Below the pieces are notes generated by a model, which saw only the letters and a program-made list of their open reading frames with translations, did not search any database and was not told where the DNA came from. A stretch of 56,810 nucleotides of DNA, taken from Rhodoferax sp. Lineage in GTDB: Bacteria > Pseudomonadota > Gammaproteobacteria > Burkholderiales > Burkholderiaceae_C. Numbering within the stretch: the first letter of the stretch is position 1; every line of letters starts with the position of its first letter. This document shows, piece by piece, positions 1 through 56,810 of the stretch. Location: the NCBI GenBank assembly GCA_013791765.1, contig VMTC01000133.1, forward strand, positions 1 through 56,810. Reading direction: 5' to 3'. Position numbers and translations under genes: made by a program.

Positions 1-70
1 AAACCGTCTGAAACCCTCATGGCGCTTAGCGTCTGTACCATTCCCTGTGCCTAAGATTTCTCCGGACGCA

Positions 71-104
71 AAAGAGGCCGCGAACCCAAGCTGGGCGCGG
101 CCTT
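71..104 (-). terminator. Rho-independent terminator of the che operon
   Basis: Arms AGGCCGCG (75-82) and CGCGGCCT (96-103) form a perfect 8-bp GC stem. Read on the minus strand, the stem is followed by a T-rich run (TCTTTT). It lies just past the last small gene of the minus-strand chemotaxis operon, so it most likely ends that transcript. Confidence 0.75.
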
Positions 105-115
105 CAGTCAATCCG

Positions 116-361
116 TCAACACTTTAATGTAATGGCTAGCAACAAAACCACCAGGTAAGGCGACACATGGATGACCGAGCGCAGTTGCAACAACAATGCC
201 GCGCGCTCGACAGGGGTCCAGGCCAAGCCATTGCGCCGCATCATCAGCAATGGCAAAAAACCCCGGATATGGCCCAACGCCTGCAGCACCTTGATGCGCT
301 CGCGCTTTTGCGCGTTGATGATTTTTGCCAGGGCGGGCGAACGCAGCGGCGACGCGGTCAT
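116..361 (-). CDS. Small hypothetical protein at the end of the che operon
   Basis: An 81-residue protein with a basic N-terminal half (KIINAQKRERIK) and a hydrophobic C-terminal stretch (SPYLVVLLLAITL) that could be a single membrane segment ending only a few residues before the stop. The start codon overlaps the cheB stop: ATG at 361-359, with a GTG directly before it at 364-362. This implies translational coupling. I do not recognise a named family. The tail ends abruptly after the hydrophobic run, so it may be a shortened form of a longer membrane protein. The coupling to cheB supports that it is expressed, but its role in chemotaxis is unknown. Confidence 0.55.
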   Translation of the reverse strand: MTASPLRSPALAKIINAQKRERIKVLQALGHIRGFLPLLMMRRNGLAWTPVERAALLLQLRSVIHVSPYLVVLLLAITLKC

Positions 362-1449
362 CACACCCGGTAGCGGTCAGTGGCGCTGCTGAGTTTGGCG
401 ATGAGTGCCGGCGCAATGGCCGTCAATGGCAACACTTCGTCAGCGGCACCATGCAAAATGGCCTCGCGTGGCATGCCAAAGACGATGCAGGAGGCTTCAT
501 CTTGCACAAAGTTGTAGCTGCCGGCGTCCTTCATCTCGCGCATCGCCTTGGCTCCATCGTTGCCCATACCAGTCAGCATGACGCCATAGGCATTGCGGCC
601 CACCACGCTGGCTACCGACTTGAACAGCACCTCGACCGACGGTTTGTGGCGATTGACCAACTCGCCGTCTTCCACCTGCGCCACGTAATTGGCACCGCTG
701 CGGCCGACCCTGAATTGCTTGCCACCCGGTGCAATGTAGGCGTGCCCAGGAAGGATGCGCTCACCGTTAACCGCCTCCTGCACGGCAATCTGGCACAAGC
801 TGTTCAGGCGCGCGGCAAAGCTGGTGGTAAAACCCGGTGGCATGTGCTGGGTGATGACAATACCGGGCGAGTCGGCCGGCAGGTTTGTGAGTATTTCCTT
901 GATGGCCTCGGTGCCACCGGTGGAGGCGCCAATACAGATCAGCTTCTCGGTCGAGACCCGGCCGATGGCCGCCACTGGCGCCCGCGCACCCGCTGCCCCA
1001 GGTGCCGCTTGGGTGGCCGCAGTAGGCAGCGCCGGGGCGCGCCGGACATGGGCACTCGCGGCGATGCGCACCTTCTCCACGATCTGGTCCGACAACTCGC
1101 TCAAGCCACTGGCCACACCAATACGGGGCTTGGCCACGAAATCCACTGCGCCGAGTTCCAGTGCTTTCATGGTGATCTCTGCACCCCGCTCGGTCAGGGT
1201 CGAGACCATCACCACCGGCATCGGGCGCAAGCGCATCAACCGTCCCAAAAAATCAATGCCGTCCATGCGCGGCATCTCGATGTCCAGTGTGATGACATCC
1301 GGATCGAGCTCGCGAATCATCTCGCGCGCCACCAGCGGATCGTTGGCGGTGCCCACGCACTCCATGTCTTTTTGTCGGTTGATGATTTCGGCCAGCAGGC
1401 TACGCACCAGAGCTGAATCATCGACCACCACGACGCGAATTTTCTTCAA
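361..1449 (-). CDS. cheB: CheB, chemotaxis glutamate methylesterase/deamidase
   Basis: A 362-residue two-domain protein. The N-terminal receiver has the acidic pair D10/D11 and acceptor D56 (TLDIEMP). A linker of about 30 Ala/Pro-rich residues leads to the C-terminal esterase domain with the catalytic triad S176 (GASTGG), H202 (TQHMPPG) and D298 (GMGNDG). It removes methyl groups from chemoreceptor glutamates and deamidates glutamines, and is switched on by CheA phosphorylation. The start is TTG (1449-1447): a GAGGA ribosome-binding site lies about 7 nt upstream and no in-frame ATG is nearby. Only 10 nt separate it from cheD. Identification is secure; the start is likely but unusual. Confidence 0.96.
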
Positions 1450-1459
1450 TGCAATATCC

Positions 1460-2164
1460 TCAAAACAAATCTACTGAACCACCCGAGGTCGCCTTGACCA
1501 CGGTCGCCGCGTTGCCCCTGCGCTCCTCAACCGCCAGCGTTTCGGGATGCGAATGCGCCAAGCGCTTGACCAGCGCTTTGCCGGTGACGGGGAAAAAACA
1601 AACCTTGCGCGGATGGATATCGAGCACATCCTGCGACACCACCGGGATGCGTTCCGTGGCCAGGTAGTCCAATACAAATTTGGTGTTGCGCTCGCCGACG
1701 TTCATGGTGGTAAAGCCCGCCATTACGGCCGCGCCGCCAAACACCTTGGCCTGCATCGACTCGCGTCGTGCGCCTTTTTTCAGCAGCTCATTGATCAGCA
1801 ACTCCATCGCGTAGGAGCCATAGCGACCAAAGCCGTCACCGTTGTCACCATCGGGCAGCATAAAGTGATTCATGCCACCGGCGCGCACTTTGCCATCCCA
1901 GATGCAGGCCGAAATACACGAGCCCAGCACGGTCATGATGACCAGGTCTTCGGTCGACACAAAGTACTCGCCCGGTAGAACCTTGACCGCGTCATACTGA
2001 AAATGATGGTCACGGTAGAAGAACGAAGCCTCGCCGGGGTTGCGGGGCTGCGCTTTGAGTTGATCGACGCGCGACACGGCGGCGCCCCCCAATGTGCTGG
2101 GTGCAAGCCCGACTGCTTGAGGGCGCAGCGGCGAGGCGGCGCTGGCGGATGCGAACATGTTCAT
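1460..2164 (-). CDS. cheD: CheD, chemoreceptor glutamine deamidase
   Basis: A 234-residue protein of the CheD family, with catalytic Cys83 in TVLGSCIS and His100 in GGMNHFMLP. It converts specific receptor glutamines to glutamate and in other bacteria also binds the CheY phosphatase CheC. It is longer than the usual 160-200 residues: about 45 low-complexity N-terminal residues precede the core, and a C-terminal tail ends in GSVDLF. That tail nearly matches the GSIELF end of the CheZ-like protein encoded first in the same operon. It lies between cheR and cheB. Confidence 0.95.
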
Positions 2165-2226
2165 GGGTGCCTTGCAATCATTGGGCGCGGTCGCGAACCA
2201 GGGCGCCGCAGTTAAAGCACAAACTG

Positions 2227-3123
2227 CTAACGACGTTCATAGACGGTTTTGCCTTTAAGAACAAACAGATCGCGGGACTCGCTGAAGTTTTCGGCATGCC
2301 CGACAAACAGCATGCCCCCGGGGGCCATGACGCGATGAATGCGCTCTAACACCTTGCGTTGGGTCGGCGCGTCAAAATAAATCATGACATTGCGGCAGAA
2401 CACCACGTCAAAGGGCTGACGAAACGGCCAGTCATCGCGGATCAGGTTAACGCTGATGAAGTCAATCATGCGCTGCAGTTCGGGTTTGGCGCGCGCCATG
2501 CCGGCGTTGGCGCCCTTGCCGCGCAGAAAGAAGCGCTGAATGCGCTCCTCGCTCAAGCCTTTGAGGCCCTCCATGCGGTAAACACCTTGCGCGGCCGAGG
2601 CCAGCACTTTGGAGTCGATGTCGCTGGCCGTGAGCGTCAGGTTGCCCTTGGGGCCGAGCGCCTCCAGGGCGGTCATGACAATCGAATAGGGTTCCTCACC
2701 AGTCGAGGCTGCATTGCACCAGACACGCCAGGCGGCTCCCGGCGCTCTGGATTTCAAGTGATTGGCGAATATTTCAAAGTGATGCTGCTCACGAAAGAAT
2801 GACGTGAGATTGGTCGTCAGTGCGTTGACAAACTCCTGCCATTCGGGCCCGTCATGGGTCTCCAGCCAGCCAAGATAGTCCTTAAAGCTTTCATGCCCGG
2901 TTTCCCGCAGGCGCCGCGACAAGCGGCTGTACACCATGGCATGCTTGCCGTCGTGCAGACTGATTCCCGCATGCTGGTATATGAGGGACTGCACCCGGTC
3001 GAAATCAGCATCGGTCCAGGCAAATTCCCGCCCCTGCATGTCGCTGCCTGGCGCATCCAGAGCGGCGCCCACGGGCACGCGCGCCGAGGCCCCCGCACGA
3101 GTCCCGGTTGTGGCTAGCACCAT
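2227..3123 (-). CDS. cheR: CheR, chemotaxis protein methyltransferase
   Basis: A 298-residue S-adenosylmethionine-dependent methyltransferase that methylates glutamates on chemoreceptors. The N-terminal helical CheR domain begins around residue 33. The SAM site includes the CNAASTGEEPYS motif (residues 136-147), and DVVFCRNVMIYF is the family's conserved catalytic-domain strand. The first 30 residues are low-complexity and lie outside the fold. No CheR-tethering pentapeptide can be tested here because no receptor gene is in the window. It sits between cheW and cheD. Confidence 0.96.
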   Translation of the reverse strand: MVLATTGTRAGASARVPVGAALDAPGSDMQGREFAWTDADFDRVQSLIYQHAGISLHDGKHAMVYSRLSRRLRETGHESFKDYLGWLETHDGPEWQEFVNALTTNLTSFFREQHHFEIFANHLKSRAPGAAWRVWCNAASTGEEPYSIVMTALEALGPKGNLTLTASDIDSKVLASAAQGVYRMEGLKGLSEERIQRFFLRGKGANAGMARAKPELQRMIDFISVNLIRDDWPFRQPFDVVFCRNVMIYFDAPTQRKVLERIHRVMAPGGMLFVGHAENFSESRDLFVLKGKTVYERR

Positions 3124-3159
3124 AGGAACAAGCGGCCTGCGACAAGAGCCGGGCGTTTG

Positions 3160-3648
3160 TCAAAGCGCATCGGGCGAGAGCTCCATGTCAACGCCTGACA
3201 TCAGTCTTTCAATGTCCAGCAGGATCAACATGCGGTCTGCGAGTGAGCCCAGGCCCAGGACGCAGTCGCTGTCAATCACGCTGTCTACGTCCGGGGCCGC
3301 CTTCAGGCTCTCTGCGGGCAATTCCATCACATCGCTGACGGAGTCGACCACAATGCCGACGATGCGGCTGTGCAGATTGAGAATGATCACCACGGTAAAG
3401 GAGTCGTACTCAGCCTTGGCGCAGTTGAACTTCAAGCGCATATCGACGATGGGCACAATCGTGCCGCGCAGATTGACCACCCCTTTGATGAAATTGGGCG
3501 CATTGGCAATGCGCGTGGGCGGCTCATAGCCGCGGATTTCCTGCACTTTCAAAATGTCAATGCCGTACTCTTCCTGGTCCAGCCGGAACGTCAGGTATTC
3601 GCGTGCACCCGCTGCCGTCATTTCGTCCATTCTTTCCATTGCACCCAT
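3160..3648 (-). CDS. cheW: CheW, receptor-kinase coupling protein
   Basis: A 162-residue single-domain CheW protein. It contains the signature stretch KVQEIRGYEPPTRIANAPNF followed by GVVNLRGTIVPIVDMR, which are hallmarks of the receptor- and CheA-binding SH3-like fold. It links chemoreceptor tips to the CheA P5 domain in the cytoplasmic signalling array. It is 24 nt downstream of cheA and is followed by cheR. The start ATG at 3648 has a good ribosome-binding site (AGGAG in the upstream sequence read on minus). Confidence 0.96.
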   Translation of the reverse strand: MGAMERMDEMTAAGAREYLTFRLDQEEYGIDILKVQEIRGYEPPTRIANAPNFIKGVVNLRGTIVPIVDMRLKFNCAKAEYDSFTVVIILNLHSRIVGIVVDSVSDVMELPAESLKAAPDVDSVIDSDCVLGLGSLADRMLILLDIERLMSGVDMELSPDAL

Positions 3649-3672
3649 GTTTTTCTCCTGCTGTTGGCGCGT

Positions 3673-5841
3673 TCAATGACGCGAGCGACGCACCAGCGCC
3701 CCGGTGTCGAGAATCAGCGCGACCTTGCCATCGCCCAAAATCGTGGCGCCCGAGATGTTGGGCACCTTGCGGTAATTGGACTCGAGGTTTTTCACCACCA
3801 CCTGCTGCTGGCCCAACAGCTCATCGACCAGCAAGGCCACCCGGCAGCCATCAGCCTCAACCACCACCATGATGTCGCTCGATTTGTCAAAATCAAAGCG
3901 CGGCACCTGAAAGACTTTTTCAAGCTCGATCACCGGCATGTATTCGTCACGCACCTTCACCAGGTGGGCCCCTTGCCCGACCGTGCTCACGGCATCGGAT
4001 TTGACCTGGAACGATTCGACCACCGAGGACAGCGGCAGGATGTAGACCTCCTCGCCCACTCCCACCGACATGCCATCCATGATGGCCAGAGTCAGGGGCA
4101 GGCGGATCGACACCTTCATGCCGTAGCCTTCAGCCGAATCAATCTCCACAGTGCCGTTCAAGGCGGCAATGTTGCGCTTGACGACGTCCATGCCAACGCC
4201 ACGGCCCGACACATCGGTCACCACTTCGGCGGTAGAAAAACCGGGCGCAAAAATCAGCATCCAAACCTCAGAGTCCGGCATCTGATCCGACACCTCCATG
4301 CCCCGTTCGCGCGCCTTGGTCAATATTTTTTCGCGCGACATGCCACGGCCATCGTCGCGCACCTCGATCACGATGGAGCCACCCTGATGCGCGGCTGAAA
4401 GCGTAATGGTGCCAGTTTCAGGCTTGCCGGCCCGCAGGCGATCCGCTGGCATTTCAATGCCATGGTCGCAGCTGTTGCGCACCAAGTGCGTCAAGGGATC
4501 GGTGATCTTCTCCACCAGGCCCTTGTCCAATTCGGTGGCCTCGCCTTGCGTCACGAAGTCCACTTTTTTACCCAGCTTGTTCGCCAGGTCACGCAACATG
4601 CGTGGGAAACGACTGAACACGATTGACATCGGAATCATGCGGATCGACATCACCGATTCTTGCAAATCACGGGTGTTGCGGTCCAGATCCGTCAGGCCGG
4701 TCAGCAGTTGTTGGTACAGCGCCGGATCAAGCGCCCGGCTGTTTTGTGCCAGCATGGCCTGAGTAATAACCAACTCGCCGACCAGATTAATCAGTTGATC
4801 GACCTTGCTGATCGCAACGCGAATCGTGGCAGCCTCGGGCTGGGCGGCTGCCGCAGCAGCAGGTTTGGTCGCTACCCGCGCCACTGCCGTGCTTGTGGCA
4901 GCGCCAGCAGCGGGAGCGCCCGGCGCCCCATCGAAGAAGCCAAAGCCTGGCAACGGGGCCAACGGGGCTCCGGGCGGCGGATCATCGTCGTAGAGCGATG
5001 ATTCGGGCGCACCGGCGGCGCCATCGAAAAAACCGTAGCCCAACTCGGGCGCAGCCGCGACGGCAGCAGCAACCTCGTCAAGCGCCTTGATGCTCACCTG
5101 CTCGCGTGATACGTGGAATGCAAACAAGTCCAGCAAGTCAGCATCGGTGGAGGAGGTCTCGACGGCAAAAATTCGCGTGTCGGCCTGATTGCAAGCCACC
5201 ACGGCAATATCACCCAAACCCTCAATATCGCGGAAAAGCTCCTTGATAGCATCGGCCTGCGCCAGATTTTCCAGCGGTCCGATCCGGATTTCAAGCGAGC
5301 GCGTTGTCTTTGAGGACGCTGGCGCTGACGCTGGCTCCGACACGACCGGCGGCGCTAGCACCACCACCGCTGCCGCCGCCGCCACAGCCACCGGCGCTGG
5401 CGTTGCCGGCACCAATTCTCCGGCCACCAGCGCCTTGATGCGGCGCACCAGGTCGACCGTGGGGGGGGCATCACCTTCGCCCCCAGCCTGATGACGCGCC
5501 AACAGGCCACGGCTGGCGTCCGCCGACTCCAGCAGCACATCAACCATGGACGCATTGGGCTGCAATTCATGGCGGCGCAAGCGGTCCAGTAACGATTCCA
5601 TTTGATGCGTCAACTCGGCCACATCCGAAAAGCCGAAAGTGGCAGCGCCGCCTTTGACGGAATGAGCGCAGCGGAAGATCGCGTTGAGCTCCTCATCGTC
5701 TGCGGTTTCAAGATTCAGACTGAGCAGCATCTGCTCCATCAAATCCAGATTCTCCGCAGCCTCTTCAAAAAAAATCTGATAGAACTGGCTGAGATCAAAA
5801 TCCCCCGCCGAGCTGCTGCTTTCCTGGTGTACTTCTGCCAT
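3673..5841 (-). CDS. cheA: CheA, chemotaxis histidine kinase
   Basis: A 722-residue kinase with the full CheA layout. The HPt (P1) domain carries His60 in AHSVKGGAATFGF, followed by a P2-like region. The dimerisation segment begins near SKVDQLINLVGELVITQ. The ATPase domain has N box HLVRNSCDHGIE and G1 box DDGRGM, and a CheW-like P5 domain is at the C-terminus. It autophosphorylates under receptor control and passes phosphate to CheY and CheB. Before the dimerisation helices a flexible Ala/Pro/Gly linker carries two copies of a GFFDGAxGAP motif about 36 residues apart. It lies between cheY and cheW in the operon. Confidence 0.97.
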   Translation of the reverse strand: MAEVHQESSSSAGDFDLSQFYQIFFEEAAENLDLMEQMLLSLNLETADDEELNAIFRCAHSVKGGAATFGFSDVAELTHQMESLLDRLRRHELQPNASMVDVLLESADASRGLLARHQAGGEGDAPPTVDLVRRIKALVAGELVPATPAPVAVAAAAAVVVLAPPVVSEPASAPASSKTTRSLEIRIGPLENLAQADAIKELFRDIEGLGDIAVVACNQADTRIFAVETSSTDADLLDLFAFHVSREQVSIKALDEVAAAVAAAPELGYGFFDGAAGAPESSLYDDDPPPGAPLAPLPGFGFFDGAPGAPAAGAATSTAVARVATKPAAAAAAQPEAATIRVAISKVDQLINLVGELVITQAMLAQNSRALDPALYQQLLTGLTDLDRNTRDLQESVMSIRMIPMSIVFSRFPRMLRDLANKLGKKVDFVTQGEATELDKGLVEKITDPLTHLVRNSCDHGIEMPADRLRAGKPETGTITLSAAHQGGSIVIEVRDDGRGMSREKILTKARERGMEVSDQMPDSEVWMLIFAPGFSTAEVVTDVSGRGVGMDVVKRNIAALNGTVEIDSAEGYGMKVSIRLPLTLAIMDGMSVGVGEEVYILPLSSVVESFQVKSDAVSTVGQGAHLVKVRDEYMPVIELEKVFQVPRFDFDKSSDIMVVVEADGCRVALLVDELLGQQQVVVKNLESNYRKVPNISGATILGDGKVALILDTGALVRRSRH

Positions 5842-5888
5842 GTCAATCTCCTGTATTACCTGTCACGAACCCAGCGTCGCTGAGCGCA

Positions 5889-6251
5889 TTACTTGATCAC
5901 CTTCTTAATCACTTCGAGCAGCCTCGCCGGATCAAATGGCTTGACCAGCCAACCGGTAGCACCCGCCGCACGGCCAGCCTGCTTCATCAGATCACTGGAC
6001 TCGGTGGTCAGCATCAGGATCGGCACAGTTTTGAACTGCGGATGCTCGCGCAGCTTGCGGGTGAGCCCGAGTCCGTCGAGCCGGGGCATGTTCTGGTCGG
6101 TCAGAACCAGGTCAAATGACTGCGCCTGGGCCTTCTCATAGGCATCGACACCATCCACCGCCTCCACCACCTGGTAGCCAGCCCCGGTTAAGGTAAATGA
6201 CACCATCTTGCGCATGGACGGCGAGTCATCAACAGCGAGTATTAAAGACAT
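5889..6251 (-). CDS. cheY: CheY-type chemotaxis response regulator
   Basis: A 120-residue stand-alone receiver domain. The acidic pocket is D8/D9 with phospho-acceptor D52 (VLTDQNMP), the switch Thr is in LMLTTESS (residues 80-86), and Lys104 is in WLVKPFD. Phosphorylated by CheA, it is expected to bind FliM and FliN at the flagellar switch; both partners are encoded at 11080-12489. Placement directly upstream of cheA and downstream of a CheZ-like gene fits CheY rather than a general regulator. Confidence 0.93.
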   Translation of the reverse strand: MSLILAVDDSPSMRKMVSFTLTGAGYQVVEAVDGVDAYEKAQAQSFDLVLTDQNMPRLDGLGLTRKLREHPQFKTVPILMLTTESSDLMKQAGRAAGATGWLVKPFDPARLLEVIKKVIK

Positions 6252-6296
6252 GTAAGGCTCCGACTAATTCAGTTAGGGGGTTAACGAGAGGAAGAT

Positions 6297-6752
6297 TCAA
6301 AAAAGTTCGATGGATCCGGCGTCCATGACGTCTTGCGTCACCGGGTTGGGGCGCTCAGGCACATCTTCAACAAAAGGCACGGCCTCGCCATCTTCGAGCC
6401 CCATGGATTCGGATGCCAGACGGTAAGCACAACCCTGGAGGATTTTGGAGGTATGGACGATCAGTTGCGAGGCCATATCTTGAAACTGCAATTCGGTCAC
6501 GGCTGCCCGCAAGGCGCCGCGCACCGCATCAAGCGCCGTGGAATCGACCAGCATGGGGTCGGACAGATTGGCGCTGGCACAGGTAAACCGTTCCATCAGG
6601 TTTTCCATCGTATGCATCAGTAGCCCATCAAGACGGCTTAAATCATGGACCACCACCAACAGCGAATCCTGCAGCTCCGCCACCAACATGACAGGGAGTT
6701 GCACGCCGGGCACTGAATAGCTTGTCTGATCTGCTTGCATTCTTGTATCCAA
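6297..6752 (-). CDS. CheZ-like CheY-phosphate phosphatase (short form)
   Basis: A 151-residue protein, first gene of the che operon. It holds the sequence LQFQDMASQL (residues 88-97), matching the CheZ active-site helix pattern FQDxxxQ in which D92 and Q96 have the same spacing as the acidic and glutamine residues used to dephosphorylate CheY. The C-terminus ends in GSIELF, at the place where CheZ carries its short CheY-binding tail. It is shorter than enterobacterial CheZ (about 214 residues) because the long helical hairpin is reduced. Role as the operon's CheY phosphatase is an inference from motif and adjacency to cheY. Confidence 0.7.
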   Translation of the reverse strand: MDTRMQADQTSYSVPGVQLPVMLVAELQDSLLVVVHDLSRLDGLLMHTMENLMERFTCASANLSDPMLVDSTALDAVRGALRAAVTELQFQDMASQLIVHTSKILQGCAYRLASESMGLEDGEAVPFVEDVPERPNPVTQDVMDAGSIELF

Positions 6753-7126
6753 TCACTTGACCGAAGCATCGTGTTAGCTTTGGAGAAGGTCACTATTATT
6801 GGGTGGGCTCGGCTTCGCACAGTTTTTGCGTTAACTAGAGCGTCTAATATTAAGGCAATTCGGGCCCGATTCGATCAAAAGAAAAGGCAAAGAAGCACCC
6901 CTGTTTGGATTTATCCGAGATTGTTCATTAGGGTTTGAGATGATGGCGAGTGGATTTGCGAGGCAGTTTGTGTGGCTGGGAGGCGTTCATAGCACCGCTA
7001 TGGACACCGAGCAGACGCGCAAAATGGCCGCAAAGCCGCCGCCAGCGCTCAAACAGGTGCGAAGCACCGCCTAATGGACAATCTCGGTTTATAGCTTCAA
7101 GCCACAATTCAGGTGCATCACAGACC
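6753..7126. other. Divergent intergenic region between the che operon and a two-component pair
   Basis: A 374-nt gap with no supportable gene. It should hold the promoters of the leftward che operon and of the rightward kinase gene. I found no convincing sigma-28 (TAAA/GCCGATAA) or sigma-54 (GG/GC) pair. The half nearer the che operon is AT-richer. The half nearer the kinase is filled by a palindromic element with 18-bp inverted ends (separate entry). Confidence 0.5.
6915..7087. mobile_element. Putative MITE with 18-bp inverted ends
   Basis: The left end (6915-6932, CCGAGATTGTTCATTAGG) and the reverse complement of the right end (7070-7087) agree at 17 of 18 positions. They bracket 137 bp that encode nothing recognisable, giving a 173-bp element. 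Internal TTTGAG/CTCAAA segments continue the symmetry for part of the way. The size and structure fit a non-autonomous miniature element, but I see no clear target-site duplication. Confidence 0.5.
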
Positions 7127-8278
7127 ATGATACCGTTCATCATGCCGCAAGAATCTCCTTCCCATCGTTCATTGAAAATTCTGCATCTGGAAGACTCAGC
7201 GCTTGATCATGAGCTCGTCAAGCGAGCCTTGCGCAAGTCAGACTCGGCTTGCGAAATCGAACGGGTGGAAACCCTGAGCGAGTTTGAACGCCTGGTCAAG
7301 GCGTTCGAATTTGATGTCATCCTGGCAGACTACCGGTTGCCCGGCTTTACGGCGCTGGACGCCTGGCAGATTCTGCAACAGCGCGAGCTGCCACCGCCCT
7401 TTGTGTTGCTGTCCGGCGCCATTGGCGAGCCTGCGGCCGTTGCCGCCATCAAGACCGGCATCAGCGACTACCTGGCCAAAGATGACCTGGGCAGACTGGC
7501 GCAGGTGATTCGCCGTGCTCTGGAGGTTCACAGCATTCGTCGCGCCAAAGAACTGGCCGACCACGAATTGGCCCGCTCAGAGAAGCGGTTGGCGGATTTT
7601 GCCGAACATTTGCAGATGACCATCGAGCAGGAGCGCGCGGCAATTGCCCGCGAAATTCACGACGACATTGGTGGCGCGTTGGCCGCTGTGCGCTTTGATC
7701 TGTCCTGGATCGGCCGACACACCACGGACCCCATGACCCAGCAACACGTTGTCGCCGCCACCGAAATGCTGCAGCAGGCCATCGGGGCGAGTCAGCGCAT
7801 CATGCTGAACCTGCGCCCCGCCATTCTGGACCAGGGTTTGGTCGCTGCAGTGCAGTGGCTTGCCGGCGGTTTTGCCAAGCGAACGGGCATAGCCACTGCA
7901 GTGCATGCTGCGCCAGAAATGGGCAGTCTGTCCAAGGCAGTGCAGTTGGTGGCCTACCGCACGGCGCAGGAAGCCTTGACCAATATTGTCAAACATGCCG
8001 TCTGCAGCCAGGTCACGATCGATCTGTCAGACTTGGAAAATGTGCTCACGCTCGAAATCAAGGACAACGGCAAAGGCATCGAGCCGGCCGAACTCAACAA
8101 GCCGCAAGCCTTTGGGGTCAGGGGACTGCACGAGCGCGCCAAGACCGTGGGCGGCTGGCTTGACGTCAGCAGCCACCCCGGCAGGGGCACTTCCATCATT
8201 TTGTCGGTGCCCTTGGCATCATCCGATTCAGGTACTCACCAGAAAGCTGTGCAAGATGATTCACGTGATTCTTTGTGA
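7127..8278 (+). CDS. Receiver-histidine kinase hybrid (HisKA_3, NarL/DegS class)
   Basis: A 383-residue soluble protein. An N-terminal receiver domain (residues about 15-135, phospho-acceptor D68 in VILADYRLPG) is joined to a HisKA_3 kinase core with H178 in IAREIHDDIGG. The ATPase boxes are AQEALTNIVKHA (N) and DNGKGIEP (G1). No membrane segment is present, so it must take its input in the cytoplasm, probably by phosphorylation of its receiver from another kinase. The ATG at 7127 was chosen because the receiver fold starts just after it; an ATG at 7142 is also possible. The next gene overlaps its end and encodes the probable partner regulator. Confidence 0.9.
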   Translation: MIPFIMPQESPSHRSLKILHLEDSALDHELVKRALRKSDSACEIERVETLSEFERLVKAFEFDVILADYRLPGFTALDAWQILQQRELPPPFVLLSGAIGEPAAVAAIKTGISDYLAKDDLGRLAQVIRRALEVHSIRRAKELADHELARSEKRLADFAEHLQMTIEQERAAIAREIHDDIGGALAAVRFDLSWIGRHTTDPMTQQHVVAATEMLQQAIGASQRIMLNLRPAILDQGLVAAVQWLAGGFAKRTGIATAVHAAPEMGSLSKAVQLVAYRTAQEALTNIVKHAVCSQVTIDLSDLENVLTLEIKDNGKGIEPAELNKPQAFGVRGLHERAKTVGGWLDVSSHPGRGTSIILSVPLASSDSGTHQKAVQDDSRDSL

Positions 8279-8885
8279 CGACCACGCCATGGTGCGCCGC
8301 GGCATCCGCGACACGCTGGCGGAGGCTGTCGATATTCAGGTCACCGCTGAAGCCGCCAGCTACGCAGAAGTTCGAGAAGCCATGCGCAACTCTGCCTGCG
8401 ACGTGCTGGTGCTGGACCTGAACTTGCCAGGCAGAGGCGGCATGGAGGTTTTGTCCAGCCTTAAAGACGCCAATTCACCGATCAAGGTGCTGATCGTGTC
8501 CATGTTTCCGGAAGACCAGTACGCCATTCGGTGCTTGCGTGCTGGCGCGCAAGGCTACCTGAACAAGGCCGGCGACCCGGCCGACCTGATCACCGCAGTG
8601 CGCACGGTGGCGCAGGGGCGCAAGTACGTGACCCCCTTAGTTGCCAACATGCTGGTCGAAAGCCTGAACACTCCTGAAAACACGAGCCTGCATGCCGCCT
8701 TGTCAGAGCGCGAACTGCAGACCTTGCTGAAAATCGCATCGGGCAAGCGTCTGGCAGACATTGCCGAAGAGCTCATGCTCAGCCCCAAAACCGTCAGCGT
8801 GTACCGAGCCCGCCTAATGGAGAAACTCAAACTCTCCAACAACGCCGAGCTCACGGTCTACGCCATTCGCAACGAGTTGGTATAA
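8256..8885 (+). CDS. LuxR/NarL-family response regulator
   Basis: A 209-residue protein with an N-terminal receiver (D8/D9 pocket, acceptor D54 in VLDLNLPG) and a C-terminal LuxR-type helix-turn-helix (LSERELQTLLKIASGKRLADIAEEL, then SPKTVSVYRARLMEKL). It is a DNA-binding transcription regulator, very likely phosphorylated by the upstream kinase, whose coding region it overlaps by 23 nt. Targets are unknown. Its end converges on fliR with only 15 nt between stop codons. Confidence 0.93.
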   Translation: MIHVILCDDHAMVRRGIRDTLAEAVDIQVTAEAASYAEVREAMRNSACDVLVLDLNLPGRGGMEVLSSLKDANSPIKVLIVSMFPEDQYAIRCLRAGAQGYLNKAGDPADLITAVRTVAQGRKYVTPLVANMLVESLNTPENTSLHAALSERELQTLLKIASGKRLADIAEELMLSPKTVSVYRARLMEKLKLSNNAELTVYAIRNELV

Positions 8886-8900
8886 CGGCCAGCCAACGGC

Positions 8901-9668
8901 TTACTTGCCGACAAAGATTGCAACCGCCCGGTCCATCAACGCCATGAAGGGCTGATCCAACATCGGCAGGGTCGCGGCAATGCCAATCATGCCGACGGTC
9001 AAGGTGATCGGGAATCCGATGGCATAGATGTTCATCTGGGGTGCCACCCGGGAGACGATACCCAGCGCCAGATTCGCGAACAGCAACATGCCCACCATCG
9101 GCAAGGCAATCCACAGGCCGGTGGCAAACAGGTCCGTTCCCAGGTCATATATTCTCATCTGCCCGACAGCCTGCAAAAAATTCTGATCGACCGGAAATTT
9201 TTCAAAGCTCTTGAGCACCGCCATCAAGACCATCAAGTGACCGTTCATCACGATGAACAAAAAGGCCGCCATATGGCCAAAAAATCGCGCCACGGCGCTC
9301 GATTGGGTATTGAGGGCCGGATTGAAAAACGAGGCAAAGCCCAGCCCCATCTGGAAACCCACCACTTCGCCGGCCAACTCCACGGCGGCAAAGACCACGC
9401 GCACAGTGAACCCAATCGCCAGACCAATACCCACTTGTTGCATGACCGCGCCAAAAGCATCGGGCCCGGTAATGCTGATGACGGGCTGGCCTTGCAGACT
9501 GGGTTGCGCGGCGAGGGCAATAAAAAAAGCCAGCCCGATCCTGGCGCGCAACGGAAAAGCCCTGGAAGAAAAAAGCGGGGCAGAGGTAAAGACCGCCAGC
9601 ACACGCAAAAATGGCCAGATCATCGGCGACAGCCACGCCATCAGCTGGGCTTCGTTGAGCTCGATCAC
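8901..9668 (-). CDS. fliR: FliR, flagellar export gate protein
   Basis: A 255-residue polytopic inner-membrane protein of the FliR/SctT family. Features include the N-terminal WPFLRVLAVFTSAPLFSSRAFPLRARIGLAF and the central VGFQMGLGFASFFNPALNTQSS stretch. With FliP and FliQ it forms the export gate core of the flagellar type III secretion system, through which rod, hook and filament subunits pass. It is the last gene of the leftward flagellar cluster, 16 nt after fliQ. Confidence 0.95.
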   Translation of the reverse strand: MIELNEAQLMAWLSPMIWPFLRVLAVFTSAPLFSSRAFPLRARIGLAFFIALAAQPSLQGQPVISITGPDAFGAVMQQVGIGLAIGFTVRVVFAAVELAGEVVGFQMGLGFASFFNPALNTQSSAVARFFGHMAAFLFIVMNGHLMVLMAVLKSFEKFPVDQNFLQAVGQMRIYDLGTDLFATGLWIALPMVGMLLFANLALGIVSRVAPQMNIYAIGFPITLTVGMIGIAATLPMLDQPFMALMDRAVAIFVGK

Positions 9669-9684
9669 AGCCGCGGCATCCGGC

Positions 9685-9954
9685 TTACATCACTGCCGAC
9701 GGGATCGCTTCAAAGGTGCGGCGAATGTAGTCCACCAGCACACTGAGCATCCAGGGACCGGTCAGCGCAAAAACCGCCATCGCCGCCACCAGCTTGGGCA
9801 CAAAGGCCAGCGTGGCCTCATTAATTTGAGTCACCGCCTGAAACAGGCTGATCAGCAAGCCCACCACCAGCACAACGCCCAGCACCGGCGCCGACACCAT
9901 CAGAAGCATGATCAAAGCCTCCTGGCCCATCGTCAACACCATTTGCGCATTCAT
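9685..9954 (-). CDS. fliQ: FliQ, flagellar export gate protein
   Basis: An 89-residue protein of normal FliQ length with two hydrophobic helices (ALIMLLMVSAPVLGVVLVVGLLISLFQ and LVAAMAVFALTGPWMLSVLVDYI) joined by the conserved AVTQINEATLAFVPK loop. It belongs to the FliP-FliQ-FliR export gate in the flagellar basal body. It lies 8 nt downstream of fliP. Confidence 0.96.
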   Translation of the reverse strand: MNAQMVLTMGQEALIMLLMVSAPVLGVVLVVGLLISLFQAVTQINEATLAFVPKLVAAMAVFALTGPWMLSVLVDYIRRTFEAIPSAVM

Positions 9955-9962
9955 GGGTCACC

Positions 9963-10742
9963 TCAGGTCACAAAACTGGCAGCCAACGAGCCAATCAGCA
10001 AATTCCAGCCGTCGGCCAGCACAAACAGCATCAGTTTGAACGGCAAAGCCACCAGCACGGGCGACAACATCATCATCCCCAGCGACATCAGCACACTGGC
10101 GACCACAATGTCGATCACCAGAAACGGGATGAAGATCATGAAGCCAATCTGGAATGCCGACTTGAGCTCGCTTGTGACAAAGGCCGGCACCAGCACCCGC
10201 ATCGGCACGGCTTGGGCGGTGACGCCTGGTTCGAGTTTGGCCAGTTTGGCAAACAGGGCCAAGTCCGACTGGCGCGTCTGTTTGCTCATGAACTGGCGCA
10301 GCGGGTCTTCAGCTTTGGCCAGCGCCTGCTCAAACGGCATGCCACTGTTGGTGTAGGGCAGGTAAGCATCAGTGTAGACCTTGTCCAGCGTGGGCCCCAT
10401 CACCATAAAAGTCAGAAACAGCGACAGCCCGACGATCACCTGATTGGGCGGTGCCGACTGGGTTCCCAAGGCCTGGCGCATCAGTGACAACACGATTACG
10501 ATGCGTGTGAAGCTGGTCATCATGAGCAAGACGGCCGGCAAAAAAGACAAGGCGGTAAAGAACAAGAGTGTCTGGATCGGCACCGAAAAACTCATGCCCG
10601 AGGGCCCCGTCCCCAGCAGCAAGGGCAACTGCCCGCCGCTCTGGGCCAGCGCCGCCAAAGGGCTCATGAGCGCCAGCATCGCCACGGCCAGCCTGCGACG
10701 CAGCCCCCGATCCGACGCCAAGTACGGCCTTTGAGCGTTCAC
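9963..10742 (-). CDS. fliP: FliP, flagellar export gate protein
   Basis: A 259-residue export gate protein. An N-terminal signal peptide (about residues 15-34, ending ALAQ) is followed by the FliP core: [35 protein letters not shown] and the C-terminal [31 protein letters not shown] chose the GTG at 10742 because a perfect AGGAGG lies 5 nt upstream. A GTG-ATG pair at 10760/10757 would add six residues but has no ribosome-binding site and overlaps the fliO stop. Confidence 0.94.
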
Positions 10743-10756
10743 TGCATCCTCCTGCA

Positions 10757-11080
10757 TCACAGTTGCGCCGTCGGATACGCCGTCTGCGGGGCCGGACCGG
10801 CTGGCCGCTGCGGCTCCAGCGCAGCACTGTGCAGACAGCTAATGGCTTGCGCCGTCACACCCAGTGTCAACCAGACCCGGGCGCCCTCGGGTCCGACTTC
10901 AACTGTGACCACGCGCTGATGCGGCCCCACAGCCACCGCAGAGATGACGCGCGAGGCGGCGCCCACACCCGCGCCCCCGGCCGCTGTGCGCGCTTGCAGC
11001 CACTTGAGCCCAAATGGCACAAGTGCCAACAGCAGAACGAACAGGCCAACAGAAAGCAGCGCTTGCGTCATTGGTTGCAT
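10757..11080 (-). CDS. fliO: FliO, flagellar export gate assembly protein
   Basis: A 107-residue protein with one N-terminal membrane helix ([22 protein letters not shown]) and a cytoplasmic domain with the FliO pattern [18 protein letters not shown]. FliO helps FliP oligomerise during assembly of the export gate. Sequence conservation in this family is low, so the call rests on the membrane topology, the GPxxRVVxVEVG stretch and its position between fliN and fliP. Its ATG overlaps the fliN stop (ATGA). Confidence 0.85.
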
Positions 11081-11496
11081 CAGCCGCCCTTGCTGACGCG
11101 CCGCAGTCGCTCGGACGGAGTCACCACATCGGTCAGTCGAATGCCAAACTTGTCATTCACGACAACGACCTCGCCTTGCGCAATCAAATAGCCATTCACC
11201 AGTACGTCCATCGGTTCACCGGCCAAGGCATCGAGTTCCACCACCGAGCCTTGTCCCAACTGCAAAATATGTTTGATGGGCACCTTGGTTCGCCCCAGTT
11301 CAACCGAGAGTTGAACCGGAATGTCGAGCACCCGATTGATATCGTTGATCGGCGCGTCCGAAGACGAAAAGGCACGGGATGTGTCACCGGACAGAACCCC
11401 CCCTTGTTCCGGTGCTGGCTCCGCGCTTTTTTGTTCCAGCAAGGCCTCAGCCCAATCGGCCATGCCGTCGTCTTCTGCTTTGTCATCAATTGCCAT
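11080..11496 (-). CDS. fliN: FliN, flagellar motor switch protein
   Basis: A 138-residue protein whose C-terminal half is the SpoA domain: VLDIPVQLSVELGRTKVPIKHILQLGQGSVVELD, then EPMDVLVNGYLIAQGEVVVVNDKFGIRLTDVV. It forms the lower part of the cytoplasmic C-ring with FliM and FliG, binds CheY-phosphate with FliM, and docks FliH of the export apparatus. The N-terminal 60 residues are acidic and variable. It is 3 nt downstream of fliM. Confidence 0.95.
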   Translation of the reverse strand: MAIDDKAEDDGMADWAEALLEQKSAEPAPEQGGVLSGDTSRAFSSSDAPINDINRVLDIPVQLSVELGRTKVPIKHILQLGQGSVVELDALAGEPMDVLVNGYLIAQGEVVVVNDKFGIRLTDVVTPSERLRRVSKGG

Positions 11497-11499
11497 GAC

Positions 11500-12489
11500 T
11501 TATCCTTTCCAGTTGGGGTCATTGCCCCGCAAGCTCTTGTCGATGCGAATTGCATATTTTGCGTTGTGGGTACCATACTGGCATTCAAACACCGGCACAC
11601 TTTCCACCGTCACCTGAATGCGCGATGGACGATCGAGCTCGATAAAGTCCCCGATTTTCATGGCCAGCAACTGCTCCACGGTCGCGTCGGCCCGGGCCAA
11701 CTCAGCCACCAATGTTATTTCAGCAGCCTGAATCTCCTGCGTCAAGACGTTCACCCAGCGCTTGTCAACCTCAATCGAATCACCCTGCGTTGACGAATAC
11801 AGAATGTCGCGAATCGGCTCAAGCGTCGCGTACGGCATGCAAAAGTGAATGGCACCCGCAATCTCGCCAATTTCAAGCTGGAAAGAGGTCGATATCACAA
11901 TCTCGCTGGGCGTGGCAATATTGGCAAACTGCGGCTGCATTTCAGAGCGCTGATACTCCAGCTCCAGCGGATAAACACCTTTCCAGGCCTTCTTGTATTC
12001 GTCCGTGATCACGTCCACCAAGCGGTTGATCACGCGCTGCTCGGTAGCAGAAAAATCACGCCCTTCGATCCGGGCCTGGAACTTGCCGATGCCCCCGTAC
12101 AGCGTATCGATGACGCCAAAAACCAGCGAAGGCTCACAAACAATCATGCCACTGCCACGCAAGGGCCGGATCGCCACAATATTGAAGTTGGTGGGCACTG
12201 CCAGTTCACGCAAGAATGCGCTGTAGCGCTGCACGGTCACGGGCCCGACCGAGATTTCGGGGCTGCGCCGGATGAAGTTGAAAAGCCCGACCCGCAGGTT
12301 GCGCGCAAATCGCTCGTTGACGATCTCCATCGTCGGCATGCGCCCACGAACGATGCGTTCCTGGCTTGAAATGTTGTAGGCACGAACCTCACCCTTCTCG
12401 TGAACTTCCTCAACAAGCTTCTGGCTTTCGCCGGTAACGCCCTCCAGCAGGGCGTCGACCTCTTCCTGGGAAAGAAAGGATTCACTCAT
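11500..12489 (-). CDS. fliM: FliM, flagellar motor switch protein
   Basis: A 329-residue switch protein. The N-terminal MSESFLSQEEVDALLEGV is the conserved CheY-phosphate docking peptide. The middle domain contains GSGMIVCEPSLVFGVIDTLYGG and the C-terminus is a SpoA domain. It forms the C-ring middle layer and sets rotation direction. It is the expected target of the CheY encoded at 5889-6251. Confidence 0.97.
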   Translation of the reverse strand: MSESFLSQEEVDALLEGVTGESQKLVEEVHEKGEVRAYNISSQERIVRGRMPTMEIVNERFARNLRVGLFNFIRRSPEISVGPVTVQRYSAFLRELAVPTNFNIVAIRPLRGSGMIVCEPSLVFGVIDTLYGGIGKFQARIEGRDFSATEQRVINRLVDVITDEYKKAWKGVYPLELEYQRSEMQPQFANIATPSEIVISTSFQLEIGEIAGAIHFCMPYATLEPIRDILYSSTQGDSIEVDKRWVNVLTQEIQAAEITLVAELARADATVEQLLAMKIGDFIELDRPSRIQVTVESVPVFECQYGTHNAKYAIRIDKSLRGNDPNWKG

Positions 12490-12510
12490 GAGCCAGCCCC
12501 GTTTGCACCG

Positions 12511-13092
12511 CTATTGCACGATGAAGCTGGAAAACAGCACGCCGACGACCGGCATTTCAGCCTGATCGGCCGCCTTGACCGCCTTCTTCTTGGGTGCGTT
12601 CGAAGCCACATCTGCTGCACCACCAAACGGAATCGAGGTTTCGCGCAAGATGTCTTTTGCCAGCTTTTGTTTGCCCTCTTGACTTAGCAACTCATCGGCG
12701 GTGCGCTGCGAGATCAGCATCAGGATGCTGCTGCGTATAGTTGGCAAATAGACCTTGACCGAGTCTCCCGCCTTGGCATCGAGCACCTGCAAAGTGATGC
12801 CCACCTGCGCCACCTTCTCGCCGCCCGGGTCAGCCAGGTTCACCACCATATTGTCCAGCGGCAGGTAGACCGGAGGCCCTTTGGGCACGGCATGGGCCGC
12901 CGCTGCAGGCGCACCGTCTGCGCCCTCCAAAGCGGCAGCGCGTTGCTTGCTGATAAAGTAAAAAGCCACGCCGCCCACCAAAGCCAACAATAGCACCACC
13001 GCCAGGATGATGATCAGCTTTTTCTTGCCCTTGGCCGGTTTTTTTACGGGTTCGTCCGCTTCAGGCTTTGCTGCCTCAGGTTTGGTCGCCAC
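12511..13092 (-). CDS. fliL: FliL, flagellar basal body-associated protein
   Basis: A 193-residue single-pass membrane protein. It has a Lys-rich cytoplasmic start (KPAKGKKK), a transmembrane helix (LIIILAVVLLLALVGGVAFYF) and a periplasmic FliL domain with YLPLDNMVVNLADPGGEKVAQVGITLQV. FliL surrounds the stator units and helps torque generation. It is somewhat long because of an Ala/Lys/Glu-rich N-terminus and a spacer after the helix. It is preceded by a 112-nt gap after fliK, long enough for its own promoter. Confidence 0.93.
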   Translation of the reverse strand: MATKPEAAKPEADEPVKKPAKGKKKLIIILAVVLLLALVGGVAFYFISKQRAAALEGADGAPAAAAHAVPKGPPVYLPLDNMVVNLADPGGEKVAQVGITLQVLDAKAGDSVKVYLPTIRSSILMLISQRTADELLSQEGKQKLAKDILRETSIPFGGAADVASNAPKKKAVKAADQAEMPVVGVLFSSFIVQ

Positions 13093-13204
13093 TGGATTTC
13101 CTTGAACAAATTGAATGAGAGAGCATTATTGAGCACATTCACGACCATAAGCGCTAAATCAGTCGTCAGAAAGCATTGCTTTGAGCAGTTTCTCGCCTGC
13201 GTCT

Positions 13205-14713
13205 TTACACAAACATATCCAGTGCCCGGCCCACCGCAGGGTTGAGCCGCTGGCGCCCGGGTACTGGCCCCGCTTCTGGGGTGATCAAGCTGGCCTGGCC
13301 GCTCTGACGGCGGCCCCCGCGATCACGTTGCTCCTGGGCGCCTGCGCCATTGCCATTCTGACCCGATCCGCCCACCGACACGCCTGACAACTCCAAGCCT
13401 TCGCTCTTCAAGACCTCTTTCAGGTGGGCCAGCGCCCCTTCGAGCATCTGACGAATTTCAGGCTGGTCGGTGCGAAAGCCAATGTGCGCCTGATCCCCTT
13501 TGAGCGAGATTCTCACCGCAACGGCTTCATCACCGAAACCTTCGAGCTTCAGCTCCGCGTTTTGAATGCCTTGCGTTGTCCAATAACTCACCGTGTCGGC
13601 CACCATCGACTCGAGCGACTGGGTCGGCGTGCTGACCAAGACCGCAGACGCGCTGACACGGCTACTCGCCAGCAGGGCCTGATGACCCCAGGCGCCCTCG
13701 ACTCCAGCGCTGGCCGTCAAGCCGGAAAACTTGTTGGCAAAGCGCTGTGCTGGCCTGTGCAAGGTGTCAGCGATTTCGCTGCTCAACACGCCCCCGGCCA
13801 GCACCGGTTCGCTCGTAGCCAGGTCAGCGCGACCCGTTCGCGGGAGTCCGCGCGCATCGCTCACCGCGGTGGCCAGACCGGAGCGAAATCCGCTGCCCTT
13901 GAGGTTGGCGGACGCGCCGGACAGGCGCTGAACCGTTTGCTCCAGCATCGCATTGACGCCCTGACCGGCGTCTGCCGGTGCGCTGGCGGCCAGCGCAGCA
14001 GCGGCCAGCGGTGACTCTGCTTTACCCTTGGCGCTCGCGCCACCGGCATTGCGTGCACTGGCCTTGGCTGCCGACGTTGGGCCCGTATTGGCAGGCGTTA
14101 GCACATCAGCAGCGAGCTGCCCGAGGACGCCCGTCGCAGGAGGCAAACCATCTGGCACCGGCAAGACCGGCACCGCGCCACCTGCTGGTGCCAATGCTGG
14201 TGCCAATGCTGGTGCCAATGCTGGTGCCAATGCTGGTGCTGGTGCTGGTGCTGGTGCTGGTGCCAATTCCAATGCAGTTGCCGGCAGTCCTGACGACGCC
14301 ATCGCTCCATTGGCAAGCTGGTCCGGCGCATTCACTGAAGCAACACTGGCGCCACCGCCACCACCACCGCCACCGCCGGCGCCGGCTTGCGCCAGCAGCA
14401 TGGCGAGTTCATCGGGTAAGGCGGTAGCGGGTAGATCGATAGCGTCGGGGCTCAAACCAGCGACCACATTGGGGAGTTCGGGCGTGAGGCCGGGCAGGAC
14501 CAGACCGGGCTGCGGGTCCGCCCCTGTGGTACCCAACTCTGTTCCCAGCTCCGCAGCGGGCTCCAGGGCAGTCATCAGCGCCAGAAAGCCCGCGCCGGCG
14601 AAGCCCCCGGCATCATCTTCCGACTTGAGCTGAGCTTTGCCCTTGGCGCTGCCACTTTCCACGGCACCGAGCATTTTGGGGCTGCTGGTCGCGTTACTTG
14701 ATTCAATACTCAT
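13205..14713 (-). CDS. fliK: FliK, flagellar hook-length control protein
   Basis: A 502-residue secreted ruler and substrate-switch protein. The long low-complexity Ala/Pro/Gly region contains a nine-glycine run and an Ala-Pro tandem repeat (roughly residues 149-176). The C-terminal Flg_hook domain is recognisable from LKLEGFGDEAVAVRISLKGDQAHIGFRTDQPEIRQML. It measures the hook and then switches export from hook to filament subunits. The DNA for the Ala-Pro tract is a 12-bp/6-bp tandem repeat, so ruler length could vary between strains. Its start overlaps fliJ by 4 nt. Confidence 0.93.
   Translation of the reverse strand: MSIESSNATSSPKMLGAVESGSAKGKAQLKSEDDAGGFAGAGFLALMTALEPAAELGTELGTTGADPQPGLVLPGLTPELPNVVAGLSPDAIDLPATALPDELAMLLAQAGAGGGGGGGGGASVASVNAPDQLANGAMASSGLPATALELAPAPAPAPAPALAPALAPALAPALAPAGGAVPVLPVPDGLPPATGVLGQLAADVLTPANTGPTSAAKASARNAGGASAKGKAESPLAAAALAASAPADAGQGVNAMLEQTVQRLSGASANLKGSGFRSGLATAVSDARGLPRTGRADLATSEPVLAGGVLSSEIADTLHRPAQRFANKFSGLTASAGVEGAWGHQALLASSRVSASAVLVSTPTQSLESMVADTVSYWTTQGIQNAELKLEGFGDEAVAVRISLKGDQAHIGFRTDQPEIRQMLEGALAHLKEVLKSEGLELSGVSVGGSGQNGNGAGAQEQRDRGGRRQSGQASLITPEAGPVPGRQRLNPAVGRALDMFV
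14184..14267. repeat. Tandem repeat in fliK (12-bp units, then 6-bp units)
   Basis: On the plus strand GCTGGTGCCAAT is repeated four times, then the shorter GCTGGT unit is repeated, ending in one more GGTGCCAAT. All units are multiples of 3, so copy-number change alters the length of the Ala-Pro tract of FliK without breaking the frame. Confidence 0.85.
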
Positions 14714-15177
14714 AACTGATCTCCGCTGAATTGGTCGCCGGTGCTTCGGCGTGTCTGCAAAGCGGCAAACTCATCCATTTGCTTCTGTTCACGCCGCGAT
14801 TGAATCAACGCCAGATCGGCCTGCTTTCTTTTCAAAACCTGCTGCAAACTGAGCAGCCGAAATTCGGCCTCCAGTACCAGTCGCTTGGCATGCTCCAACT
14901 TGCGACTCTCATTGGCCAGCACCCCCTGCTGCAGCCCGATGGCCTGCTGCAAACGATCAAGGAACTGGTAGTGGTGGCGCAGCAACTCAGGCGTCGTGCC
15001 GCTCTGGGCTGCCTTGGTCCAGCGCGATGCGGTCTCTGCTGCATAGACTTCAAGCTGACTCATCTGGTCTTGCGCAAACCGGCAAGCACTTTCCAGCCGC
15101 ATCAAGCCCTGTGCCACTTCGTCGCGTTTTTGCGTGGCCAAATCAATCGCCAGCAAAAAACTCCTGACGGCACTCAT
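14710..15177 (-). CDS. fliJ: FliJ, flagellar export chaperone-cycling protein
   Basis: A 155-residue, almost entirely helical protein rich in Gln, Leu and Glu with heptad-like spacing ([30 protein letters not shown]). This is typical of the FliJ antiparallel coiled coil. It inserts into the FliI hexamer like a gamma subunit and couples proton-driven export via FlhA. Length and position right after fliI agree with FliJ. Coding regions overlap by 4 nt on both sides. Confidence 0.9.
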
Positions 15178-16589
15178 GCCCCGGCCTCTTTGCTGTCGAT
15201 GGCTTTCGCCATGGCGCGCACACTGGCGTCCATTGTGGTGGCCTCAAACATATCTTGCTGCAAGAAGCTGGCCATGTCCTCGTGCAATCGGATCGCTTCG
15301 TCCAGCGCCGGGTCCGAACCGCCCACATAAGCACCAATCTGCACCAGATCACGGCCTTTTTCATAGCGCGAGTTGATCGCCCGAAAACGCCGCGCCATCT
15401 CGAAGTGCGGCCGTGAAATCACGTTTTGCATCACCCGCGAGGCCGACTGCTCGATGTCGATGGCCGGAAAATGGCCCGACTCGGCCAACGCACGCGAGAG
15501 CACAATGTGCCCGTCAAGAATCGCCCGGGCTGCATCGGCAATCGGGTCCTGCTGGTCATCACCCTCGGACAACACGGTATAAAAGGCGGTGATCGAGCCG
15601 ATCCCATGCAAGCCATTTCCGCTGCGCTCCACCAATTGTGGCAACTTGGCAAAGCAGGACGGCGGATAGCCCTTGGTGGCGGGCGGTTCACCGATGGCGA
15701 GCGCAATTTCACGTTGCGCCATGGCGTAGCGCGTGAGCGAATCCATCAGCAGCAGCACATGCTTGCCCTTGTCACGAAAGCTCTCCGCGATGGCTGTGGC
15801 GTAGGCAGCGCCCTGCATGCGCAACAGGGGCGGGGCGTCGCCAGGCGCGGCCACCACGACCGAACGGGCGCGGCCGTCTTCGCCCAGGATGTCTTCAATG
15901 AATTCCTTGACCTCGCGCCCGCGCTCGCCGATCAAACCAACCACAATCACATCGGCTTTCGTATAGCGGGCCATCATGCCAAGCAACACGCTCTTGCCCA
16001 CACCAGAGCCCGCAAACAGCCCGATGCGCTGGCCGCGGCCAATCGTGAGCAGCGCATTGATGGCGCGCACCCCGGTGTCGAGTTGTTCACGCACCGGCGC
16101 GCGGTCCATCGCATTGATCGGCTGGCGGTCCAGCGGCAGCGCCGTCACGTCCTCAATTGGGCCGCGCCGGTCCATCGGCGCACCCTGGGCGTCCACCACG
16201 CGACCCAGCAAACCCTCGCCCAGCGGCAGGCGCAGCGCGCCATAGCCCGCCATGCGCTCAGCTTGGCGGCGCTCGCCCAAACGCGGCACAGCAATATAAG
16301 CCGCCGCCGGTTCCACGCTGGCGCCACTGGAGAGGCCATGCACGTCGCCAGCCGGCATTAAAAAAGCGCGTTCATTGGAGAAACCCACCACTTCGGCCAG
16401 CACCGGCGCCTGCCCTTTCATGGTCACCAGGCACTGCGAGCCGACGGGCACGCGGATGCCGGTGGCTTCAAGCACCAGGCCGGTTAGCCGCGTCAGCGTG
16501 CCACGAATTTCCAGCGTGCTGCCCGTGCTGACGCGTTTGCGCGCATTGTGCGTAAAGAGCTCCCACTTGAGGCAGGCGTCACTGCTCAT
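15174..16589 (-). CDS. fliI: FliI, flagellum-specific export ATPase
   Basis: A 471-residue RecA-type ATPase related to F1-beta. Walker A is [17 protein letters not shown], Walker B is [19 protein letters not shown], and the family signature is [26 protein letters not shown] beta-barrel domain covers the first ~100 residues. It forms a hexamer under the export gate and unfolds or delivers export substrates. It overlaps fliH by 11 nt and fliJ by 4 nt. Confidence 0.97.
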
Positions 16590-17262
16590 GCGGGGGCTCC
16601 TGCCAGGACGACGCCAGCCCCAGGTTGGCGACCGCCCGCTGCCAGCGCTTTTCCAGGGTGCCGTCCACCACGGTGCCCGCCGACTCGACCAGGCAGCCGC
16701 CCCGGCTCATGGCCACATCGGGCACCAGGGTCAAGGACAGCCCTGAGAACTCGTTGCGAATGACCTCTTCGAGCGCGGCCAGGTCGAGCGGGTGCAGGCG
16801 CAGCACCGCACTCTTGCTGTCGGCCACCAGCAGGCCCAACGCCTCGCGCAGCACCGGTTGCACCGCCTTGAGGTCCACCGTCAACTCGCGGCGCAGCACC
16901 TGGCGCGCCAGTTCGCACGCCAATTCCAGCGTGCCTTGCGCCATGACCTGTTCGGCCTCGGCCAGCTGAGCCTGAGCCGCCACTAAAAGCTGCGCAAAGG
17001 CGCGCGCGGCCTCAGCGCCCTGCCCGGCCATAAAGTCAGCGATCTGGTGTTGTGCCTCCACTGTGGCCTGCGCATGCCCCTGGGCAAAGCCCTGGGCATA
17101 GCCCTCCTGCTTGCACGCCTCGTTGCGAAACTCATCGGCGGCTTCGTCGCGCGCCTTGACCTGCGCGGCCAGCAGCAAGGCAGCCGTGTCAACGGAGGCA
17201 AAGCTCCACGGCTCGGCCGCGTCAATCTCTTCGCCGGGGATGAAGCGCGAGTAATTACGCAT
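16579..17262 (-). CDS. fliH: FliH, flagellar export ATPase regulator
   Basis: A 227-residue protein with a central Ala/Gln/Glu-rich helix containing the spaced-glycine pattern ([12 protein letters not shown]) known from FliH/SctL stalk helices. A C-terminal V-ATPase-E-like domain follows ([12 protein letters not shown] through [22 protein letters not shown]). It dimerises, inhibits FliI and anchors it to FliN in the C-ring. It is 2 nt downstream of fliG. Confidence 0.93.
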
Positions 17263-17264
17263 GC

Positions 17265-18263
17265 TCAGACCATCGCGTCATCGGCGCCACCACCGATCAC
17301 GATGGTGCCTTCATCGGCCAGACGGCGCACTGTTTTCAGAATTTCTTTCTGCTGAGCCTCCACCTCGGACAGCCGCATGGGTCCGCGCGACTCCAGGTCT
17401 TCGCGCAGCGTCTCCGCGGCACGCGAGGACATATTGGCCAGGAACTTCTCTTTGAGCTCGGGCTGTGCACCTTTGAGGGCAACGATCAGCACGTCAGATG
17501 ACACTTCTTTGAGCACCATCTGGATCGCCTTGTCGTCAAGCTTCATCACATCGTCAAAGACAAACATCTTGTCCATGATTTTTTGCGCCAGATCCGGGTC
17601 ATGGTTACGGATCGATTCAATCACCGTGCCCTCAATCGCCGTACCCATCAGATTGATCATTTCGGCCGCTGTCTTAACCCCGCCCAGCGAGGACTTGCGA
17701 ACCTTGTCGCCACCGGCGAGCACCTGGAACAGCACCTCGTTGAGGTCTTTCAATGCGGACGGCTGAATCCCCTCCATGGTGGCCACACGCAGCATCACCT
17801 CATTGCGCTGACGCTCGGCAAAGAACTTGAGCACATCGGCGGCCTGGTCAAAGTCCAGATGCACCAAAATGGCCGCCACAATTTGCGGATGCTCATTGCG
17901 CAGGAGCTCCGCCACAGACGAGGGGTCCATCCATTTCAGGCTCTCGATGCCCGAGACATCGCCGCCCTGCAAAATCCGGTCAATCAACAGCGCCGCCTTG
18001 TCGTCACCGAGCGCGCGCTTGAGGACCGAGCGCACATAGTCGCCGGAATTGGACACCAGCAGACTCTGCGCCGCAGCCACGCCGGTGAAGCGGTCCACCA
18101 CTTCATCGACCCGTTCACGCGTGATGGCCTTGGTCTTGGCAATCGCCTCGCCCAGTTTTTGAACCTCTTTGGGCGACAGATGCTTGAACACTTCGGAGGC
18201 CTCGGCCTCGCCCAGCGACATCATCAAAATAGCGGCGTCCTGGAGTCCGTCTGTTTGAGTCAT
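17265..18263 (-). CDS. fliG: FliG, flagellar motor switch protein
   Basis: A 332-residue protein with the three FliG domains: an N-terminal FliF-binding part (AAILMMSLGEAEASEVFKHLSP), a middle domain with the EHPQ motif (LLRNEHPQIVAAIL), and a C-terminal torque domain with the charged helix near DVLIVALKGAQPELKEKFL. It sits at the top of the C-ring and interacts with the MotA stator. It lies 23 nt downstream of fliF. Confidence 0.97.
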   Translation of the reverse strand: MTQTDGLQDAAILMMSLGEAEASEVFKHLSPKEVQKLGEAIAKTKAITRERVDEVVDRFTGVAAAQSLLVSNSGDYVRSVLKRALGDDKAALLIDRILQGGDVSGIESLKWMDPSSVAELLRNEHPQIVAAILVHLDFDQAADVLKFFAERQRNEVMLRVATMEGIQPSALKDLNEVLFQVLAGGDKVRKSSLGGVKTAAEMINLMGTAIEGTVIESIRNHDPDLAQKIMDKMFVFDDVMKLDDKAIQMVLKEVSSDVLIVALKGAQPELKEKFLANMSSRAAETLREDLESRGPMRLSEVEAQQKEILKTVRRLADEGTIVIGGGADDAMV

Positions 18264-18286
18264 ATTGTGATCCTGCGCGCGCCCAA

Positions 18287-19960
18287 TCAGGCCGGCGCCT
18301 CGCCATTGATCCAGGTCTTGACGATATTGGCCACCGCCGCAGGGTTGTCGCGCGTCAACTTGCGCGCATCGTCCAGGGCCAGCTCACCGGAAGTGGCCAC
18401 GGCAGGCACATTGCTGCGCGACGGCGCTGCCAACTGCGGCCGATCGGGCGTCTCCGACTCGATGGCGTCAAGCTGTCGCGCCTGAGTCAAAACTCGGGGT
18501 TGCGACTGCGCCAGGGTCTTGATGGCCGGGCGGATCACGCCCAGCAGCACCAAAGCGCCAAACAACAAGGTGCCCAGCGGCCAGGCAAAACTGCGTGCCA
18601 AGTCCTGAACTTCGGCCTGTTTCCAGAATGGCAAGTCCACCACCACCATCTTTTCCGTGGCAAAGGGGGCGTTCATCAGGTTCACCGAGTCACCGCGCTC
18701 TTTGTTAAAGCCCACCGTCTCGCGCACCAAGGCGGTCATTTGCTCGATCTGCTGCTCCGTCAACGGCGTGGTTGTGGTCTTGCCTTTGGCATCGGTCAAG
18801 GATTGATGGTTGACCACCACCGCAGCGCTGATGCGTTTGACGATGCCTGTGCCACCGCGCACCACCTTGATGGTCTTGTCTACCTCGTAATTGATGATGG
18901 ACTCACGTCGACCACCGGCCCCCGCAGCGCCGCCGACTGCGGTCAAGGTCTGTGGCGCGCCGTTGATAGGCGCCGAGGACGGCCCCGGCGGCTGATTGCT
19001 GGTGGCGCCCGGCACGCCCGAGGGCGGCCCACTGAGGCCGCTGTTGCTGCTTTCCGAGACCTGCTGGCTGCGAATCGCGGTCGAGTCGGGTAATTGATTG
19101 GGTTTGTGCGACTCCGAGGTGGACTCCGTCTGCGAGAAATCGAGCTCGGCCGTAACCTGGGCGCGGGCGTTGCCGCGGCCCACGACGGGCTCCAGAATGT
19201 CCAGAATGCGGCGACTGTAAAGCTGCTCGAGTTGCTGCACATACTGCAACTGCTGCGCATCCGCGCCAGCGGTGCCCTCTGCACCTTCAGCCGGGGTTGA
19301 CAACAACTTGCCTGAATCATCGAGCACGCTCACCGCCGTGGCATTCATTTCGGGAACGCTGGAGGACACCAAATGCACAATGCCCGCCAGTTGCGCCCGG
19401 TCCAGCGTGCGCCCGGCATTCAAACTGACCAGCACCGAGGCCGACGGCTTTTGCTGCTCGCGGAAAAATCCGTTCTGGTTCGGCAAGGCCAGGTGCACCC
19501 GCGCGCTCTGCACCGAAGACAGCGCCTGGATCGAGCGCGTCAACTCACCCTCCAGGCCGCGCTGGTACGCCAGGCGCTCCTGAAACTGTGTCATGCCAAA
19601 GCGGTTCGCATCCATGGTTTCAAAACCCGCCACCGAGCCCTTGGGCAAACCTTGCGATGCCAGCTTCAGCCGTGTGTCGTAGACCTTGTCAGCCGGCACC
19701 AAAATAGCGCCACCGCCATCGGCATGCTTGTAGGGGATATTCATGGTCGACAACTGGGCCACGATGGCCCCGCCGTCCTTGTCTGCCAGATTGGCATAGA
19801 GCACACGCCATTCGGCCTGGCGGCCCATCACCAAACCGATGATGCCAATGGCAATGAACACCGCCAGCCCCAGAGCCATGCGCAGCCGCTGGGCTTGGTC
19901 CAGGCCGGAAAAACGCTGCGACAGTGTGGGGTTAATAGGAATGGCGGGGGCGGCAGACAT
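18287..19960 (-). CDS. fliF: FliF, flagellar MS-ring protein
   Basis: A 557-residue protein with two membrane helices (about residues 29-46, LGLAVFIAIGIIGLVMG, and about 445-465, PLGTLLFGALVLLGVI) enclosing a large periplasmic region with the YscJ-like ring domains (VLYANLADKDGGAIVAQLS; GKVYD-type RLKLASQGLPKGS). The FliG-binding tail follows the second helix. It forms the MS ring on which the motor and export gate are built. It is the first gene of the leftward fliFGHIJK operon and diverges from fliE. Confidence 0.96.
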   Translation of the reverse strand: MSAAPAIPINPTLSQRFSGLDQAQRLRMALGLAVFIAIGIIGLVMGRQAEWRVLYANLADKDGGAIVAQLSTMNIPYKHADGGGAILVPADKVYDTRLKLASQGLPKGSVAGFETMDANRFGMTQFQERLAYQRGLEGELTRSIQALSSVQSARVHLALPNQNGFFREQQKPSASVLVSLNAGRTLDRAQLAGIVHLVSSSVPEMNATAVSVLDDSGKLLSTPAEGAEGTAGADAQQLQYVQQLEQLYSRRILDILEPVVGRGNARAQVTAELDFSQTESTSESHKPNQLPDSTAIRSQQVSESSNSGLSGPPSGVPGATSNQPPGPSSAPINGAPQTLTAVGGAAGAGGRRESIINYEVDKTIKVVRGGTGIVKRISAAVVVNHQSLTDAKGKTTTTPLTEQQIEQMTALVRETVGFNKERGDSVNLMNAPFATEKMVVVDLPFWKQAEVQDLARSFAWPLGTLLFGALVLLGVIRPAIKTLAQSQPRVLTQARQLDAIESETPDRPQLAAPSRSNVPAVATSGELALDDARKLTRDNPAAVANIVKTWINGEAPA

Positions 19961-20136
19961 TGTGGGTTCCAGGTCGGTGTGGCGCGATTTTGCACCACCA
20001 ATGGCGACGATTATTCGACCCGACCGCTAAAACATTAGTCCGATAAGCCGCGCTTTTACCCCTTACTTCAAATTAATGTTTGACGGGGTGCGCCCTAGCA
20101 TCACTCAACTTCCAATTTATCAGACAAGACCGCCCC
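19961..20136. promoter_or_regulatory. Divergent fliF/fliE promoter region
   Basis: A 176-nt spacer between divergently transcribed fliF and fliE must hold at least two promoters. A TCCGATAA (20034-20041) resembles a sigma-28 -10 box and TGGCGCG...TTGCA (19980-19994) resembles a sigma-54 site, but the first lacks a TAAA at the right distance and the second is one base short. I therefore make no specific sigma-factor call. Confidence 0.4.
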
Positions 20137-20454
20137 ATGGAACTCCGACTCTCCCCTACCACCATGCCGACTGCGGTGCGCCCCACGCTGGCACCGCGCC
20201 TGTCAACCAACCAGGTCACAGGGGGGGCTGACGGCGGTTTCTCGGGCGCACTCAAGAGCGCCCTCGGCTCGGTCAGCGCCGCGCAAAACACAGCCACCCG
20301 CTTAGGGCGAGAAGTGCAGATGGAAAACCCGAATGTCAGTCTGGAAGAAACCATGGTGGCGATGCAGAAAGCGCAGATCGGCTTTCAGGCCACCTTGCAT
20401 GTGCGCAACCGCATGGTGCAGGCCTACACCGACATCATGAACATGCAGGTGTGA
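20137..20454 (+). CDS. fliE: FliE, MS-ring/rod junction protein
   Basis: A 105-residue FliE protein. The conserved C-terminal half reads NPNVSLEETMVAMQKAQIGFQATLHVRNRMVQAYTDIMNMQV. It links the MS ring to the proximal rod and is the first substrate of flagellar export. The ATG at 20137 gives the normal family length. It stands alone on the plus strand, divergent from fliF. Confidence 0.95.
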   Translation: MELRLSPTTMPTAVRPTLAPRLSTNQVTGGADGGFSGALKSALGSVSAAQNTATRLGREVQMENPNVSLEETMVAMQKAQIGFQATLHVRNRMVQAYTDIMNMQV

Positions 20455-20494
20455 GCCCGCTTGCAAGCCCAGCACATTTCGCACTATTTTTTAA

Positions 20495-20540
20495 ATCAAA
20501 TAGCCCTCTAGCCTTCGTCAATGCTGTGTAGGCAGCTATC
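20495..20540 (-). repeat. 46-nt dispersed repeat, copy A (intergenic)
   Basis: Read on the minus strand it starts GATAGCTG, has GGCTAGAGG at offset 28 and ends CTATTTGAT. It shares exact spacing with six other copies in this window. It lies between the convergent fliE and GMC oxidoreductase genes. Confidence 0.85.
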
Positions 20541-20601
20541 AATTTAGGCATCATCCCAGCTTACGCTGCGCCAAACTGACGACAACGCACCGGCCCCAGG
20601 T

Positions 20602-22221
20602 TCACGCCAGCACCAGTTCTTGCCCGGTAAGCCGCTTGACCAGGCCCTGCGTCAGCCGGTTGACGATGCCGTAGATAGACAACTGAGGGTTGGCCCCGAT
20701 GCTGGTCGGAAAGATCGAGCCGTCATGAATCGACAGGTTTTCCAGCTGCCAATGCACGCCGTCGGGGCGCGTCACGCCCAGCGCCTCGGTGCCCCCCAAT
20801 CCGCAACCGCCCATCACGTGCGCGCTCACCACTTTGGTCAGCAATGGTTGCATGGCCAGGGCCGCAACCGCCTGTCGGCCCTCGGCCCAACTGTTGTAGG
20901 GACGTGCCATTTCGTGCATGGGTAACACCTGCCGCGCACCGGCGGCAAACTGGATCTCCATCATGGCCAGCAGGGCCCGGCGGGCCCCGTCCATGACAAA
21001 GTCGCTCAAAGGATAGTCCAACTCGGGCGAGCCGTCCCCGCGCAGTTTGACCTGCCCACCGGCCGCTTCTTCATGAAAACCGTCGCGCATCAGTGCCAGG
21101 ATCACATGGGTGTTGGGAAACTGCGCCAGCATATCGGCCTGTTGCTGACCGTAGCCAAACACCGTGGAGGCAAAGATCACCGGGTGCAGCGGCGGCGCCT
21201 CCAGCTTGAAGCCGATCGGGCCGTCAATCGGATCGGTGCCCAGAAAATGGTCGGTGTAGATGGTTTGCGGCGCGCCGGCCCAGGCCTCGACTTTTTGGCC
21301 CATGATGGCTGCGGACATCACCACCGGGTGCAAGAAGGTGCGCCGCCCCAGGCGCGCGTGCGGGTCCGGCGCCTTGGAGCGTAGCAGCAAGGCGGCCGAG
21401 TTGATCGCGCCCCCGGCCAGCACAAAATGCTTGGCGATGATGGTGGTTGCGCTGGCCCCCGGCCCCTCGGGGGCACTGTTGGGCTTGACTGCGATGCAGC
21501 GCACCGACTGCACGCGCCCGTTGAGCAACTCAAAGGTTTCGGCCCGGGTTTCGACCAGCAGCGTGGCACCCAGGTCCAGTGCTGCGGGAATGGTGGTCAC
21601 CAGCATCGACTGCTTGGCATTGGTCGGGCAGCCCAAGCCGCAGGAGCCCAGGTTCCAGCAACCCTTGACGTTGCGGGCAATCGCCGCCGCCGGTATGCCC
21701 AGCCGCGCCGCGCCGCGGCGCAACAAGTCGTTGTTTTCATTGGGCGCCACCAGCCAGGGGCCCATGCTCAGGCGCGTCTCGGCCTGCTGAAAATAGGGCG
21801 CCAGCGCATCGTTGTTGTAGTCGGGCAAGTTGAATTTTTGCTGCCAATAGTTCAGCGTATCCATCGGGGTTCTGAAGGAACTGGTCCAGTTGACAGTGGT
21901 GGAGCCGCCCACGCAGCGCCCCTGCAAAATCGTGACGCCCTTGTCCGAGGTCTTGCGCCCCGCACTTTCCTGGTACAGCGCGGGGTAGGCTTCGGCCTCT
22001 TTCTGGTTGAAGTCGCTGCTGCTCTTGAGCGGCCCTTCTTCAATGATCACCACCTTGAGACCGGCGCGCGCCAGCAATTCGGCGCTGATGCCGGCGCCAG
22101 CGCCCGAGCCAATGATGGCCACATCGCAGACAATTTTGTCGGGGCGCGCACCGTGCGGGCCGCCCAGCACTTTCCAGCCACGTTTTAATCCATCAAGGAT
22201 TGGATCCTGCAAACTGCTCAT
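20602..22221 (-). CDS. GMC-family FAD-dependent oxidoreductase
   Basis: A 539-residue flavoprotein. The N-terminal Rossmann motif is VAIIGSGAGAGISAELLARAG, the GMC signature is in LQGRCVGGSTTVNW, and the C-terminal catalytic region has the His of SAHVMGGCGLGG and Asn of GANPQLSIYG. A cysteine cluster (GCWNLGSCGLGCP) near residue 190 is typical of the subgroup that includes long-chain alcohol and sugar dehydrogenases. The substrate cannot be told from sequence. The next gene downstream in the genome order (upstream in transcription) encodes a Tat-type small protein that may be its partner. Confidence 0.88.
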   Translation of the reverse strand: MSSLQDPILDGLKRGWKVLGGPHGARPDKIVCDVAIIGSGAGAGISAELLARAGLKVVIIEEGPLKSSSDFNQKEAEAYPALYQESAGRKTSDKGVTILQGRCVGGSTTVNWTSSFRTPMDTLNYWQQKFNLPDYNNDALAPYFQQAETRLSMGPWLVAPNENNDLLRRGAARLGIPAAAIARNVKGCWNLGSCGLGCPTNAKQSMLVTTIPAALDLGATLLVETRAETFELLNGRVQSVRCIAVKPNSAPEGPGASATTIIAKHFVLAGGAINSAALLLRSKAPDPHARLGRRTFLHPVVMSAAIMGQKVEAWAGAPQTIYTDHFLGTDPIDGPIGFKLEAPPLHPVIFASTVFGYGQQQADMLAQFPNTHVILALMRDGFHEEAAGGQVKLRGDGSPELDYPLSDFVMDGARRALLAMMEIQFAAGARQVLPMHEMARPYNSWAEGRQAVAALAMQPLLTKVVSAHVMGGCGLGGTEALGVTRPDGVHWQLENLSIHDGSIFPTSIGANPQLSIYGIVNRLTQGLVKRLTGQELVLA

Positions 22222-22249
22222 AAAGTTGGAATTCGTCTTGGTAAAGGGT

Positions 22250-22756
22250 TCATATCTTCAGCGGGCCGGGGTAGCCCAGCGCGGGCCAGGTGCTGGCGTC
22301 TGAAAAGTAGGCCGCGCCCACAATCTCATGCAGCGCCTGGTAACTCTGCAGGCGCAAGCCCAGGCGTGAGCTGCGCATCGACTGCAAAGCCTGCTGCACC
22401 TCAACGACGCCGGCGCTGCGCCAATCGCTCGACAGCCCAGCCAGCGTGCGCCGCCCAACGCCAGTGCCCAAGATGCCGAGCAATTGCGACAACTCCGCCT
22501 GTGCGTGCGGCGGCAGCGCCTGCGCCAGCGCATCAATGCGCTGCAGCAAACCCGCCAACGCCGCCTGGTTGGCGGCGGGCTCCTTGGGCAGGGTGCCGTC
22601 CAAAATGGCACGCCCCACGCTGGCGAAAACCTCCTGCGCGCCCGGGCTCAAGCGTCCCTGCTGCAGGCCGGGCTGCAGCAAGGCCACCGTACCACCCGCC
22701 AGAATCAGCACTGTGGCCGATACCGCCCCCAACTTCAACCAGGTTCTTCTTTGCAT
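22250..22756 (-). CDS. Tat-signal small protein, probable partner of the GMC oxidoreductase
   Basis: A 168-residue protein that begins MQRRTWLKLGAVSATVLILAGG, a twin-arginine-like signal with a hydrophobic core. The body (SPGAQEVFASVGRAILDGTLPKEP, then ALAQALPPHAQAELSQLLGIL) resembles small subunits of membrane-bound dehydrogenases such as gluconate 2-dehydrogenase subunit 3. It lies 28 nt upstream of the GMC gene on the same strand, so the two probably form a secreted or membrane-facing dehydrogenase. I chose the ATG at 22756 since it starts right at the twin arginine; an extension of 10 residues is possible. Confidence 0.65.
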   Translation of the reverse strand: MQRRTWLKLGAVSATVLILAGGTVALLQPGLQQGRLSPGAQEVFASVGRAILDGTLPKEPAANQAALAGLLQRIDALAQALPPHAQAELSQLLGILGTGVGRRTLAGLSSDWRSAGVVEVQQALQSMRSSRLGLRLQSYQALHEIVGAAYFSDASTWPALGYPGPLKI

Positions 22757-22824
22757 GCTTCGAATATGGCACGCAAAAGTGCGCAATTTTTAGAGCCTGG
22801 CACCTAGGTAGACTCAGGGTTTAT

Positions 22825-23562
22825 ATGGAAGCCACCAACATCATCCGCGACGCGGTCACGCGCGTCAGCGCACTGCGACAAAGTGCCATCGACGACCCCG
22901 CGCTCGCAAACGCCCTCAGCGCGGTCAAGCGGCTGCAAGCGCGCCGCTTTGCCGGCACCTATGCGGACCTGCTGCAGTCTGAACAATACCGGCCCGCAGC
23001 CACCTTCTTTCTGCAGGAGCTCTACAGCGAGAAAGACTACACCTTGCGCGATGCGCAGTTTGCGCGCATTGCCAGTGGCCTGGAGCGGCTGTTCCCACAG
23101 CAAGTGGTGCAGACCGCGGTGTCGATGGCGCACTTGCACCACCTGACCGAAGAGCTCGATCTGGCCATGGCCCAAAGCTGGCTTAGCCACGGCGCGCTGG
23201 GCGAGGCGGCGCGCTATGTGGCCGCCTGGCGCACGGTCGGTCGGCCTGCGGATCGGGAGCTGCAATTAGCAACCGTGCTGGAGGTGGGCCAAGAGTTGGA
23301 CCGCCTCACGCGCACCCCGGGCCTGCGCATGATGCTCAAAATGATGCGCGGACCGGCCCGCATGATGGGCCTGAGTGCGCTGCAGCAATTTCTGGAATCA
23401 GGCTTTGACACCTTCGCCGCCATGGGGCGCAAGGGCGACGGCGCCCGCTATTTTCTGGGCACCGTGCGCGAGCGCGAAGCCGGGCTGATCGGACGCCTGT
23501 TTGCGCTTGATGCTGTCGCGTGTGAGACCGAAATCAGCCAGATACTGGGGCAAGCCCGGTAG
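22825..23562 (+). CDS. Conserved hypothetical protein
   Basis: A 245-residue, mainly helical, soluble protein. A stretch ATFFLQELYSEKDYTLRDAQFARI resembles a block found in uncharacterised proteobacterial proteins. I know no function for it. It is divergent from the Tat-signal gene and 46 nt upstream of the acyl-CoA ligase gene on the same strand, so they may be co-transcribed. The ATG at 22825 is preceded by a weak purine-rich site (CAGGG). Confidence 0.7.
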   Translation: MEATNIIRDAVTRVSALRQSAIDDPALANALSAVKRLQARRFAGTYADLLQSEQYRPAATFFLQELYSEKDYTLRDAQFARIASGLERLFPQQVVQTAVSMAHLHHLTEELDLAMAQSWLSHGALGEAARYVAAWRTVGRPADRELQLATVLEVGQELDRLTRTPGLRMMLKMMRGPARMMGLSALQQFLESGFDTFAAMGRKGDGARYFLGTVREREAGLIGRLFALDAVACETEISQILGQAR

Positions 23563-23608
23563 CGGCAAGCGACGGTTCTGGCTCAAAATCAGCGCCAGGA
23601 GAACCCAC

Positions 23609-25294
23609 ATGGACAAAATCTGGCTCAAGAGCTATCCCCCCGGCGTCGAGCATGACGTCAACCCGCAGCAATACCAATCGTTGACGCAGTTGCTGGAAGA
23701 GTCCTTCCGCAAGAACGCCGACAACCGCTTTGCCGTCTGCATGGAAAGCTCGATGACCTACGGCCAGCTCGACCAGCTCTCCGCCGCATTGGGCGCCTGG
23801 CTGCAAAGCAAAGGATTGGCCCCGGACGCCCGGGTCGCCATCATGCTGCCCAATATTCCGCAGTTTCCAGTGACCATGGCGGGTGTCTTGCGAGCCGGCT
23901 ACACCTGCGTCAACGTCAACCCGTTGTACACCGCACGCGAATTGCAGCACCAGCTCAGTGACTCCGGCGCGAGCGTGATTGTGGTGCTCGAGAACTTTGT
24001 CGCCACGCTGGCCGAAGTGATCGACCAGACGGAGGTCCAGCATGTGGTGGTGGCCTCGATGGGCGACTTGCTGGGCTTCTGGTACGGCCAGTGGATCACC
24101 TTTGCCGTGCGCCACCTGGCCAAGATGGTGCCGCCCTACAAATTAACGCTCTCGAACGGCCGCACCGCGACTTCCTTCAAGCAGGCCATCTCAGTCGGCG
24201 CGGCGCTGCCCTTCAAGTCGGCGCCGAGCACACTCGATTCGATTGCCTTCTTGCAGTACACCGGCGGCACCACGGGCCTGAGCAAAGGCGCCGTGCTGAC
24301 GCACCGCAACATCGTGGCCGCCGTCTTGCAGGCCGAGGCCTGGTTCACCCCGGCGCTCACGCGCATCGGCGACGTACGCCATATCAACAGCATCGCCGCG
24401 CTGCCGCTGTACCACATCTTTGCACTCACCCTGTCGCTGCTCGCCATCCGCTGGGGCGCGCATCTGACGCTGATTCCGAACCCACGCGACTTTGGCGGTT
24501 TCATCGAGACCCTCAAAAAGCGCCCCTTTCACATGCTGCCGGGGGTCAACACCTTGTTCAACGCCCTGCTGGCGCACCCGCAGTTCAAAAGTGTTGATTT
24601 CTCCAGCCTCTGCGCGACGCAAGCGGGGGGCATGGCGGCCTCCAGCGGCACCGCCCAGCGCTGGTTAGATACCACCGGCTGCCCGATGGTCGAAGGCTGG
24701 GGCATGAGCGAGACCTGCGCCATTGGCACCAACAACCCGGTACTGGCCAAGGAGTTTTCGGGCACGATCGGCCTGCCGCTGCCCGGCATTGACATCGCCA
24801 TCAAGGACGACGAAGGCAACTCACTGGCACAAGGGTTATCGGGCGAGATCTGCATCCGCGGCCCCAATGTCATGACTGGCTACTACCAGCAGCCCGAGGA
24901 AAACCGCAACGCCTTCACTGCGGACGGTTTCCTGCGCACCGGCGACGTCGGTATCATGGACGAGCGCGGCTACACCAAAATTGTGGACCGCAAGAAAGAC
25001 ATGATCCTGGTCAGCGGCTTCAACGTGTTCCCGAGTGAGCTCGAAAATGTGATCTCGCTGTGCGACGGCGTGCTGGAGTGCGCGGTCATCGGCGTGCCCG
25101 ACGAGAAACAGGGCGAGGCCATCAAGGTCTTCGTCGTCAAAAACAAGCCGACGCTGGCCGAAGACGACGTGGCGCGCTACTGCCAGCAGAACCTGACCGG
25201 CTACAAGCAGCCCAAATACATCGAGTTCCGCGACGAACTGCCCAAGTCAAATGTCGGCAAGATCCTGCGGCGCGAATTGCGCGTGGGCAAATAG
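23609..25294 (+). CDS. fadD: Long-chain fatty-acid-CoA ligase
   Basis: A 561-residue AMP-forming acyl-CoA synthetase of the normal FadD length. The ATP/AMP motif is YTGGTTGLSKGAVLTH. Other conserved blocks are GWGMSETCAIGTNNP, GFLRTGDVGIMDERGYTKIVDRKKDMILVSGFNVFP and the C-terminal catalytic Lys in KSNVGKILRREL. It activates fatty acids to CoA thioesters for beta-oxidation or lipid synthesis. The ATG at 23609 has an AGGAG site 8 nt upstream. Confidence 0.92.
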   Translation: MDKIWLKSYPPGVEHDVNPQQYQSLTQLLEESFRKNADNRFAVCMESSMTYGQLDQLSAALGAWLQSKGLAPDARVAIMLPNIPQFPVTMAGVLRAGYTCVNVNPLYTARELQHQLSDSGASVIVVLENFVATLAEVIDQTEVQHVVVASMGDLLGFWYGQWITFAVRHLAKMVPPYKLTLSNGRTATSFKQAISVGAALPFKSAPSTLDSIAFLQYTGGTTGLSKGAVLTHRNIVAAVLQAEAWFTPALTRIGDVRHINSIAALPLYHIFALTLSLLAIRWGAHLTLIPNPRDFGGFIETLKKRPFHMLPGVNTLFNALLAHPQFKSVDFSSLCATQAGGMAASSGTAQRWLDTTGCPMVEGWGMSETCAIGTNNPVLAKEFSGTIGLPLPGIDIAIKDDEGNSLAQGLSGEICIRGPNVMTGYYQQPEENRNAFTADGFLRTGDVGIMDERGYTKIVDRKKDMILVSGFNVFPSELENVISLCDGVLECAVIGVPDEKQGEAIKVFVVKNKPTLAEDDVARYCQQNLTGYKQPKYIEFRDELPKSNVGKILRRELRVGK

Positions 25295-25334
25295 GCCACG
25301 CACAAGAATCAAGTTTTTCAGACGCTACTAAAAA

Positions 25335-25380
25335 AATAGCTGTTCATGCACGTGGAATAAGGGCTAGAGGATAATTTAAC
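25335..25380 (+). repeat. 46-nt dispersed repeat, copy B (intergenic)
   Basis: It begins AATAGCTG, has GGGCTAGAGG at offset 26 and ends TAATTTAAC. It lies between the convergent acyl-CoA ligase gene and gspF. Confidence 0.85.
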
Positions 25381-25396
25381 CTAAAAACTCAGCCTC

Positions 25397-26632
25397 TCAC
25401 TTCACCAACTGGTTGAGCTGAATGATCGGCATCAGCACCGCCAGCACGATCAGCATCACCACCACGCCCATCACCACAATCAACAGCGGCTCCAAAATGG
25501 TGGCCAGTTGCATGGCGCGGCGTTGCACCTCGGTGCTGAGCTGCTTGGCGGCGCGCTGCAGCATGGTGGGCAACTGCCCGGTTTGCTCACCCAAGCGCGC
25601 GAACATGGCGAGCAAGCCGGGAAAGCGCTTTTTTTGCGCCAGCGCCGCGGCCAGCGGCGCGCCTTCGCGCACCAGCACCAAGGCATCAAGCGCATCGGTG
25701 CGCATGGCGCGGTTCGACAGGGTTTCAGCCGCGGCCTGCAAGGCTTTGAGGATCGGCACGCCAGCGGCGGCCAACATCGCCAGCGTGCTGGCAAAACGCG
25801 CGGTGTTGTAGCTGCGGGACAACTTGCCCAAAATCGGCAGCTTCAGCCAGGCGGCGTCAAACTTTTCACGAAATGCGGCGTTAGCCAGCGCCACACGGGC
25901 ACCAACAACTCCCAGAACAATAGCAACCAAGATCAACCAGCCATAGCTGCGCAAAAAAGCACTGGTGCCAATCATGATCACCGTGAGCAGCGGCAGCGCG
26001 CGCTTGCTGCCGGCAAACACATGCGCCACTTGCGGCACCACATAAGTCACCAGGAACAGCACGATCACGATCGCCACCAGCGACACGATGGCCGGGTACA
26101 GCGCCGCGCCGATCAGTTTTGACTTGAGTGCTTGCTGCTCTTCCAGGTCGTCCGCCAGGCGCTCCAGCACCAGGCCGAGGTTGCCGCTTTGCTCGCCGGC
26201 GCCGATCACCGCAATAAAAATGGGCGTGAATTCACGCGGATGCAGCGACAAGGCCTTGGCAAAGGTCGAGCCGCCGTTCACCTCAGCGCGGAGCAGCGCC
26301 ACCAGGTGGTGCTCATTGTCGCGCTCGGCCTCATCGGACAGCGAGGTGAGCGCCCGCTCCAGCGGCAGCCCCGAGGACACCAGACCGGCCAGCTGGCGCG
26401 TCCAGATCGTCAGCCCGGTGGCGTTGAAGACCCGGCGCGTCAAACTGCGGCCCGAGCCTGCAGCACCCGCGCCCGCCTGGCCTGGCGCCTGCGCCCCCAC
26501 GGCCTCCACCTTGAGCGGCACCAGCGCCTGCGTGCGCAACAGGCTGCGCGCGGCCTTGGCCGAGTCGGCCTCGATCACGCCCTTGCGTGTTTCGCCGTCA
26601 GCGCTCAGGGCTTCAAAGGAATAAACCGGCAT
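25397..26632 (-). CDS. gspF: GspF, type II secretion inner-membrane platform protein
   Basis: A 411-residue protein with two tandem GspF domains and three membrane segments (for example LYPAIVSLVAIVIVLFLVTYVVP and LLIVVMGVVVMLIVLAVLMPII near the C-terminus). It begins MPVYSFEALSADGETRKGVIEA, typical of GspF. It forms the central platform turned by GspE to build the pseudopilus. It is the last gene of the leftward gsp operon, 14 nt after gspE. Confidence 0.96.
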   Translation of the reverse strand: MPVYSFEALSADGETRKGVIEADSAKAARSLLRTQALVPLKVEAVGAQAPGQAGAGAAGSGRSLTRRVFNATGLTIWTRQLAGLVSSGLPLERALTSLSDEAERDNEHHLVALLRAEVNGGSTFAKALSLHPREFTPIFIAVIGAGEQSGNLGLVLERLADDLEEQQALKSKLIGAALYPAIVSLVAIVIVLFLVTYVVPQVAHVFAGSKRALPLLTVIMIGTSAFLRSYGWLILVAIVLGVVGARVALANAAFREKFDAAWLKLPILGKLSRSYNTARFASTLAMLAAAGVPILKALQAAAETLSNRAMRTDALDALVLVREGAPLAAALAQKKRFPGLLAMFARLGEQTGQLPTMLQRAAKQLSTEVQRRAMQLATILEPLLIVVMGVVVMLIVLAVLMPIIQLNQLVK

Positions 26633-26646
26633 GGCAATGTTTAGGG

Positions 26647-28035
26647 TCAGTCGCGCGTCACGCGCAGCAGCTCTTCGCGCGAGGTCAGGCCCAGGCGCAC
26701 CAGGCGCTCGCCGTCATCGCGCATCAGCGTCATGCCGCTGGCCAGGGCCGCAAAGCGGATGTCGGCCTCAGAGGCGCGGTTGTGAATCTGGGCACGAATC
26801 GCGTCATCGGCGACCAACAACTCAAACACGCCCGAGCGCCCGGCGTAACCGGTTTGGCCACAGGCGCTGCAGCCCGTGCCATAGCAACTCAGACACAGCT
26901 TGCGCAGCAGACGCTGGGCCAACACGCCCAACAACGACGAACTCAGCAGGAAGGGCTCGACCCCCATGTCGGTCAAGCGGGTGACGGCGCTGGTGGCGTC
27001 GTTGGTGTGCAGCGTCGCGAGCACCAGGTGACCGGTGAGCGAGGCCTGAATCGCAATCTGCGCGGTCTCGAAATCGCGGATTTCACCGATCATGATGATG
27101 TCCGGGTCTTGCCGCAAGATGGCGCGCAAGGCCTTGGCAAAGGTGAGTTCGATCTTGGCGTTGACCTGGGTCTGGCCGACACCCGAGAGCTCGTACTCGA
27201 TCGGGTCTTCCACCGTCATGATGTTGCTGCGGCTGGCGTCCAGGCGGCTCAAGGCGGCATACAAGGTGGTGGTCTTGCCCGAACCCGTGGGGCCGGTGAC
27301 CAGCACAATGCCGTGCGGCTGCGTCACCAGCTGCTCAAAGCGCTTGAGCACCTCGCCCTGCATGCCCAGCGCCTCCAGGCTCAAGCGGCCTTCAGATTTA
27401 TCCAGCAAACGCAGCACGGCGCGCTCACCATGCGCACTGGGCAAGGTCGAGACGCGCACATCGACCGCGCGCGTGCCAATGCGCAGGGAGATACGGCCGT
27501 CTTGCGGCAGGCGGCGCTCGGCAATGTCGAGCTCGGCCATGATCTTCAGGCGCGAAATCAGCGCCGCGTGCAGCGCTCGGTTCGGTTGCACCACCTCACG
27601 CAGCGTGCCGTCGACGCGAAAGCGCACGCTCGAATGGCGCTCATAGGGCTCAATGTGGATGTCGCTGGCGCCGTCGCGCGCCGCTTGCGTCAAGAGCGCG
27701 TTGAGCATGCGGATGATGGGCGCATCGTCCGAGGTTTCGAGCAAGTCTTCAATCGCGGGCAGGTCCTGCATCATGCGCGTGAGGTCGGCGTCGCTCTCGA
27801 CCTCACTGACCACCGCCGCAGCGCTCGACTCGCCCTGGGCATAGGCGGCGCTGATGCGCTGGATCAGCGCCTGGGCACCGAGCGACTGCAGATGGCGCAC
27901 CGGGTACTTGCGCATGACCTCGCTGACCGCGCTGGCCCCCGAGTCGGGGTGCACGCACAGCGTCAGATCGCCCGACTCATCTTCGAGCAAGAGTTGGTGG
28001 GTGCGGGCAAAGGCGTAGGGCAGCGGGTAACGCAT
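26647..28035 (-). CDS. gspE: GspE, type II secretion ATPase
   Basis: A 462-residue ATPase. Walker A is [15 protein letters not shown], the Asp and His boxes are present ([29 protein letters not shown]), and a tetracysteine zinc site is near the C-terminus ([12 protein letters not shown]). It powers pseudopilus assembly on the cytoplasmic face. The N-terminal part is short compared with some GspE proteins. The ATG at 28035, 19 nt past the gspD stop, was chosen; longer in-frame extensions would run into gspD. Confidence 0.95.
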
Positions 28036-28054
28036 GGCGGCTTGGCCTTTTGGC

Positions 28055-30175
28055 TCAGAATTGGGGCTTGACGGCGGGGGTGGCGCCCAGCGGCTCCGGC
28101 GGCGCCGGCCGCTGGATCGCCGGCACCGAGCCCGGCAAGGCTGGCAACACCGGCGCCTCGTTGATCGGCGCCAGCCGGCTCGGCTTCGGCTGCGCGGCAT
28201 TCATGCCCGAGCGCATCAGCTCATAGCGGTCCAGCGACAGGTTGTCGCTGTCCTGGGCGTCACGCACCACCACCGGGCGCAGGAACACCATCAGGTTGGT
28301 CTTGTTGCGGGTGCGGGAATCGTTCTTGAAAAGATTGCCAAAGACCGGCACATCGCCCAGGCCCGGCACTTTCTGCTCGTTACCGGAGTACTTGTCCTGC
28401 AGCAGGCCGCCCAACACCACGATGCTGCCGTCGTCGACGAGCACGGTGGACTCGATCGTGCGCTTGGAGGTCGTCGGCCCGTTGACCGCCGTCTCCGTGC
28501 CGGCCTTGACCGCCGAAGTCTCCTGGTAGATCACGAGCTTGACCGTGCCGTTCTCGTTGATTTGTGGCTTGACCTTGAGCGTCAGGCCGACGTCCTTGCG
28601 CTCCACCGTGGTGAACGGGTTGACCGAGCCGCCACTGCCACCGCCACTGCCGGTGTTGGTGAATTGGCCGGTGATGAAGGGCACGTTTTCACCGATCACG
28701 ATCTTGGCCTCTTCGTTGTCCAGCGTCAGCAAATTGGGCGTGGACAGCACATTGCCGCTGCCGCTGCTCTCGAGAAAGTTGGCCAGGAAGCCCAGCACAT
28801 AAATGCCGTTGGTGCGCTGCACTGCCCCAAAATTGATGCCGGGAGCGGGGGCCACGGTGCCGGCTCCGGCGCCGGTGGCCAGGTTGATGATGTTTTTGCC
28901 AGCGGCGCCAAAGTTGGTGCCCAGCAGGCCAATGACGCCGTCGCCGGCTTTGCCCAGGGGGCCCTGCCACTGAATGCCGAACTCGGCGGCGCGGTCGGCG
29001 TTGACCTCCACAATCAAGCTCTCGACCAGCACCTGGGCGCGTCGGCCGTCGAGCCGGTCAATGACCGCGCGCAATTGCCGGTACTGCGGCTCGGGCGCGC
29101 TGATGATGAGCGAATTGGTGGCCACATCGGCCTGAATTTGCCCCCCAGTGGCGGACACAGCAACGGCGGCAACCACTGCCCCCGCCACGCCGGCGGGCGC
29201 CGCTGCTGCCGGCGCCTGGCCGCTCATGGCCGCGCGCAAGGTGGCGGCCAGTTTGGTGGCATCGGCGTTTTTAAGGTAGACCACATAAATATTACCGGCG
29301 TCGCCATTGGTGCTGGCTGCGGGCGGCTGGTCCAGTTTGTCCACCAGCGAGCGCACCAGCGCCACCCGGGCCGGATTCGCGGCACGCAAAATCAGCGCGT
29401 TGGAGCGCGGCTCGGCCATCAGGATGGTTTTGAAGGAGGTGTCGGCCTGACCTGGTGCCACCCCGGCGCCGGAGGACTCCACCAGGCGCAGCACCAGCGG
29501 CGCCAGATCGGTCGCAATGGCGTGCTTGAGCGGCAGAATCTGCACATCGGTGGCATTGGAGACATCGACCGCGGCAATGATGCGCGCCATGCGACGCAGG
29601 TTGTCGGCGTAGTCGGTGATGATCAGCGAGTTGGTGCCGGGGTTGACGTTGATGGTGTTGTTCGGGCTGATCAAAGGGCGCAGCACCGCCACCAGGTTGT
29701 TGGCGGACTCGAAGTTGAGCTTGAATATCTGCGTCGTGATCTGGTTGCCCAGCGCGCCGCCGACTGGCTCGTCGCTGACCGTCACGGCGCCACTTTGCAG
29801 CTTGGCGTCGGCCTCGGGCACCACCTTGTACAGCCCTGCGGACTCCACCATGGTGAATCCCTGCAGGCGCAGCGCCGCCTGAAACTGGTTCATGGCCACG
29901 CGCCGACTCACCGGCCGGTCTGTCACCAGCGTGATCAATCCCTTGACGCGCGGGTCCACCACCACATTGGCGCCGGTGATGGTGGCCATGGTGCGCGCCA
30001 CCGCCTCAATTTCTGCATTGCTGAAGTTCAGCGTAACGCCCTCCTGCACCCGCCCTGCAGGGCTGGTTTGCGCCCCTAAATTTACAGAAAATAGAGCGCT
30101 AGCCCCCGCCAATATTGCGTATGCAGCTATTGAATAAAGAGCATTCTTGGGATCGGTGGCAACGCGGAGTTTCAT
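28055..30175 (-). CDS. gspD: GspD, type II secretion outer-membrane secretin
   Basis: A 706-residue secretin with periplasmic N0-N3 domains ([33 protein letters not shown] is N0) and a C-terminal secretin barrel domain ([30 protein letters not shown]). It forms the multimeric outer-membrane channel. The signal peptide core (about residues 15-30) is encoded by copy C of the 46-nt repeat. A Gly/Ser-rich loop ([12 protein letters not shown]) lies in the barrel region. It follows gspN by 6 nt. Confidence 0.96.
30086..30131 (-). repeat. 46-nt dispersed repeat, copy C (in the gspD signal sequence)
   Basis: Read on minus: AATAGCTGCATACGCA..., GGGCTAGCGC at offset 26, then CTATTTTCT. It covers codons of about residues 15-30 of GspD, the hydrophobic core of its signal peptide. 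Confidence 0.8.
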
Positions 30176-30181
30176 ACAGTT

Positions 30182-31015
30182 TCAACCTACTTTGATGATG
30201 GCGCGGGCGCCGTCGCGCCGACCGATGATATTGAGAAGATTAGACAGGGCATCCAACCGCTCTGGGGCGGCGCTGGCAACCCCCTCAAAGCGCAATCGGC
30301 CCCCGACCCACTGGCCGGTGCCGGACAATTGTAGGGCGCCCTCCAGGGTGCTCAAGCTCAGGCTGGGGCTAGCGCCGCTTAGCAGCAGAACGCGGTAGCT
30401 GCCCATCGGCTTGAGTGTGGAAAGCCGTGACGACAGATGCATCGCATCGAGCTGGGCGCTGCCCTGAAGCAGCAAGCGCCCTGCCGCCCATTCGGCAGCG
30501 AGTCCGTGCGTGCTCAGACTCAGCTGGCCCTCGGGCTGCACCGTGTTCCAGGGCGTACCCAGCCCGGTCAGCCACTGCGCCGGCCATTGCGACTGGCTGT
30601 CGGTCAGCGCCAACCTGGCCCCGCCCCAACGTGGGCGCAAGCTTAAGCGCCACGGCTGCTGCATACAACAGTCAGCATTGAGCTCAGCGGCCAGCCCAAC
30701 CCAGTTGGGGCGCAGCCGCCACGTCAGGCGCCCAGGCAGGGTAGCCGCATCCGTGCTGCCGGCGCCCCCGGTGAGCGTGAGCCGGGCCGTGCCGTTCCAG
30801 AGCGTGCCACGCGCATCGGTGAGCAGCACCCGCCCTTGCAAGCCTTGTTCCACCGCAGCGGCCAGCCAGCGCGCCGGTGCATTGAGCAGCAGCGCCAGCG
30901 TCAAACCCAGCAGCACGCCGGCTACGGCCCAGGACCAGGGCGTGGTGCGCGAGGCTTCGGTGGCGCGACGCCGACTGCGGGCAGGCGATCTCACGGGGGA
31001 CGGACGGCGCAGCAT
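30182..31015 (-). CDS. gspN: GspN, type II secretion protein N
   Basis: A 277-residue protein with an Arg-rich cytoplasmic start, one membrane helix (WAVAGVLLGLTLALLLNAPARWLAAAV) and a periplasmic beta-rich domain (LLTDARGTLWNGTARLTLTGG). This is the pattern of GspN, an accessory inner-membrane part of some type II systems. Function is poorly known in the family. The call rests on fold pattern and position between gspM and gspD. Confidence 0.85.
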   Translation of the reverse strand: MLRRPSPVRSPARSRRRATEASRTTPWSWAVAGVLLGLTLALLLNAPARWLAAAVEQGLQGRVLLTDARGTLWNGTARLTLTGGAGSTDAATLPGRLTWRLRPNWVGLAAELNADCCMQQPWRLSLRPRWGGARLALTDSQSQWPAQWLTGLGTPWNTVQPEGQLSLSTHGLAAEWAAGRLLLQGSAQLDAMHLSSRLSTLKPMGSYRVLLLSGASPSLSLSTLEGALQLSGTGQWVGGRLRFEGVASAAPERLDALSNLLNIIGRRDGARAIIKVG

Positions 31016-31054
31016 GAAACGGGCGGTCGGTGTGGAGCTGATCGGGCCAGGCCC

Positions 31055-31552
31055 TCAGCGCGCACTCAGGCTCAGCACCAGCGTGCCGTGCCAGCCGGCG
31101 GGCGCGCCACCGGCTGGCGCAGCAGCGCGCACCAGCCGCACCTCACTGGGCACGGCGCGCGCGGTCAGGCGCGCCTGCGCCAGCCACTGTGCCAGCGCGT
31201 CGGCGGAGATGCCTTTGGCGCTGAGCGTCACGCGTTCGCCCGCAACCGACAGTTGCGCCGTGCTGCCCAGCGATTTGACCGAGGCCTCCAGCAAACGCCG
31301 TGCGTCGTCAAAACTCAAGGGCGGCTGGGCTTGTAGCGCCTGGGCCTGGGCCTGCAGGCGCAGCATCTGCTGCCATTGGGCGTCCAGCAGCACGCGCTGC
31401 TGCTGCGCCGCCTTCAGGGTCGCCAGCGCGGGCGCCAGCGCCACACCCCAGAGCAAGGCCACCAGCACCAGCGCCAGCGCGCCCAGCAGCAGGCGCTGCT
31501 CGCGACGCGCCACCAAGCGCCAGCGCGCTTGCAGCTCGGTCAACAGCTTCAT
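31055..31552 (-). CDS. gspM: GspM, type II secretion protein M
   Basis: A 165-residue bitopic membrane protein. A cytoplasmic basic start (WRLVARREQRL) is followed by one membrane helix (LLGALALVLVALLWGVALAPALATL) and a periplasmic ferredoxin-like domain. It pairs with GspL in the inner-membrane platform. The ATG overlaps the gspL stop (ATGA), which indicates coupled translation. Confidence 0.9.
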   Translation of the reverse strand: MKLLTELQARWRLVARREQRLLLGALALVLVALLWGVALAPALATLKAAQQQRVLLDAQWQQMLRLQAQAQALQAQPPLSFDDARRLLEASVKSLGSTAQLSVAGERVTLSAKGISADALAQWLAQARLTARAVPSEVRLVRAAAPAGGAPAGWHGTLVLSLSAR

Positions 31553-32778
31553 GAGCCAGTCCCCTGTTTAATCACCAGGTTGTCGGCATCGACGTTGACG
31601 ACGTAGCCCTGGGGTTTGAGTTGAAAGGAGAGCGCCGCCACTTGCTCCGGACTCAGCGCAAGGCCCTTCAAACGCAGTTCACCGGCCATAAATTCAATAG
31701 CATTAGGCACAGTACCGGCGGGGGCTACAGCCCCAAAAGCCGTCAACATGCTTTCCAGATCACGGTTGGATGGCGCACCGCTGGCCTGCTGCAAGATGGC
31801 AAGCTCACGCGCCATCTGAATGGGAGCATCCACCACCACGCGCACCTGCGGGAAGGTCGTGGTCAACACCGCGCTAATGGCCTGGCGCTGGCTGCTGAGC
31901 AAGGATTTTTCTTTCCAGGCCCAGGCGTTCAGGCCTGCCAGGTTAACCACCAACAGCGCCAGCACGGCCACCCTAGCGGCGCGCCAGCGCGGCGCGCGCA
32001 GCAACTCGCGCCCGGCGTCAGTCCAGCGTTTGCGCGCTCGGGCACCGTGAGACGTGAGCAGATCAAATTGCGCCAGATCCCAGGGCGATTGCGCTGCCTG
32101 CAATTGACGCTGGCCACTGGGCTGCACGATCACGCTGCGCTGGAACAAGGCCTCAGCCAGCGCCACCACAGCGGGCTCGGCCACCACGCTCTTTTCTTCC
32201 ACCCCACCCAGCAACGCGGCGGCGTCGCGCGACAAGGGCAGCCTGGCGACGCTGCCGTGGGCTGCGCCCACCAGGAAAGCAGCCTCAAACTCACCGGTCA
32301 CAAACAGCGTGTCACGCAGGGCCTGCGGCGGGAACTCGGGCACGATGCGACTGGCCGCGCGCCCGGACTGCTCCAGCACCTGCAAGGCTGCGCGCAGCCA
32401 GGCGCGCTCGCACACTGCCACCCACACCGGCGCGTCAAGGGAGGGCTGCGGCTCCAGGGCGAAATGCAGCTGCGCGGTGTCGTCGAGCAGGCGGTCTTCA
32501 AGCAGGCCATCGAGCACCGCGCGCACACGCAAAGCACCGCCTTCCTGAAAAAAGCGCCGCCCCAGGGTGCCCTTGGGCAACTGCACCTGGTGCCAGGACA
32601 GGCGCTGCGCGGGCACCAGCGCCACCACCTCGCCCTCGGCTTTGCCCAGCAGCGGCAACAGCGCCAGCGGCGCACGCGACTGCTCGGCCAGCGTGCTGCC
32701 CTCAGGGCTCAGGACGTAGTCGTACAGGGCCGCCACGTCAAGCGGCTCTTCAGGAAGGGTAACGATCAGGGTGGTCAT
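31549..32778 (-). CDS. gspL: GspL, type II secretion protein L
   Basis: A 409-residue protein. Its cytoplasmic part has the actin-like GspL domain (ALLPLLGKAEGEVVALVPAQRLSWHQVQLP), followed by a membrane helix (ARVAVLALLVVNLAGLNAWAW) and a periplasmic domain. It recruits GspE to the inner membrane and binds GspM. The ATG at 32778 (MTTLIVTLPEE) matches the usual GspL start. A diverged copy (D) of the 46-nt repeat lies within the periplasmic coding part at about residues 346-361. Confidence 0.92.
   Translation of the reverse strand: MTTLIVTLPEEPLDVAALYDYVLSPEGSTLAEQSRAPLALLPLLGKAEGEVVALVPAQRLSWHQVQLPKGTLGRRFFQEGGALRVRAVLDGLLEDRLLDDTAQLHFALEPQPSLDAPVWVAVCERAWLRAALQVLEQSGRAASRIVPEFPPQALRDTLFVTGEFEAAFLVGAAHGSVARLPLSRDAAALLGGVEEKSVVAEPAVVALAEALFQRSVIVQPSGQRQLQAAQSPWDLAQFDLLTSHGARARKRWTDAGRELLRAPRWRAARVAVLALLVVNLAGLNAWAWKEKSLLSSQRQAISAVLTTTFPQVRVVVDAPIQMARELAILQQASGAPSNRDLESMLTAFGAVAPAGTVPNAIEFMAGELRLKGLALSPEQVAALSFQLKPQGYVVNVDADNLVIKQGTGS
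31696..31741 (+). repeat. 46-nt dispersed repeat, copy D (inside gspL)
   Basis: It begins AATAGCATTAGGCACA and has GGCGGGGGCTACAGC in the register seen in the other copies; the 3' end has diverged. It lies antisense to gspL and in its coding part. Similarity is weaker than in copies A, B, C and E. Confidence 0.55.
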
Positions 32779-32803
32779 GGGGCTTGTCGGTGCGGGTCGG
32801 CGC

Positions 32804-33778
32804 TCATTGTAGGGTTGGCGTGGTGCCGGCCACGCCGCGCTGGCGCGACAGTGTTTTGACATCGAGCCCGTCGCGCTGCACCACGGACTGCTCTTGCACC
32901 GTCGCCTGGTCGATGCGCAAACTGCCACGCACTTCAAAAAAACGCGAGGACACGCTGTGCCGCGCGGCGTCAAATTGCGCCTCCGCCCGACCGCTGAGCT
33001 TGCCCGCATCGCTCAGGGCGGCCAGGTGGGTCGCGTTGCGCTCACGCACCAGACGATCGGCGTCGGCCAGGTCAAAGCTATCCACACAGGCGTAAATCAC
33101 CTCGGCGGGTGCCGTGTTGAGGTTGACCGGCGTTCGCACCGGCAAAACGGTGATGAACGGGCGCAACACGGCGATGCTGCGCGCCGACAGGCCAAACCAG
33201 GCCAATTGATCGATCGTCTGCGGCCACAGCGCACTATTGGCCGCATCTGGCGCGTCCACGGGCGCTGCGTCGGCGCCAGTGGGTGCGCCCTGTGCCAGCC
33301 GCAGCTTGTCCTGCAGCAGGATCAGCTCGGTTTCAGGCAGATCGAGCAGCTCAAACAAGCGGCTAAACGCCAGCGCGCTGGGCGCGTCGATGGCGCCGCC
33401 TTGCACCAGGTTGGCCACGTTCAGGCGTGACTGCAAATCAGTGATCTGGCCCGACAAGAAAGCTTCTTGCGCGGCATCGGCCTCGATCGCATCGCTGCGA
33501 TCGGCCGCTAAAAAGCTCGACAGGCGCGCTGGCGCCAGCGGCACCGCCCACGGCTCGGCCAGATGGTCGGCGCCGCCTTTGCGGCCGTCCTCGCGCAGGA
33601 TCAAGCGCGCCCAGTCAAGCGCACCGTTCAGAATCCAGGCCGACTGCACGCGGCTGCGCTCGGCGGCCTCGACCTCGACCGCGCGCCATTGCTGCCAGAG
33701 CGTGGCCGAGGCCAGCGAGGCCACCAGCACCACGGTCAGCATGGCGGTCAGGATGGCAGCGCCGCGCTGTGATTTCAT
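32804..33778 (-). CDS. gspK: GspK, minor pseudopilin
   Basis: A 324-residue minor pseudopilin. The prepilin peptidase site is QRG|AAILTAMLTVVLVASLASATLW. It lacks Glu at position +5, which is normal for GspK because it caps the pseudopilus tip. The large globular domain contains RLNVANLVQGG and the GspK helix-hairpin-helix-like insert. The ATG at 33778 overlaps the gspJ stop. Confidence 0.94.
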   Translation of the reverse strand: MKSQRGAAILTAMLTVVLVASLASATLWQQWRAVEVEAAERSRVQSAWILNGALDWARLILREDGRKGGADHLAEPWAVPLAPARLSSFLAADRSDAIEADAAQEAFLSGQITDLQSRLNVANLVQGGAIDAPSALAFSRLFELLDLPETELILLQDKLRLAQGAPTGADAAPVDAPDAANSALWPQTIDQLAWFGLSARSIAVLRPFITVLPVRTPVNLNTAPAEVIYACVDSFDLADADRLVRERNATHLAALSDAGKLSGRAEAQFDAARHSVSSRFFEVRGSLRIDQATVQEQSVVQRDGLDVKTLSRQRGVAGTTPTLQ

Positions 33779-34455
33779 TTGCCAGCCCCCAGCGCGGGGC
33801 GAACCCAATCGCGCGTGACGCGCCCTTGGACGGCCTGCCCGGCCGGCAAAGTCAGCACCAGCCGCACGCCGTCAGGCGTCGCGCCCGCCGTTGCGGCCTG
33901 GGCCGGGCTCGGCGCACCGGCGCTGGACATCGGGTTGCTCCAGGCGTTGTCGCGGAAATAGAAAATTTGCCACTGATCGAGCGGCACCACGCGCACCTCG
34001 CGGCTTCTCGCCTCTTCGCTCGGGTTCTGCCCCCACAAGGCCGCTTGTTGCCAGGCCAGCTGCAACTGCCCGCGTGTGGTCACGGGCGGCGACTGCCAGC
34101 GCAGCCACTGACCGGCGCCGTCAACCAGGCGCCGGGACCAGGCGACCACGCGCAGACCCTCGCCCGGCGCTGCGCTGCTGCGCCGCAAGATGCGCAGCGC
34201 GCGCCCGTCCCAGTCCAGGCTGGGGGTATTGGGCTGGGTGGCGAGCGCGTCCAGGTCCGCGCCCCACTGGGCCAGACCGGCCTGCAAGGTGAGCACTTGG
34301 TCCGAGTGCTGGCGCATTTGCGTTTGAGCCCGCGTCATGCCATCGAGCCCGCGCCAGCTCAAGGCCGCCATCAGCGCCATCAGGCTGATCGCCACCAGCA
34401 GCTCGATCAAGGTGAAGCCTTGGGCACGAGCGCGCGGCCAAGCGGGTTGCCTCAT
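33775..34455 (-). CDS. gspJ: GspJ, minor pseudopilin
   Basis: A 226-residue pseudopilin with cleavage motif QG|FTLIELLVAISLMALMAALSW and a C-terminal beta-rich domain containing VRVVPLDQWQIFYFRDNAWSNP. It forms the tip complex with GspI and GspK. Its ATG overlaps the gspI stop by one base (TGATG). Confidence 0.95.
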   Translation of the reverse strand: MRQPAWPRARAQGFTLIELLVAISLMALMAALSWRGLDGMTRAQTQMRQHSDQVLTLQAGLAQWGADLDALATQPNTPSLDWDGRALRILRRSSAAPGEGLRVVAWSRRLVDGAGQWLRWQSPPVTTRGQLQLAWQQAALWGQNPSEEARSREVRVVPLDQWQIFYFRDNAWSNPMSSAGAPSPAQAATAGATPDGVRLVLTLPAGQAVQGRVTRDWVRPALGAGK

Positions 34456-34832
34456 CAGTAGCGCCCCGCAATGGTGGACAAGCGCAGCACCGACTCATCG
34501 CCCTTGAACACCTGCGCATCCACACGTCTGAAGTTGAAGTTGGGCGTTGGCCGTACCGCCAGCGCCACGGTAAAAACCTCGCCAGCCTGCTCGCAGACGA
34601 CGCTGCTGTCGCCCACATCAGGCAACTGGCGCGCCAGGCGCAGCCGGATCAGTTCATTTTCGGCGCAGGTCTGGCCCAGCAGCATGTCGGACTGACGCTG
34701 GGCGTGGCGCGTCAGGGCCGCGGTAGCCTGCAATCCCGCCAGCAAGGCAATGGCCACAATGCCCAGCGCCACCAGCACTTCAACCAGGGTAAAGCCGCGC
34801 GCCAATCGACGCGCTGGGGTGATGCGGTGCAT
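34455..34832 (-). CDS. gspI: GspI, minor pseudopilin
   Basis: A 125-residue pseudopilin with cleavage motif RG|FTLVEVLVALGIVAIALLAGLQA. It nucleates the tip complex of the pseudopilus. I used the ATG at 34832; an in-frame TTG at 34844 would overlap the gspH stop by 4 nt and is an alternative start. Confidence 0.94.
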   Translation of the reverse strand: MHRITPARRLARGFTLVEVLVALGIVAIALLAGLQATAALTRHAQRQSDMLLGQTCAENELIRLRLARQLPDVGDSSVVCEQAGEVFTVALAVRPTPNFNFRRVDAQVFKGDESVLRLSTIAGRY

Positions 34833-34840
34833 GGAGCGGT

Positions 34841-35308
34841 TCAAGGCGCGTCTGCCTGCACGGCGAAGGGGCGCACGCCGTCGGTCGCCAGGCGCACGCT
34901 TTTGCCCGGCTGGGTGCGCGACACCAGCACCAGTTGCTGCGGCTCAATGATGGGTTCTGGCCCCAACAGGAGCACAGGCCCAAGCGCCCCGGCGGCGCTG
35001 TCGGCCACCGCCGTGTCCGGGTCGAGCCATTGCTCGGGCAAGTCGGCATCGGGCTGGCCCGAGGGCTCCAGGCCCTCAAAACGGAATCCGGCTGGGGTGG
35101 CGCGCCAGCGCACCGGTACACCGCTTGCGCGGGACCGGGCCCGTGCCGACTCCAGCAAGGCCGCCAGGCGCTCGGCGTCGCGCGCCAGTGCGACCTGCGA
35201 GCTGTCACGCATGGCAAAGCCGACACCGGCCGAGGCCATGGCAATGATGGCGATGACCACCAGCAGTTCCAACAGGGTGAAGCCTCGGCAATGACGGGGT
35301 ACGCGCAT
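34841..35308 (-). CDS. gspH: GspH, minor pseudopilin
   Basis: A 155-residue pseudopilin with cleavage motif RG|FTLLELLVVIAIIAMASAGVGF and a globular domain that includes FRFEGLEPSG. It joins the major GspG filament to the tip complex. The ATG at 35308 gives a short basic leader (MRVPRHCRG); a TTG at 35329 would add seven residues. Confidence 0.93.
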   Translation of the reverse strand: MRVPRHCRGFTLLELLVVIAIIAMASAGVGFAMRDSSQVALARDAERLAALLESARARSRASGVPVRWRATPAGFRFEGLEPSGQPDADLPEQWLDPDTAVADSAAGALGPVLLLGPEPIIEPQQLVLVSRTQPGKSVRLATDGVRPFAVQADAP

Positions 35309-35353
35309 CGCCGGCGAAGAAGCGCTCAAGATCGAAGACCGTGCGAATGCCGT

Positions 35354-35797
35354 CTACGGTTGCCAGCTGCCCACGTCGGCATTCTTGCCCTCGCCACCGG
35401 CTTGGCCGTCGGCACCAAAAGACATCACGTCAATTTCGCCCTTGATGCCGGGGTTGAGGTAAACATAAGGATTGCCCCAGGGGTCATTGGGCAACAGGTC
35501 CAGGTAAGACTTCCAGTTGGGCGGCACCGGCGCCGTGGTGGGCTTGGTCCGCAAGGCTTGCAAACCCTGCTCGCCCGTGGGGTAACGCTGGTTGTCCAGG
35601 CGGTAGAGCTTGAGCGCCTGCATCAGGTTGTTGACATCGGTCTTGGCCGCTGTCACGCGAGCGTCGTCGGCGCGGTCCAGCACATTGGGCACGATCAGCG
35701 CGGCCAGCACGCCGATGATGAGCAGCACCACCATCAGCTCGATCAGGGTGAAGCCGCCCTGGAGGCGCCGGCGCAGGCTTTGGGACATTGATTTCAT
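35354..35797 (-). CDS. gspG: GspG, major pseudopilin
   Basis: A 147-residue major pseudopilin. The cleavage motif is GG|FTLIELMVVLLIIGVLAALIVPNVL. The C-terminal domain has the conserved NDPWGNPYVYLNPG and a calcium-binding loop region (SFGADGQAGGEGKNADVGSW). It makes up the pseudopilus shaft. It is the first gene of the leftward gsp operon and diverges from gspC. Confidence 0.97.
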   Translation of the reverse strand: MKSMSQSLRRRLQGGFTLIELMVVLLIIGVLAALIVPNVLDRADDARVTAAKTDVNNLMQALKLYRLDNQRYPTGEQGLQALRTKPTTAPVPPNWKSYLDLLPNDPWGNPYVYLNPGIKGEIDVMSFGADGQAGGEGKNADVGSWQP

Positions 35798-35847
35798 CGG
35801 GTAGGGTCACTTTTAAATGGCTGGGTCGCTTCTATGATAATCCAGCC

Positions 35848-36354
35848 ATGAAGACCGCAACGCTCTCCCTTTGGTGGCTACGCATCGCCACTCTTGTGCT
35901 CGCTGCGCTGGCTGCAGCCAGCGCCACCTATTGGGTGTTGAAGTGGCAGGCCACGCGGCCCTCCAACTTGAGTGCTGCTGTGGTTTATAGCGCGCCAATG
36001 CCGGCCAACCCGCAACTGGTGGCGCGCGTGCTGGGGGGCGGCCAGGCCAGCGTCAACGCTGGCGCCACAGTAGCGAGCAGCGCTGCCAGTCACTTCAAAT
36101 TGAGCGGCGTGCTGGCCAACCGCGCCAACGGCAGTTATGCGCTGATTTCGGTCGATGGCAAACCGGCAAAACCCTACCGGGTCGGCACGCAGGTGAATGA
36201 GGAACTGGTGTTGCACTCGGTCAGCGCCCGCAGCGCCTCGCTTGCCACCAGCGTGCAAGCGCCGGTGTCGGTCATGCTGGAGTTGCCCAAACTGGCCCCA
36301 AGCCAAGGACCCGCCTTGCCCCGCCCAAACTCAGCGCCTAATCAAGAAGACTGA
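35848..36354 (+). CDS. gspC: GspC-like type II secretion protein
   Basis: A 168-residue protein with one N-terminal membrane helix (LRIATLVLAALAAASATYWVLKW) and a periplasmic HR domain (FKLSGVLANRANGSYALISVDGKPAKPYRVGTQV). GspC links the inner-membrane platform to the secretin N0 domain. No PDZ domain is present, so it is of the short betaproteobacterial type. It is transcribed away from gspG. A TATGATAAT box lies only about 8 nt before the ATG, too close for a normal leader; its role as -10 is uncertain. Confidence 0.88.
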   Translation: MKTATLSLWWLRIATLVLAALAAASATYWVLKWQATRPSNLSAAVVYSAPMPANPQLVARVLGGGQASVNAGATVASSAASHFKLSGVLANRANGSYALISVDGKPAKPYRVGTQVNEELVLHSVSARSASLATSVQAPVSVMLELPKLAPSQGPALPRPNSAPNQED

Positions 36355-36367
36355 GCTGGCGAGCGGC

Positions 36368-37051
36368 TCAGGCGGGCGTTGCCAGCGCCTGACGCATCGC
36401 GGCCACCACCGCCTTGTAGTCGGGCTTGCCAAAGATGGCGCTGCCCGCCACAAAGGTATCGGCCCCGGCGTCGGCGACGCGCCGGATGTTGTCAACCTTG
36501 ATGCCGCCATCGACTTCGAGGCGAATGTCTTTGCCGCAGGCCGTGATGCGCCGGCGCACAGCCTCAATCTTGCGCAGGGCTGAATCAATGAAACTCTGGC
36601 CGCCAAAGCCGGGGTTGACGCTCATGATCAGCACCAGATCAATGTCGTCAATCACCCAATCGAGCACGTCCAGCGGCTCGGCCGGGTTGAACACCAGCCC
36701 CGCTTTGCAACCCTTGGCCTTGATCGCCTGGATGCTGCGGTGCACATGGTTTGATGCGTCCGGGTGAAAGCTGATCAAGTCCGCGCCCGCGTCGGCAAAG
36801 GCGCTGGCCAGCGCATCGACTGGCTGCACCATCAGGTGCACATCAATCGGCACCGCCACACCGCTGGCGGTCTTGGCGTGGGGCTTCAAAGCGCTGCAAA
36901 TCATCGGGCCGAAGGTGAGGTTGGGCACGTAATGGTTGTCCATCACGTCAAAGTGAATCCAGTCGCAACCGGCGGCAATGACGTGCGTGAGTTCCTCACC
37001 CAGACGGGCGAAGTCGGCAGAGAGGATGGAGGGGGCGATGCGGTAGGTCAT
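36368..37051 (-). CDS. rpe: Ribulose-phosphate 3-epimerase
   Basis: A 227-residue TIM barrel enzyme that interconverts ribulose-5-phosphate and xylulose-5-phosphate in the pentose phosphate and Calvin pathways. Signatures present: [35 protein letters not shown] (metal-binding H and D), [17 protein letters not shown] and LEVDGGIK. Full length. It converges with gspC and diverges from apaG. Confidence 0.97.
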
Positions 37052-37120
37052 GGAGGAAGTTTAAACGGTCTCTCCCGGCAGCAGCGGTCAGTCCAGCACA
37101 GAGTTGTTAGCATCACGCCC

Positions 37121-37516
37121 ATGCCCAAATACCAATTTCGCGTCGAAGTCGCGCCACGCTACCTTCCGGCCCAGTCAGAGCCGCAGCAAGACCTGTATGT
37201 GTTCGCCTACACCATCACCATCGTCAATGTGGGTCAGGTCAGCGCCCAGTTGATCTCGCGCACCTGGAATGTGAACGACGCCAACGGCCACACCGAGCGC
37301 GTCAAGGGCCTGGGCGTGGTCGGGCAGCAACCGCTGCTCCAACCTGGCGAGGCCTTTGAATACACCAGCGGCACGCGCCTGCGCACGCCCACCGGCACCA
37401 TGCACGGCAGCTTTTTTTGCGTCGCTGAAGACGGTGAAAAATTTGACGTGGACGTGCCCATGTTTGTGCTCGATGGCTTGAGCCCCAGTGCGGGTGGCAC
37501 GCGCACCCTGCACTGA
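37121..37516 (+). CDS. apaG: ApaG/Co2+-Mg2+ efflux-associated domain protein
   Basis: A 131-residue protein of the ApaG family with fibronectin-III-like fold. Conserved blocks: YVFAYTITIVNVGQVSAQLISRTWNV, VVGQQPLLQPGEAFEYTSGT and GTMHGSFFCVAEDGEKFDV. The family is linked to divalent cation and dinucleotide polyphosphate stress but the biochemical role is not settled. It begins at the ATG at 37121 and is followed after 11 nt by the next gene. Confidence 0.94.
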   Translation: MPKYQFRVEVAPRYLPAQSEPQQDLYVFAYTITIVNVGQVSAQLISRTWNVNDANGHTERVKGLGVVGQQPLLQPGEAFEYTSGTRLRTPTGTMHGSFFCVAEDGEKFDVDVPMFVLDGLSPSAGGTRTLH

Positions 37517-37527
37517 ACCTGCAGCCT

Positions 37528-39576
37528 ATGACGCCCACTTTTGACCTATCCGAACTGCTCGATGCGCTCGACCCGCAGGTCGGCCTGGCGCACCGCCACC
37601 TGTGGCTGATTGACTTGATGCGCTGGATCCGCGGCAACCGCGATTCAGTGCCGCGCACGCTGGCCCGGTTGACGCTGCTGCTCGACACCCTGCAACAGCG
37701 CCCGGATGCGCGGGCCAAGCTGCAAAGTTGGTGGCAGGTGCTCTTGAGCACCGTGGATGCGACCGCCTTGCTGGCCGACTACGGGTTTTCATCGCGCAAC
37801 GCCTTTGTCAGCGAGCTGGCCGAACGCCTGCGCCTCAAATGGCTGCCCGGCACACCGGAGACCGCCGATGCCTCGGCCCTGTTTGCCCTGGTGCTGTGCG
37901 ATGCCTTTGATGCCCGGTGGATCAACGCCCTTGACGACGCCACGCTGACGCGCTTGTCTGAGCTGCTGCATGTCTCGTGTGCCGACGTCAACGAGGGCAA
38001 CTGCGCCTGGGTACCTCAGGCCAAGCTCAGCAGCGTCTCGCCCTGGCAGGCGACGCTGCTGGAGGCGCTGACTTTTTGCACCAGCCAGATTCGCGCCACC
38101 GGTTTTTCACCCGAGTTGCGCCTGCGCATGAGCGTGCCAGCGCGTGAAACCGCCTCCTTTCACGCGCTCGACGGTGACATCATGGCACTGCAAGTGGCCT
38201 ATCTGGCCAGCCCGCAGGTCGAATCGCCCGCGCGCCAGCACGCGCTGCAGCAGTACCTGAGCCGCCTGGAGGCCTGCCGTCATGCGGCTGCGTCGGTGTA
38301 TACGCACCTTGACAGCAACGGCATCTCGGTCAACCTGGTGTTTCAGCTGCGCCAGCTGCGCGAGCGGGTGCTGCGTGTGCGCGCCCTGCTCGATTGCCTG
38401 CTGGCAGCCAGCCCGCAGGCCAGCACCGCGCGCTTGCTGGCGCAATTGGTCACGGTCGGGCAGGCGCGGCGCAGCCTGCGCGCCCTGATTTCCGCCAACT
38501 CGTCGATGCTGGCGGCCAAGGTGGCTGAGCGCAGCTCCGAGACCGGCGAGCATTACCTCACCCGCACGGTGCCCGAGTACCGCACCATGCTGCGCCAGGC
38601 CGCCGGCGGTGGCGCCTTGACCGCCGTCACGACCTGGATGAAATTCGGCGTGATGGCACTGGGCCTGAGCGCCTTCTGGAGCGGCTTCTGGTCAGGGGCC
38701 GCTTATGCGCTGAGCTTTGTCATGATTCAGTTGCTGCACTGCACCCTGGCCACCAAGCAGCCCGCCATGACGGCGCCGGCCATGGCCGCCAAACTCAAAA
38801 ACCTGGACGAGCCCGGCGCGCTCGACGCCTTTGCCGACAAGGTCACCTCCCTGGTGCGCTCTCAGGTGGCGGCGGTGCTGGGCAACGTGCTGCTGGTGGT
38901 TCCGGTGGTGCTGCTGATGTCCGCCGCGCTGCAGCTGGCGCTGGGCCAGCCGATGATTGATGCCAAAGCGGCTGAGTACGTGCTGCAGTCACTCTCACTC
39001 CTGGGCCCGACCGCCTTGTTTGCAGCCTTCACCGGCGTGCTGCTGTTTGCGTCGAGCATCATCGCGGGCTGGACCGAGAACTGGTTTGTGCTGCACCGGC
39101 TGGACTCGGCCATGCGCTACAACCCCAAGATCACCGGTGCGCTGGGGGTGGCGCGAGCGCAGCGCTGGGCCGCCTTCATGCGCGACAACATCTCTGGCTT
39201 TGCCTCCAACATCTCGCTGGGCTTCATGCTGGGCCTTGTTCCGGCCTTTGCCAGCTTTTTCGGGCTGGGGCTGGACGTGCGCCACGTCACCTTGTCAGCC
39301 GGCCAACTGGCCGCAGCCGGCGCCACGCTCGGCTGGGATGTGCTGCGCCAGCCGGCCTTATGGTGGTGTGTGGCGGCTATCCCCGTCATCGGCGCGTTAA
39401 ATTTGGGCGTGAGCTTTTATATGGCACTGCGCCTGGCCATGCGCGCCCACAACGTCACCGGTGTTGACCGCGCCCGCGTGCGCTATACCATCTGGCATCG
39501 CTGGCGCCAGGCGCCGCTGAGCTTTTTCTGGCCGGCACGCGATGCGGTGCCAGCGCCCCAACCTCTGAAGGACTAG
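37528..39576 (+). CDS. SpecificRecomb-family membrane protein
   Basis: A 682-residue protein of the family named after a gonococcal 'site-specific recombinase' (SpecificRecomb). The N-terminal 370 residues are helical and soluble. The C-terminal part has several hydrophobic segments (MALGLSAFWSGFWSGAAYALSFVMI; NVLLVVPVVLLMSAALQLAL; TALFAAFTGVLLFASSIIAGW; ISLGFMLGLVPAFASFFGLG). I see no tyrosine or serine recombinase active-site motif, so the recombinase name is doubtful and an integral membrane role is more likely. It is placed between apaG and thiL, 2 nt before the latter. Confidence 0.8.
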   Translation: MTPTFDLSELLDALDPQVGLAHRHLWLIDLMRWIRGNRDSVPRTLARLTLLLDTLQQRPDARAKLQSWWQVLLSTVDATALLADYGFSSRNAFVSELAERLRLKWLPGTPETADASALFALVLCDAFDARWINALDDATLTRLSELLHVSCADVNEGNCAWVPQAKLSSVSPWQATLLEALTFCTSQIRATGFSPELRLRMSVPARETASFHALDGDIMALQVAYLASPQVESPARQHALQQYLSRLEACRHAAASVYTHLDSNGISVNLVFQLRQLRERVLRVRALLDCLLAASPQASTARLLAQLVTVGQARRSLRALISANSSMLAAKVAERSSETGEHYLTRTVPEYRTMLRQAAGGGALTAVTTWMKFGVMALGLSAFWSGFWSGAAYALSFVMIQLLHCTLATKQPAMTAPAMAAKLKNLDEPGALDAFADKVTSLVRSQVAAVLGNVLLVVPVVLLMSAALQLALGQPMIDAKAAEYVLQSLSLLGPTALFAAFTGVLLFASSIIAGWTENWFVLHRLDSAMRYNPKITGALGVARAQRWAAFMRDNISGFASNISLGFMLGLVPAFASFFGLGLDVRHVTLSAGQLAAAGATLGWDVLRQPALWWCVAAIPVIGALNLGVSFYMALRLAMRAHNVTGVDRARVRYTIWHRWRQAPLSFFWPARDAVPAPQPLKD

Positions 39577-39578
39577 CC

Positions 39579-40586
39579 ATGGGTGAATTTGAGCTGATTG
39601 AACGCTATTTCAAACGCCCTGAGCGCCACACGGCGCGGCTCGCCCTGGGTATTGGCGACGACTGCGCGTTGCTGCCCACCCAGCCCGGCACACAGTTAGC
39701 CATTTCCTGCGACATGCTGGTCGAAGGCCGCCACTTTGTGGCCACGACGGACGCGTTCAAGCTGGGCCACAAAGCACTGGCCGTGAACCTGAGCGACCTG
39801 GCCGCGTGTGGCGCCCGCCCGCTGGCCTTCACCCTGGCGCTGGCGCTACCGCGCGCCGACGAGGCCTGGCTGGCGCCATTTGCGCAGGGCTTGCTGGCGC
39901 TGGCAGACGCGCACGGCTGCGAGCTGATCGGCGGCGACACCACGCAAGGGCCGCTCAACATCTGCATCACCGTCTTTGGCGAAGTGCCGGTGGTGAATGG
40001 CCGATCGCAAGCGCTGTTGCGCTCGGGCGCTCAAGGAGGCGACGACCTCTACGTGAGCGGCAATCTGGGCGACGCAAGGCTGGCGCTGGAGGTGTTTCGC
40101 GGCAGTGTCTCCGTCCCGCAGGCCGTGTTCAACGCGGCCCGTGTGCGCATGGAAACCCCAAGCCCGCGCGTGGCGCTGGGGCTGGCGCTGCGCGGCATTG
40201 CCAACGCCGCCATTGACGTCAGCGACGGCCTGCTCGGCGACCTCGGCCACATCCTCAAACAATCAAAGGTCGGGGCCACGGTGGATGCCGATTTGACTAC
40301 TACTTTAATAGCTGCTAACGCTTATTACACGCGGGCTAGAGGCCAATTTGATATAAATATTGCGCCAGAACAGTGGCGCGCCTGGGCGCTCTCGGGTGGC
40401 GACGATTACGAACTGCTGTTCAGCGCCCCGCAGGCCCAGCGTGCAGCGGTGGCTGCGGCGGCGCAAAGCAGCCAGACCCCCGTCACCCGCATCGGCCAGA
40501 TTGACGCCGAGCGCGGCCTGCGCCTGGTCGATGCCCAAGGGCAGCCGCTGCCCAACACCTACACCTCGTTCGACCACTTTGCCTGA
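39579..40586 (+). CDS. thiL: Thiamine-monophosphate kinase
   Basis: A 335-residue enzyme that phosphorylates thiamine monophosphate to thiamine diphosphate, the last step of cofactor synthesis. It has the ThiL blocks GIGDDCALL, AISCDMLVEGRHF, KALAVNLSDLAACGA and ISGGDDYELLF-like (LSGGDDYELLFSAP). Copy E of the 46-nt repeat is embedded in frame at about residues 243-258. The local codon use there is AT-rich and unlike the rest of the gene, but the frame is intact and conserved motifs on both sides are present. Confidence 0.94.
   Translation: MGEFELIERYFKRPERHTARLALGIGDDCALLPTQPGTQLAISCDMLVEGRHFVATTDAFKLGHKALAVNLSDLAACGARPLAFTLALALPRADEAWLAPFAQGLLALADAHGCELIGGDTTQGPLNICITVFGEVPVVNGRSQALLRSGAQGGDDLYVSGNLGDARLALEVFRGSVSVPQAVFNAARVRMETPSPRVALGLALRGIANAAIDVSDGLLGDLGHILKQSKVGATVDADLTTTLIAANAYYTRARGQFDINIAPEQWRAWALSGGDDYELLFSAPQAQRAAVAAAAQSSQTPVTRIGQIDAERGLRLVDAQGQPLPNTYTSFDHFA
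40307..40352 (+). repeat. 46-nt dispersed repeat, copy E (inside thiL)
   Basis: It begins AATAGCTGCTAACGCT, has GGGCTAGAGG at offset 26 and ends AATTTGAT. It is one of the best-preserved copies and is read through in the thiL frame. Confidence 0.88.
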
Positions 40587-40621
40587 AGCTGTAGTGCTGA
40601 AAGAGCATGCGTTTCATGACT

Positions 40622-40670
40622 ATTTATCCTTGCATATTGTTCATCACACGGGCGAAATGCAAGGATAAAT
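40622..40670. repeat. Perfect 14-bp inverted repeat between thiL and vapC
   Basis: ATTTATCCTTGCAT (40622-40635) is mirrored exactly at 40657-40670, with a 21-nt loop. It lies between the convergent thiL and PIN-toxin genes. The stem is AT-rich and no T-run follows on either strand, so it is at best a weak terminator; a protein-binding site or an insertion scar is equally possible. Confidence 0.7.
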
Positions 40671-40678
40671 GGCGTATC

Positions 40679-41086
40679 TCAGACCCTGAAAACTTGTAGT
40701 TTCAGCCCCTTGATGGCCGAAAAGTGCTTTTCATTGGCGCTTAGCAACACCAAATTGTGCGACATGGCCGTCGCGGCAATCAAGGCATCAGCCACAAATA
40801 CGCTGTGCGACAAGGCATACTGTTCAACTAGCTTACACGCTAGGTCACTGATGCCGGTCGTCACGGGCAACACATCGTGCTCGCCCAGCTTGAACGCCTT
40901 TTGCACCACCTTGAGCTCCGCTTTGTTGCGGCAGCCTTGAACCAGTTCCATATAAGAAACCGCCGAAATGTAGCCCTCGGCAATCGTCTGCAGAACCGCC
41001 ACGGCACGCTCATTGCCGCGTGCAAACCAGATCAACACATCAGAGTCAATCAACACGCCGTGGGCGGCAACAAGGGCGCCAGCCAT
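40679..41086 (-). CDS. vapC: PIN-domain toxin (VapC type)
   Basis: A 135-residue PIN-domain ribonuclease. Acidic active-site residues are visible in VLIDSDVLIWFARG, the Glu of SYMELVQG, and D in VADALIAATA. VapC toxins cleave tRNA or rRNA and are held inactive by the partner antitoxin. The ATG at 41086 overlaps the antitoxin stop by one base (TGATG), the usual coupling in such operons. It converges with thiL. Confidence 0.9.
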   Translation of the reverse strand: MAGALVAAHGVLIDSDVLIWFARGNERAVAVLQTIAEGYISAVSYMELVQGCRNKAELKVVQKAFKLGEHDVLPVTTGISDLACKLVEQYALSHSVFVADALIAATAMSHNLVLLSANEKHFSAIKGLKLQVFRV

Positions 41087-41352
41087 CAAAACCGCGGCAT
41101 GCGCAGCGTGCGCACATAAGCCCCAGGGTCGGCCATGTCGTCGCGGTCGGCCCACAAACCGGCCAGGCCTGCCAAGCGCTGCGCCTTACTCGCTGGGCTC
41201 GTCGTGGCCTGTTGATCCAGGAACTGGTCGACGGCCAGACGAATCAGTTCACTCTTGGTCACAGCCGCGCGCCGCGATGCATCTGCCAGCCGCACTTGCT
41301 GGGATTGCGTGAGATAAATTTGCGTACGGGCAAGGGTTGAAGGTTGCTGCAT
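41086..41352 (-). CDS. vapB: Ribbon-helix-helix antitoxin of the PIN toxin
   Basis: An 88-residue antitoxin. The N-terminal ribbon-helix-helix reads RTQIYLTQSQQVRLADASRRAAVTKSELIRLAVDQFLDQ. The C-terminal part (GLWADRDDMADPGAYVRTLRMPRF) is the flexible toxin-binding tail. I chose the ATG at 41352 because a perfect palindrome that looks like its operator lies directly upstream; starts up to 41373 are possible and would place that palindrome inside the gene. Confidence 0.85.
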   Translation of the reverse strand: MQQPSTLARTQIYLTQSQQVRLADASRRAAVTKSELIRLAVDQFLDQQATTSPASKAQRLAGLAGLWADRDDMADPGAYVRTLRMPRF

Positions 41353-41372
41353 GATGTATAAATTGTACATCA
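41352..41372. promoter_or_regulatory. Putative operator palindrome of the vapBC pair
   Basis: TGATGTA (41352-41358) and TACATCA (41366-41372) form a perfect 7-bp inverted repeat around a 7-nt AT-rich centre. On the minus strand this holds TACAAT, a plausible -10 box, directly before the antitoxin ATG. Autorepression by a ribbon-helix-helix antitoxin at such a site is usual for the family. Confidence 0.55.
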
Positions 41373-41427
41373 CAGACTGCTAACTCCCTGGCAACTACCC
41401 TGGGGCCCTAAGCCAATAACCGCCAGC

Positions 41428-42690
41428 TCAGCTGCCGGTCTTTTGCGCGTAGTACGACAGCCGCATGCGCGGGTTCAGGTACTCGATCGCGTTCTGCGCC
41501 AGCGCAGCGGGCTTGAGAACATGCTCGATTTTGAGCTCCTGCGACTCCATCAGGTTCAGCACCAGGGCCTCGCGCCGCGGCACACCGGGCTCGTACACCA
41601 GCACCGTGGGCTTGAGCGAACTGCCGGGCGTGGCGGCAATCACCATGCCCAGCGAGCCATTGCTGAGTTTCACAAACGAGCCCGGCGGATAGACCCCCAA
41701 CTCGCGAATGAACACCGCCAGCATCGCCGCGTCGAAATGGCGCGCCTCGCGTGAATACATGATCGACAGCGCCTCGGCCGGCGTGATCGCATCCACAATG
41801 CGCACCGGGTTGCACAGCGTGTCATAGCGGTCGGCAATCGCCACCATGCGCGCCAGCGGGTTGATTTTCGGCCCCGCTTCGCCATGCGGAAAGCCGCTGC
41901 CATCAAAGCATTCGTGGTGCTGCGCAATCACCGCACGCACGCCAGGCGGCACATGCTCGCCCACGATCTTGACGCCGTACTCGCAGTGCAGGCGGTACAG
42001 CGTCTCCTCACTGCGGTTGCGGTGCGGGTTGCGCAGCACCGTCTGGCTGATTGAGGTCTTGCCAATGTCGTGCAAAAGCGCGCCCACGCCCGCCACGTCC
42101 ATCACCTCGCGCGGCACCCCCATGCCCTTGCCGATGATCATCGTCAGGATCATCACGTTGAGCGCGTGCTGGTGGCTGATCTCGTCAACCTTGCGCGAGG
42201 CCACCATCATGATCGTCGCGCCCTGGTCGTCCAAGAAAGTGGCGGTCAACTGCTGCGACATCGCCCGCGCCTGGACTGCGGCGTGCTTGGGGTTGCGCAA
42301 AATCTCGGTCAGCACCTCGTGCGTGGAAGCAATCGAGGCCTCATAGAGCTTCTCGCAGCTCTGAATGCGCTCCCGGTGCGCCGCCATGCGCCCGGTGCGC
42401 GTTTGCTTCTCCAGCATCAGGCGCTGGTCGACGCTGTTGACCTGCGGCCCCTCGGGCACCACGGGCTCTTTGTCCAGGGGCAGCGGGCCGGCCTCGGAGC
42501 GCTGTGGGTCATAGGCCAGCGTGCGCAGCCCCAGCTCGCGCAAGGTGGCGAGCTGCTTGTCGGTCTTGATCAGGAACGAATTGACGAGAAACGGATGCTC
42601 GAGCCAGCTCAGGTCAAGCGACACAAACATGCCCAGCTGCAACTGGTCAATGTGCACCAGCGGCAGCGAATTGGAGACTTTGTTTTGCAT
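41428..42690 (-). CDS. HD-GYP domain cyclic-di-GMP phosphodiesterase
   Basis: A 420-residue protein with an N-terminal DUF3391-type domain (VHIDQLQLGMFVSLDLSWLEHPF) and a C-terminal HD-GYP domain. Metal-binding residues are in LLHDIGKTSI, GEHVPPGVRAVIAQHH and ECFDGSGFPHG; the GYP element here reads GFP, still within family variation. DRYDTLCNP is also conserved. It probably hydrolyses the second messenger cyclic-di-GMP and so may influence motility and surface growth. No transmembrane or receiver domain is seen. It is monocistronic, with the next gene upstream separated by a terminator hairpin. Confidence 0.92.
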   Translation of the reverse strand: MQNKVSNSLPLVHIDQLQLGMFVSLDLSWLEHPFLVNSFLIKTDKQLATLRELGLRTLAYDPQRSEAGPLPLDKEPVVPEGPQVNSVDQRLMLEKQTRTGRMAAHRERIQSCEKLYEASIASTHEVLTEILRNPKHAAVQARAMSQQLTATFLDDQGATIMMVASRKVDEISHQHALNVMILTMIIGKGMGVPREVMDVAGVGALLHDIGKTSISQTVLRNPHRNRSEETLYRLHCEYGVKIVGEHVPPGVRAVIAQHHECFDGSGFPHGEAGPKINPLARMVAIADRYDTLCNPVRIVDAITPAEALSIMYSREARHFDAAMLAVFIRELGVYPPGSFVKLSNGSLGMVIAATPGSSLKPTVLVYEPGVPRREALVLNLMESQELKIEHVLKPAALAQNAIEYLNPRMRLSYYAQKTGS

Positions 42691-42726
42691 GAATCAGTTC
42701 AGAATACATCTATCCACGAAGAATAA

Positions 42727-42750
42727 CCCCGCTGCGTTGCCACAGCGGGG
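42727..42750 (-). terminator. Hairpin terminator, OMP-type copy 1
   Basis: CCCCGCTG and CAGCGGGG form an 8-bp stem with loop CGTTGCCA. It lies downstream of the minus-strand TorF-like outer-membrane protein gene and before the HD-GYP gene. The same 24-nt hairpin recurs at 43822 and 48324. Confidence 0.8.
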
Positions 42751-42803
42751 CTATTGTCGTGAATTGGAAGCTGAAGCTGAAAAACCGGTTGATCGGCAAT
42801 GAA

Positions 42804-43478
42804 TCAGAACGATTTGCTGACGCCCAGGATCAAACGGCCCTTGCCTGCAATGCCAACTTTGTCCCTTTGTGCACCCGAATAAATGGCTGAAGCGCTCGTG
42901 GCATTGCCCAAGTCATACTTTAAGCCCAGGTTGTAGTCTCTGGCGCCAAAATTATTGGCGGTGTTGCGCCATCCCAGGCCCGAAGTCAGGGTCAGGGAAT
43001 CGGTCAAAGGCTGCTTGACACTCACGCTCAGGCGGGAGTGTTCATCGATAGAGCCACTGACACCGCGTGTGAGCTTGACGGTCAAATAGTCATAAGTCAG
43101 GCTACCGTACAGTTCATTGCCGTTCCAGCCAGCGTTATCAGGGTAGAGATAGCTGGCAAATCCGATGTCATAAGTGAGGTCCTTGCTGATCTGGCCGCCG
43201 TAGCCGCCATACAGGTCGACCTCGACATTGGCGCTGCCGAACTTGCCGGTTGAGTTCCAGTTGCCCACGTAAAAACCGTTGCCAAAGCTATAGTCCACGC
43301 CGCCCTGGATGGCCGGACGGAACGCTTTGGGGCTACGGCTGTCCTGGTCAATCCCGTTGGACTTGTAAAGCGAAACAGCACCAAGGTTGAAGGAAAGTTG
43401 CGCCTGCGCCATGGAAGGCGCCAGCAACGAAGCAGCCAGGAGAGTGGCTATGGCAAGGGGGGTCTTGATGATGTTCAT
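42804..43478 (-). CDS. TorF-family putative outer-membrane porin
   Basis: A 224-residue protein with a clear signal peptide (IIKTPLAIATLLAASLLAPSMAQA) and an outer-membrane beta-barrel composed of alternating aromatic strands. It ends in a C-terminal phenylalanine (GVSKSF), the standard outer-membrane sorting signal. The blocks FNLGAVSLYKSNGIDQDSR and AIQGGVDYSFGNGFYVGNW match the TIGR02001 (TorF-like) group. Substrate is unknown. It is followed by terminator copy 1. Confidence 0.85.
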   Translation of the reverse strand: MNIIKTPLAIATLLAASLLAPSMAQAQLSFNLGAVSLYKSNGIDQDSRSPKAFRPAIQGGVDYSFGNGFYVGNWNSTGKFGSANVEVDLYGGYGGQISKDLTYDIGFASYLYPDNAGWNGNELYGSLTYDYLTVKLTRGVSGSIDEHSRLSVSVKQPLTDSLTLTSGLGWRNTANNFGARDYNLGLKYDLGNATSASAIYSGAQRDKVGIAGKGRLILGVSKSF

Positions 43479-43580
43479 GGATTAAATATCGGTTGGACAA
43501 TGAAATACGCTCAGGTGAGCGAAATTATGCAATAGCAAGGCCAACAAGAAAACCCTGGCGCAGTTCGTTTGCAAAAAAGC

Positions 43581-43607
43581 AACAGGGCGCCGCGTGGCGC
43601 CTCTGTT
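43581..43607 (-). terminator. Strong hairpin with T-run, gene upstream missing
   Basis: AACAGGGCGCC and GGCGCCTCTGTT form an 11-bp stem with one bulge and loop GCGT; on minus it is followed by GCTTTTTTG. It would end leftward transcripts, yet no gene on minus ends just before it. It may be left over from a lost gene. Confidence 0.6.
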
Positions 43608-43637
43608 TGGCTGCGCAGAGGCAGCTAAGGCCCACGC

Positions 43638-43804
43638 TAAGGGCCTGTCCATGAATAAGCTGTGCATTTGGCCGCCGGATTTGGGATGCAATGCTACGGC
43701 AGCAAAGCGTGCCGTGCAGCTCTGCTGCACAAGCGATTTGCAACGACGCAGTGCGCCCAAAGGTGGTGGGCCAAATGTGCATGTTATTTGTGCACAGGTC
43801 CTAA
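43638..43804. mobile_element. Palindromic MITE-like element, about 167 bp
   Basis: The ends (TAAGGGCCTGTCCATGAATAA... left; the reverse complement of the right end reads TTAGGACCTGTGCACAAATAA...) match over about 35 nt with several mismatches, both ending in CATTTGGCC. The symmetry continues inward and closes on a central GTGCAGC-TCT-GCTGCAC hairpin, so the whole element is a long imperfect palindrome without coding capacity. It starts 17 nt past terminator copy 2. Confidence 0.6.
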
Positions 43805-43821
43805 GTTCAAAGCGCAAAAAA

Positions 43822-43845
43822 CCCCGCTGCGTTGCCACAGTGGGG
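43822..43845 (-). terminator. Hairpin terminator, OMP-type copy 2
   Basis: CCCCGCTG/CAGTGGGG with the same loop as copies 1 and 3 and a TTTTTT run on minus. No porin gene precedes it; the flanking 45 nt resemble the region between the porin stop codon and copy 3, so it marks a deleted porin gene. Confidence 0.75.
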
Positions 43846-43891
43846 TCTTGAATTCAACCGCTAACTCGGTTGCGTCAACGTGGGATTAGAG
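43846..43891 (-). pseudogene. Relic of a porin gene 3' end
   Basis: Read on minus, CTAATCCCACGTTGACGCAA and the following 25 nt align with the stop codon and trailer of the porin gene at 48389 (CTAATCCAGCGCTGGCGCAA...), up to the shared terminator. No porin coding sequence upstream of the stop codon can be recognised. Confidence 0.45.
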
Positions 43892-43945
43892 CGCCTAGTG
43901 CAGGCCATTCCATCAATCAATCCACACCCATCGGGACATCGGTGA

Positions 43946-44050
43946 TCAAAAAAACTTCTTGGAAAAATTGGCGGCCGCCATGGTGATCAGCGTGCCCAGC
44001 ATCCACTTGACGAGCAATAAATCACCTTTAATCGCTTCAAATCGGGGATC
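43946..44050 (-). pseudogene. C-terminal fragment of a small membrane coiled-coil protein
   Basis: Read on minus, an open frame of 33 codons ends in DLLLVKWMLGTLITMAAANFSKKFF and a stop. This is like the membrane tail of small DUF1640-type coiled-coil proteins. Upstream the frame runs into a short palindrome (AAAAGGG/CCCTTTT at 44052-44072) and is lost, so only the tail remains. The family assignment is tentative. Confidence 0.35.
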
Positions 44051-44189
44051 GAAAAGGGTAGCGTCCCCTTTTAACCTCTCAGAACTCACCGCGCTTTATC
44101 AGCCACATCGCCGGGGAGTGCATTGCACCACTCTACCGCTTCGGTTACGCGTACCTGGCCGACGGCGTGAATTAATTGGAATACGCACC

Positions 44190-44444
44190 TTGCGGCAGCG
44201 ACTGCAGCGTGCTGATGCACACCCGATTGACTACACCGATATTTCTGAGCTATCCGATGAATGGTTTTTACGCGCCGCACGAGAAGGCAACCTGGCCACG
44301 CCGCCAGCCAAAAAGCCCATCAGCATCAAACTCGATGAAGACGTGCTGGACTACTTCAAGAGTGAGGGCAGCCGGTACCAGACGCACATCAACGCTGTTT
44401 TGCGGGCCTACATGCAAGCGCAGCGCATTGTGCGATCGCGCTAA
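44190..44444 (+). CDS. BrnA-like antitoxin, orphan and possibly truncated
   Basis: An 84-residue protein (if the TTG at 44190 is used) containing IDYTDISELSDEWFLRAAREG followed by KPISIKLDEDVLDYFKSEGSRYQTHINAVLRAYM, the typical C-terminal DNA-binding part of BrnA-family antitoxins. A BrnT toxin gene is normally placed directly upstream; none is found here, only debris. There is no ATG in the conserved frame, so the native 5' end may be missing. It may be an orphan antitoxin or a remnant. Confidence 0.6.
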   Translation: MRQRLQRADAHPIDYTDISELSDEWFLRAAREGNLATPPAKKPISIKLDEDVLDYFKSEGSRYQTHINAVLRAYMQAQRIVRSR

Positions 44445-44895
44445 GGCACCAGAAAATCATGCCTGCCGACGGTATTTTTTGGGCTTGCGAATGCTGCCCA
44501 ACCCATCGACGAAACATTGCATATTTGCCAGGCCCTCGCGCAATGAGTACGAGGGTTGAGGCCGGTGCTTTGTCAAGGCGAGTGGATGCGATGTGGCTAC
44601 GAGCAGGGAATTTAACTGGCATCTGATCCCAAGCGACCTAATATGTCATATTAGAATATCATTTTAAAGAATAAAAATGATAGTTTTGACGCTTGGCCCA
44701 CATGAATACTTTGAATAACGCTATTCTAAATATAGCATTATTGGCATGAAAAACGTCGCCTAAGTGCAATATACGCATATATAAACACGGGGAACAAAGG
44801 GGCACACTCAGACTTCAATGCTGGCTGAGCGACAGATGACCGCCGTTTTTGCTTAAGGTAGTGCCATTGGAATCTGACCCCAATTAACCTTCGAA
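44445..44895. other. Gene-free AT-rich stretch
   Basis: No supportable gene. The part 44641-44790 is strikingly AT-rich against the genome background and holds small inverted repeats such as ATCATTTT/AAAATGAT. Near its right end is the first copy of a 24-bp direct repeat (44866-44889). It looks like foreign or decayed DNA. Confidence 0.5.
44866..44889. repeat. 24-bp direct repeat, left copy
   Basis: ATTGGAATCTGACCCCAATT plus four more bases; an identical copy lies at 46392-46415. The two copies bracket the ATPase gene. The unit is itself partly palindromic (ATTGG...CCAAT), as REP-like sequences are. Confidence 0.85.
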
Positions 44896-46077
44896 TTAAC
44901 CGGCCGCTGCCACCAAATTTGCTGCGACCAGCGGATTCATTACTTCGACCCCCTCCTTCATAGGGTAGGAGCTATCCACTGGAGCCACCAATAGCTTTCT
45001 GGTTGCGCCCACGTCATTGGCTGCAAGGTAGTAGCCCTTGGACACAGTGGGTGCGCAAGAGCGTTTGATTTCGATGACCCATGTCTGTCCATTTCGGAAG
45101 TTCAACACCAAGTCAGCCTCCGCTCCGTGGCTGGTGCGATAGAAACTGGCTTGTGCCTGCGGTGCGGCTGCAATTAGCTGCTCAATCACGAACCCCTCCC
45201 AACTGGCGCCGGCGACCGGATGACTCAGTACCGAATCAAAATTATGAAGTCCTAGCAAAGCGTGAACAATGCCGCTGTCACGCACATATACCTTTGGCGA
45301 GCGCACCAATCGCTTTCCAACATTGCCACTCCAAGCCGGAAGGCGTCGCACCAGCATCAGGTCACAAAGCAAATCGATATACCGGCTCACAGTCTGTCCG
45401 TTGACGGCAAGTGATGCAGCAAGTTTTGATTGATCCAATAGCTCACCCTGGTTGTGCGCAAGCATCGTCCAGAGGCGACGTAAAGTTGTAGTCGGAATGC
45501 GTGGCCCCAAAGCAGGAATGTCTTTGTCCAAATAGGTAGCAATAAACATGTCGCGCCATGTCAAGCTGGCGGCGTCATCCGTGGCCATCCATGACAGAGG
45601 AAATCCACCCCTAATCCACAGTGACTGCATTTCAGACGCGCTTGCGCTGATGGAGAACACCTCCCTTGCTTGAAAGGGTGATAACTCGAATTGAGCGACC
45701 CGGCCGGCCAGGCTTTCTGTACTTTGCTGCAGCAGCACCCCCGATGCCGAACCCAGCAATAGATATTGGCCGGCGGGCTCGCCATCGCGCCGGCGTCGAT
45801 CAATGATGCCCCGCAATACCGCAAACAACTCCGGAATGCGTTGCACTTCGTCCAGTATCACCAACTGTTGGCGGTGTGCCAGGAAGAAGGTTTCGGGATC
45901 GTCGAGTTGCCTCTGTGCGGAGGGAAGTTCAAGATCAAGGTAGTACGCACTTCCACGGCGTTTTTGCTCCGCGATAGCCAAAGTCGTCTTTCCTGCTTGC
46001 CTTGGACCAAGAAGGACGACAGCGGGAAATTGGTTCAATAGACCCTGGAGAATGGGCTCAGCTAAGCGGGAATACAT
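44896..46077 (-). CDS. AAA_14/DUF4143 ATPase
   Basis: A 393-residue ATPase. Walker A is LLGPRQAGKTTLA (residues 22-34) and Walker B is QLVILDEVQ; sensor-like LLLGSASG follows. The C-terminal DUF4143 part includes KVYVRDSGIVHALLGL and a PD-(D/E)xK-like segment (AEADLVLNFRNGQTWVIEIKR). Such proteins are common in mobile or accessory DNA and their role is unproven; a link with toxin or defence functions has been suggested for some. It stands alone, is bounded by 24-bp direct repeats, and is probably horizontally acquired. Confidence 0.88.
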   Translation of the reverse strand: MYSRLAEPILQGLLNQFPAVVLLGPRQAGKTTLAIAEQKRRGSAYYLDLELPSAQRQLDDPETFFLAHRQQLVILDEVQRIPELFAVLRGIIDRRRRDGEPAGQYLLLGSASGVLLQQSTESLAGRVAQFELSPFQAREVFSISASASEMQSLWIRGGFPLSWMATDDAASLTWRDMFIATYLDKDIPALGPRIPTTTLRRLWTMLAHNQGELLDQSKLAASLAVNGQTVSRYIDLLCDLMLVRRLPAWSGNVGKRLVRSPKVYVRDSGIVHALLGLHNFDSVLSHPVAGASWEGFVIEQLIAAAPQAQASFYRTSHGAEADLVLNFRNGQTWVIEIKRSCAPTVSKGYYLAANDVGATRKLLVAPVDSSYPMKEGVEVMNPLVAANLVAAAG

Positions 46078-46296
46078 CCGTGTATTTTACACATCAATAA
46101 TTAAAATTGCACGGTTGCTAGTCGTCTTCTGTGCAATTTTTGACGATTTTGATTTCAACACTGGGAGATCGGACCAAATATCTTCACATTGATGTCATTG
46201 CTGTCTGCATTGCTGTTTACGCTTTGGTGCTGGCGGCCAGTTGGTTACCGGGGACGACACCCAAGGGATTCGGAAATTGTAAAAGTACCGTTTCAT

Positions 46297-46369
46297 CGTC
46301 ATTGCGAACGCAGTGAAGCAATCCATAAATTCCGTCTGCATAGACTGCCGCGCTTCGCTCGCAGTGACG
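46297..46369. repeat. CGTCATTGCGA-type palindromic repeat
   Basis: The left part TCGTCATTGCGAACGCAGTG and the right part CGCTTCGCTCGCAGTGACGA form an imperfect inverted repeat. The sequence CGTCATTGCGA...GAAGCAATCC is a well-known palindromic repeat found in many proteobacteria. Confidence 0.7.
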
Positions 46370-46391
46370 AACTTCTGGTTCAAAGAAATTA

Positions 46392-46415
46392 ATTGGAATC
46401 TGACCCCAATTAACC
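46392..46415. repeat. 24-bp direct repeat, right copy
   Basis: Identical to 44866-44889. It lies between the CGTCATTGCGA palindrome and the 3' flank of the group II intron. Confidence 0.85.
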
Positions 46416-46468
46416 GAGAAGATTAGTGTACCCGTGTGGCAAGAATGAGGAAGCAAGGACCCATCGGC

Positions 46469-48312
46469 ATAGGGGGCAGCCATTCTAGGCTGCGCCCCTG
46501 CCACACCACCCGGCATGCGGGTCCGCACCGGGCGGTTCGAGAAGTTGAGGTCATGAGAGGCGGGGCAATCCGAGTCGATCGAAATATGCAATGGTCAGCA
46601 CGCTATTGAGCAGCATGGCACTGTTGTGCCACCAGCGATGGGAATTGGCCGCCACCTGTCTGGCCACCTCAAAACTGGCACCCATGGCGCGCACTTCCCG
46701 AAACATGGTCTTGACATGTCTCCAATGCTTGAGTTGCAGGGCTCTGAGCCTGTGACGCAACCATTCGTCCAGCGTTCGCCAGACTCCTGGCGTTTGCGCC
46801 AGACCAAAATAAGCCTTCCAACCCAACATATAGGGCCGCAGTCGCTGCACCACTTCACCCATGCTGCGTCCACCCGAGCGCCGCGTCAGTTGCCTGACGC
46901 GCTGCTTGAACGTAGCCATCGGCTTGGCTGCCACCTTGAACTTGACCTCTGCACCCTTGGCCGCCCATAAGCTGTAGCCCAGAAACTTGCGCCCGAAGAC
47001 GCTGGCCACTGCGCTTTTGGCTTGATTGACCTGCAGGTGCAGTTTTGCATACATCCCCTCCAGCAAGGCCATCATCCGCTCCCCCGCACGTCGGCTGTGA
47101 ACGTAGACGTTACAGTCATCGGCATACCGTGCGAAGCTGTGACCGCGCCGCTCCAATTCCTTGTCCACTTCGTCGAGGAAGACGTTGGCCAGCAGCGGGC
47201 TCAGTGGCCCGCCTTGCGGCGTGCCCTTGTCGCGCTGTAGCACCACGCCGCCCGCCATGATGCCGCTGTTCAGGTACGCCCGAATCAGCCGGATAACTCC
47301 AGCATCGTCTATGCGTCTGCGTAGGCGGTCAATCAGGATGTCGTGGTTGACCCGGTCGAAGAATTTCTCCAGGTCAACATCGACCACGACTCTTTTGCCG
47401 GACTGTACGTACGCTTTTGCGGCCTTCACCGCTTGGTGCGCACTTCGTGCGGGTCGAAAGCCGTAGCTGTGCTCGCTGAATGTGGGGTCCAAAATTGGCT
47501 GCAGCACTTGCAGCAGTGCTTGCTGGATCAGTCGATCCGCAACCGTCGGGATGCCCAACTCGCGCTGGCCCCCATCTGGTTTGGGGATCGTTACCCGGCG
47601 TACCGCACTGGGCCGGTACGTCCCCTGCAGCAGTTGGCTGCGAAGTTCGGGCCAGTTCGTGCGAATCATCTGGGCGGTTTGCTCGATGTCGAGCCCATCA
47701 ACCCCGGGCGCACCCTTGTTGGCCTTGACCCGCTTTCACGCTGCTTGCAGGTTCTCTCTCGTCAGGGCTGCGCCGAGCAGTCCTGACCCTGTATTGGCCT
47801 TGTCACATCGCGGGCCGCAGGCTTCGTCGCTGGTGGGAGCACGCGCAGCTTCACCGCACGCTACTGCCACCCGCCCCGCTTGCACGGGCATCTGACGCAT
47901 TGCCTTTGACATGGGCTCAATGACTCCTTCTCGTTTGGCCCTTCGCTGCAGACTTCTGGCCTTGAGGGCCCCATCTGCAGCTACTACGGCCTCTGCTGAC
48001 TTCTCGCTCCAGGTTGCCCTGTCGCCCTTTCAGGCGTGAGGCGAGATCTCCCCAGGTAAGAACGCTCTCCTTCATTGCACAACCGCCGGATTTACGCCAC
48101 TTCGCCTTGATCACGAGAGCTTCGCGGTTTCTCGCCCGCTCGCCCTGCTTGGCAGCGCCTTCTATCCGGTTCTTGTTCATCGGCTCACAATTTATGCTCC
48201 ACGCTTCCTCCCCACACTCGGTCACCCTCATGCAGTTGCGCTTCACTTCGTTCGTTGTGATCAACTTACGACGGGACTTGCACCCGTAGGAGTGCGCCCA
48301 TGCTGGGCGCAC
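46469..48312 (-). mobile_element. Group II intron, class C-like
   Basis: The minus-strand 5' end begins GTGCGCCCAGCATGGGCGCA at 48312 and continues to ACGGGTGCAAGTCCCGT, a standard group II domain I start. After the maturase frame, a domain V-like hairpin (about 46500-46540: CGAACCGCCCGG...CCGGGTGG) and a domain VI stem lead to CCCTAT at about 46469. The 5' end lies 11 nt past a porin terminator hairpin with a T-run, the usual target of class C introns. Exact 3' end is estimated. About 400 nt of ribozyme precede the maturase gene. Confidence 0.8.
46551..47912 (-). pseudogene. ltrA: Group II intron reverse transcriptase/maturase with in-frame UGA
   Basis: The main open part (from the ATG at 47669) encodes 372 residues. 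The RT domain includes IPKPDGGQRELGIPTVADRLIQQALLQVL, YGFRPARSAHQA, TPQGGPLSPLLANVFLDEVD and the catalytic FARYADD. A maturase X domain follows. No HNH endonuclease is present, as in class C introns. Upstream, the frame extends to the ATG at 47912 but is broken by TGA at 47738-47736, where other maturases usually have Trp (LQAA*KRVKANKGAPGVDG). The N-terminal 58 residues are therefore separated unless the stop is read through. Probably inactive. Confidence 0.85.
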
Positions 48313-48323
48313 ACGAAAAAAAA

Positions 48324-48347
48324 CCCCGCTGCGTTGCCACAGCGGGG
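48324..48347 (-). terminator. Hairpin terminator, OMP-type copy 3 (porin)
   Basis: CCCCGCTG/CAGCGGGG stem with T-runs on both sides, so it can work in both directions. It ends the porin transcript and lies 11 nt before the group II intron 5' end. It is identical to copy 1. Confidence 0.88.
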
Positions 48348-48388
48348 TTTTTGGTTTTAACCTTTAACTGGCTTGCGCCAGCGCTGGA

Positions 48389-49375
48389 TTAGAACGAGTG
48401 GGTCATTGCCACGAGGTATTGATCACCGCTCAGGCCATTGCCTTCGTCAGCTGTGTGGCGGCCATAGCCAGCCGTGAGGGCAGTGCGCTTGCTCAGGTTG
48501 TAGTTCGCGCCCAATTCGGTCACCTTGAAATCGCCACGCTTGGCGAAGTTGACACCGAGGGTAACGGGGCCCAGAGGAGCCGACACGCCTAAAGAATACG
48601 CGTTTGAGCGGTCAGTAGCGGTTTCCGTGAAGCCAGGAACAACAACGGCTGTTTTGCCGACGTTTTTACCGTCGAAGCCAACACCAATCTTGGCCACGCC
48701 GAAGTCATAGGTAGCAAACGCTTCCAGACGATTGCTGCGGGTCGCTTCAGTAGCACCAGCGTCCAGAAAGGCCAAAGCACCCGAGTAGTCGTACATCTTG
48801 TATGCCAGACCAGCAGCGATGGGGCCCTTGGCATAGCCAGCACCCAAAACCACAACTTTGGCAGCAGGTGTAGTGGCGCCGTCGGCAGCGGCTTCAACAT
48901 ACTGGGCATAACCCGTGAAGTCACCCACGGCCATGCCGTAGGTCAAAGCATCAACTGCAGAGCGGGTGATGACATTGGTCGTATCGTAAATGCCTTGATC
49001 GAGATTGACCGGACCAACCATACCCCTGGTCAGCAGATTGCCGCTGCGGGTATTGTCAAAGCGCACTTGGCCAAAACCACCGGTCAGGCTGATGCTGGTG
49101 TTGCGACGCAGCAGAGCTTGAGCGAAATTCTGGGTAGACGACGAGCCGTAAGAGTCGAATTGCATGTTGACAGCAGCTTTCAAGCCACTGCCGAGGTCTT
49201 CAGTCACGCCAACTTTCAGGGTTGCAGCGGTCAAGGCAATACCTTTGTTTTTAACACCGTTAATTTCAGTGCTCAAATAACCAGCGCCATAGTTACCACT
49301 AAGGGTCACAGCGGATTGTGCCGATGCGGCACCAACAACAGCCAGGGCAGCGAGGGCTACGAGGGATTTTTTCAT
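48389..49375 (-). CDS. Gram-negative general porin
   Basis: A 328-residue outer-membrane porin of the betaproteobacterial OmpC-like group. It starts with a signal peptide (KKSLVALAALAVVGAASAQS), then SAVTLSGNYGAGYLS, the strand-turn-strand barrel pattern, GFGQVRFDNTRSG (loop-3/constriction region) and a terminal MTHSF with C-terminal Phe. It forms trimeric diffusion pores. A strong ribosome-binding site (GGAGTAATTTGAAATG) precedes the start. It is monocistronic and ends in terminator copy 3. Confidence 0.93.
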   Translation of the reverse strand: MKKSLVALAALAVVGAASAQSAVTLSGNYGAGYLSTEINGVKNKGIALTAATLKVGVTEDLGSGLKAAVNMQFDSYGSSSTQNFAQALLRRNTSISLTGGFGQVRFDNTRSGNLLTRGMVGPVNLDQGIYDTTNVITRSAVDALTYGMAVGDFTGYAQYVEAAADGATTPAAKVVVLGAGYAKGPIAAGLAYKMYDYSGALAFLDAGATEATRSNRLEAFATYDFGVAKIGVGFDGKNVGKTAVVVPGFTETATDRSNAYSLGVSAPLGPVTLGVNFAKRGDFKVTELGANYNLSKRTALTAGYGRHTADEGNGLSGDQYLVAMTHSF

Positions 49376-49634
49376 TTCAAATTACTCCAAGGTTAAACAG
49401 AGGGCGCCGGATTGAATGATCTCAGAACCCCGGGCCAACCTCCTTGTTCAGGAAGTTGGGTCTATTGAACCAGAGGCCGCAGGGCTTAGCAAAGAAAAGG
49501 GCGCAAATAGCGGGTAAAGAAGGCGTTTTTGTTGCAAGCGTGCAACAGCTGACGCGTGTGGTTGGCCGCTCACCGGGGAATGGGCGCGCCCATCCACCCG
49601 AACGGGGTCTACAGCATCGTGAATTCAGCGGCCA
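49376..49634. promoter_or_regulatory. Porin upstream region
   Basis: A 259-nt spacer upstream of the porin gene, which must contain its promoter and leader. I see the GGAG ribosome-binding site close to the ATG but no confident -35/-10 pair. No other gene is supportable. Confidence 0.35.
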
Positions 49635-50105
49635 TCACAAATGATGGACGCATCGCTGGCGACGCGTGGCGATGTGCAAGCTCTTGAGAAGTTGGTCCAT
49701 ACTGATATCGAGTGACTTGAGCGCAAGATGCTTGAACACGATGGACAGCACCAGTCCAAGAACAAGAGCGTCAGCGCCGCAGCAGGAACTCAACGAACAG
49801 GGGGTCATCAATCGTTGATCAGATGCTTCACCCATGGTTTGAACTTCGTCCAGCGTCAACAGAATTTGCCTCTTGTGCTGCTTTGCGAGCCGGGTCACCA
49901 GTGCATCCAGCCGCAGCGCCGCAGATGCCGGTAACGCTCGGCGTTGCAGTTCATCGCCAAGATCAAAGCTCACACCAAGAACTCCAACCTTCTTCACAGG
50001 GGTCTTGGCCACCTTCCCAGCGTGGCTGGTTGGCACTGTCAAGTCGTCCCACGCTTCTTCAAGAGCGTGATTGATGGCATCCAACGGAGCCGCTTTGGGC
50101 GAGCC
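49635..50105 (-). pseudogene. AAA ATPase fragment
   Basis: Read on minus, about 155 residues resemble the middle of an AAA ATPase. DELQRRALPASAALRLDALVTRLAKQHKRQILLTLDEVQTMGEASDQ holds a Walker B-like LLTLDEVQ. The P-loop part that should precede it is missing, there is no normal start codon (TTG only), and after DEVQTMGEASDQ the sequence loses resemblance and ends in a His/Arg-rich tail, suggesting a frameshift. A remnant rather than an active gene. Confidence 0.55.
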
Positions 50106-50253
50106 CTGGGACGCCGGAGCTCGATGTCATCAAATGTTGCCATAGGTTCATCGTCGTTGATTGACGTAAAAATCACAATTGCTGAATTAATAACAATGAA
50201 CAGCAATCAGCTCCCAAAGGGTCTGCCGCCAAATTGAACAGCCATCCATCCCA

Positions 50254-51303
50254 TCACTTGAGTTCGTACCAAACACCACGCCCGCTACCCTGCTGATTCA
50301 AATGACCTTGCTCGACCAGGTTGCGAAAATGAAGCTTGAGCGTGTTTCGGCTGACACCCGTCAGTTTGATGACCTCGCCAATCGTGACGCGCCCGTGCTC
50401 CCGGCTAAATTCGACGATCTGCAGTGACAGCTCGGGCAAGGCAGCTAGCACTATCTTCTCGCGCTCGACCTTCTTTTCCAGTCGCCTGGCCTGTTCGGCC
50501 AGCGACCGCAGGAAGAAAACCAGCCACGGCTTCCAGTTGGGCGCATTCGTCCGAATCGACCCTTGCGTCTGCCGCAAAGCAAGGTAGTAGGCCTCTTTGT
50601 TGAGTTCGATTACGCTTTCCAGTGAGCTGTATGGCACGTAGGCGTAGCCTGACTGGATGAGCAACAAAGTGGTCAAAACACGACTGAGGCGGCCGTTGCC
50701 ATCCTGGAATGGGTGGATCTCCAGGAACACCACCACGAAGATGGCAATGATCAAAAGCGTGTGCAATTGCGCCTTGTCGCGCTCCGCGTTCACCCAAGTC
50801 ACAAGTTCAGCCATCAGGCGCGGCGTGTCGAACGGGCTTGCCGTCTCGAACACGATCCCGATCTGCACACCGTTTTCATCGAAAGCGGCCACGCTGTTCG
50901 AGTTGGTCTTGTACTGTCCACGGTGCCGCGAGTCTTTCTGACTGTGACGCAGCAGGACCTGGTGCAGTTGCTTGACATGATTCTCGTTGAACGGTATGTC
51001 CCGCCAGGAGCCCAACACCAAGTCCATCAGTTCGGCGTAGCCAGCCACCTCCTGCTCATCACGGGTCTCGAAAGACGGGATGGCCAGGTTGGAAAGCAGC
51101 TTCTCCACTTCCCTGTCGGACAGCTTGCTGCCCTCGATGCGGGTGGACGACCCGATGCTCTCGATGGTGGCCACCCTGCGCAAGGCAGATAAACGATCAG
51201 GCGCAAGCGTGCCCAAGGCGCGCCAAGCGCCTTTGAACTCATCAATCCGAGCGATAAGGCTCAAAATTTCAGGGGTGATGTAGAGGGTGTCAGAGCGCAG
51301 CAT
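50254..51303 (-). CDS. Fic-domain protein (class II, with inhibitory helix)
   Basis: A 349-residue Fic protein. The catalytic motif HPFQDGNGRLSR is intact, with the catalytic His after FLEI. An N-terminal auto-inhibitory motif of the [S/T]xxxE[G/N] form is visible in SSTRIEGSKL. The C-terminal region (TIGEVIKLTGVSRNTLKLHFRNLVEQGHL) is a winged-helix DNA-binding domain common in this group. Such proteins transfer AMP to target proteins; the target here is unknown. The ATG at 51303 lacks a ribosome-binding site, and an overlapping out-of-frame 23-codon open frame with a GAGGA site starts just upstream, which could serve as a leader. Confidence 0.88.
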   Translation of the reverse strand: MLRSDTLYITPEILSLIARIDEFKGAWRALGTLAPDRLSALRRVATIESIGSSTRIEGSKLSDREVEKLLSNLAIPSFETRDEQEVAGYAELMDLVLGSWRDIPFNENHVKQLHQVLLRHSQKDSRHRGQYKTNSNSVAAFDENGVQIGIVFETASPFDTPRLMAELVTWVNAERDKAQLHTLLIIAIFVVVFLEIHPFQDGNGRLSRVLTTLLLIQSGYAYVPYSSLESVIELNKEAYYLALRQTQGSIRTNAPNWKPWLVFFLRSLAEQARRLEKKVEREKIVLAALPELSLQIVEFSREHGRVTIGEVIKLTGVSRNTLKLHFRNLVEQGHLNQQGSGRGVWYELK

Positions 51304-51370
51304 AAACCAATAATACACCCAATAACACCCATTCCTCAAGGTAATAAGCCCACCGGGGCCTCACGGAAAA

Positions 51371-51623
51371 GGGGCGTCAATGGGTGTTTTATCGGTCGCG
51401 TCTTGATCTATCTTTGCGATCCTGGCACGTTTTTGACGCGGTGGCCCGTTTGCGCCCCATCCGCAATGAAGCCGAGTACGAGCGGACGTTGTCCATGATG
51501 AATGCTCTGCTGGATGTCGTTGGAGACGACGAATATCTCGATCTGGCCAGTTTGCTGGGGTTTGAGCTGGGCCAGTGCGACCAGATGACGAAATCCGTCT
51601 AGAAAAATACCGGTTGACGCCCC
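51371..51623. mobile_element. Element with 20-bp inverted ends around an antitoxin fragment
   Basis: GGGGCGTCAATGGGTGTTTT (51371-51390) and the reverse complement of 51604-51623 (GGGGCGTCAACCGGTATTTT) agree at 17 of 20 positions. The 253-bp interval carries a HigA-like fragment. It resembles a miniature element that captured part of a gene, or a gene fragment left between repeats. Confidence 0.5.
51441..51602 (+). pseudogene. Truncated HigA-like antitoxin fragment
   Basis: The frame reads VARLRPIRNEAEYERTLSMMNALLDVVGDDEYLDLASLL and then stops after a non-conserved tail. RPIRNEAEYERTLSMMNALLD matches the N-terminal helix of HigA-type antitoxins, which normally continue into a helix-turn-helix domain. 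That domain and any HigB toxin gene are missing. Confidence 0.6.
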
Positions 51624-51675
51624 GCATGCTGATGCATACCATGAGGCATATCATTCAATAAAAGGATATCTCAGA

Positions 51676-51927
51676 ATGCATCAAACTGCAAAAATATTTG
51701 CCACAGGCCGTAGCCAGGCGGTGCGCTTGCCGTTGGAGTTCCGCTTTGACGTAGCAGAAGTCTTCATCCGCCACGACCCCGCCACAGGCGATGTGGTGCT
51801 GTCGCGCAAGCCTACCGATTGGCAAGGCTTGCTCGACGTGGTGGCTCAAAACAAGGAGTACGACCTGGCTTTTGAGCGCCGCCAGACCTGCTCGCGGCGC
51901 GACCCCTTTGAGGGCTACCAGGAATGA
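51676..51927 (+). CDS. vapB: VapB-type antitoxin (AbrB fold)
   Basis: An 83-residue antitoxin. The N-terminal swapped-hairpin AbrB domain reads TAKIFATGRSQAVRLPLEFRFDVAEVFIRHDPATGDVVL; the C-terminal toxin-binding part ends RRDPFEGYQE. It is expected to bind its own promoter and neutralise the adjacent VapC. The ATG follows an AAAGGATATCT ribosome-binding region. It overlaps vapC by 4 nt (ATGA). Confidence 0.9.
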   Translation: MHQTAKIFATGRSQAVRLPLEFRFDVAEVFIRHDPATGDVVLSRKPTDWQGLLDVVAQNKEYDLAFERRQTCSRRDPFEGYQE

Positions 51928-52328
51928 GCCAACGCTACTTGCTTGACACCAATGTGGTCAGCCACATCATGCAGGGGCGCGATGCCGAATTGCTGGCGCG
52001 CTTGACAAAGCTGTCCGTGGGGCAGGTCGTGATGTCCAGCGTGACCCTTGCAGAGCTGGAATACGGCTTGCACCGCAAAGGGCAACCCGTTCGCTTGAAA
52101 AATGCGCTGACCCAGGTGCTGCTGCGCATGGACGTGCTGCCATGGGATGAGCAGGTGGCCACTTGCTATGGCGAGTTTTGCAGCACGCTGGAAGCCCAGG
52201 GCATCAACTTCAGCGACTTTGACATGATGATTGCCGCCCATGCAGTGGCCGTGAACGCGACCCTGGTCAGCCGTGACAGGGCATTTGCACAGGTGCATGA
52301 GCAACGCTTCAGGCTGGAGATTTGGTAG
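51924..52328 (+). CDS. vapC: VapC-type PIN toxin
   Basis: A 134-residue PIN-domain endoribonuclease. Acidic residues in YLLDTNVVSHIMQG (D), TLAELEYGL (E) and FSDFDMMIAAHA (D) form the active site; NATLVSRDRAF carries the final conserved Asp. It is coupled to vapB by an ATGA overlap. It is a second, unrelated VapC to the one at 40679 and belongs to the VapC group common on plasmids and genomic islands. Confidence 0.93.
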   Translation: MSQRYLLDTNVVSHIMQGRDAELLARLTKLSVGQVVMSSVTLAELEYGLHRKGQPVRLKNALTQVLLRMDVLPWDEQVATCYGEFCSTLEAQGINFSDFDMMIAAHAVAVNATLVSRDRAFAQVHEQRFRLEIW

Positions 52329-52384
52329 CCACGTTGCCACGTGCACAGCATTGTTCGTGAGCCTAGTGACAAAAGGGGCCAGGC

Positions 52385-52618
52385 TTGGATTTACCCGAAT
52401 TGGCCTGGACCCTTGATACCCACGTTCTGGTCTATGCAACCGAAGCCGAGGCGCCAGCAGAAAAGCAGCGCATTACAAAGCAATTGCTGACGCGTCTGGT
52501 CTCGGCCCCACAGGCTTGTCTGGTCGGGCAGGTTGTTGGTGAATTCTTGAGCGTTGGTCTGCGGAAAAAGGCCATGAGCCATGCGCAGGCCTTCATAAAA
52601 GGGAACGCTACGCTTTAA
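52385..52618 (+). pseudogene. Truncated PIN-domain toxin
   Basis: A frame of 77 codons beginning at a TTG contains AWTLDTHVLVYATEAEAPAEKQR and LVGQVVGEFLSVGLRKKAMSHAQAF, the N-terminal half of a PIN domain with the first Asp and the Glu. It breaks off before the second pair of acidic residues (tail FIKGNATL then stop). A remnant; no antitoxin partner of its own is seen. Confidence 0.6.
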
Positions 52619-52659
52619 CCCGTCATGGTCTGCGGCGCCCAGGATGCTATTCTTCGCGC

Positions 52660-53010
52660 ATGAAACTCATCACCAAATGGCTGCTCAGTGCCGCCGCCCT
52701 GCTCGCGGTGGCCTATCTTTACAGCGGCGTGTCCGTCGCCAGCTTTGGCGCGGCTTTGATTGCCGCGTTCGTGATTGGCCTCTTTAACATGCTGCTGCGC
52801 CCGCTGCTGGTGCTGCTGACGCTGCCGGTGACGGTGGTCACGCTCGGGCTGTTCTTGTTTGTCATCAACGCGTTGATGTTCTGGTCAGCCGCCGGGGTGC
52901 TGAGCGGCTTTCATGTGAACGGCTTTGGCGCGGCGCTGCTGGGCTCGCTGATCTACTCGGTGTTTGGCATCGTGATCGACTCAGCGGTCGAGCGTCTGTT
53001 CTTTAAGTAG
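52660..53010 (+). CDS. Holin superfamily IV-like membrane protein
   Basis: A 116-residue protein with four hydrophobic helices (KWLLSAAALLAVAYLY; AALIAAFVIGLFNMLL; VVTLGLFLFVINALMFWSAA; AALLGSLIYSVFGIVIDSA) and the conserved NMLLRPLLVLLTLPVTVVTLGLF block of the 'phage holin family' (PF04020). Despite the name it is a normal chromosomal inner-membrane protein in most proteobacteria, with unknown role. It overlaps the M48 protease gene tail-to-tail by 30 nt. Confidence 0.85.
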   Translation: MKLITKWLLSAAALLAVAYLYSGVSVASFGAALIAAFVIGLFNMLLRPLLVLLTLPVTVVTLGLFLFVINALMFWSAAGVLSGFHVNGFGAALLGSLIYSVFGIVIDSAVERLFFK

Positions 53011-54615
53011 CAATTCCACCTGGCGTTGCCGGGTGTCGATGATCGAGGCGTCGATGTGGTCGGCCGCCGTCTGGCTGCTGCCCCCCGCGCGCGTAAAGGC
53101 CTGGGCCGCCTTGAAACGGTCTAGCGCTGCCGCGTAATCGAGCCGCGCCACCTGCGCTTCGGCGTCCGCGCGCAGGGCGCGCAAAGTCTGGTTCTGCGCA
53201 CTTTGCACCCGTGACAACAATTGCCAGGCCTGCGCATCGCGCGGCTTCAAATCAACCCAGGCTTGCAGACGCGCCGCGCTAGCGCTGAGCGCGGCGCTGG
53301 TCGCGTGTGCCGGTTCGCCCGCTCCAGGTTGCAGCGCGATTTGTGCGGCCAGCAGCAACTCGGGGCGCGCCACGGTGGGCGCCGGGTCTGGCGCGCCTGG
53401 CGCAGCGGGAACGGCTGGGGTGCTGACCGCGCTCAAGGCGGCTTGCGCGGCGCTGGCGTCACCCGCGCGCAAGGCGATTTCAGCCTGCAACAGCTGTGCC
53501 AGTCGCGCCGCGCTGGCGTCACCGGCCACCAAGGGACGCAGGCGCGCCAGGTAGCTGCTCGCCGAGGCAAAGTCACGCAACTGGCTGGCCGCGAGCGCGG
53601 CGCCATACAAGGCGCCAGCCTGGCGCGGCGCGGCCTGGGTACGCAAACTGGCGCTGTCGGCTTCAAGCTGCGTGGCCCGCAGGGCGTCAACGTCCGCGTT
53701 GGCCAGCACCCGGGCACGCGCTGCCACCAGGGCGTGCTCCAGCGTGACCGCGACCTGCGCTGGCGCTGGCGCGGCCAGCGCCTGGCGCGCCTGCATGTCG
53801 GCAATGCGCTCGGTGGTGAGCGGGTGGCTGCGCAGGTAAGGGTAGGCGCCGTTGTCGTTCAGGCGCGAGGCTTGCTGCAGCTTGTCGAACATCGAGACAA
53901 AACCCTGCGCCTCAAAGCCAGCCTCGGTCATGACGCCATAGCCCACTCGGTCGGCCTCGCGCTCCATGTCACGCGAGAAGTTGAGCTGGTTTTGCGCCGC
54001 CACCGCCTGGCCGCCGACGATCAGCGCATTGGCGGCATCGGCACTCTTGCTCGCGGCCAGTGCGCCCAGAATCATGGCGCCAATCATCCAGGGCGTCATT
54101 TGCCCTTGTTTGGCCATCAGGCGCGAGATGTGGCGCTGCGTGACGTGGCTGAGTTCGTGCCCCAGCACCGAGGCCAGTTCGTCGCGGTTGCTCACCACCG
54201 CGATCAGCCCCAGGTGCACACCGAGGTAGCCCCCGGGCAAGGCAAAGGCGTTGACGGTGCGGTCGCGCCCGAGCATGACTTCCCAGGCAAAGCGCTGGCT
54301 GAGTTCGGGGGAAAGGTCACCGCGCGCGCGCGCTGCCACCAGCAGCGGCTGCCAGATGGCCTGCACGTACTCGGCCAGCACTGGGTCGTCCAGGTAGTCT
54401 GGGTCACGGTAGAGTTCACGCGCAATGCGGTCACCCAGGCGGCGCTCGTCGCTGCTGCTCAGGTCGCTGGTGTCGCCCAGAGTGGGCATCTGCGAGGCGC
54501 TTGGCTGGGCCCATGCCGGGCTCAGGGCCGCGCTGGTAAATGAAGCTAAAACAATAGCTAATAACGCCCTGTTGACGAGGGGTAATGCCCTATTTGATCT
54601 AAATTTATGACTCAA
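52981..54615 (-). CDS. M48 metalloprotease with TPR-like tail (BepA/YfgC type)
   Basis: A 544-residue periplasmic zinc protease. The signal peptide ends LSPAWAQ. The zinc motif is LGHELSHVTQRH with the third ligand Glu in MEREADRVGYGVM. The C-terminal 250 residues are Ala-rich helices of the TPR kind. BepA-like proteins check outer-membrane protein assembly. No ATG exists in the conserved frame near the start; the likely start is TTG at 54615, giving MSHKFRSNRALPLVNRALLAIVL. Copy F of the 46-nt repeat covers codons of about residues 6-21, the beginning of the signal peptide. Confidence 0.88.
   Translation of the reverse strand: MSHKFRSNRALPLVNRALLAIVLASFTSAALSPAWAQPSASQMPTLGDTSDLSSSDERRLGDRIARELYRDPDYLDDPVLAEYVQAIWQPLLVAARARGDLSPELSQRFAWEVMLGRDRTVNAFALPGGYLGVHLGLIAVVSNRDELASVLGHELSHVTQRHISRLMAKQGQMTPWMIGAMILGALAASKSADAANALIVGGQAVAAQNQLNFSRDMEREADRVGYGVMTEAGFEAQGFVSMFDKLQQASRLNDNGAYPYLRSHPLTTERIADMQARQALAAPAPAQVAVTLEHALVAARARVLANADVDALRATQLEADSASLRTQAAPRQAGALYGAALAASQLRDFASASSYLARLRPLVAGDASAARLAQLLQAEIALRAGDASAAQAALSAVSTPAVPAAPGAPDPAPTVARPELLLAAQIALQPGAGEPAHATSAALSASAARLQAWVDLKPRDAQAWQLLSRVQSAQNQTLRALRADAEAQVARLDYAAALDRFKAAQAFTRAGGSSQTAADHIDASIIDTRQRQVELLLKEQTLDR
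54553..54598 (+). repeat. 46-nt dispersed repeat, copy F (start of the M48 gene)
   Basis: It begins AATAGCTAATAACGCC, carries GAGGGGTAATGCC in the place of the GGGCTAGAGG core and ends CTATTTGAT. Spacing is identical to copy E. It encodes, antisense, the N-terminal signal sequence of the M48 protease. Confidence 0.7.
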
Positions 54616-54806
54616 AATGGATACTCGTTGATGGGCGTTGCAGAGGGCCAAGGCGCTGACCAGAGGGCATGGCAGGGCGCCGACTCTGGCGCCGCTCGCG
54701 CCAGCGCCGACGGTGCCAATAGCGCCATCGTATGATGCGCGTCGGATATGAAGTTTGTGTAAATTTTGCACTTGCCCCCTCTTTTGAACTGTAACGAATT
54801 CCATCC

Positions 54807-55298
54807 ATGAACGCTCTCACCCATTTTGACGCCCAGGGCCAAGCCCACATGGTGGACGTGGCTGCCAAGGCCGCCACCCACCGCATCGCCATTGCCGGGG
54901 GCCGCATTGAGATGCTGCCGGGCACACTCGCCATCATTGAGGCCGGCAGCGCAAAGAAGGGCGACGTGCTGGGTATTGCGCGCATCGCCGGCATCATGGC
55001 GGCCAAAAAGACCAGCGAGTTGATCCCCTTGTGCCACCCGCTGGCGCTGACCCACGTGGCGGTTGATTTTGAAGTGAAACAGGCCGATGACACCGCGCCC
55101 GCCAGCGTCTACTGCCGAGCGACGGTGGAAATCGTGGGCGCCACCGGCGTCGAGATGGAGGCACTCACCGCCGTGCAGGTGGCGCTCCTGACCATTTACG
55201 ACATGTGCAAGGCGGTTGACCGCGGCATGACGATGGGTGACTGCAAGCTGCTTGAAAAGCACGGCGGCAAGTCGGGCAGTTTTGTCAACGGAACTTGA
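54807..55298 (+). CDS. moaC: Cyclic pyranopterin monophosphate synthase
   Basis: A 163-residue MoaC of full length. Conserved segments: [17 protein letters not shown] (with the functional Cys and His), [35 protein letters not shown] and the C-terminal KSGSF. It makes cPMP, the second step of molybdenum cofactor synthesis, from the product of MoaA. The last part of the gene is duplicated in inverted orientation behind the nearby transposase gene. Confidence 0.96.
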
Positions 55299-55357
55299 TG
55301 GGCGCGGCGACGCGTGGGCACCTGTCGGGTTACACCCTGCGGGCTAACACGACCTAC
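55259..55357 (+). repeat. Left arm of a 98-bp inverted repeat (moaC 3' end plus REP)
   Basis: It consists of the last 40 nt of moaC, 24 nt of spacer and a REP unit. Its near-identical inverted copy lies at 56067-56164; by eye the two differ at about seven places. Confidence 0.85.
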
Positions 55358-55407
55358 GGGGCTGCCGGGTTTTGTAGGTCGTGTTAGCCGCAAGGCGTAA
55401 CCCGACA
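55323..55407. repeat. REP pair upstream of the transposase gene
   Basis: Two REP units in inverted orientation: TGTCGGGTTACACCCTGCGG...ACACGACCTAC (55323-55357) and GTAGGTCGTGTTAGCCGCAA...CCCGACA (55374-55407). They form one long hairpin directly before the RAYT start codon. Confidence 0.92.
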
Positions 55408-55413
55408 AACCCC

Positions 55414-55950
55414 ATGCAGTACCGGCGCGCCTTCGTCCCCGGCGCAACGCTTTTTTTTACGGTGGTGACCCATGACCGACGGCCCCTGTTGGCTTCGCCC
55501 GAGGCGGTTGATGTCTTGCGCTCAGCTTTTCGGGCCGTGCGCCAATCACGGCCCTTCACGGTTGACGCCATGGTGGTCATGCCCGACCACCTGCACTGCA
55601 TTTGGACGCTGCCGCCCGAAGATGGCGACTTTGCGACGCGCTGGCGGCTCATCAAGACCTGGTTTAGCAAACGGGCCTCGCCTGAGCTTGGCATCAGGCC
55701 CGATTCATCCCGGCTTGCCACGCTCGGTCAAGCCATTTGGCAACACCGGTATTGGGAGCATCTGGTCCGTGATGACGACGATTACGCACGCCACGTTGAT
55801 TACATCCACTACAACCCCGTCAAGCACCGCCTGGCTGCATCGGCGTCGGCTTGGCCCTATTCCAGTTTTGACCGCTACGTGGCGGCAGGTATTTACCCTG
55901 CGGATTGGGGCCAGAGCAGTCTGAATCTTCAGGGTGTCGGTCGTGAGTGA
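55414..55950 (+). CDS. REP-associated tyrosine transposase (RAYT)
   Basis: A 178-residue Y1 HUH transposase of the IS200-like/TnpA_REP family. The HUH motif is in VMPDHLHCIW and the catalytic Tyr is in VDYIHYNPVKHRL. Other family blocks are GATLFFTVVTHDRRPLL and WQHRYWEHLVRDDDDYARH. Such proteins cleave single-stranded REP DNA and are thought to spread REP elements. The ATG at 55414 lies 6 nt after the REP hairpin. Five REP units flank the gene. Confidence 0.93.
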   Translation: MQYRRAFVPGATLFFTVVTHDRRPLLASPEAVDVLRSAFRAVRQSRPFTVDAMVVMPDHLHCIWTLPPEDGDFATRWRLIKTWFSKRASPELGIRPDSSRLATLGQAIWQHRYWEHLVRDDDDYARHVDYIHYNPVKHRLAASASAWPYSSFDRYVAAGIYPADWGQSSLNLQGVGRE

Positions 55951-55976
55951 GACGGGAAGTTGAGGCTGTAGCAAGG

Positions 55977-56010
55977 TGTCGGGTTACGCCCTGCGGCTAA
56001 CACGACCTAC
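55977..56010 (+). repeat. REP unit downstream of RAYT
   Basis: TGTCGGGTTACGCCCTGCGG...ACACGACCTAC, same orientation as the first unit of the upstream pair. It pairs with the inverted unit at 56067. Confidence 0.92.
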
Positions 56011-56066
56011 CAACACCCGGGAACCCCGAACCTCTGCCCGACCCGCCGCCATGCCTTTGCAGCCCC

Positions 56067-56164
56067 GTAGGTCGTGTTAGCCGCAAGGCGTAACCCGACA
56101 GGTGCCCACGCGTCGCCGCACCCATCAAGTACCGTTGACAAAACTGCCCAACTTGCCGCCGTGC
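56067..56164 (-). repeat. Right arm of the 98-bp inverted repeat (REP plus moaC 3' end copy)
   Basis: The REP unit at 56067-56100 is followed by the reverse complement of the moaC tail: on minus it reads CACGGCGGCAAGTTGGGCAG, then TTTTGTCAACGG and a TGA, matching the last codons of moaC (KSGSFVNGT stop) with a few changes. Confidence 0.88.
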
Positions 56165-56176
56165 CATTGCAGCCCG

Positions 56177-56210
56177 GTAGCTCGTGTTAGCCGCAAGACC
56201 TAATCCGACA
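56177..56210 (-). repeat. Degenerate fifth REP unit
   Basis: GTAGCTCGTGTTAGCCGCAA then GACCTAATCCGACA; it differs from the unit at 56067 at a few positions. A preceding CATTGCAGCCC segment also matches the DNA before the 56067 unit, so it is part of a tandem duplication. Confidence 0.8.
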
Positions 56211-56256
56211 TTCGTTTGCAGAACTACGGAGCAGTCTCGGCGGATTGACGGGCAAC

Positions 56257-56810
56257 TCAGCCGCCCGGCGCGCTCTCGGGAAACGCCGCCCGGTAGCGCA
56301 GGCGGTAAAACTGGGCTTGCTCAAAGTGCCCGAGCAGCATGGCGCTGTCGATCAGCTTGTCGATCACGCGCGGCTCGGGTGAAAAATGCAGCAGCGCCAG
56401 CGCCTGCTGGTGCAACTGCGCTGCATTGGCCGGGGTCAAGGCGGTGGTGGTCAGCTTCGCAAAGCGCAACTGGTCCTGGAACAGCCAACTGCTCGTGATT
56501 TTGGCCAGCGGCTGCACCCGGTAGGCCGGCGCGCGCAGCTTGGGGCTCAGGTAGAGCTGACTGACACGCTGATAGTCCCAGGCGGCATACGCTGCGATTA
56601 CCATTATTACGATAGCAAACAATATAGGCAGGACGTGGGATATAGGCCTAAAAGGCTTGAAATTGTTGTTAAAAAATCGCACCCCACCCGCAGGCTTGCG
56701 CCACAGCAGCAAGACGCTCAGGCCAGCGGCCACCTGAAACGGCCCGTACCACAGCGGGTACTCCAGCAGACTGTGCAGCAGGATCACAGCCAGCACCGAC
56801 CAGGCCAGTT
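56257..56810 (-). CDS. Wzy/PglL-type O-oligosaccharide ligase, C-terminal part (cut by window edge)
   Basis: The visible 184 residues are the C-terminal end of a polytopic membrane protein. HSLLEYPLWYGPF is the signature at the start of the C-terminal domain of PglL/TfpO-like protein glycosylation ligases (Wzy_C_2), followed by membrane helices (QVAAGLSVLLLW and ILFAIVIMVIAAYAAW) and a helical periplasmic tail. The frame is open to 56810, so the start is outside the window. Diverged copy G of the 46-nt repeat overlaps the coding part at the beginning of the second helix. It probably transfers glycans to pilin or polymerises/ligates O-antigen; which one cannot be told here. Confidence 0.82.
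   Translation of the reverse strand, partial: LAWSVLAVILLHSLLEYPLWYGPFQVAAGLSVLLLWRKPAGGVRFFNNNFKPFRPISHVLPILFAIVIMVIAAYAAWDYQRVSQLYLSPKLRAPAYRVQPLAKITSSWLFQDQLRFAKLTTTALTPANAAQLHQQALALLHFSPEPRVIDKLIDSAMLLGHFEQAQFYRLRYRAAFPESAPGG
56611..56656 (+). repeat. 46-nt dispersed repeat, copy G (in the ligase gene, diverged)
   Basis: It begins GATAGCAAACAATATA, has GTGGGATATAGG at the position of the GGGCTAGAGG core and continues CCTAAAAGG. Same spacing as the other copies but more mismatches. Antisense to the ligase gene. Confidence 0.5.

Follow-up and report, generated by a model that had tools for sequence, protein, structure and literature searches.

We show that a repeat in a 56,810-nt stretch of a Rhodoferax sp. 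contig (VMTC01000133.1; the window hereafter) is a motif of about 55-68 nt, that occurs in hundreds of copies per genome and holds one shared position within a gene in 14 genera while its sequence dialect changes, which is hard to account for by transposition or by ordinary selection at individual sites; the upkeep and rewriting of dispersed motifs thereby become directly testable in laboratory strains. In our analysis, a DUS-like recognition motif that would be kept by selection or by biased recombination fits best, and we tentatively favour, at somewhat below an even chance, a genome-wide recognition motif retained at old, fixed places and most likely acting in a manner similar to uptake or self-recognition.

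The initial annotation had described seven copies of a 46-nt repeat in exact register, five of them inside genes. All seven copies exceed the controls when scored with a matrix built from 70 copies, none of which comes from the window (Table 1): the top control score is 0.9 for 455 kb of reversed sequence and -21 for 400 kb from two low-count relatives, so the diverged copies D and G are also real, which a simple 25-position template could not tell, placing them at chance (17/25 versus 16-18 in five shuffles). The absence of indels was borne out in the whole genome, in which 83 of 85 gapped matches carry the 21-nt spacer and the remaining two lie inside true copies; the reversed pattern with a gap has no match in the genome, and a spacer one nucleotide too long has none in the 4.9-Mb genome of G121. 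Two of the seven copies, A and C, are on the minus strand. The repeat unit stands, but its length was underestimated, as conservation covers approximately -16 to +52 when counted from the A of ATAGC, and the middle, taken to be 20 variable nucleotides, is in part conserved. A simple gene caller puts three copies (D, E and G) in genes and the other four in intergenic DNA; the count of five hinges on the choice of start codons, since C and F sit within longer open frames (28055-30175 and 52981-54804), of which the caller rejected the extra N-terminal part.

Table 1. Motif copies in the window with their matrix scores, and two host genes.
Feature	Positions	Strand	Score	Remarks
Copy A	20488..20555	-	53.7	between convergent genes
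Copy B	25320..25387	+	61.0	between convergent genes spaced 102 nt apart
Copy C	30079..30146	-	63.7	between tandem genes spaced 132 nt apart
Copy D	31681..31748	+	22.8	inside 31549-32778(-), opposite strand to gene
Copy E	40292..40359	+	84.5	inside thiL, sense orientation
Copy F	54538..54605	+	49.7	between divergent genes
Copy G	56596..56663	+	39.3	inside 56257-56796(-), opposite strand to gene
Extra diverged copy	44673..44740	-	21.2	overlaps the 44716 copy head to head
Extra diverged copy	44716..44783	+	28.7	shares a GCTA..TAGC centre with the 44673 copy
Host gene of copy D	31549..32778	-		gene call and orthologue alignment
thiL (thiamine-monophosphate kinase)	39579..40586	+		PDB kinases, best E 3.6e-71; Pfam AIRS, AIRS_C

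The genome contains 415 matches with at most two mismatches, balanced between the strands (199/216), compared to 24 for the reversed pattern (16 and 8); this excess and the fixed spacer dispel the concern that copies might occur at chance frequency or with random spacing. The presence proposed for the Comamonadaceae holds across the family but not for every genus: the motif is abundant in part of one GTDB family, and none of 146 genomes from other families of the order has more than 21 matches. Among 70 copies, 22 lie inside genes in both orientations, 18 in convergent gaps and only three between divergent genes, where they are depleted, copies being commoner at the 3' ends of genes and in convergent gaps. 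Some form inverted pairs or adjoin T runs, and others nearly exactly fill intergenic gaps of 60-80 nt. Within genes, 21 of the 22 copies score above every one of 2000 synonymous recodings of the peptide encoded there (copy G of the window has a z of 6.1 over such recodings), which shows a motif at the nucleotide level, although an inserted repeat would give the same result.

The middle of the motif differs by genus and is constant within a genome, as seen in depth for three genera and from few copies for others. Despite these dialects, places are largely retained. When four genomes of one genus were compared in all 12 ordered pairs, a counterpart was found for 125 of 163 locatable copies, the filled-site comparisons ranging from 5/5 and 18/19 at best to 5/10 at worst, while a small contig of G312 gave a counterpart for only one of eight; from the alignment coordinates we infer that G121 carries a copy at the same place as copy C. 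In 72 orthologous pairs, selected with both members above the score cut, identity is 86% in the 24 most informative columns, as it is in the flanks, and 49% in the 24 least informative; orthologues are only moderately closer to each other than unrelated copies of the same genomes (77% and 30%, respectively).

Of 20 high-copy genomes, 18, from 14 of 16 genera, have the motif at identical codons of thiL, two copies being marginal and G190 being judged from one of two thiL comparisons only. These copies are written in the local dialect and encode a peptide that is not conserved; in all five genomes with an own-genus matrix, it is this matrix that gives the thiL copy its best fit, the g32 matrix containing one thiL copy, that of G031, among its 120 rows. 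The two marginal scores (18 in G064 and 16 in G178) do not surpass the top score, 18.9, that this matrix reaches by chance in 400 kb of controls, so these two copies rest on position. Of the control genomes, 200 kb of G133 yields two hits of at least 12 (18.9 and 14.9) with the matrix from the genus of G004, whose search of G197 yields none, and because of the G133 hits its scores of 15-19 are weak by themselves. Gene positions 100-600 on the sense strand serve as a control for thiL, with 0/80 passing and a maximum of 9.8; on the opposite strand 18/80 pass, a useless control because the G004-genus matrix is nearly palindromic. Presence of the thiL copy is patchy on the tree, with 16 changes versus a shuffled mean of 20. 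The loop hosting it has a median length of 51 residues with and 47 without the motif, not the 23 additional residues of an added unit.

The same overlay without added unit length is observed in other conserved proteins. The host gene of copy D, which we take to be gspL-like, is also filled in G121, G303 and G305 (scores 42, 52 and 22) and weakly in G300 (13); four relatives without a copy align there without gaps, and ungapped alignment of the motif region holds in eight relatives overall, with or without the motif. A strong copy in rsmB of G226 (two-matrix score 86) lies where the protein is two residues shorter than E. coli RsmB, and in lipB the motif overlies conserved sequence in the same way, albeit weakly.

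These observations would fit a model according to which a putative trans-acting DNA-binding factor prefers motif-bearing DNA, and recurrent recombination of the preferred DNA keeps and rewrites copies wherever the sequence tolerates them, as at 3' gene ends and in protein loops. The dialects would then follow changes in this reader factor, which may act in uptake or in another self/non-self or chromosome process. DUS of the Neisseriaceae are described as 10-mers with clade dialects, intragenic sites and inverted pairs at terminators (PMC3630211), and the motif resembles them and the USS of the Pasteurellaceae, as covered by that source, in its many copies, its dialects, its location in and between genes and its inverted pairs near terminators. 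It differs from the DUS described there, which belong to another bacterial family, in being 55-68 nt long and carrying 49-68 bits over 68 nt. This content speaks against an uptake function, as it is far above both the 13.7 bits needed for marking about 640 sites and the content of the DUS 10-mers. The stronger form of the model, in which a long, genome-wide uptake-type or self-marking signal of about five times the DUS length would have its dialect rewritten at hundreds of fixed positions, some of them in the codons of conserved metabolic genes, whenever the reader changes, is possible but in our view doubtful.

Alternatively, the motif may be the binding site of a putative chromosome-organising or regulatory protein, maintained site by site through ordinary selection, with no biased recombination, which we consider rather unlikely. 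Orthologous persistence and the selection-like pattern of conserved columns agree with such a site, as does the depletion between divergent genes (three copies out of 70, compared to 18 in convergent gaps). The motif is moreover absent from thiL in whole genera, i.e. Variovorax (0/9) and Limnohabitans (0/7), and nearly lost in the sister species G214, with 16 matches versus 415 and 306, as if the reader had been lost. The 49-68 bits at hundreds of sites nonetheless far exceed what marking would require, a concerted change of dialect at that many sites would be slow by point selection alone, and the copies are spaced no more evenly than random (CV 0.82 versus 0.76-1.21).

Spread as a non-autonomous mobile repeat of the REPIN, MITE or Rickettsia palindromic element type, moved by a transposase and homogenised by gene conversion, is an origin that we likewise consider rather unlikely. 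The hundreds of alike copies, the nearly filled gaps, the in-frame copies in genes and the near-identical motif cores in g32 are what such a repeat would leave behind. Species also differ in presence and absence: some intergenic copies of one species are missing in a close one, the filled sites showing a net gain of tens of nucleotides, as insertion would give, but no target duplication or terminal inverted repeat was noticed by eye among the filled and empty pairs listed. The RAYT-type Y1 transposase looked like a strong candidate for the motor, its gene carrying a copy at the 3' end in 15 of 20 genomes, until thiL, as a control gene, proved to carry the motif as often (18/20). The link fails this control, being no better than that of thiL, and the transposase gene is flanked by another inverted repeat, of the AATTGGGGTCAGA..CCAATT type, seen by eye upstream in 12 of 20 genomes. 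The specific orthologue occurs in 282 of 299 genomes, many with background motif counts, and Y1_Tnp in 222 of 299, and by eye neither tracks motif copy number; a close orthologue (82%) is present even in the low-count G214, and no orthologue was found at E 1e-20 in G040, G163, G256 and G270, which have 60-167 matches. REP/REPIN systems with a RAYT (TnpA-REP) likewise have hundreds of short repeats, concerted within a genome; REPs have a GT[AG]G tetranucleotide at the foot of a hairpin, with subclass 2.6 and class 3 as exceptions (PMC6006769), and the consensus of the motif has no such foot with a hairpin and no general covariation. Rickettsia palindromic elements are also found in frame in unrelated genes, but those described are about 150 bp long and integrated into genes (PMC10969869), whereas the motif adds little or no net length and its sites are common to several genera. 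Occupation of the same place in different dialects across genera, and of gspL, rsmB and lipB without gain of a unit, also conflict with mobility, and judged from these sequences plain transposition would explain the data poorly.

The initial annotation had also read the repeat as a structured, hairpin-like element, which we reject as a general reading: only neighbouring columns share high mutual information, base-pair covariation is not general, and in three genera the real arms pair scarcely better than arms shuffled between copies. The clearest exception among the 15 arm pairs listed is one in the genus of G004 (z 3.4; 1 of 300 shuffles as high), with lesser ones reached by 11, 15 and 25 of 300 shuffles; the consensus arms of this genus are exactly complementary (GCGCTTG/CAAGCGC) and 78% of their cells are paired, without covariation. 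At the gathering threshold Rfam matches none of the motif places; its two matches in the window are both to group II introns. An RNA element acting in transcripts as a terminator or 3' stabiliser is very improbable, as the excess at 3' ends and in convergent gaps and the inverted pairs or adjoining T runs of some copies are outweighed by the lack of general Watson-Crick covariation, the missing Rfam match and the intragenic location, in either orientation, of 22 of the 70 copies.

The motif shares with the BRE of Bordetella and Comamonadaceae, reported in Polaromonas, Rhodoferax and Acidovorax, a dispersed and partly intragenic occurrence (PMC3110155). Identity is ruled out on length, GC content and number, as BRE are described as about 90 bp long, with 69% GC in Bordetella and at most 29 copies, sometimes in tandem (PMC3110155), and the motif is AT-rich at its ends and has hundreds of copies. 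Our search of the open-access literature found no paper that, by its title or the abstract displayed, describes the motif.

The motif also bears on annotation. The first approximately 22 positions of Pfam PF06231 (DUF1010) correspond to the antisense motif in 19 of 20 loci checked. Part of this domain is thus the motif in translation, as are short segments of some other proteins; PF06231, with matches in 45 of 299 genomes, is filed as a protein family, whereas the motif is DNA and more widespread. Beyond the family, 1,750 plasmid records, give a match, mostly from Escherichia, Klebsiella and Salmonella; among 30 rows listed, 25 fall under a DUF1010 gene. The motif may also serve as a fingerprint of DNA origin: in one record of this DUF1010 kind the copy is complete and sits in a DUF1010 cassette flanked by dfrA12 and aadA2, which would suggest an origin in the Comamonadaceae.

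A position matrix of 68 columns, built from 70 copies all lying outside the window, scores the seven window copies (A-G) at 22.8-84.5, its maximum over 455,510 reversed bases being 0.9, showing that these copies are real; across 400 kb from the control relatives G197 and G133 (GC 0.69), whose counts are at background level, the top score was -21. Copies A and C lie on the minus strand, and two extra copies were revealed by the matrix scan (first table). The initial annotation had proposed a 46-nt unit, for which we find a conserved span of about -16 to +52 around ATAGC instead (GCTAttAatttaATAGCTgcttacGCAtatt..ACGNGGGCTAGAGGCcNATTT....TAAA). The exact register it described holds genome-wide: with the spacer left free between 8 and 34, 83 of 85 exact matches had a spacer of 21, the remaining two lying inside true copies, and the control gave 0. 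In the window genome, a 4.17-Mb draft whose ThiL has Rhodoferax ferrireducens as nearest named relative (80%), ATAGC-N21-GGCTAGAGG, allowing two mismatches at most, matches 199+216 times versus 16+8 times for the reversed pattern, i.e. above chance. The matrix density of one copy per 6.5 kb extrapolates to ~640 copies per genome.

Coordinates of extra copies, DUF1010 loci and other repeats
Feature	Location	Strand	Remark
Extra copy	window 44673	minus	matrix scan
Extra copy	window 44716	plus	matrix scan
AATTGGGGTCAGA(T/C)(T/C)CCAATT-type repeat	window 44866-44889
AATTGGGGTCAGA(T/C)(T/C)CCAATT-type repeat	window 46392-46415
GTAGGTCGTGTTAGCCGCAAGGCGTAACCCGACA-type inverted repeats	window 55250-56210		several copies
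Group II intron RNA	window 47938-48231	minus	two matches above gathering score
CCCCGCTGCGTTGCCACAGCGGGG-like hairpins	window 42715, 43810, 48312		three, terminator-like
Other dispersed repeat, ~88 nt	L102:16495-16582		G004; many copies, many places
DUF1010 locus	L303:552-842		plasmid pP11b
DUF1010 frames in a row	G120:C1:1577472-1590608		~300 nt apart
DUF1010 frames in a row	G226:C1:3768331-3773126		~300 nt apart
DUF1010 frames in a row	G230:C1:2176808-2179740		~300 nt apart

Presence across Comamonadaceae, as initially suggested, is borne out, though not for every genus, by pattern counts ranging from 0 to 480 among 299 genomes from the window's GTDB family, compared to at most 21 in the 146 genomes outside the family among 150 drawn order-wide, the genome with 21 having 21 in its control as well. 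A few of the out-of-family genomes exceed their own small control (for example G437, 11 versus 3; G397, 9 versus 1; G396, 13 versus 7, the listed G396 matches being without the conserved middle). Four members drawn from the window's genus gave 415, 306, 87 and 16 matches; the last, G214, shows that the motif can be nearly lost inside one genus, and its comparison with the two sister genomes having 306-415 matches is useful for finding the putative reader protein.

The motif ends, GCTA..ATAGC and GCTA.AGGC..ATTT, are common to the genera, and the middle varies by genus as a dialect, being TGCTTACGCATATTCCACGNGG-like in the window's genus, TGCTTAGGCAATAAATACGCCGG in g32, and AGCGCTTG.....CAAGCGCT in g5, the genus of G004. 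We assign g32 to the Polaromonas-named lineage because the thiL copy of locus L226 is the same as in its member G239.

Copy E lies in thiL, and among 20 genomes from 16 genera, picked for high copy number (65-480 pattern matches each) and a listed RAYT locus, 18 genomes (14 genera) carry a copy at matching codons and in matching orientation, G146 and G190 having none at this site. Two of the 18 are marginal (G064, score 18; G178, 16), the same matrix having produced a single score of 18.9 across 400 kb from control genomes. The encoded residues differ (e.g. IAANAYYTRARGQF, IAAQAINTKTTTQL, IAAHALFTGASACF) and the nucleotides track the local dialect, the own-genus matrix being the best fit in all five genomes having one. 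Among the best 80 of at least 582 named thiL loci, 23 carry the motif (Polaromonas-named 8/11, Rhodoferax-named 3/6, Simplicispira 2/2, Variovorax 0/9, Limnohabitans 0/7), with a wide gap between the lowest positive (16.1) and the highest negative score (4.1), and 0/80 at control gene positions 100-600. On a tree built without the thiL loop the trait requires 16 changes compared to a shuffled mean of 20 (6-10 of 500 shuffles being as low); its presence is therefore patchy on the tree. We read this as a single old origin followed by many losses, repeated gain being possible.

Copies in coding sequence look like overlays rather than whole-unit insertions. In the gspL-like gene of copy D, eight relatives align ungapped in the motif region, four with the motif (G300 weakly) and four without, i.e. 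no match scoring at least 12 in those loci. The median ThiL loop length is 51 aa in the 23 loci that carry the motif versus 47 in the 57 that lack it, the motif amounting to 23 codons; the window's own loop is longer than in PDB homologues. The protein at the strong rsmB copy of G226 (two-matrix score 86) is 2 residues shorter there than E. coli RsmB, the weaker lipB copy of G004 (53; G226 35; no copy in G295) lies over a protein motif whose alignment with a PDB lipoyltransferase needs one gap, and the copy in the tRNA nucleotidyltransferase of G226 adds a few residues compared to one PDB homologue and none compared to another. For 21 of 22 intragenic copies, none of 2000 synonymous recodings of the encoded peptide scores as high; an inserted repeat would behave likewise. 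It speaks against overlay as the sole process that some intergenic copies are present in one species and absent in another, the net gain amounting to tens of nucleotides; that the motif is a mobile repeat under strong homogenisation seems rather unlikely to us.

Within one genus, 125 of 163 locatable copies have a counterpart in 12 ordered comparisons of four genomes (second table). Identity in 72 orthologous pairs is 86% at informative columns, a figure biased upward by the score cut applied to both pair members, 49% at uninformative columns and 86% in flanks, versus 77% and 30% at informative and uninformative columns of unrelated copies. The stronger point for maintenance is that counterparts are recognisable though adjacent columns have far diverged; by eye, copies are likewise recognisable in G239, G031 and G309 where intergenic flanks align poorly.

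Counterparts of motif copies at orthologous sites
From	Counterparts found
G004	G226 16/18, G295 13/17, G142 5/10
G226	G004 16/19, G295 17/24, G142 5/10
G295	G004 13/16, G226 18/19, G142 6/11
G142	G004 5/6, G226 5/5, G295 6/8
(against two short pieces)	G311 5/5, G312 1/8

Taken together, these features resemble DNA uptake sequences more closely than any repeat class known to us: the places are fixed, dialects change in place, both strands are used, genes gain little length, whole lineages have lost the motif and it survives in protein loops. In contrast, motif length and information content do not fit (53 bits in the window's genus, 68 in g32 and 49 in g5, with 13.7 bits needed to mark ~640 sites). 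We tentatively propose that the motif may serve uptake-like self-recognition. Being the site of a chromosomal protein is a less likely reading, on a par with the mobile repeat. A simple gene caller places 22 of the 70 copies (455 kb) inside called genes, 15 on the opposite and 7 on the same strand, 25 in tandem and 3 in divergent gaps, 2 at edges and 18 in or overlapping convergent gaps, although intergenic DNA totals 55 kb and convergent gaps account for just 7.3 kb. Several copies fill gaps of 60-80 nt almost exactly, and copy spacing along the genome is compatible with random. The hairpin-like structure initially suggested was not supported as a general feature, mutual information being limited to neighbouring columns and arm pairing in three genera approximating that with shuffled partners, apart from a single arm pair in g5 that clearly departs from this (z 3.4); an RNA role is very improbable.

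In 15/20 genomes a motif copy, antisense in 14 of them, lies at the 3' end of a RAYT-type Y1 transposase gene. This does not single the gene out, since thiL reaches 18/20, and the orthologue occurs in 282/299 genomes, mostly as one match each, many of these genomes having motif counts at background level, whereas it was missed in four with 60-167 motif matches. Upstream of this gene, AATTGGGGTCAGA(T/C)(T/C)CCAATT-type repeats were seen by eye in 12/20 genomes (flanks of L183-L202), a similar one occurring twice in the window. The ~88-nt repeat of G004 is possibly the published BRE.

The motif consensus matched 1,750 plasmid records, the most frequent genera being Escherichia (712), Klebsiella (685) and Salmonella (194), most matches spanning ~71% of the query; 25 of the 30 matches listed fall under DUF1010. 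In the one such record inspected, a full motif (score 58) sits within a DUF1010 gene that has dfrA12 on one side and aadA2 on the other, which hints that this cassette may derive from Comamonadaceae. Residues 31-95 of the cassette protein match PF06231, the DUF1010 family. The profile opens with the motif in antisense reading, as seen in one register in 19 of 20 loci matching from profile position 1-2; the twentieth lies near a contig end, where coordinates are uncertain. DUF1010 matches occur in 45/299 genomes, and the rows of such frames would resemble chromosomal integron cassette arrays. The g32 consensus gave no plasmid match. In two Comamonadaceae plasmids examined, copies are intergenic or at gene ends, and a g5-like consensus matched one record of a phage collection, labelled Salmonella.
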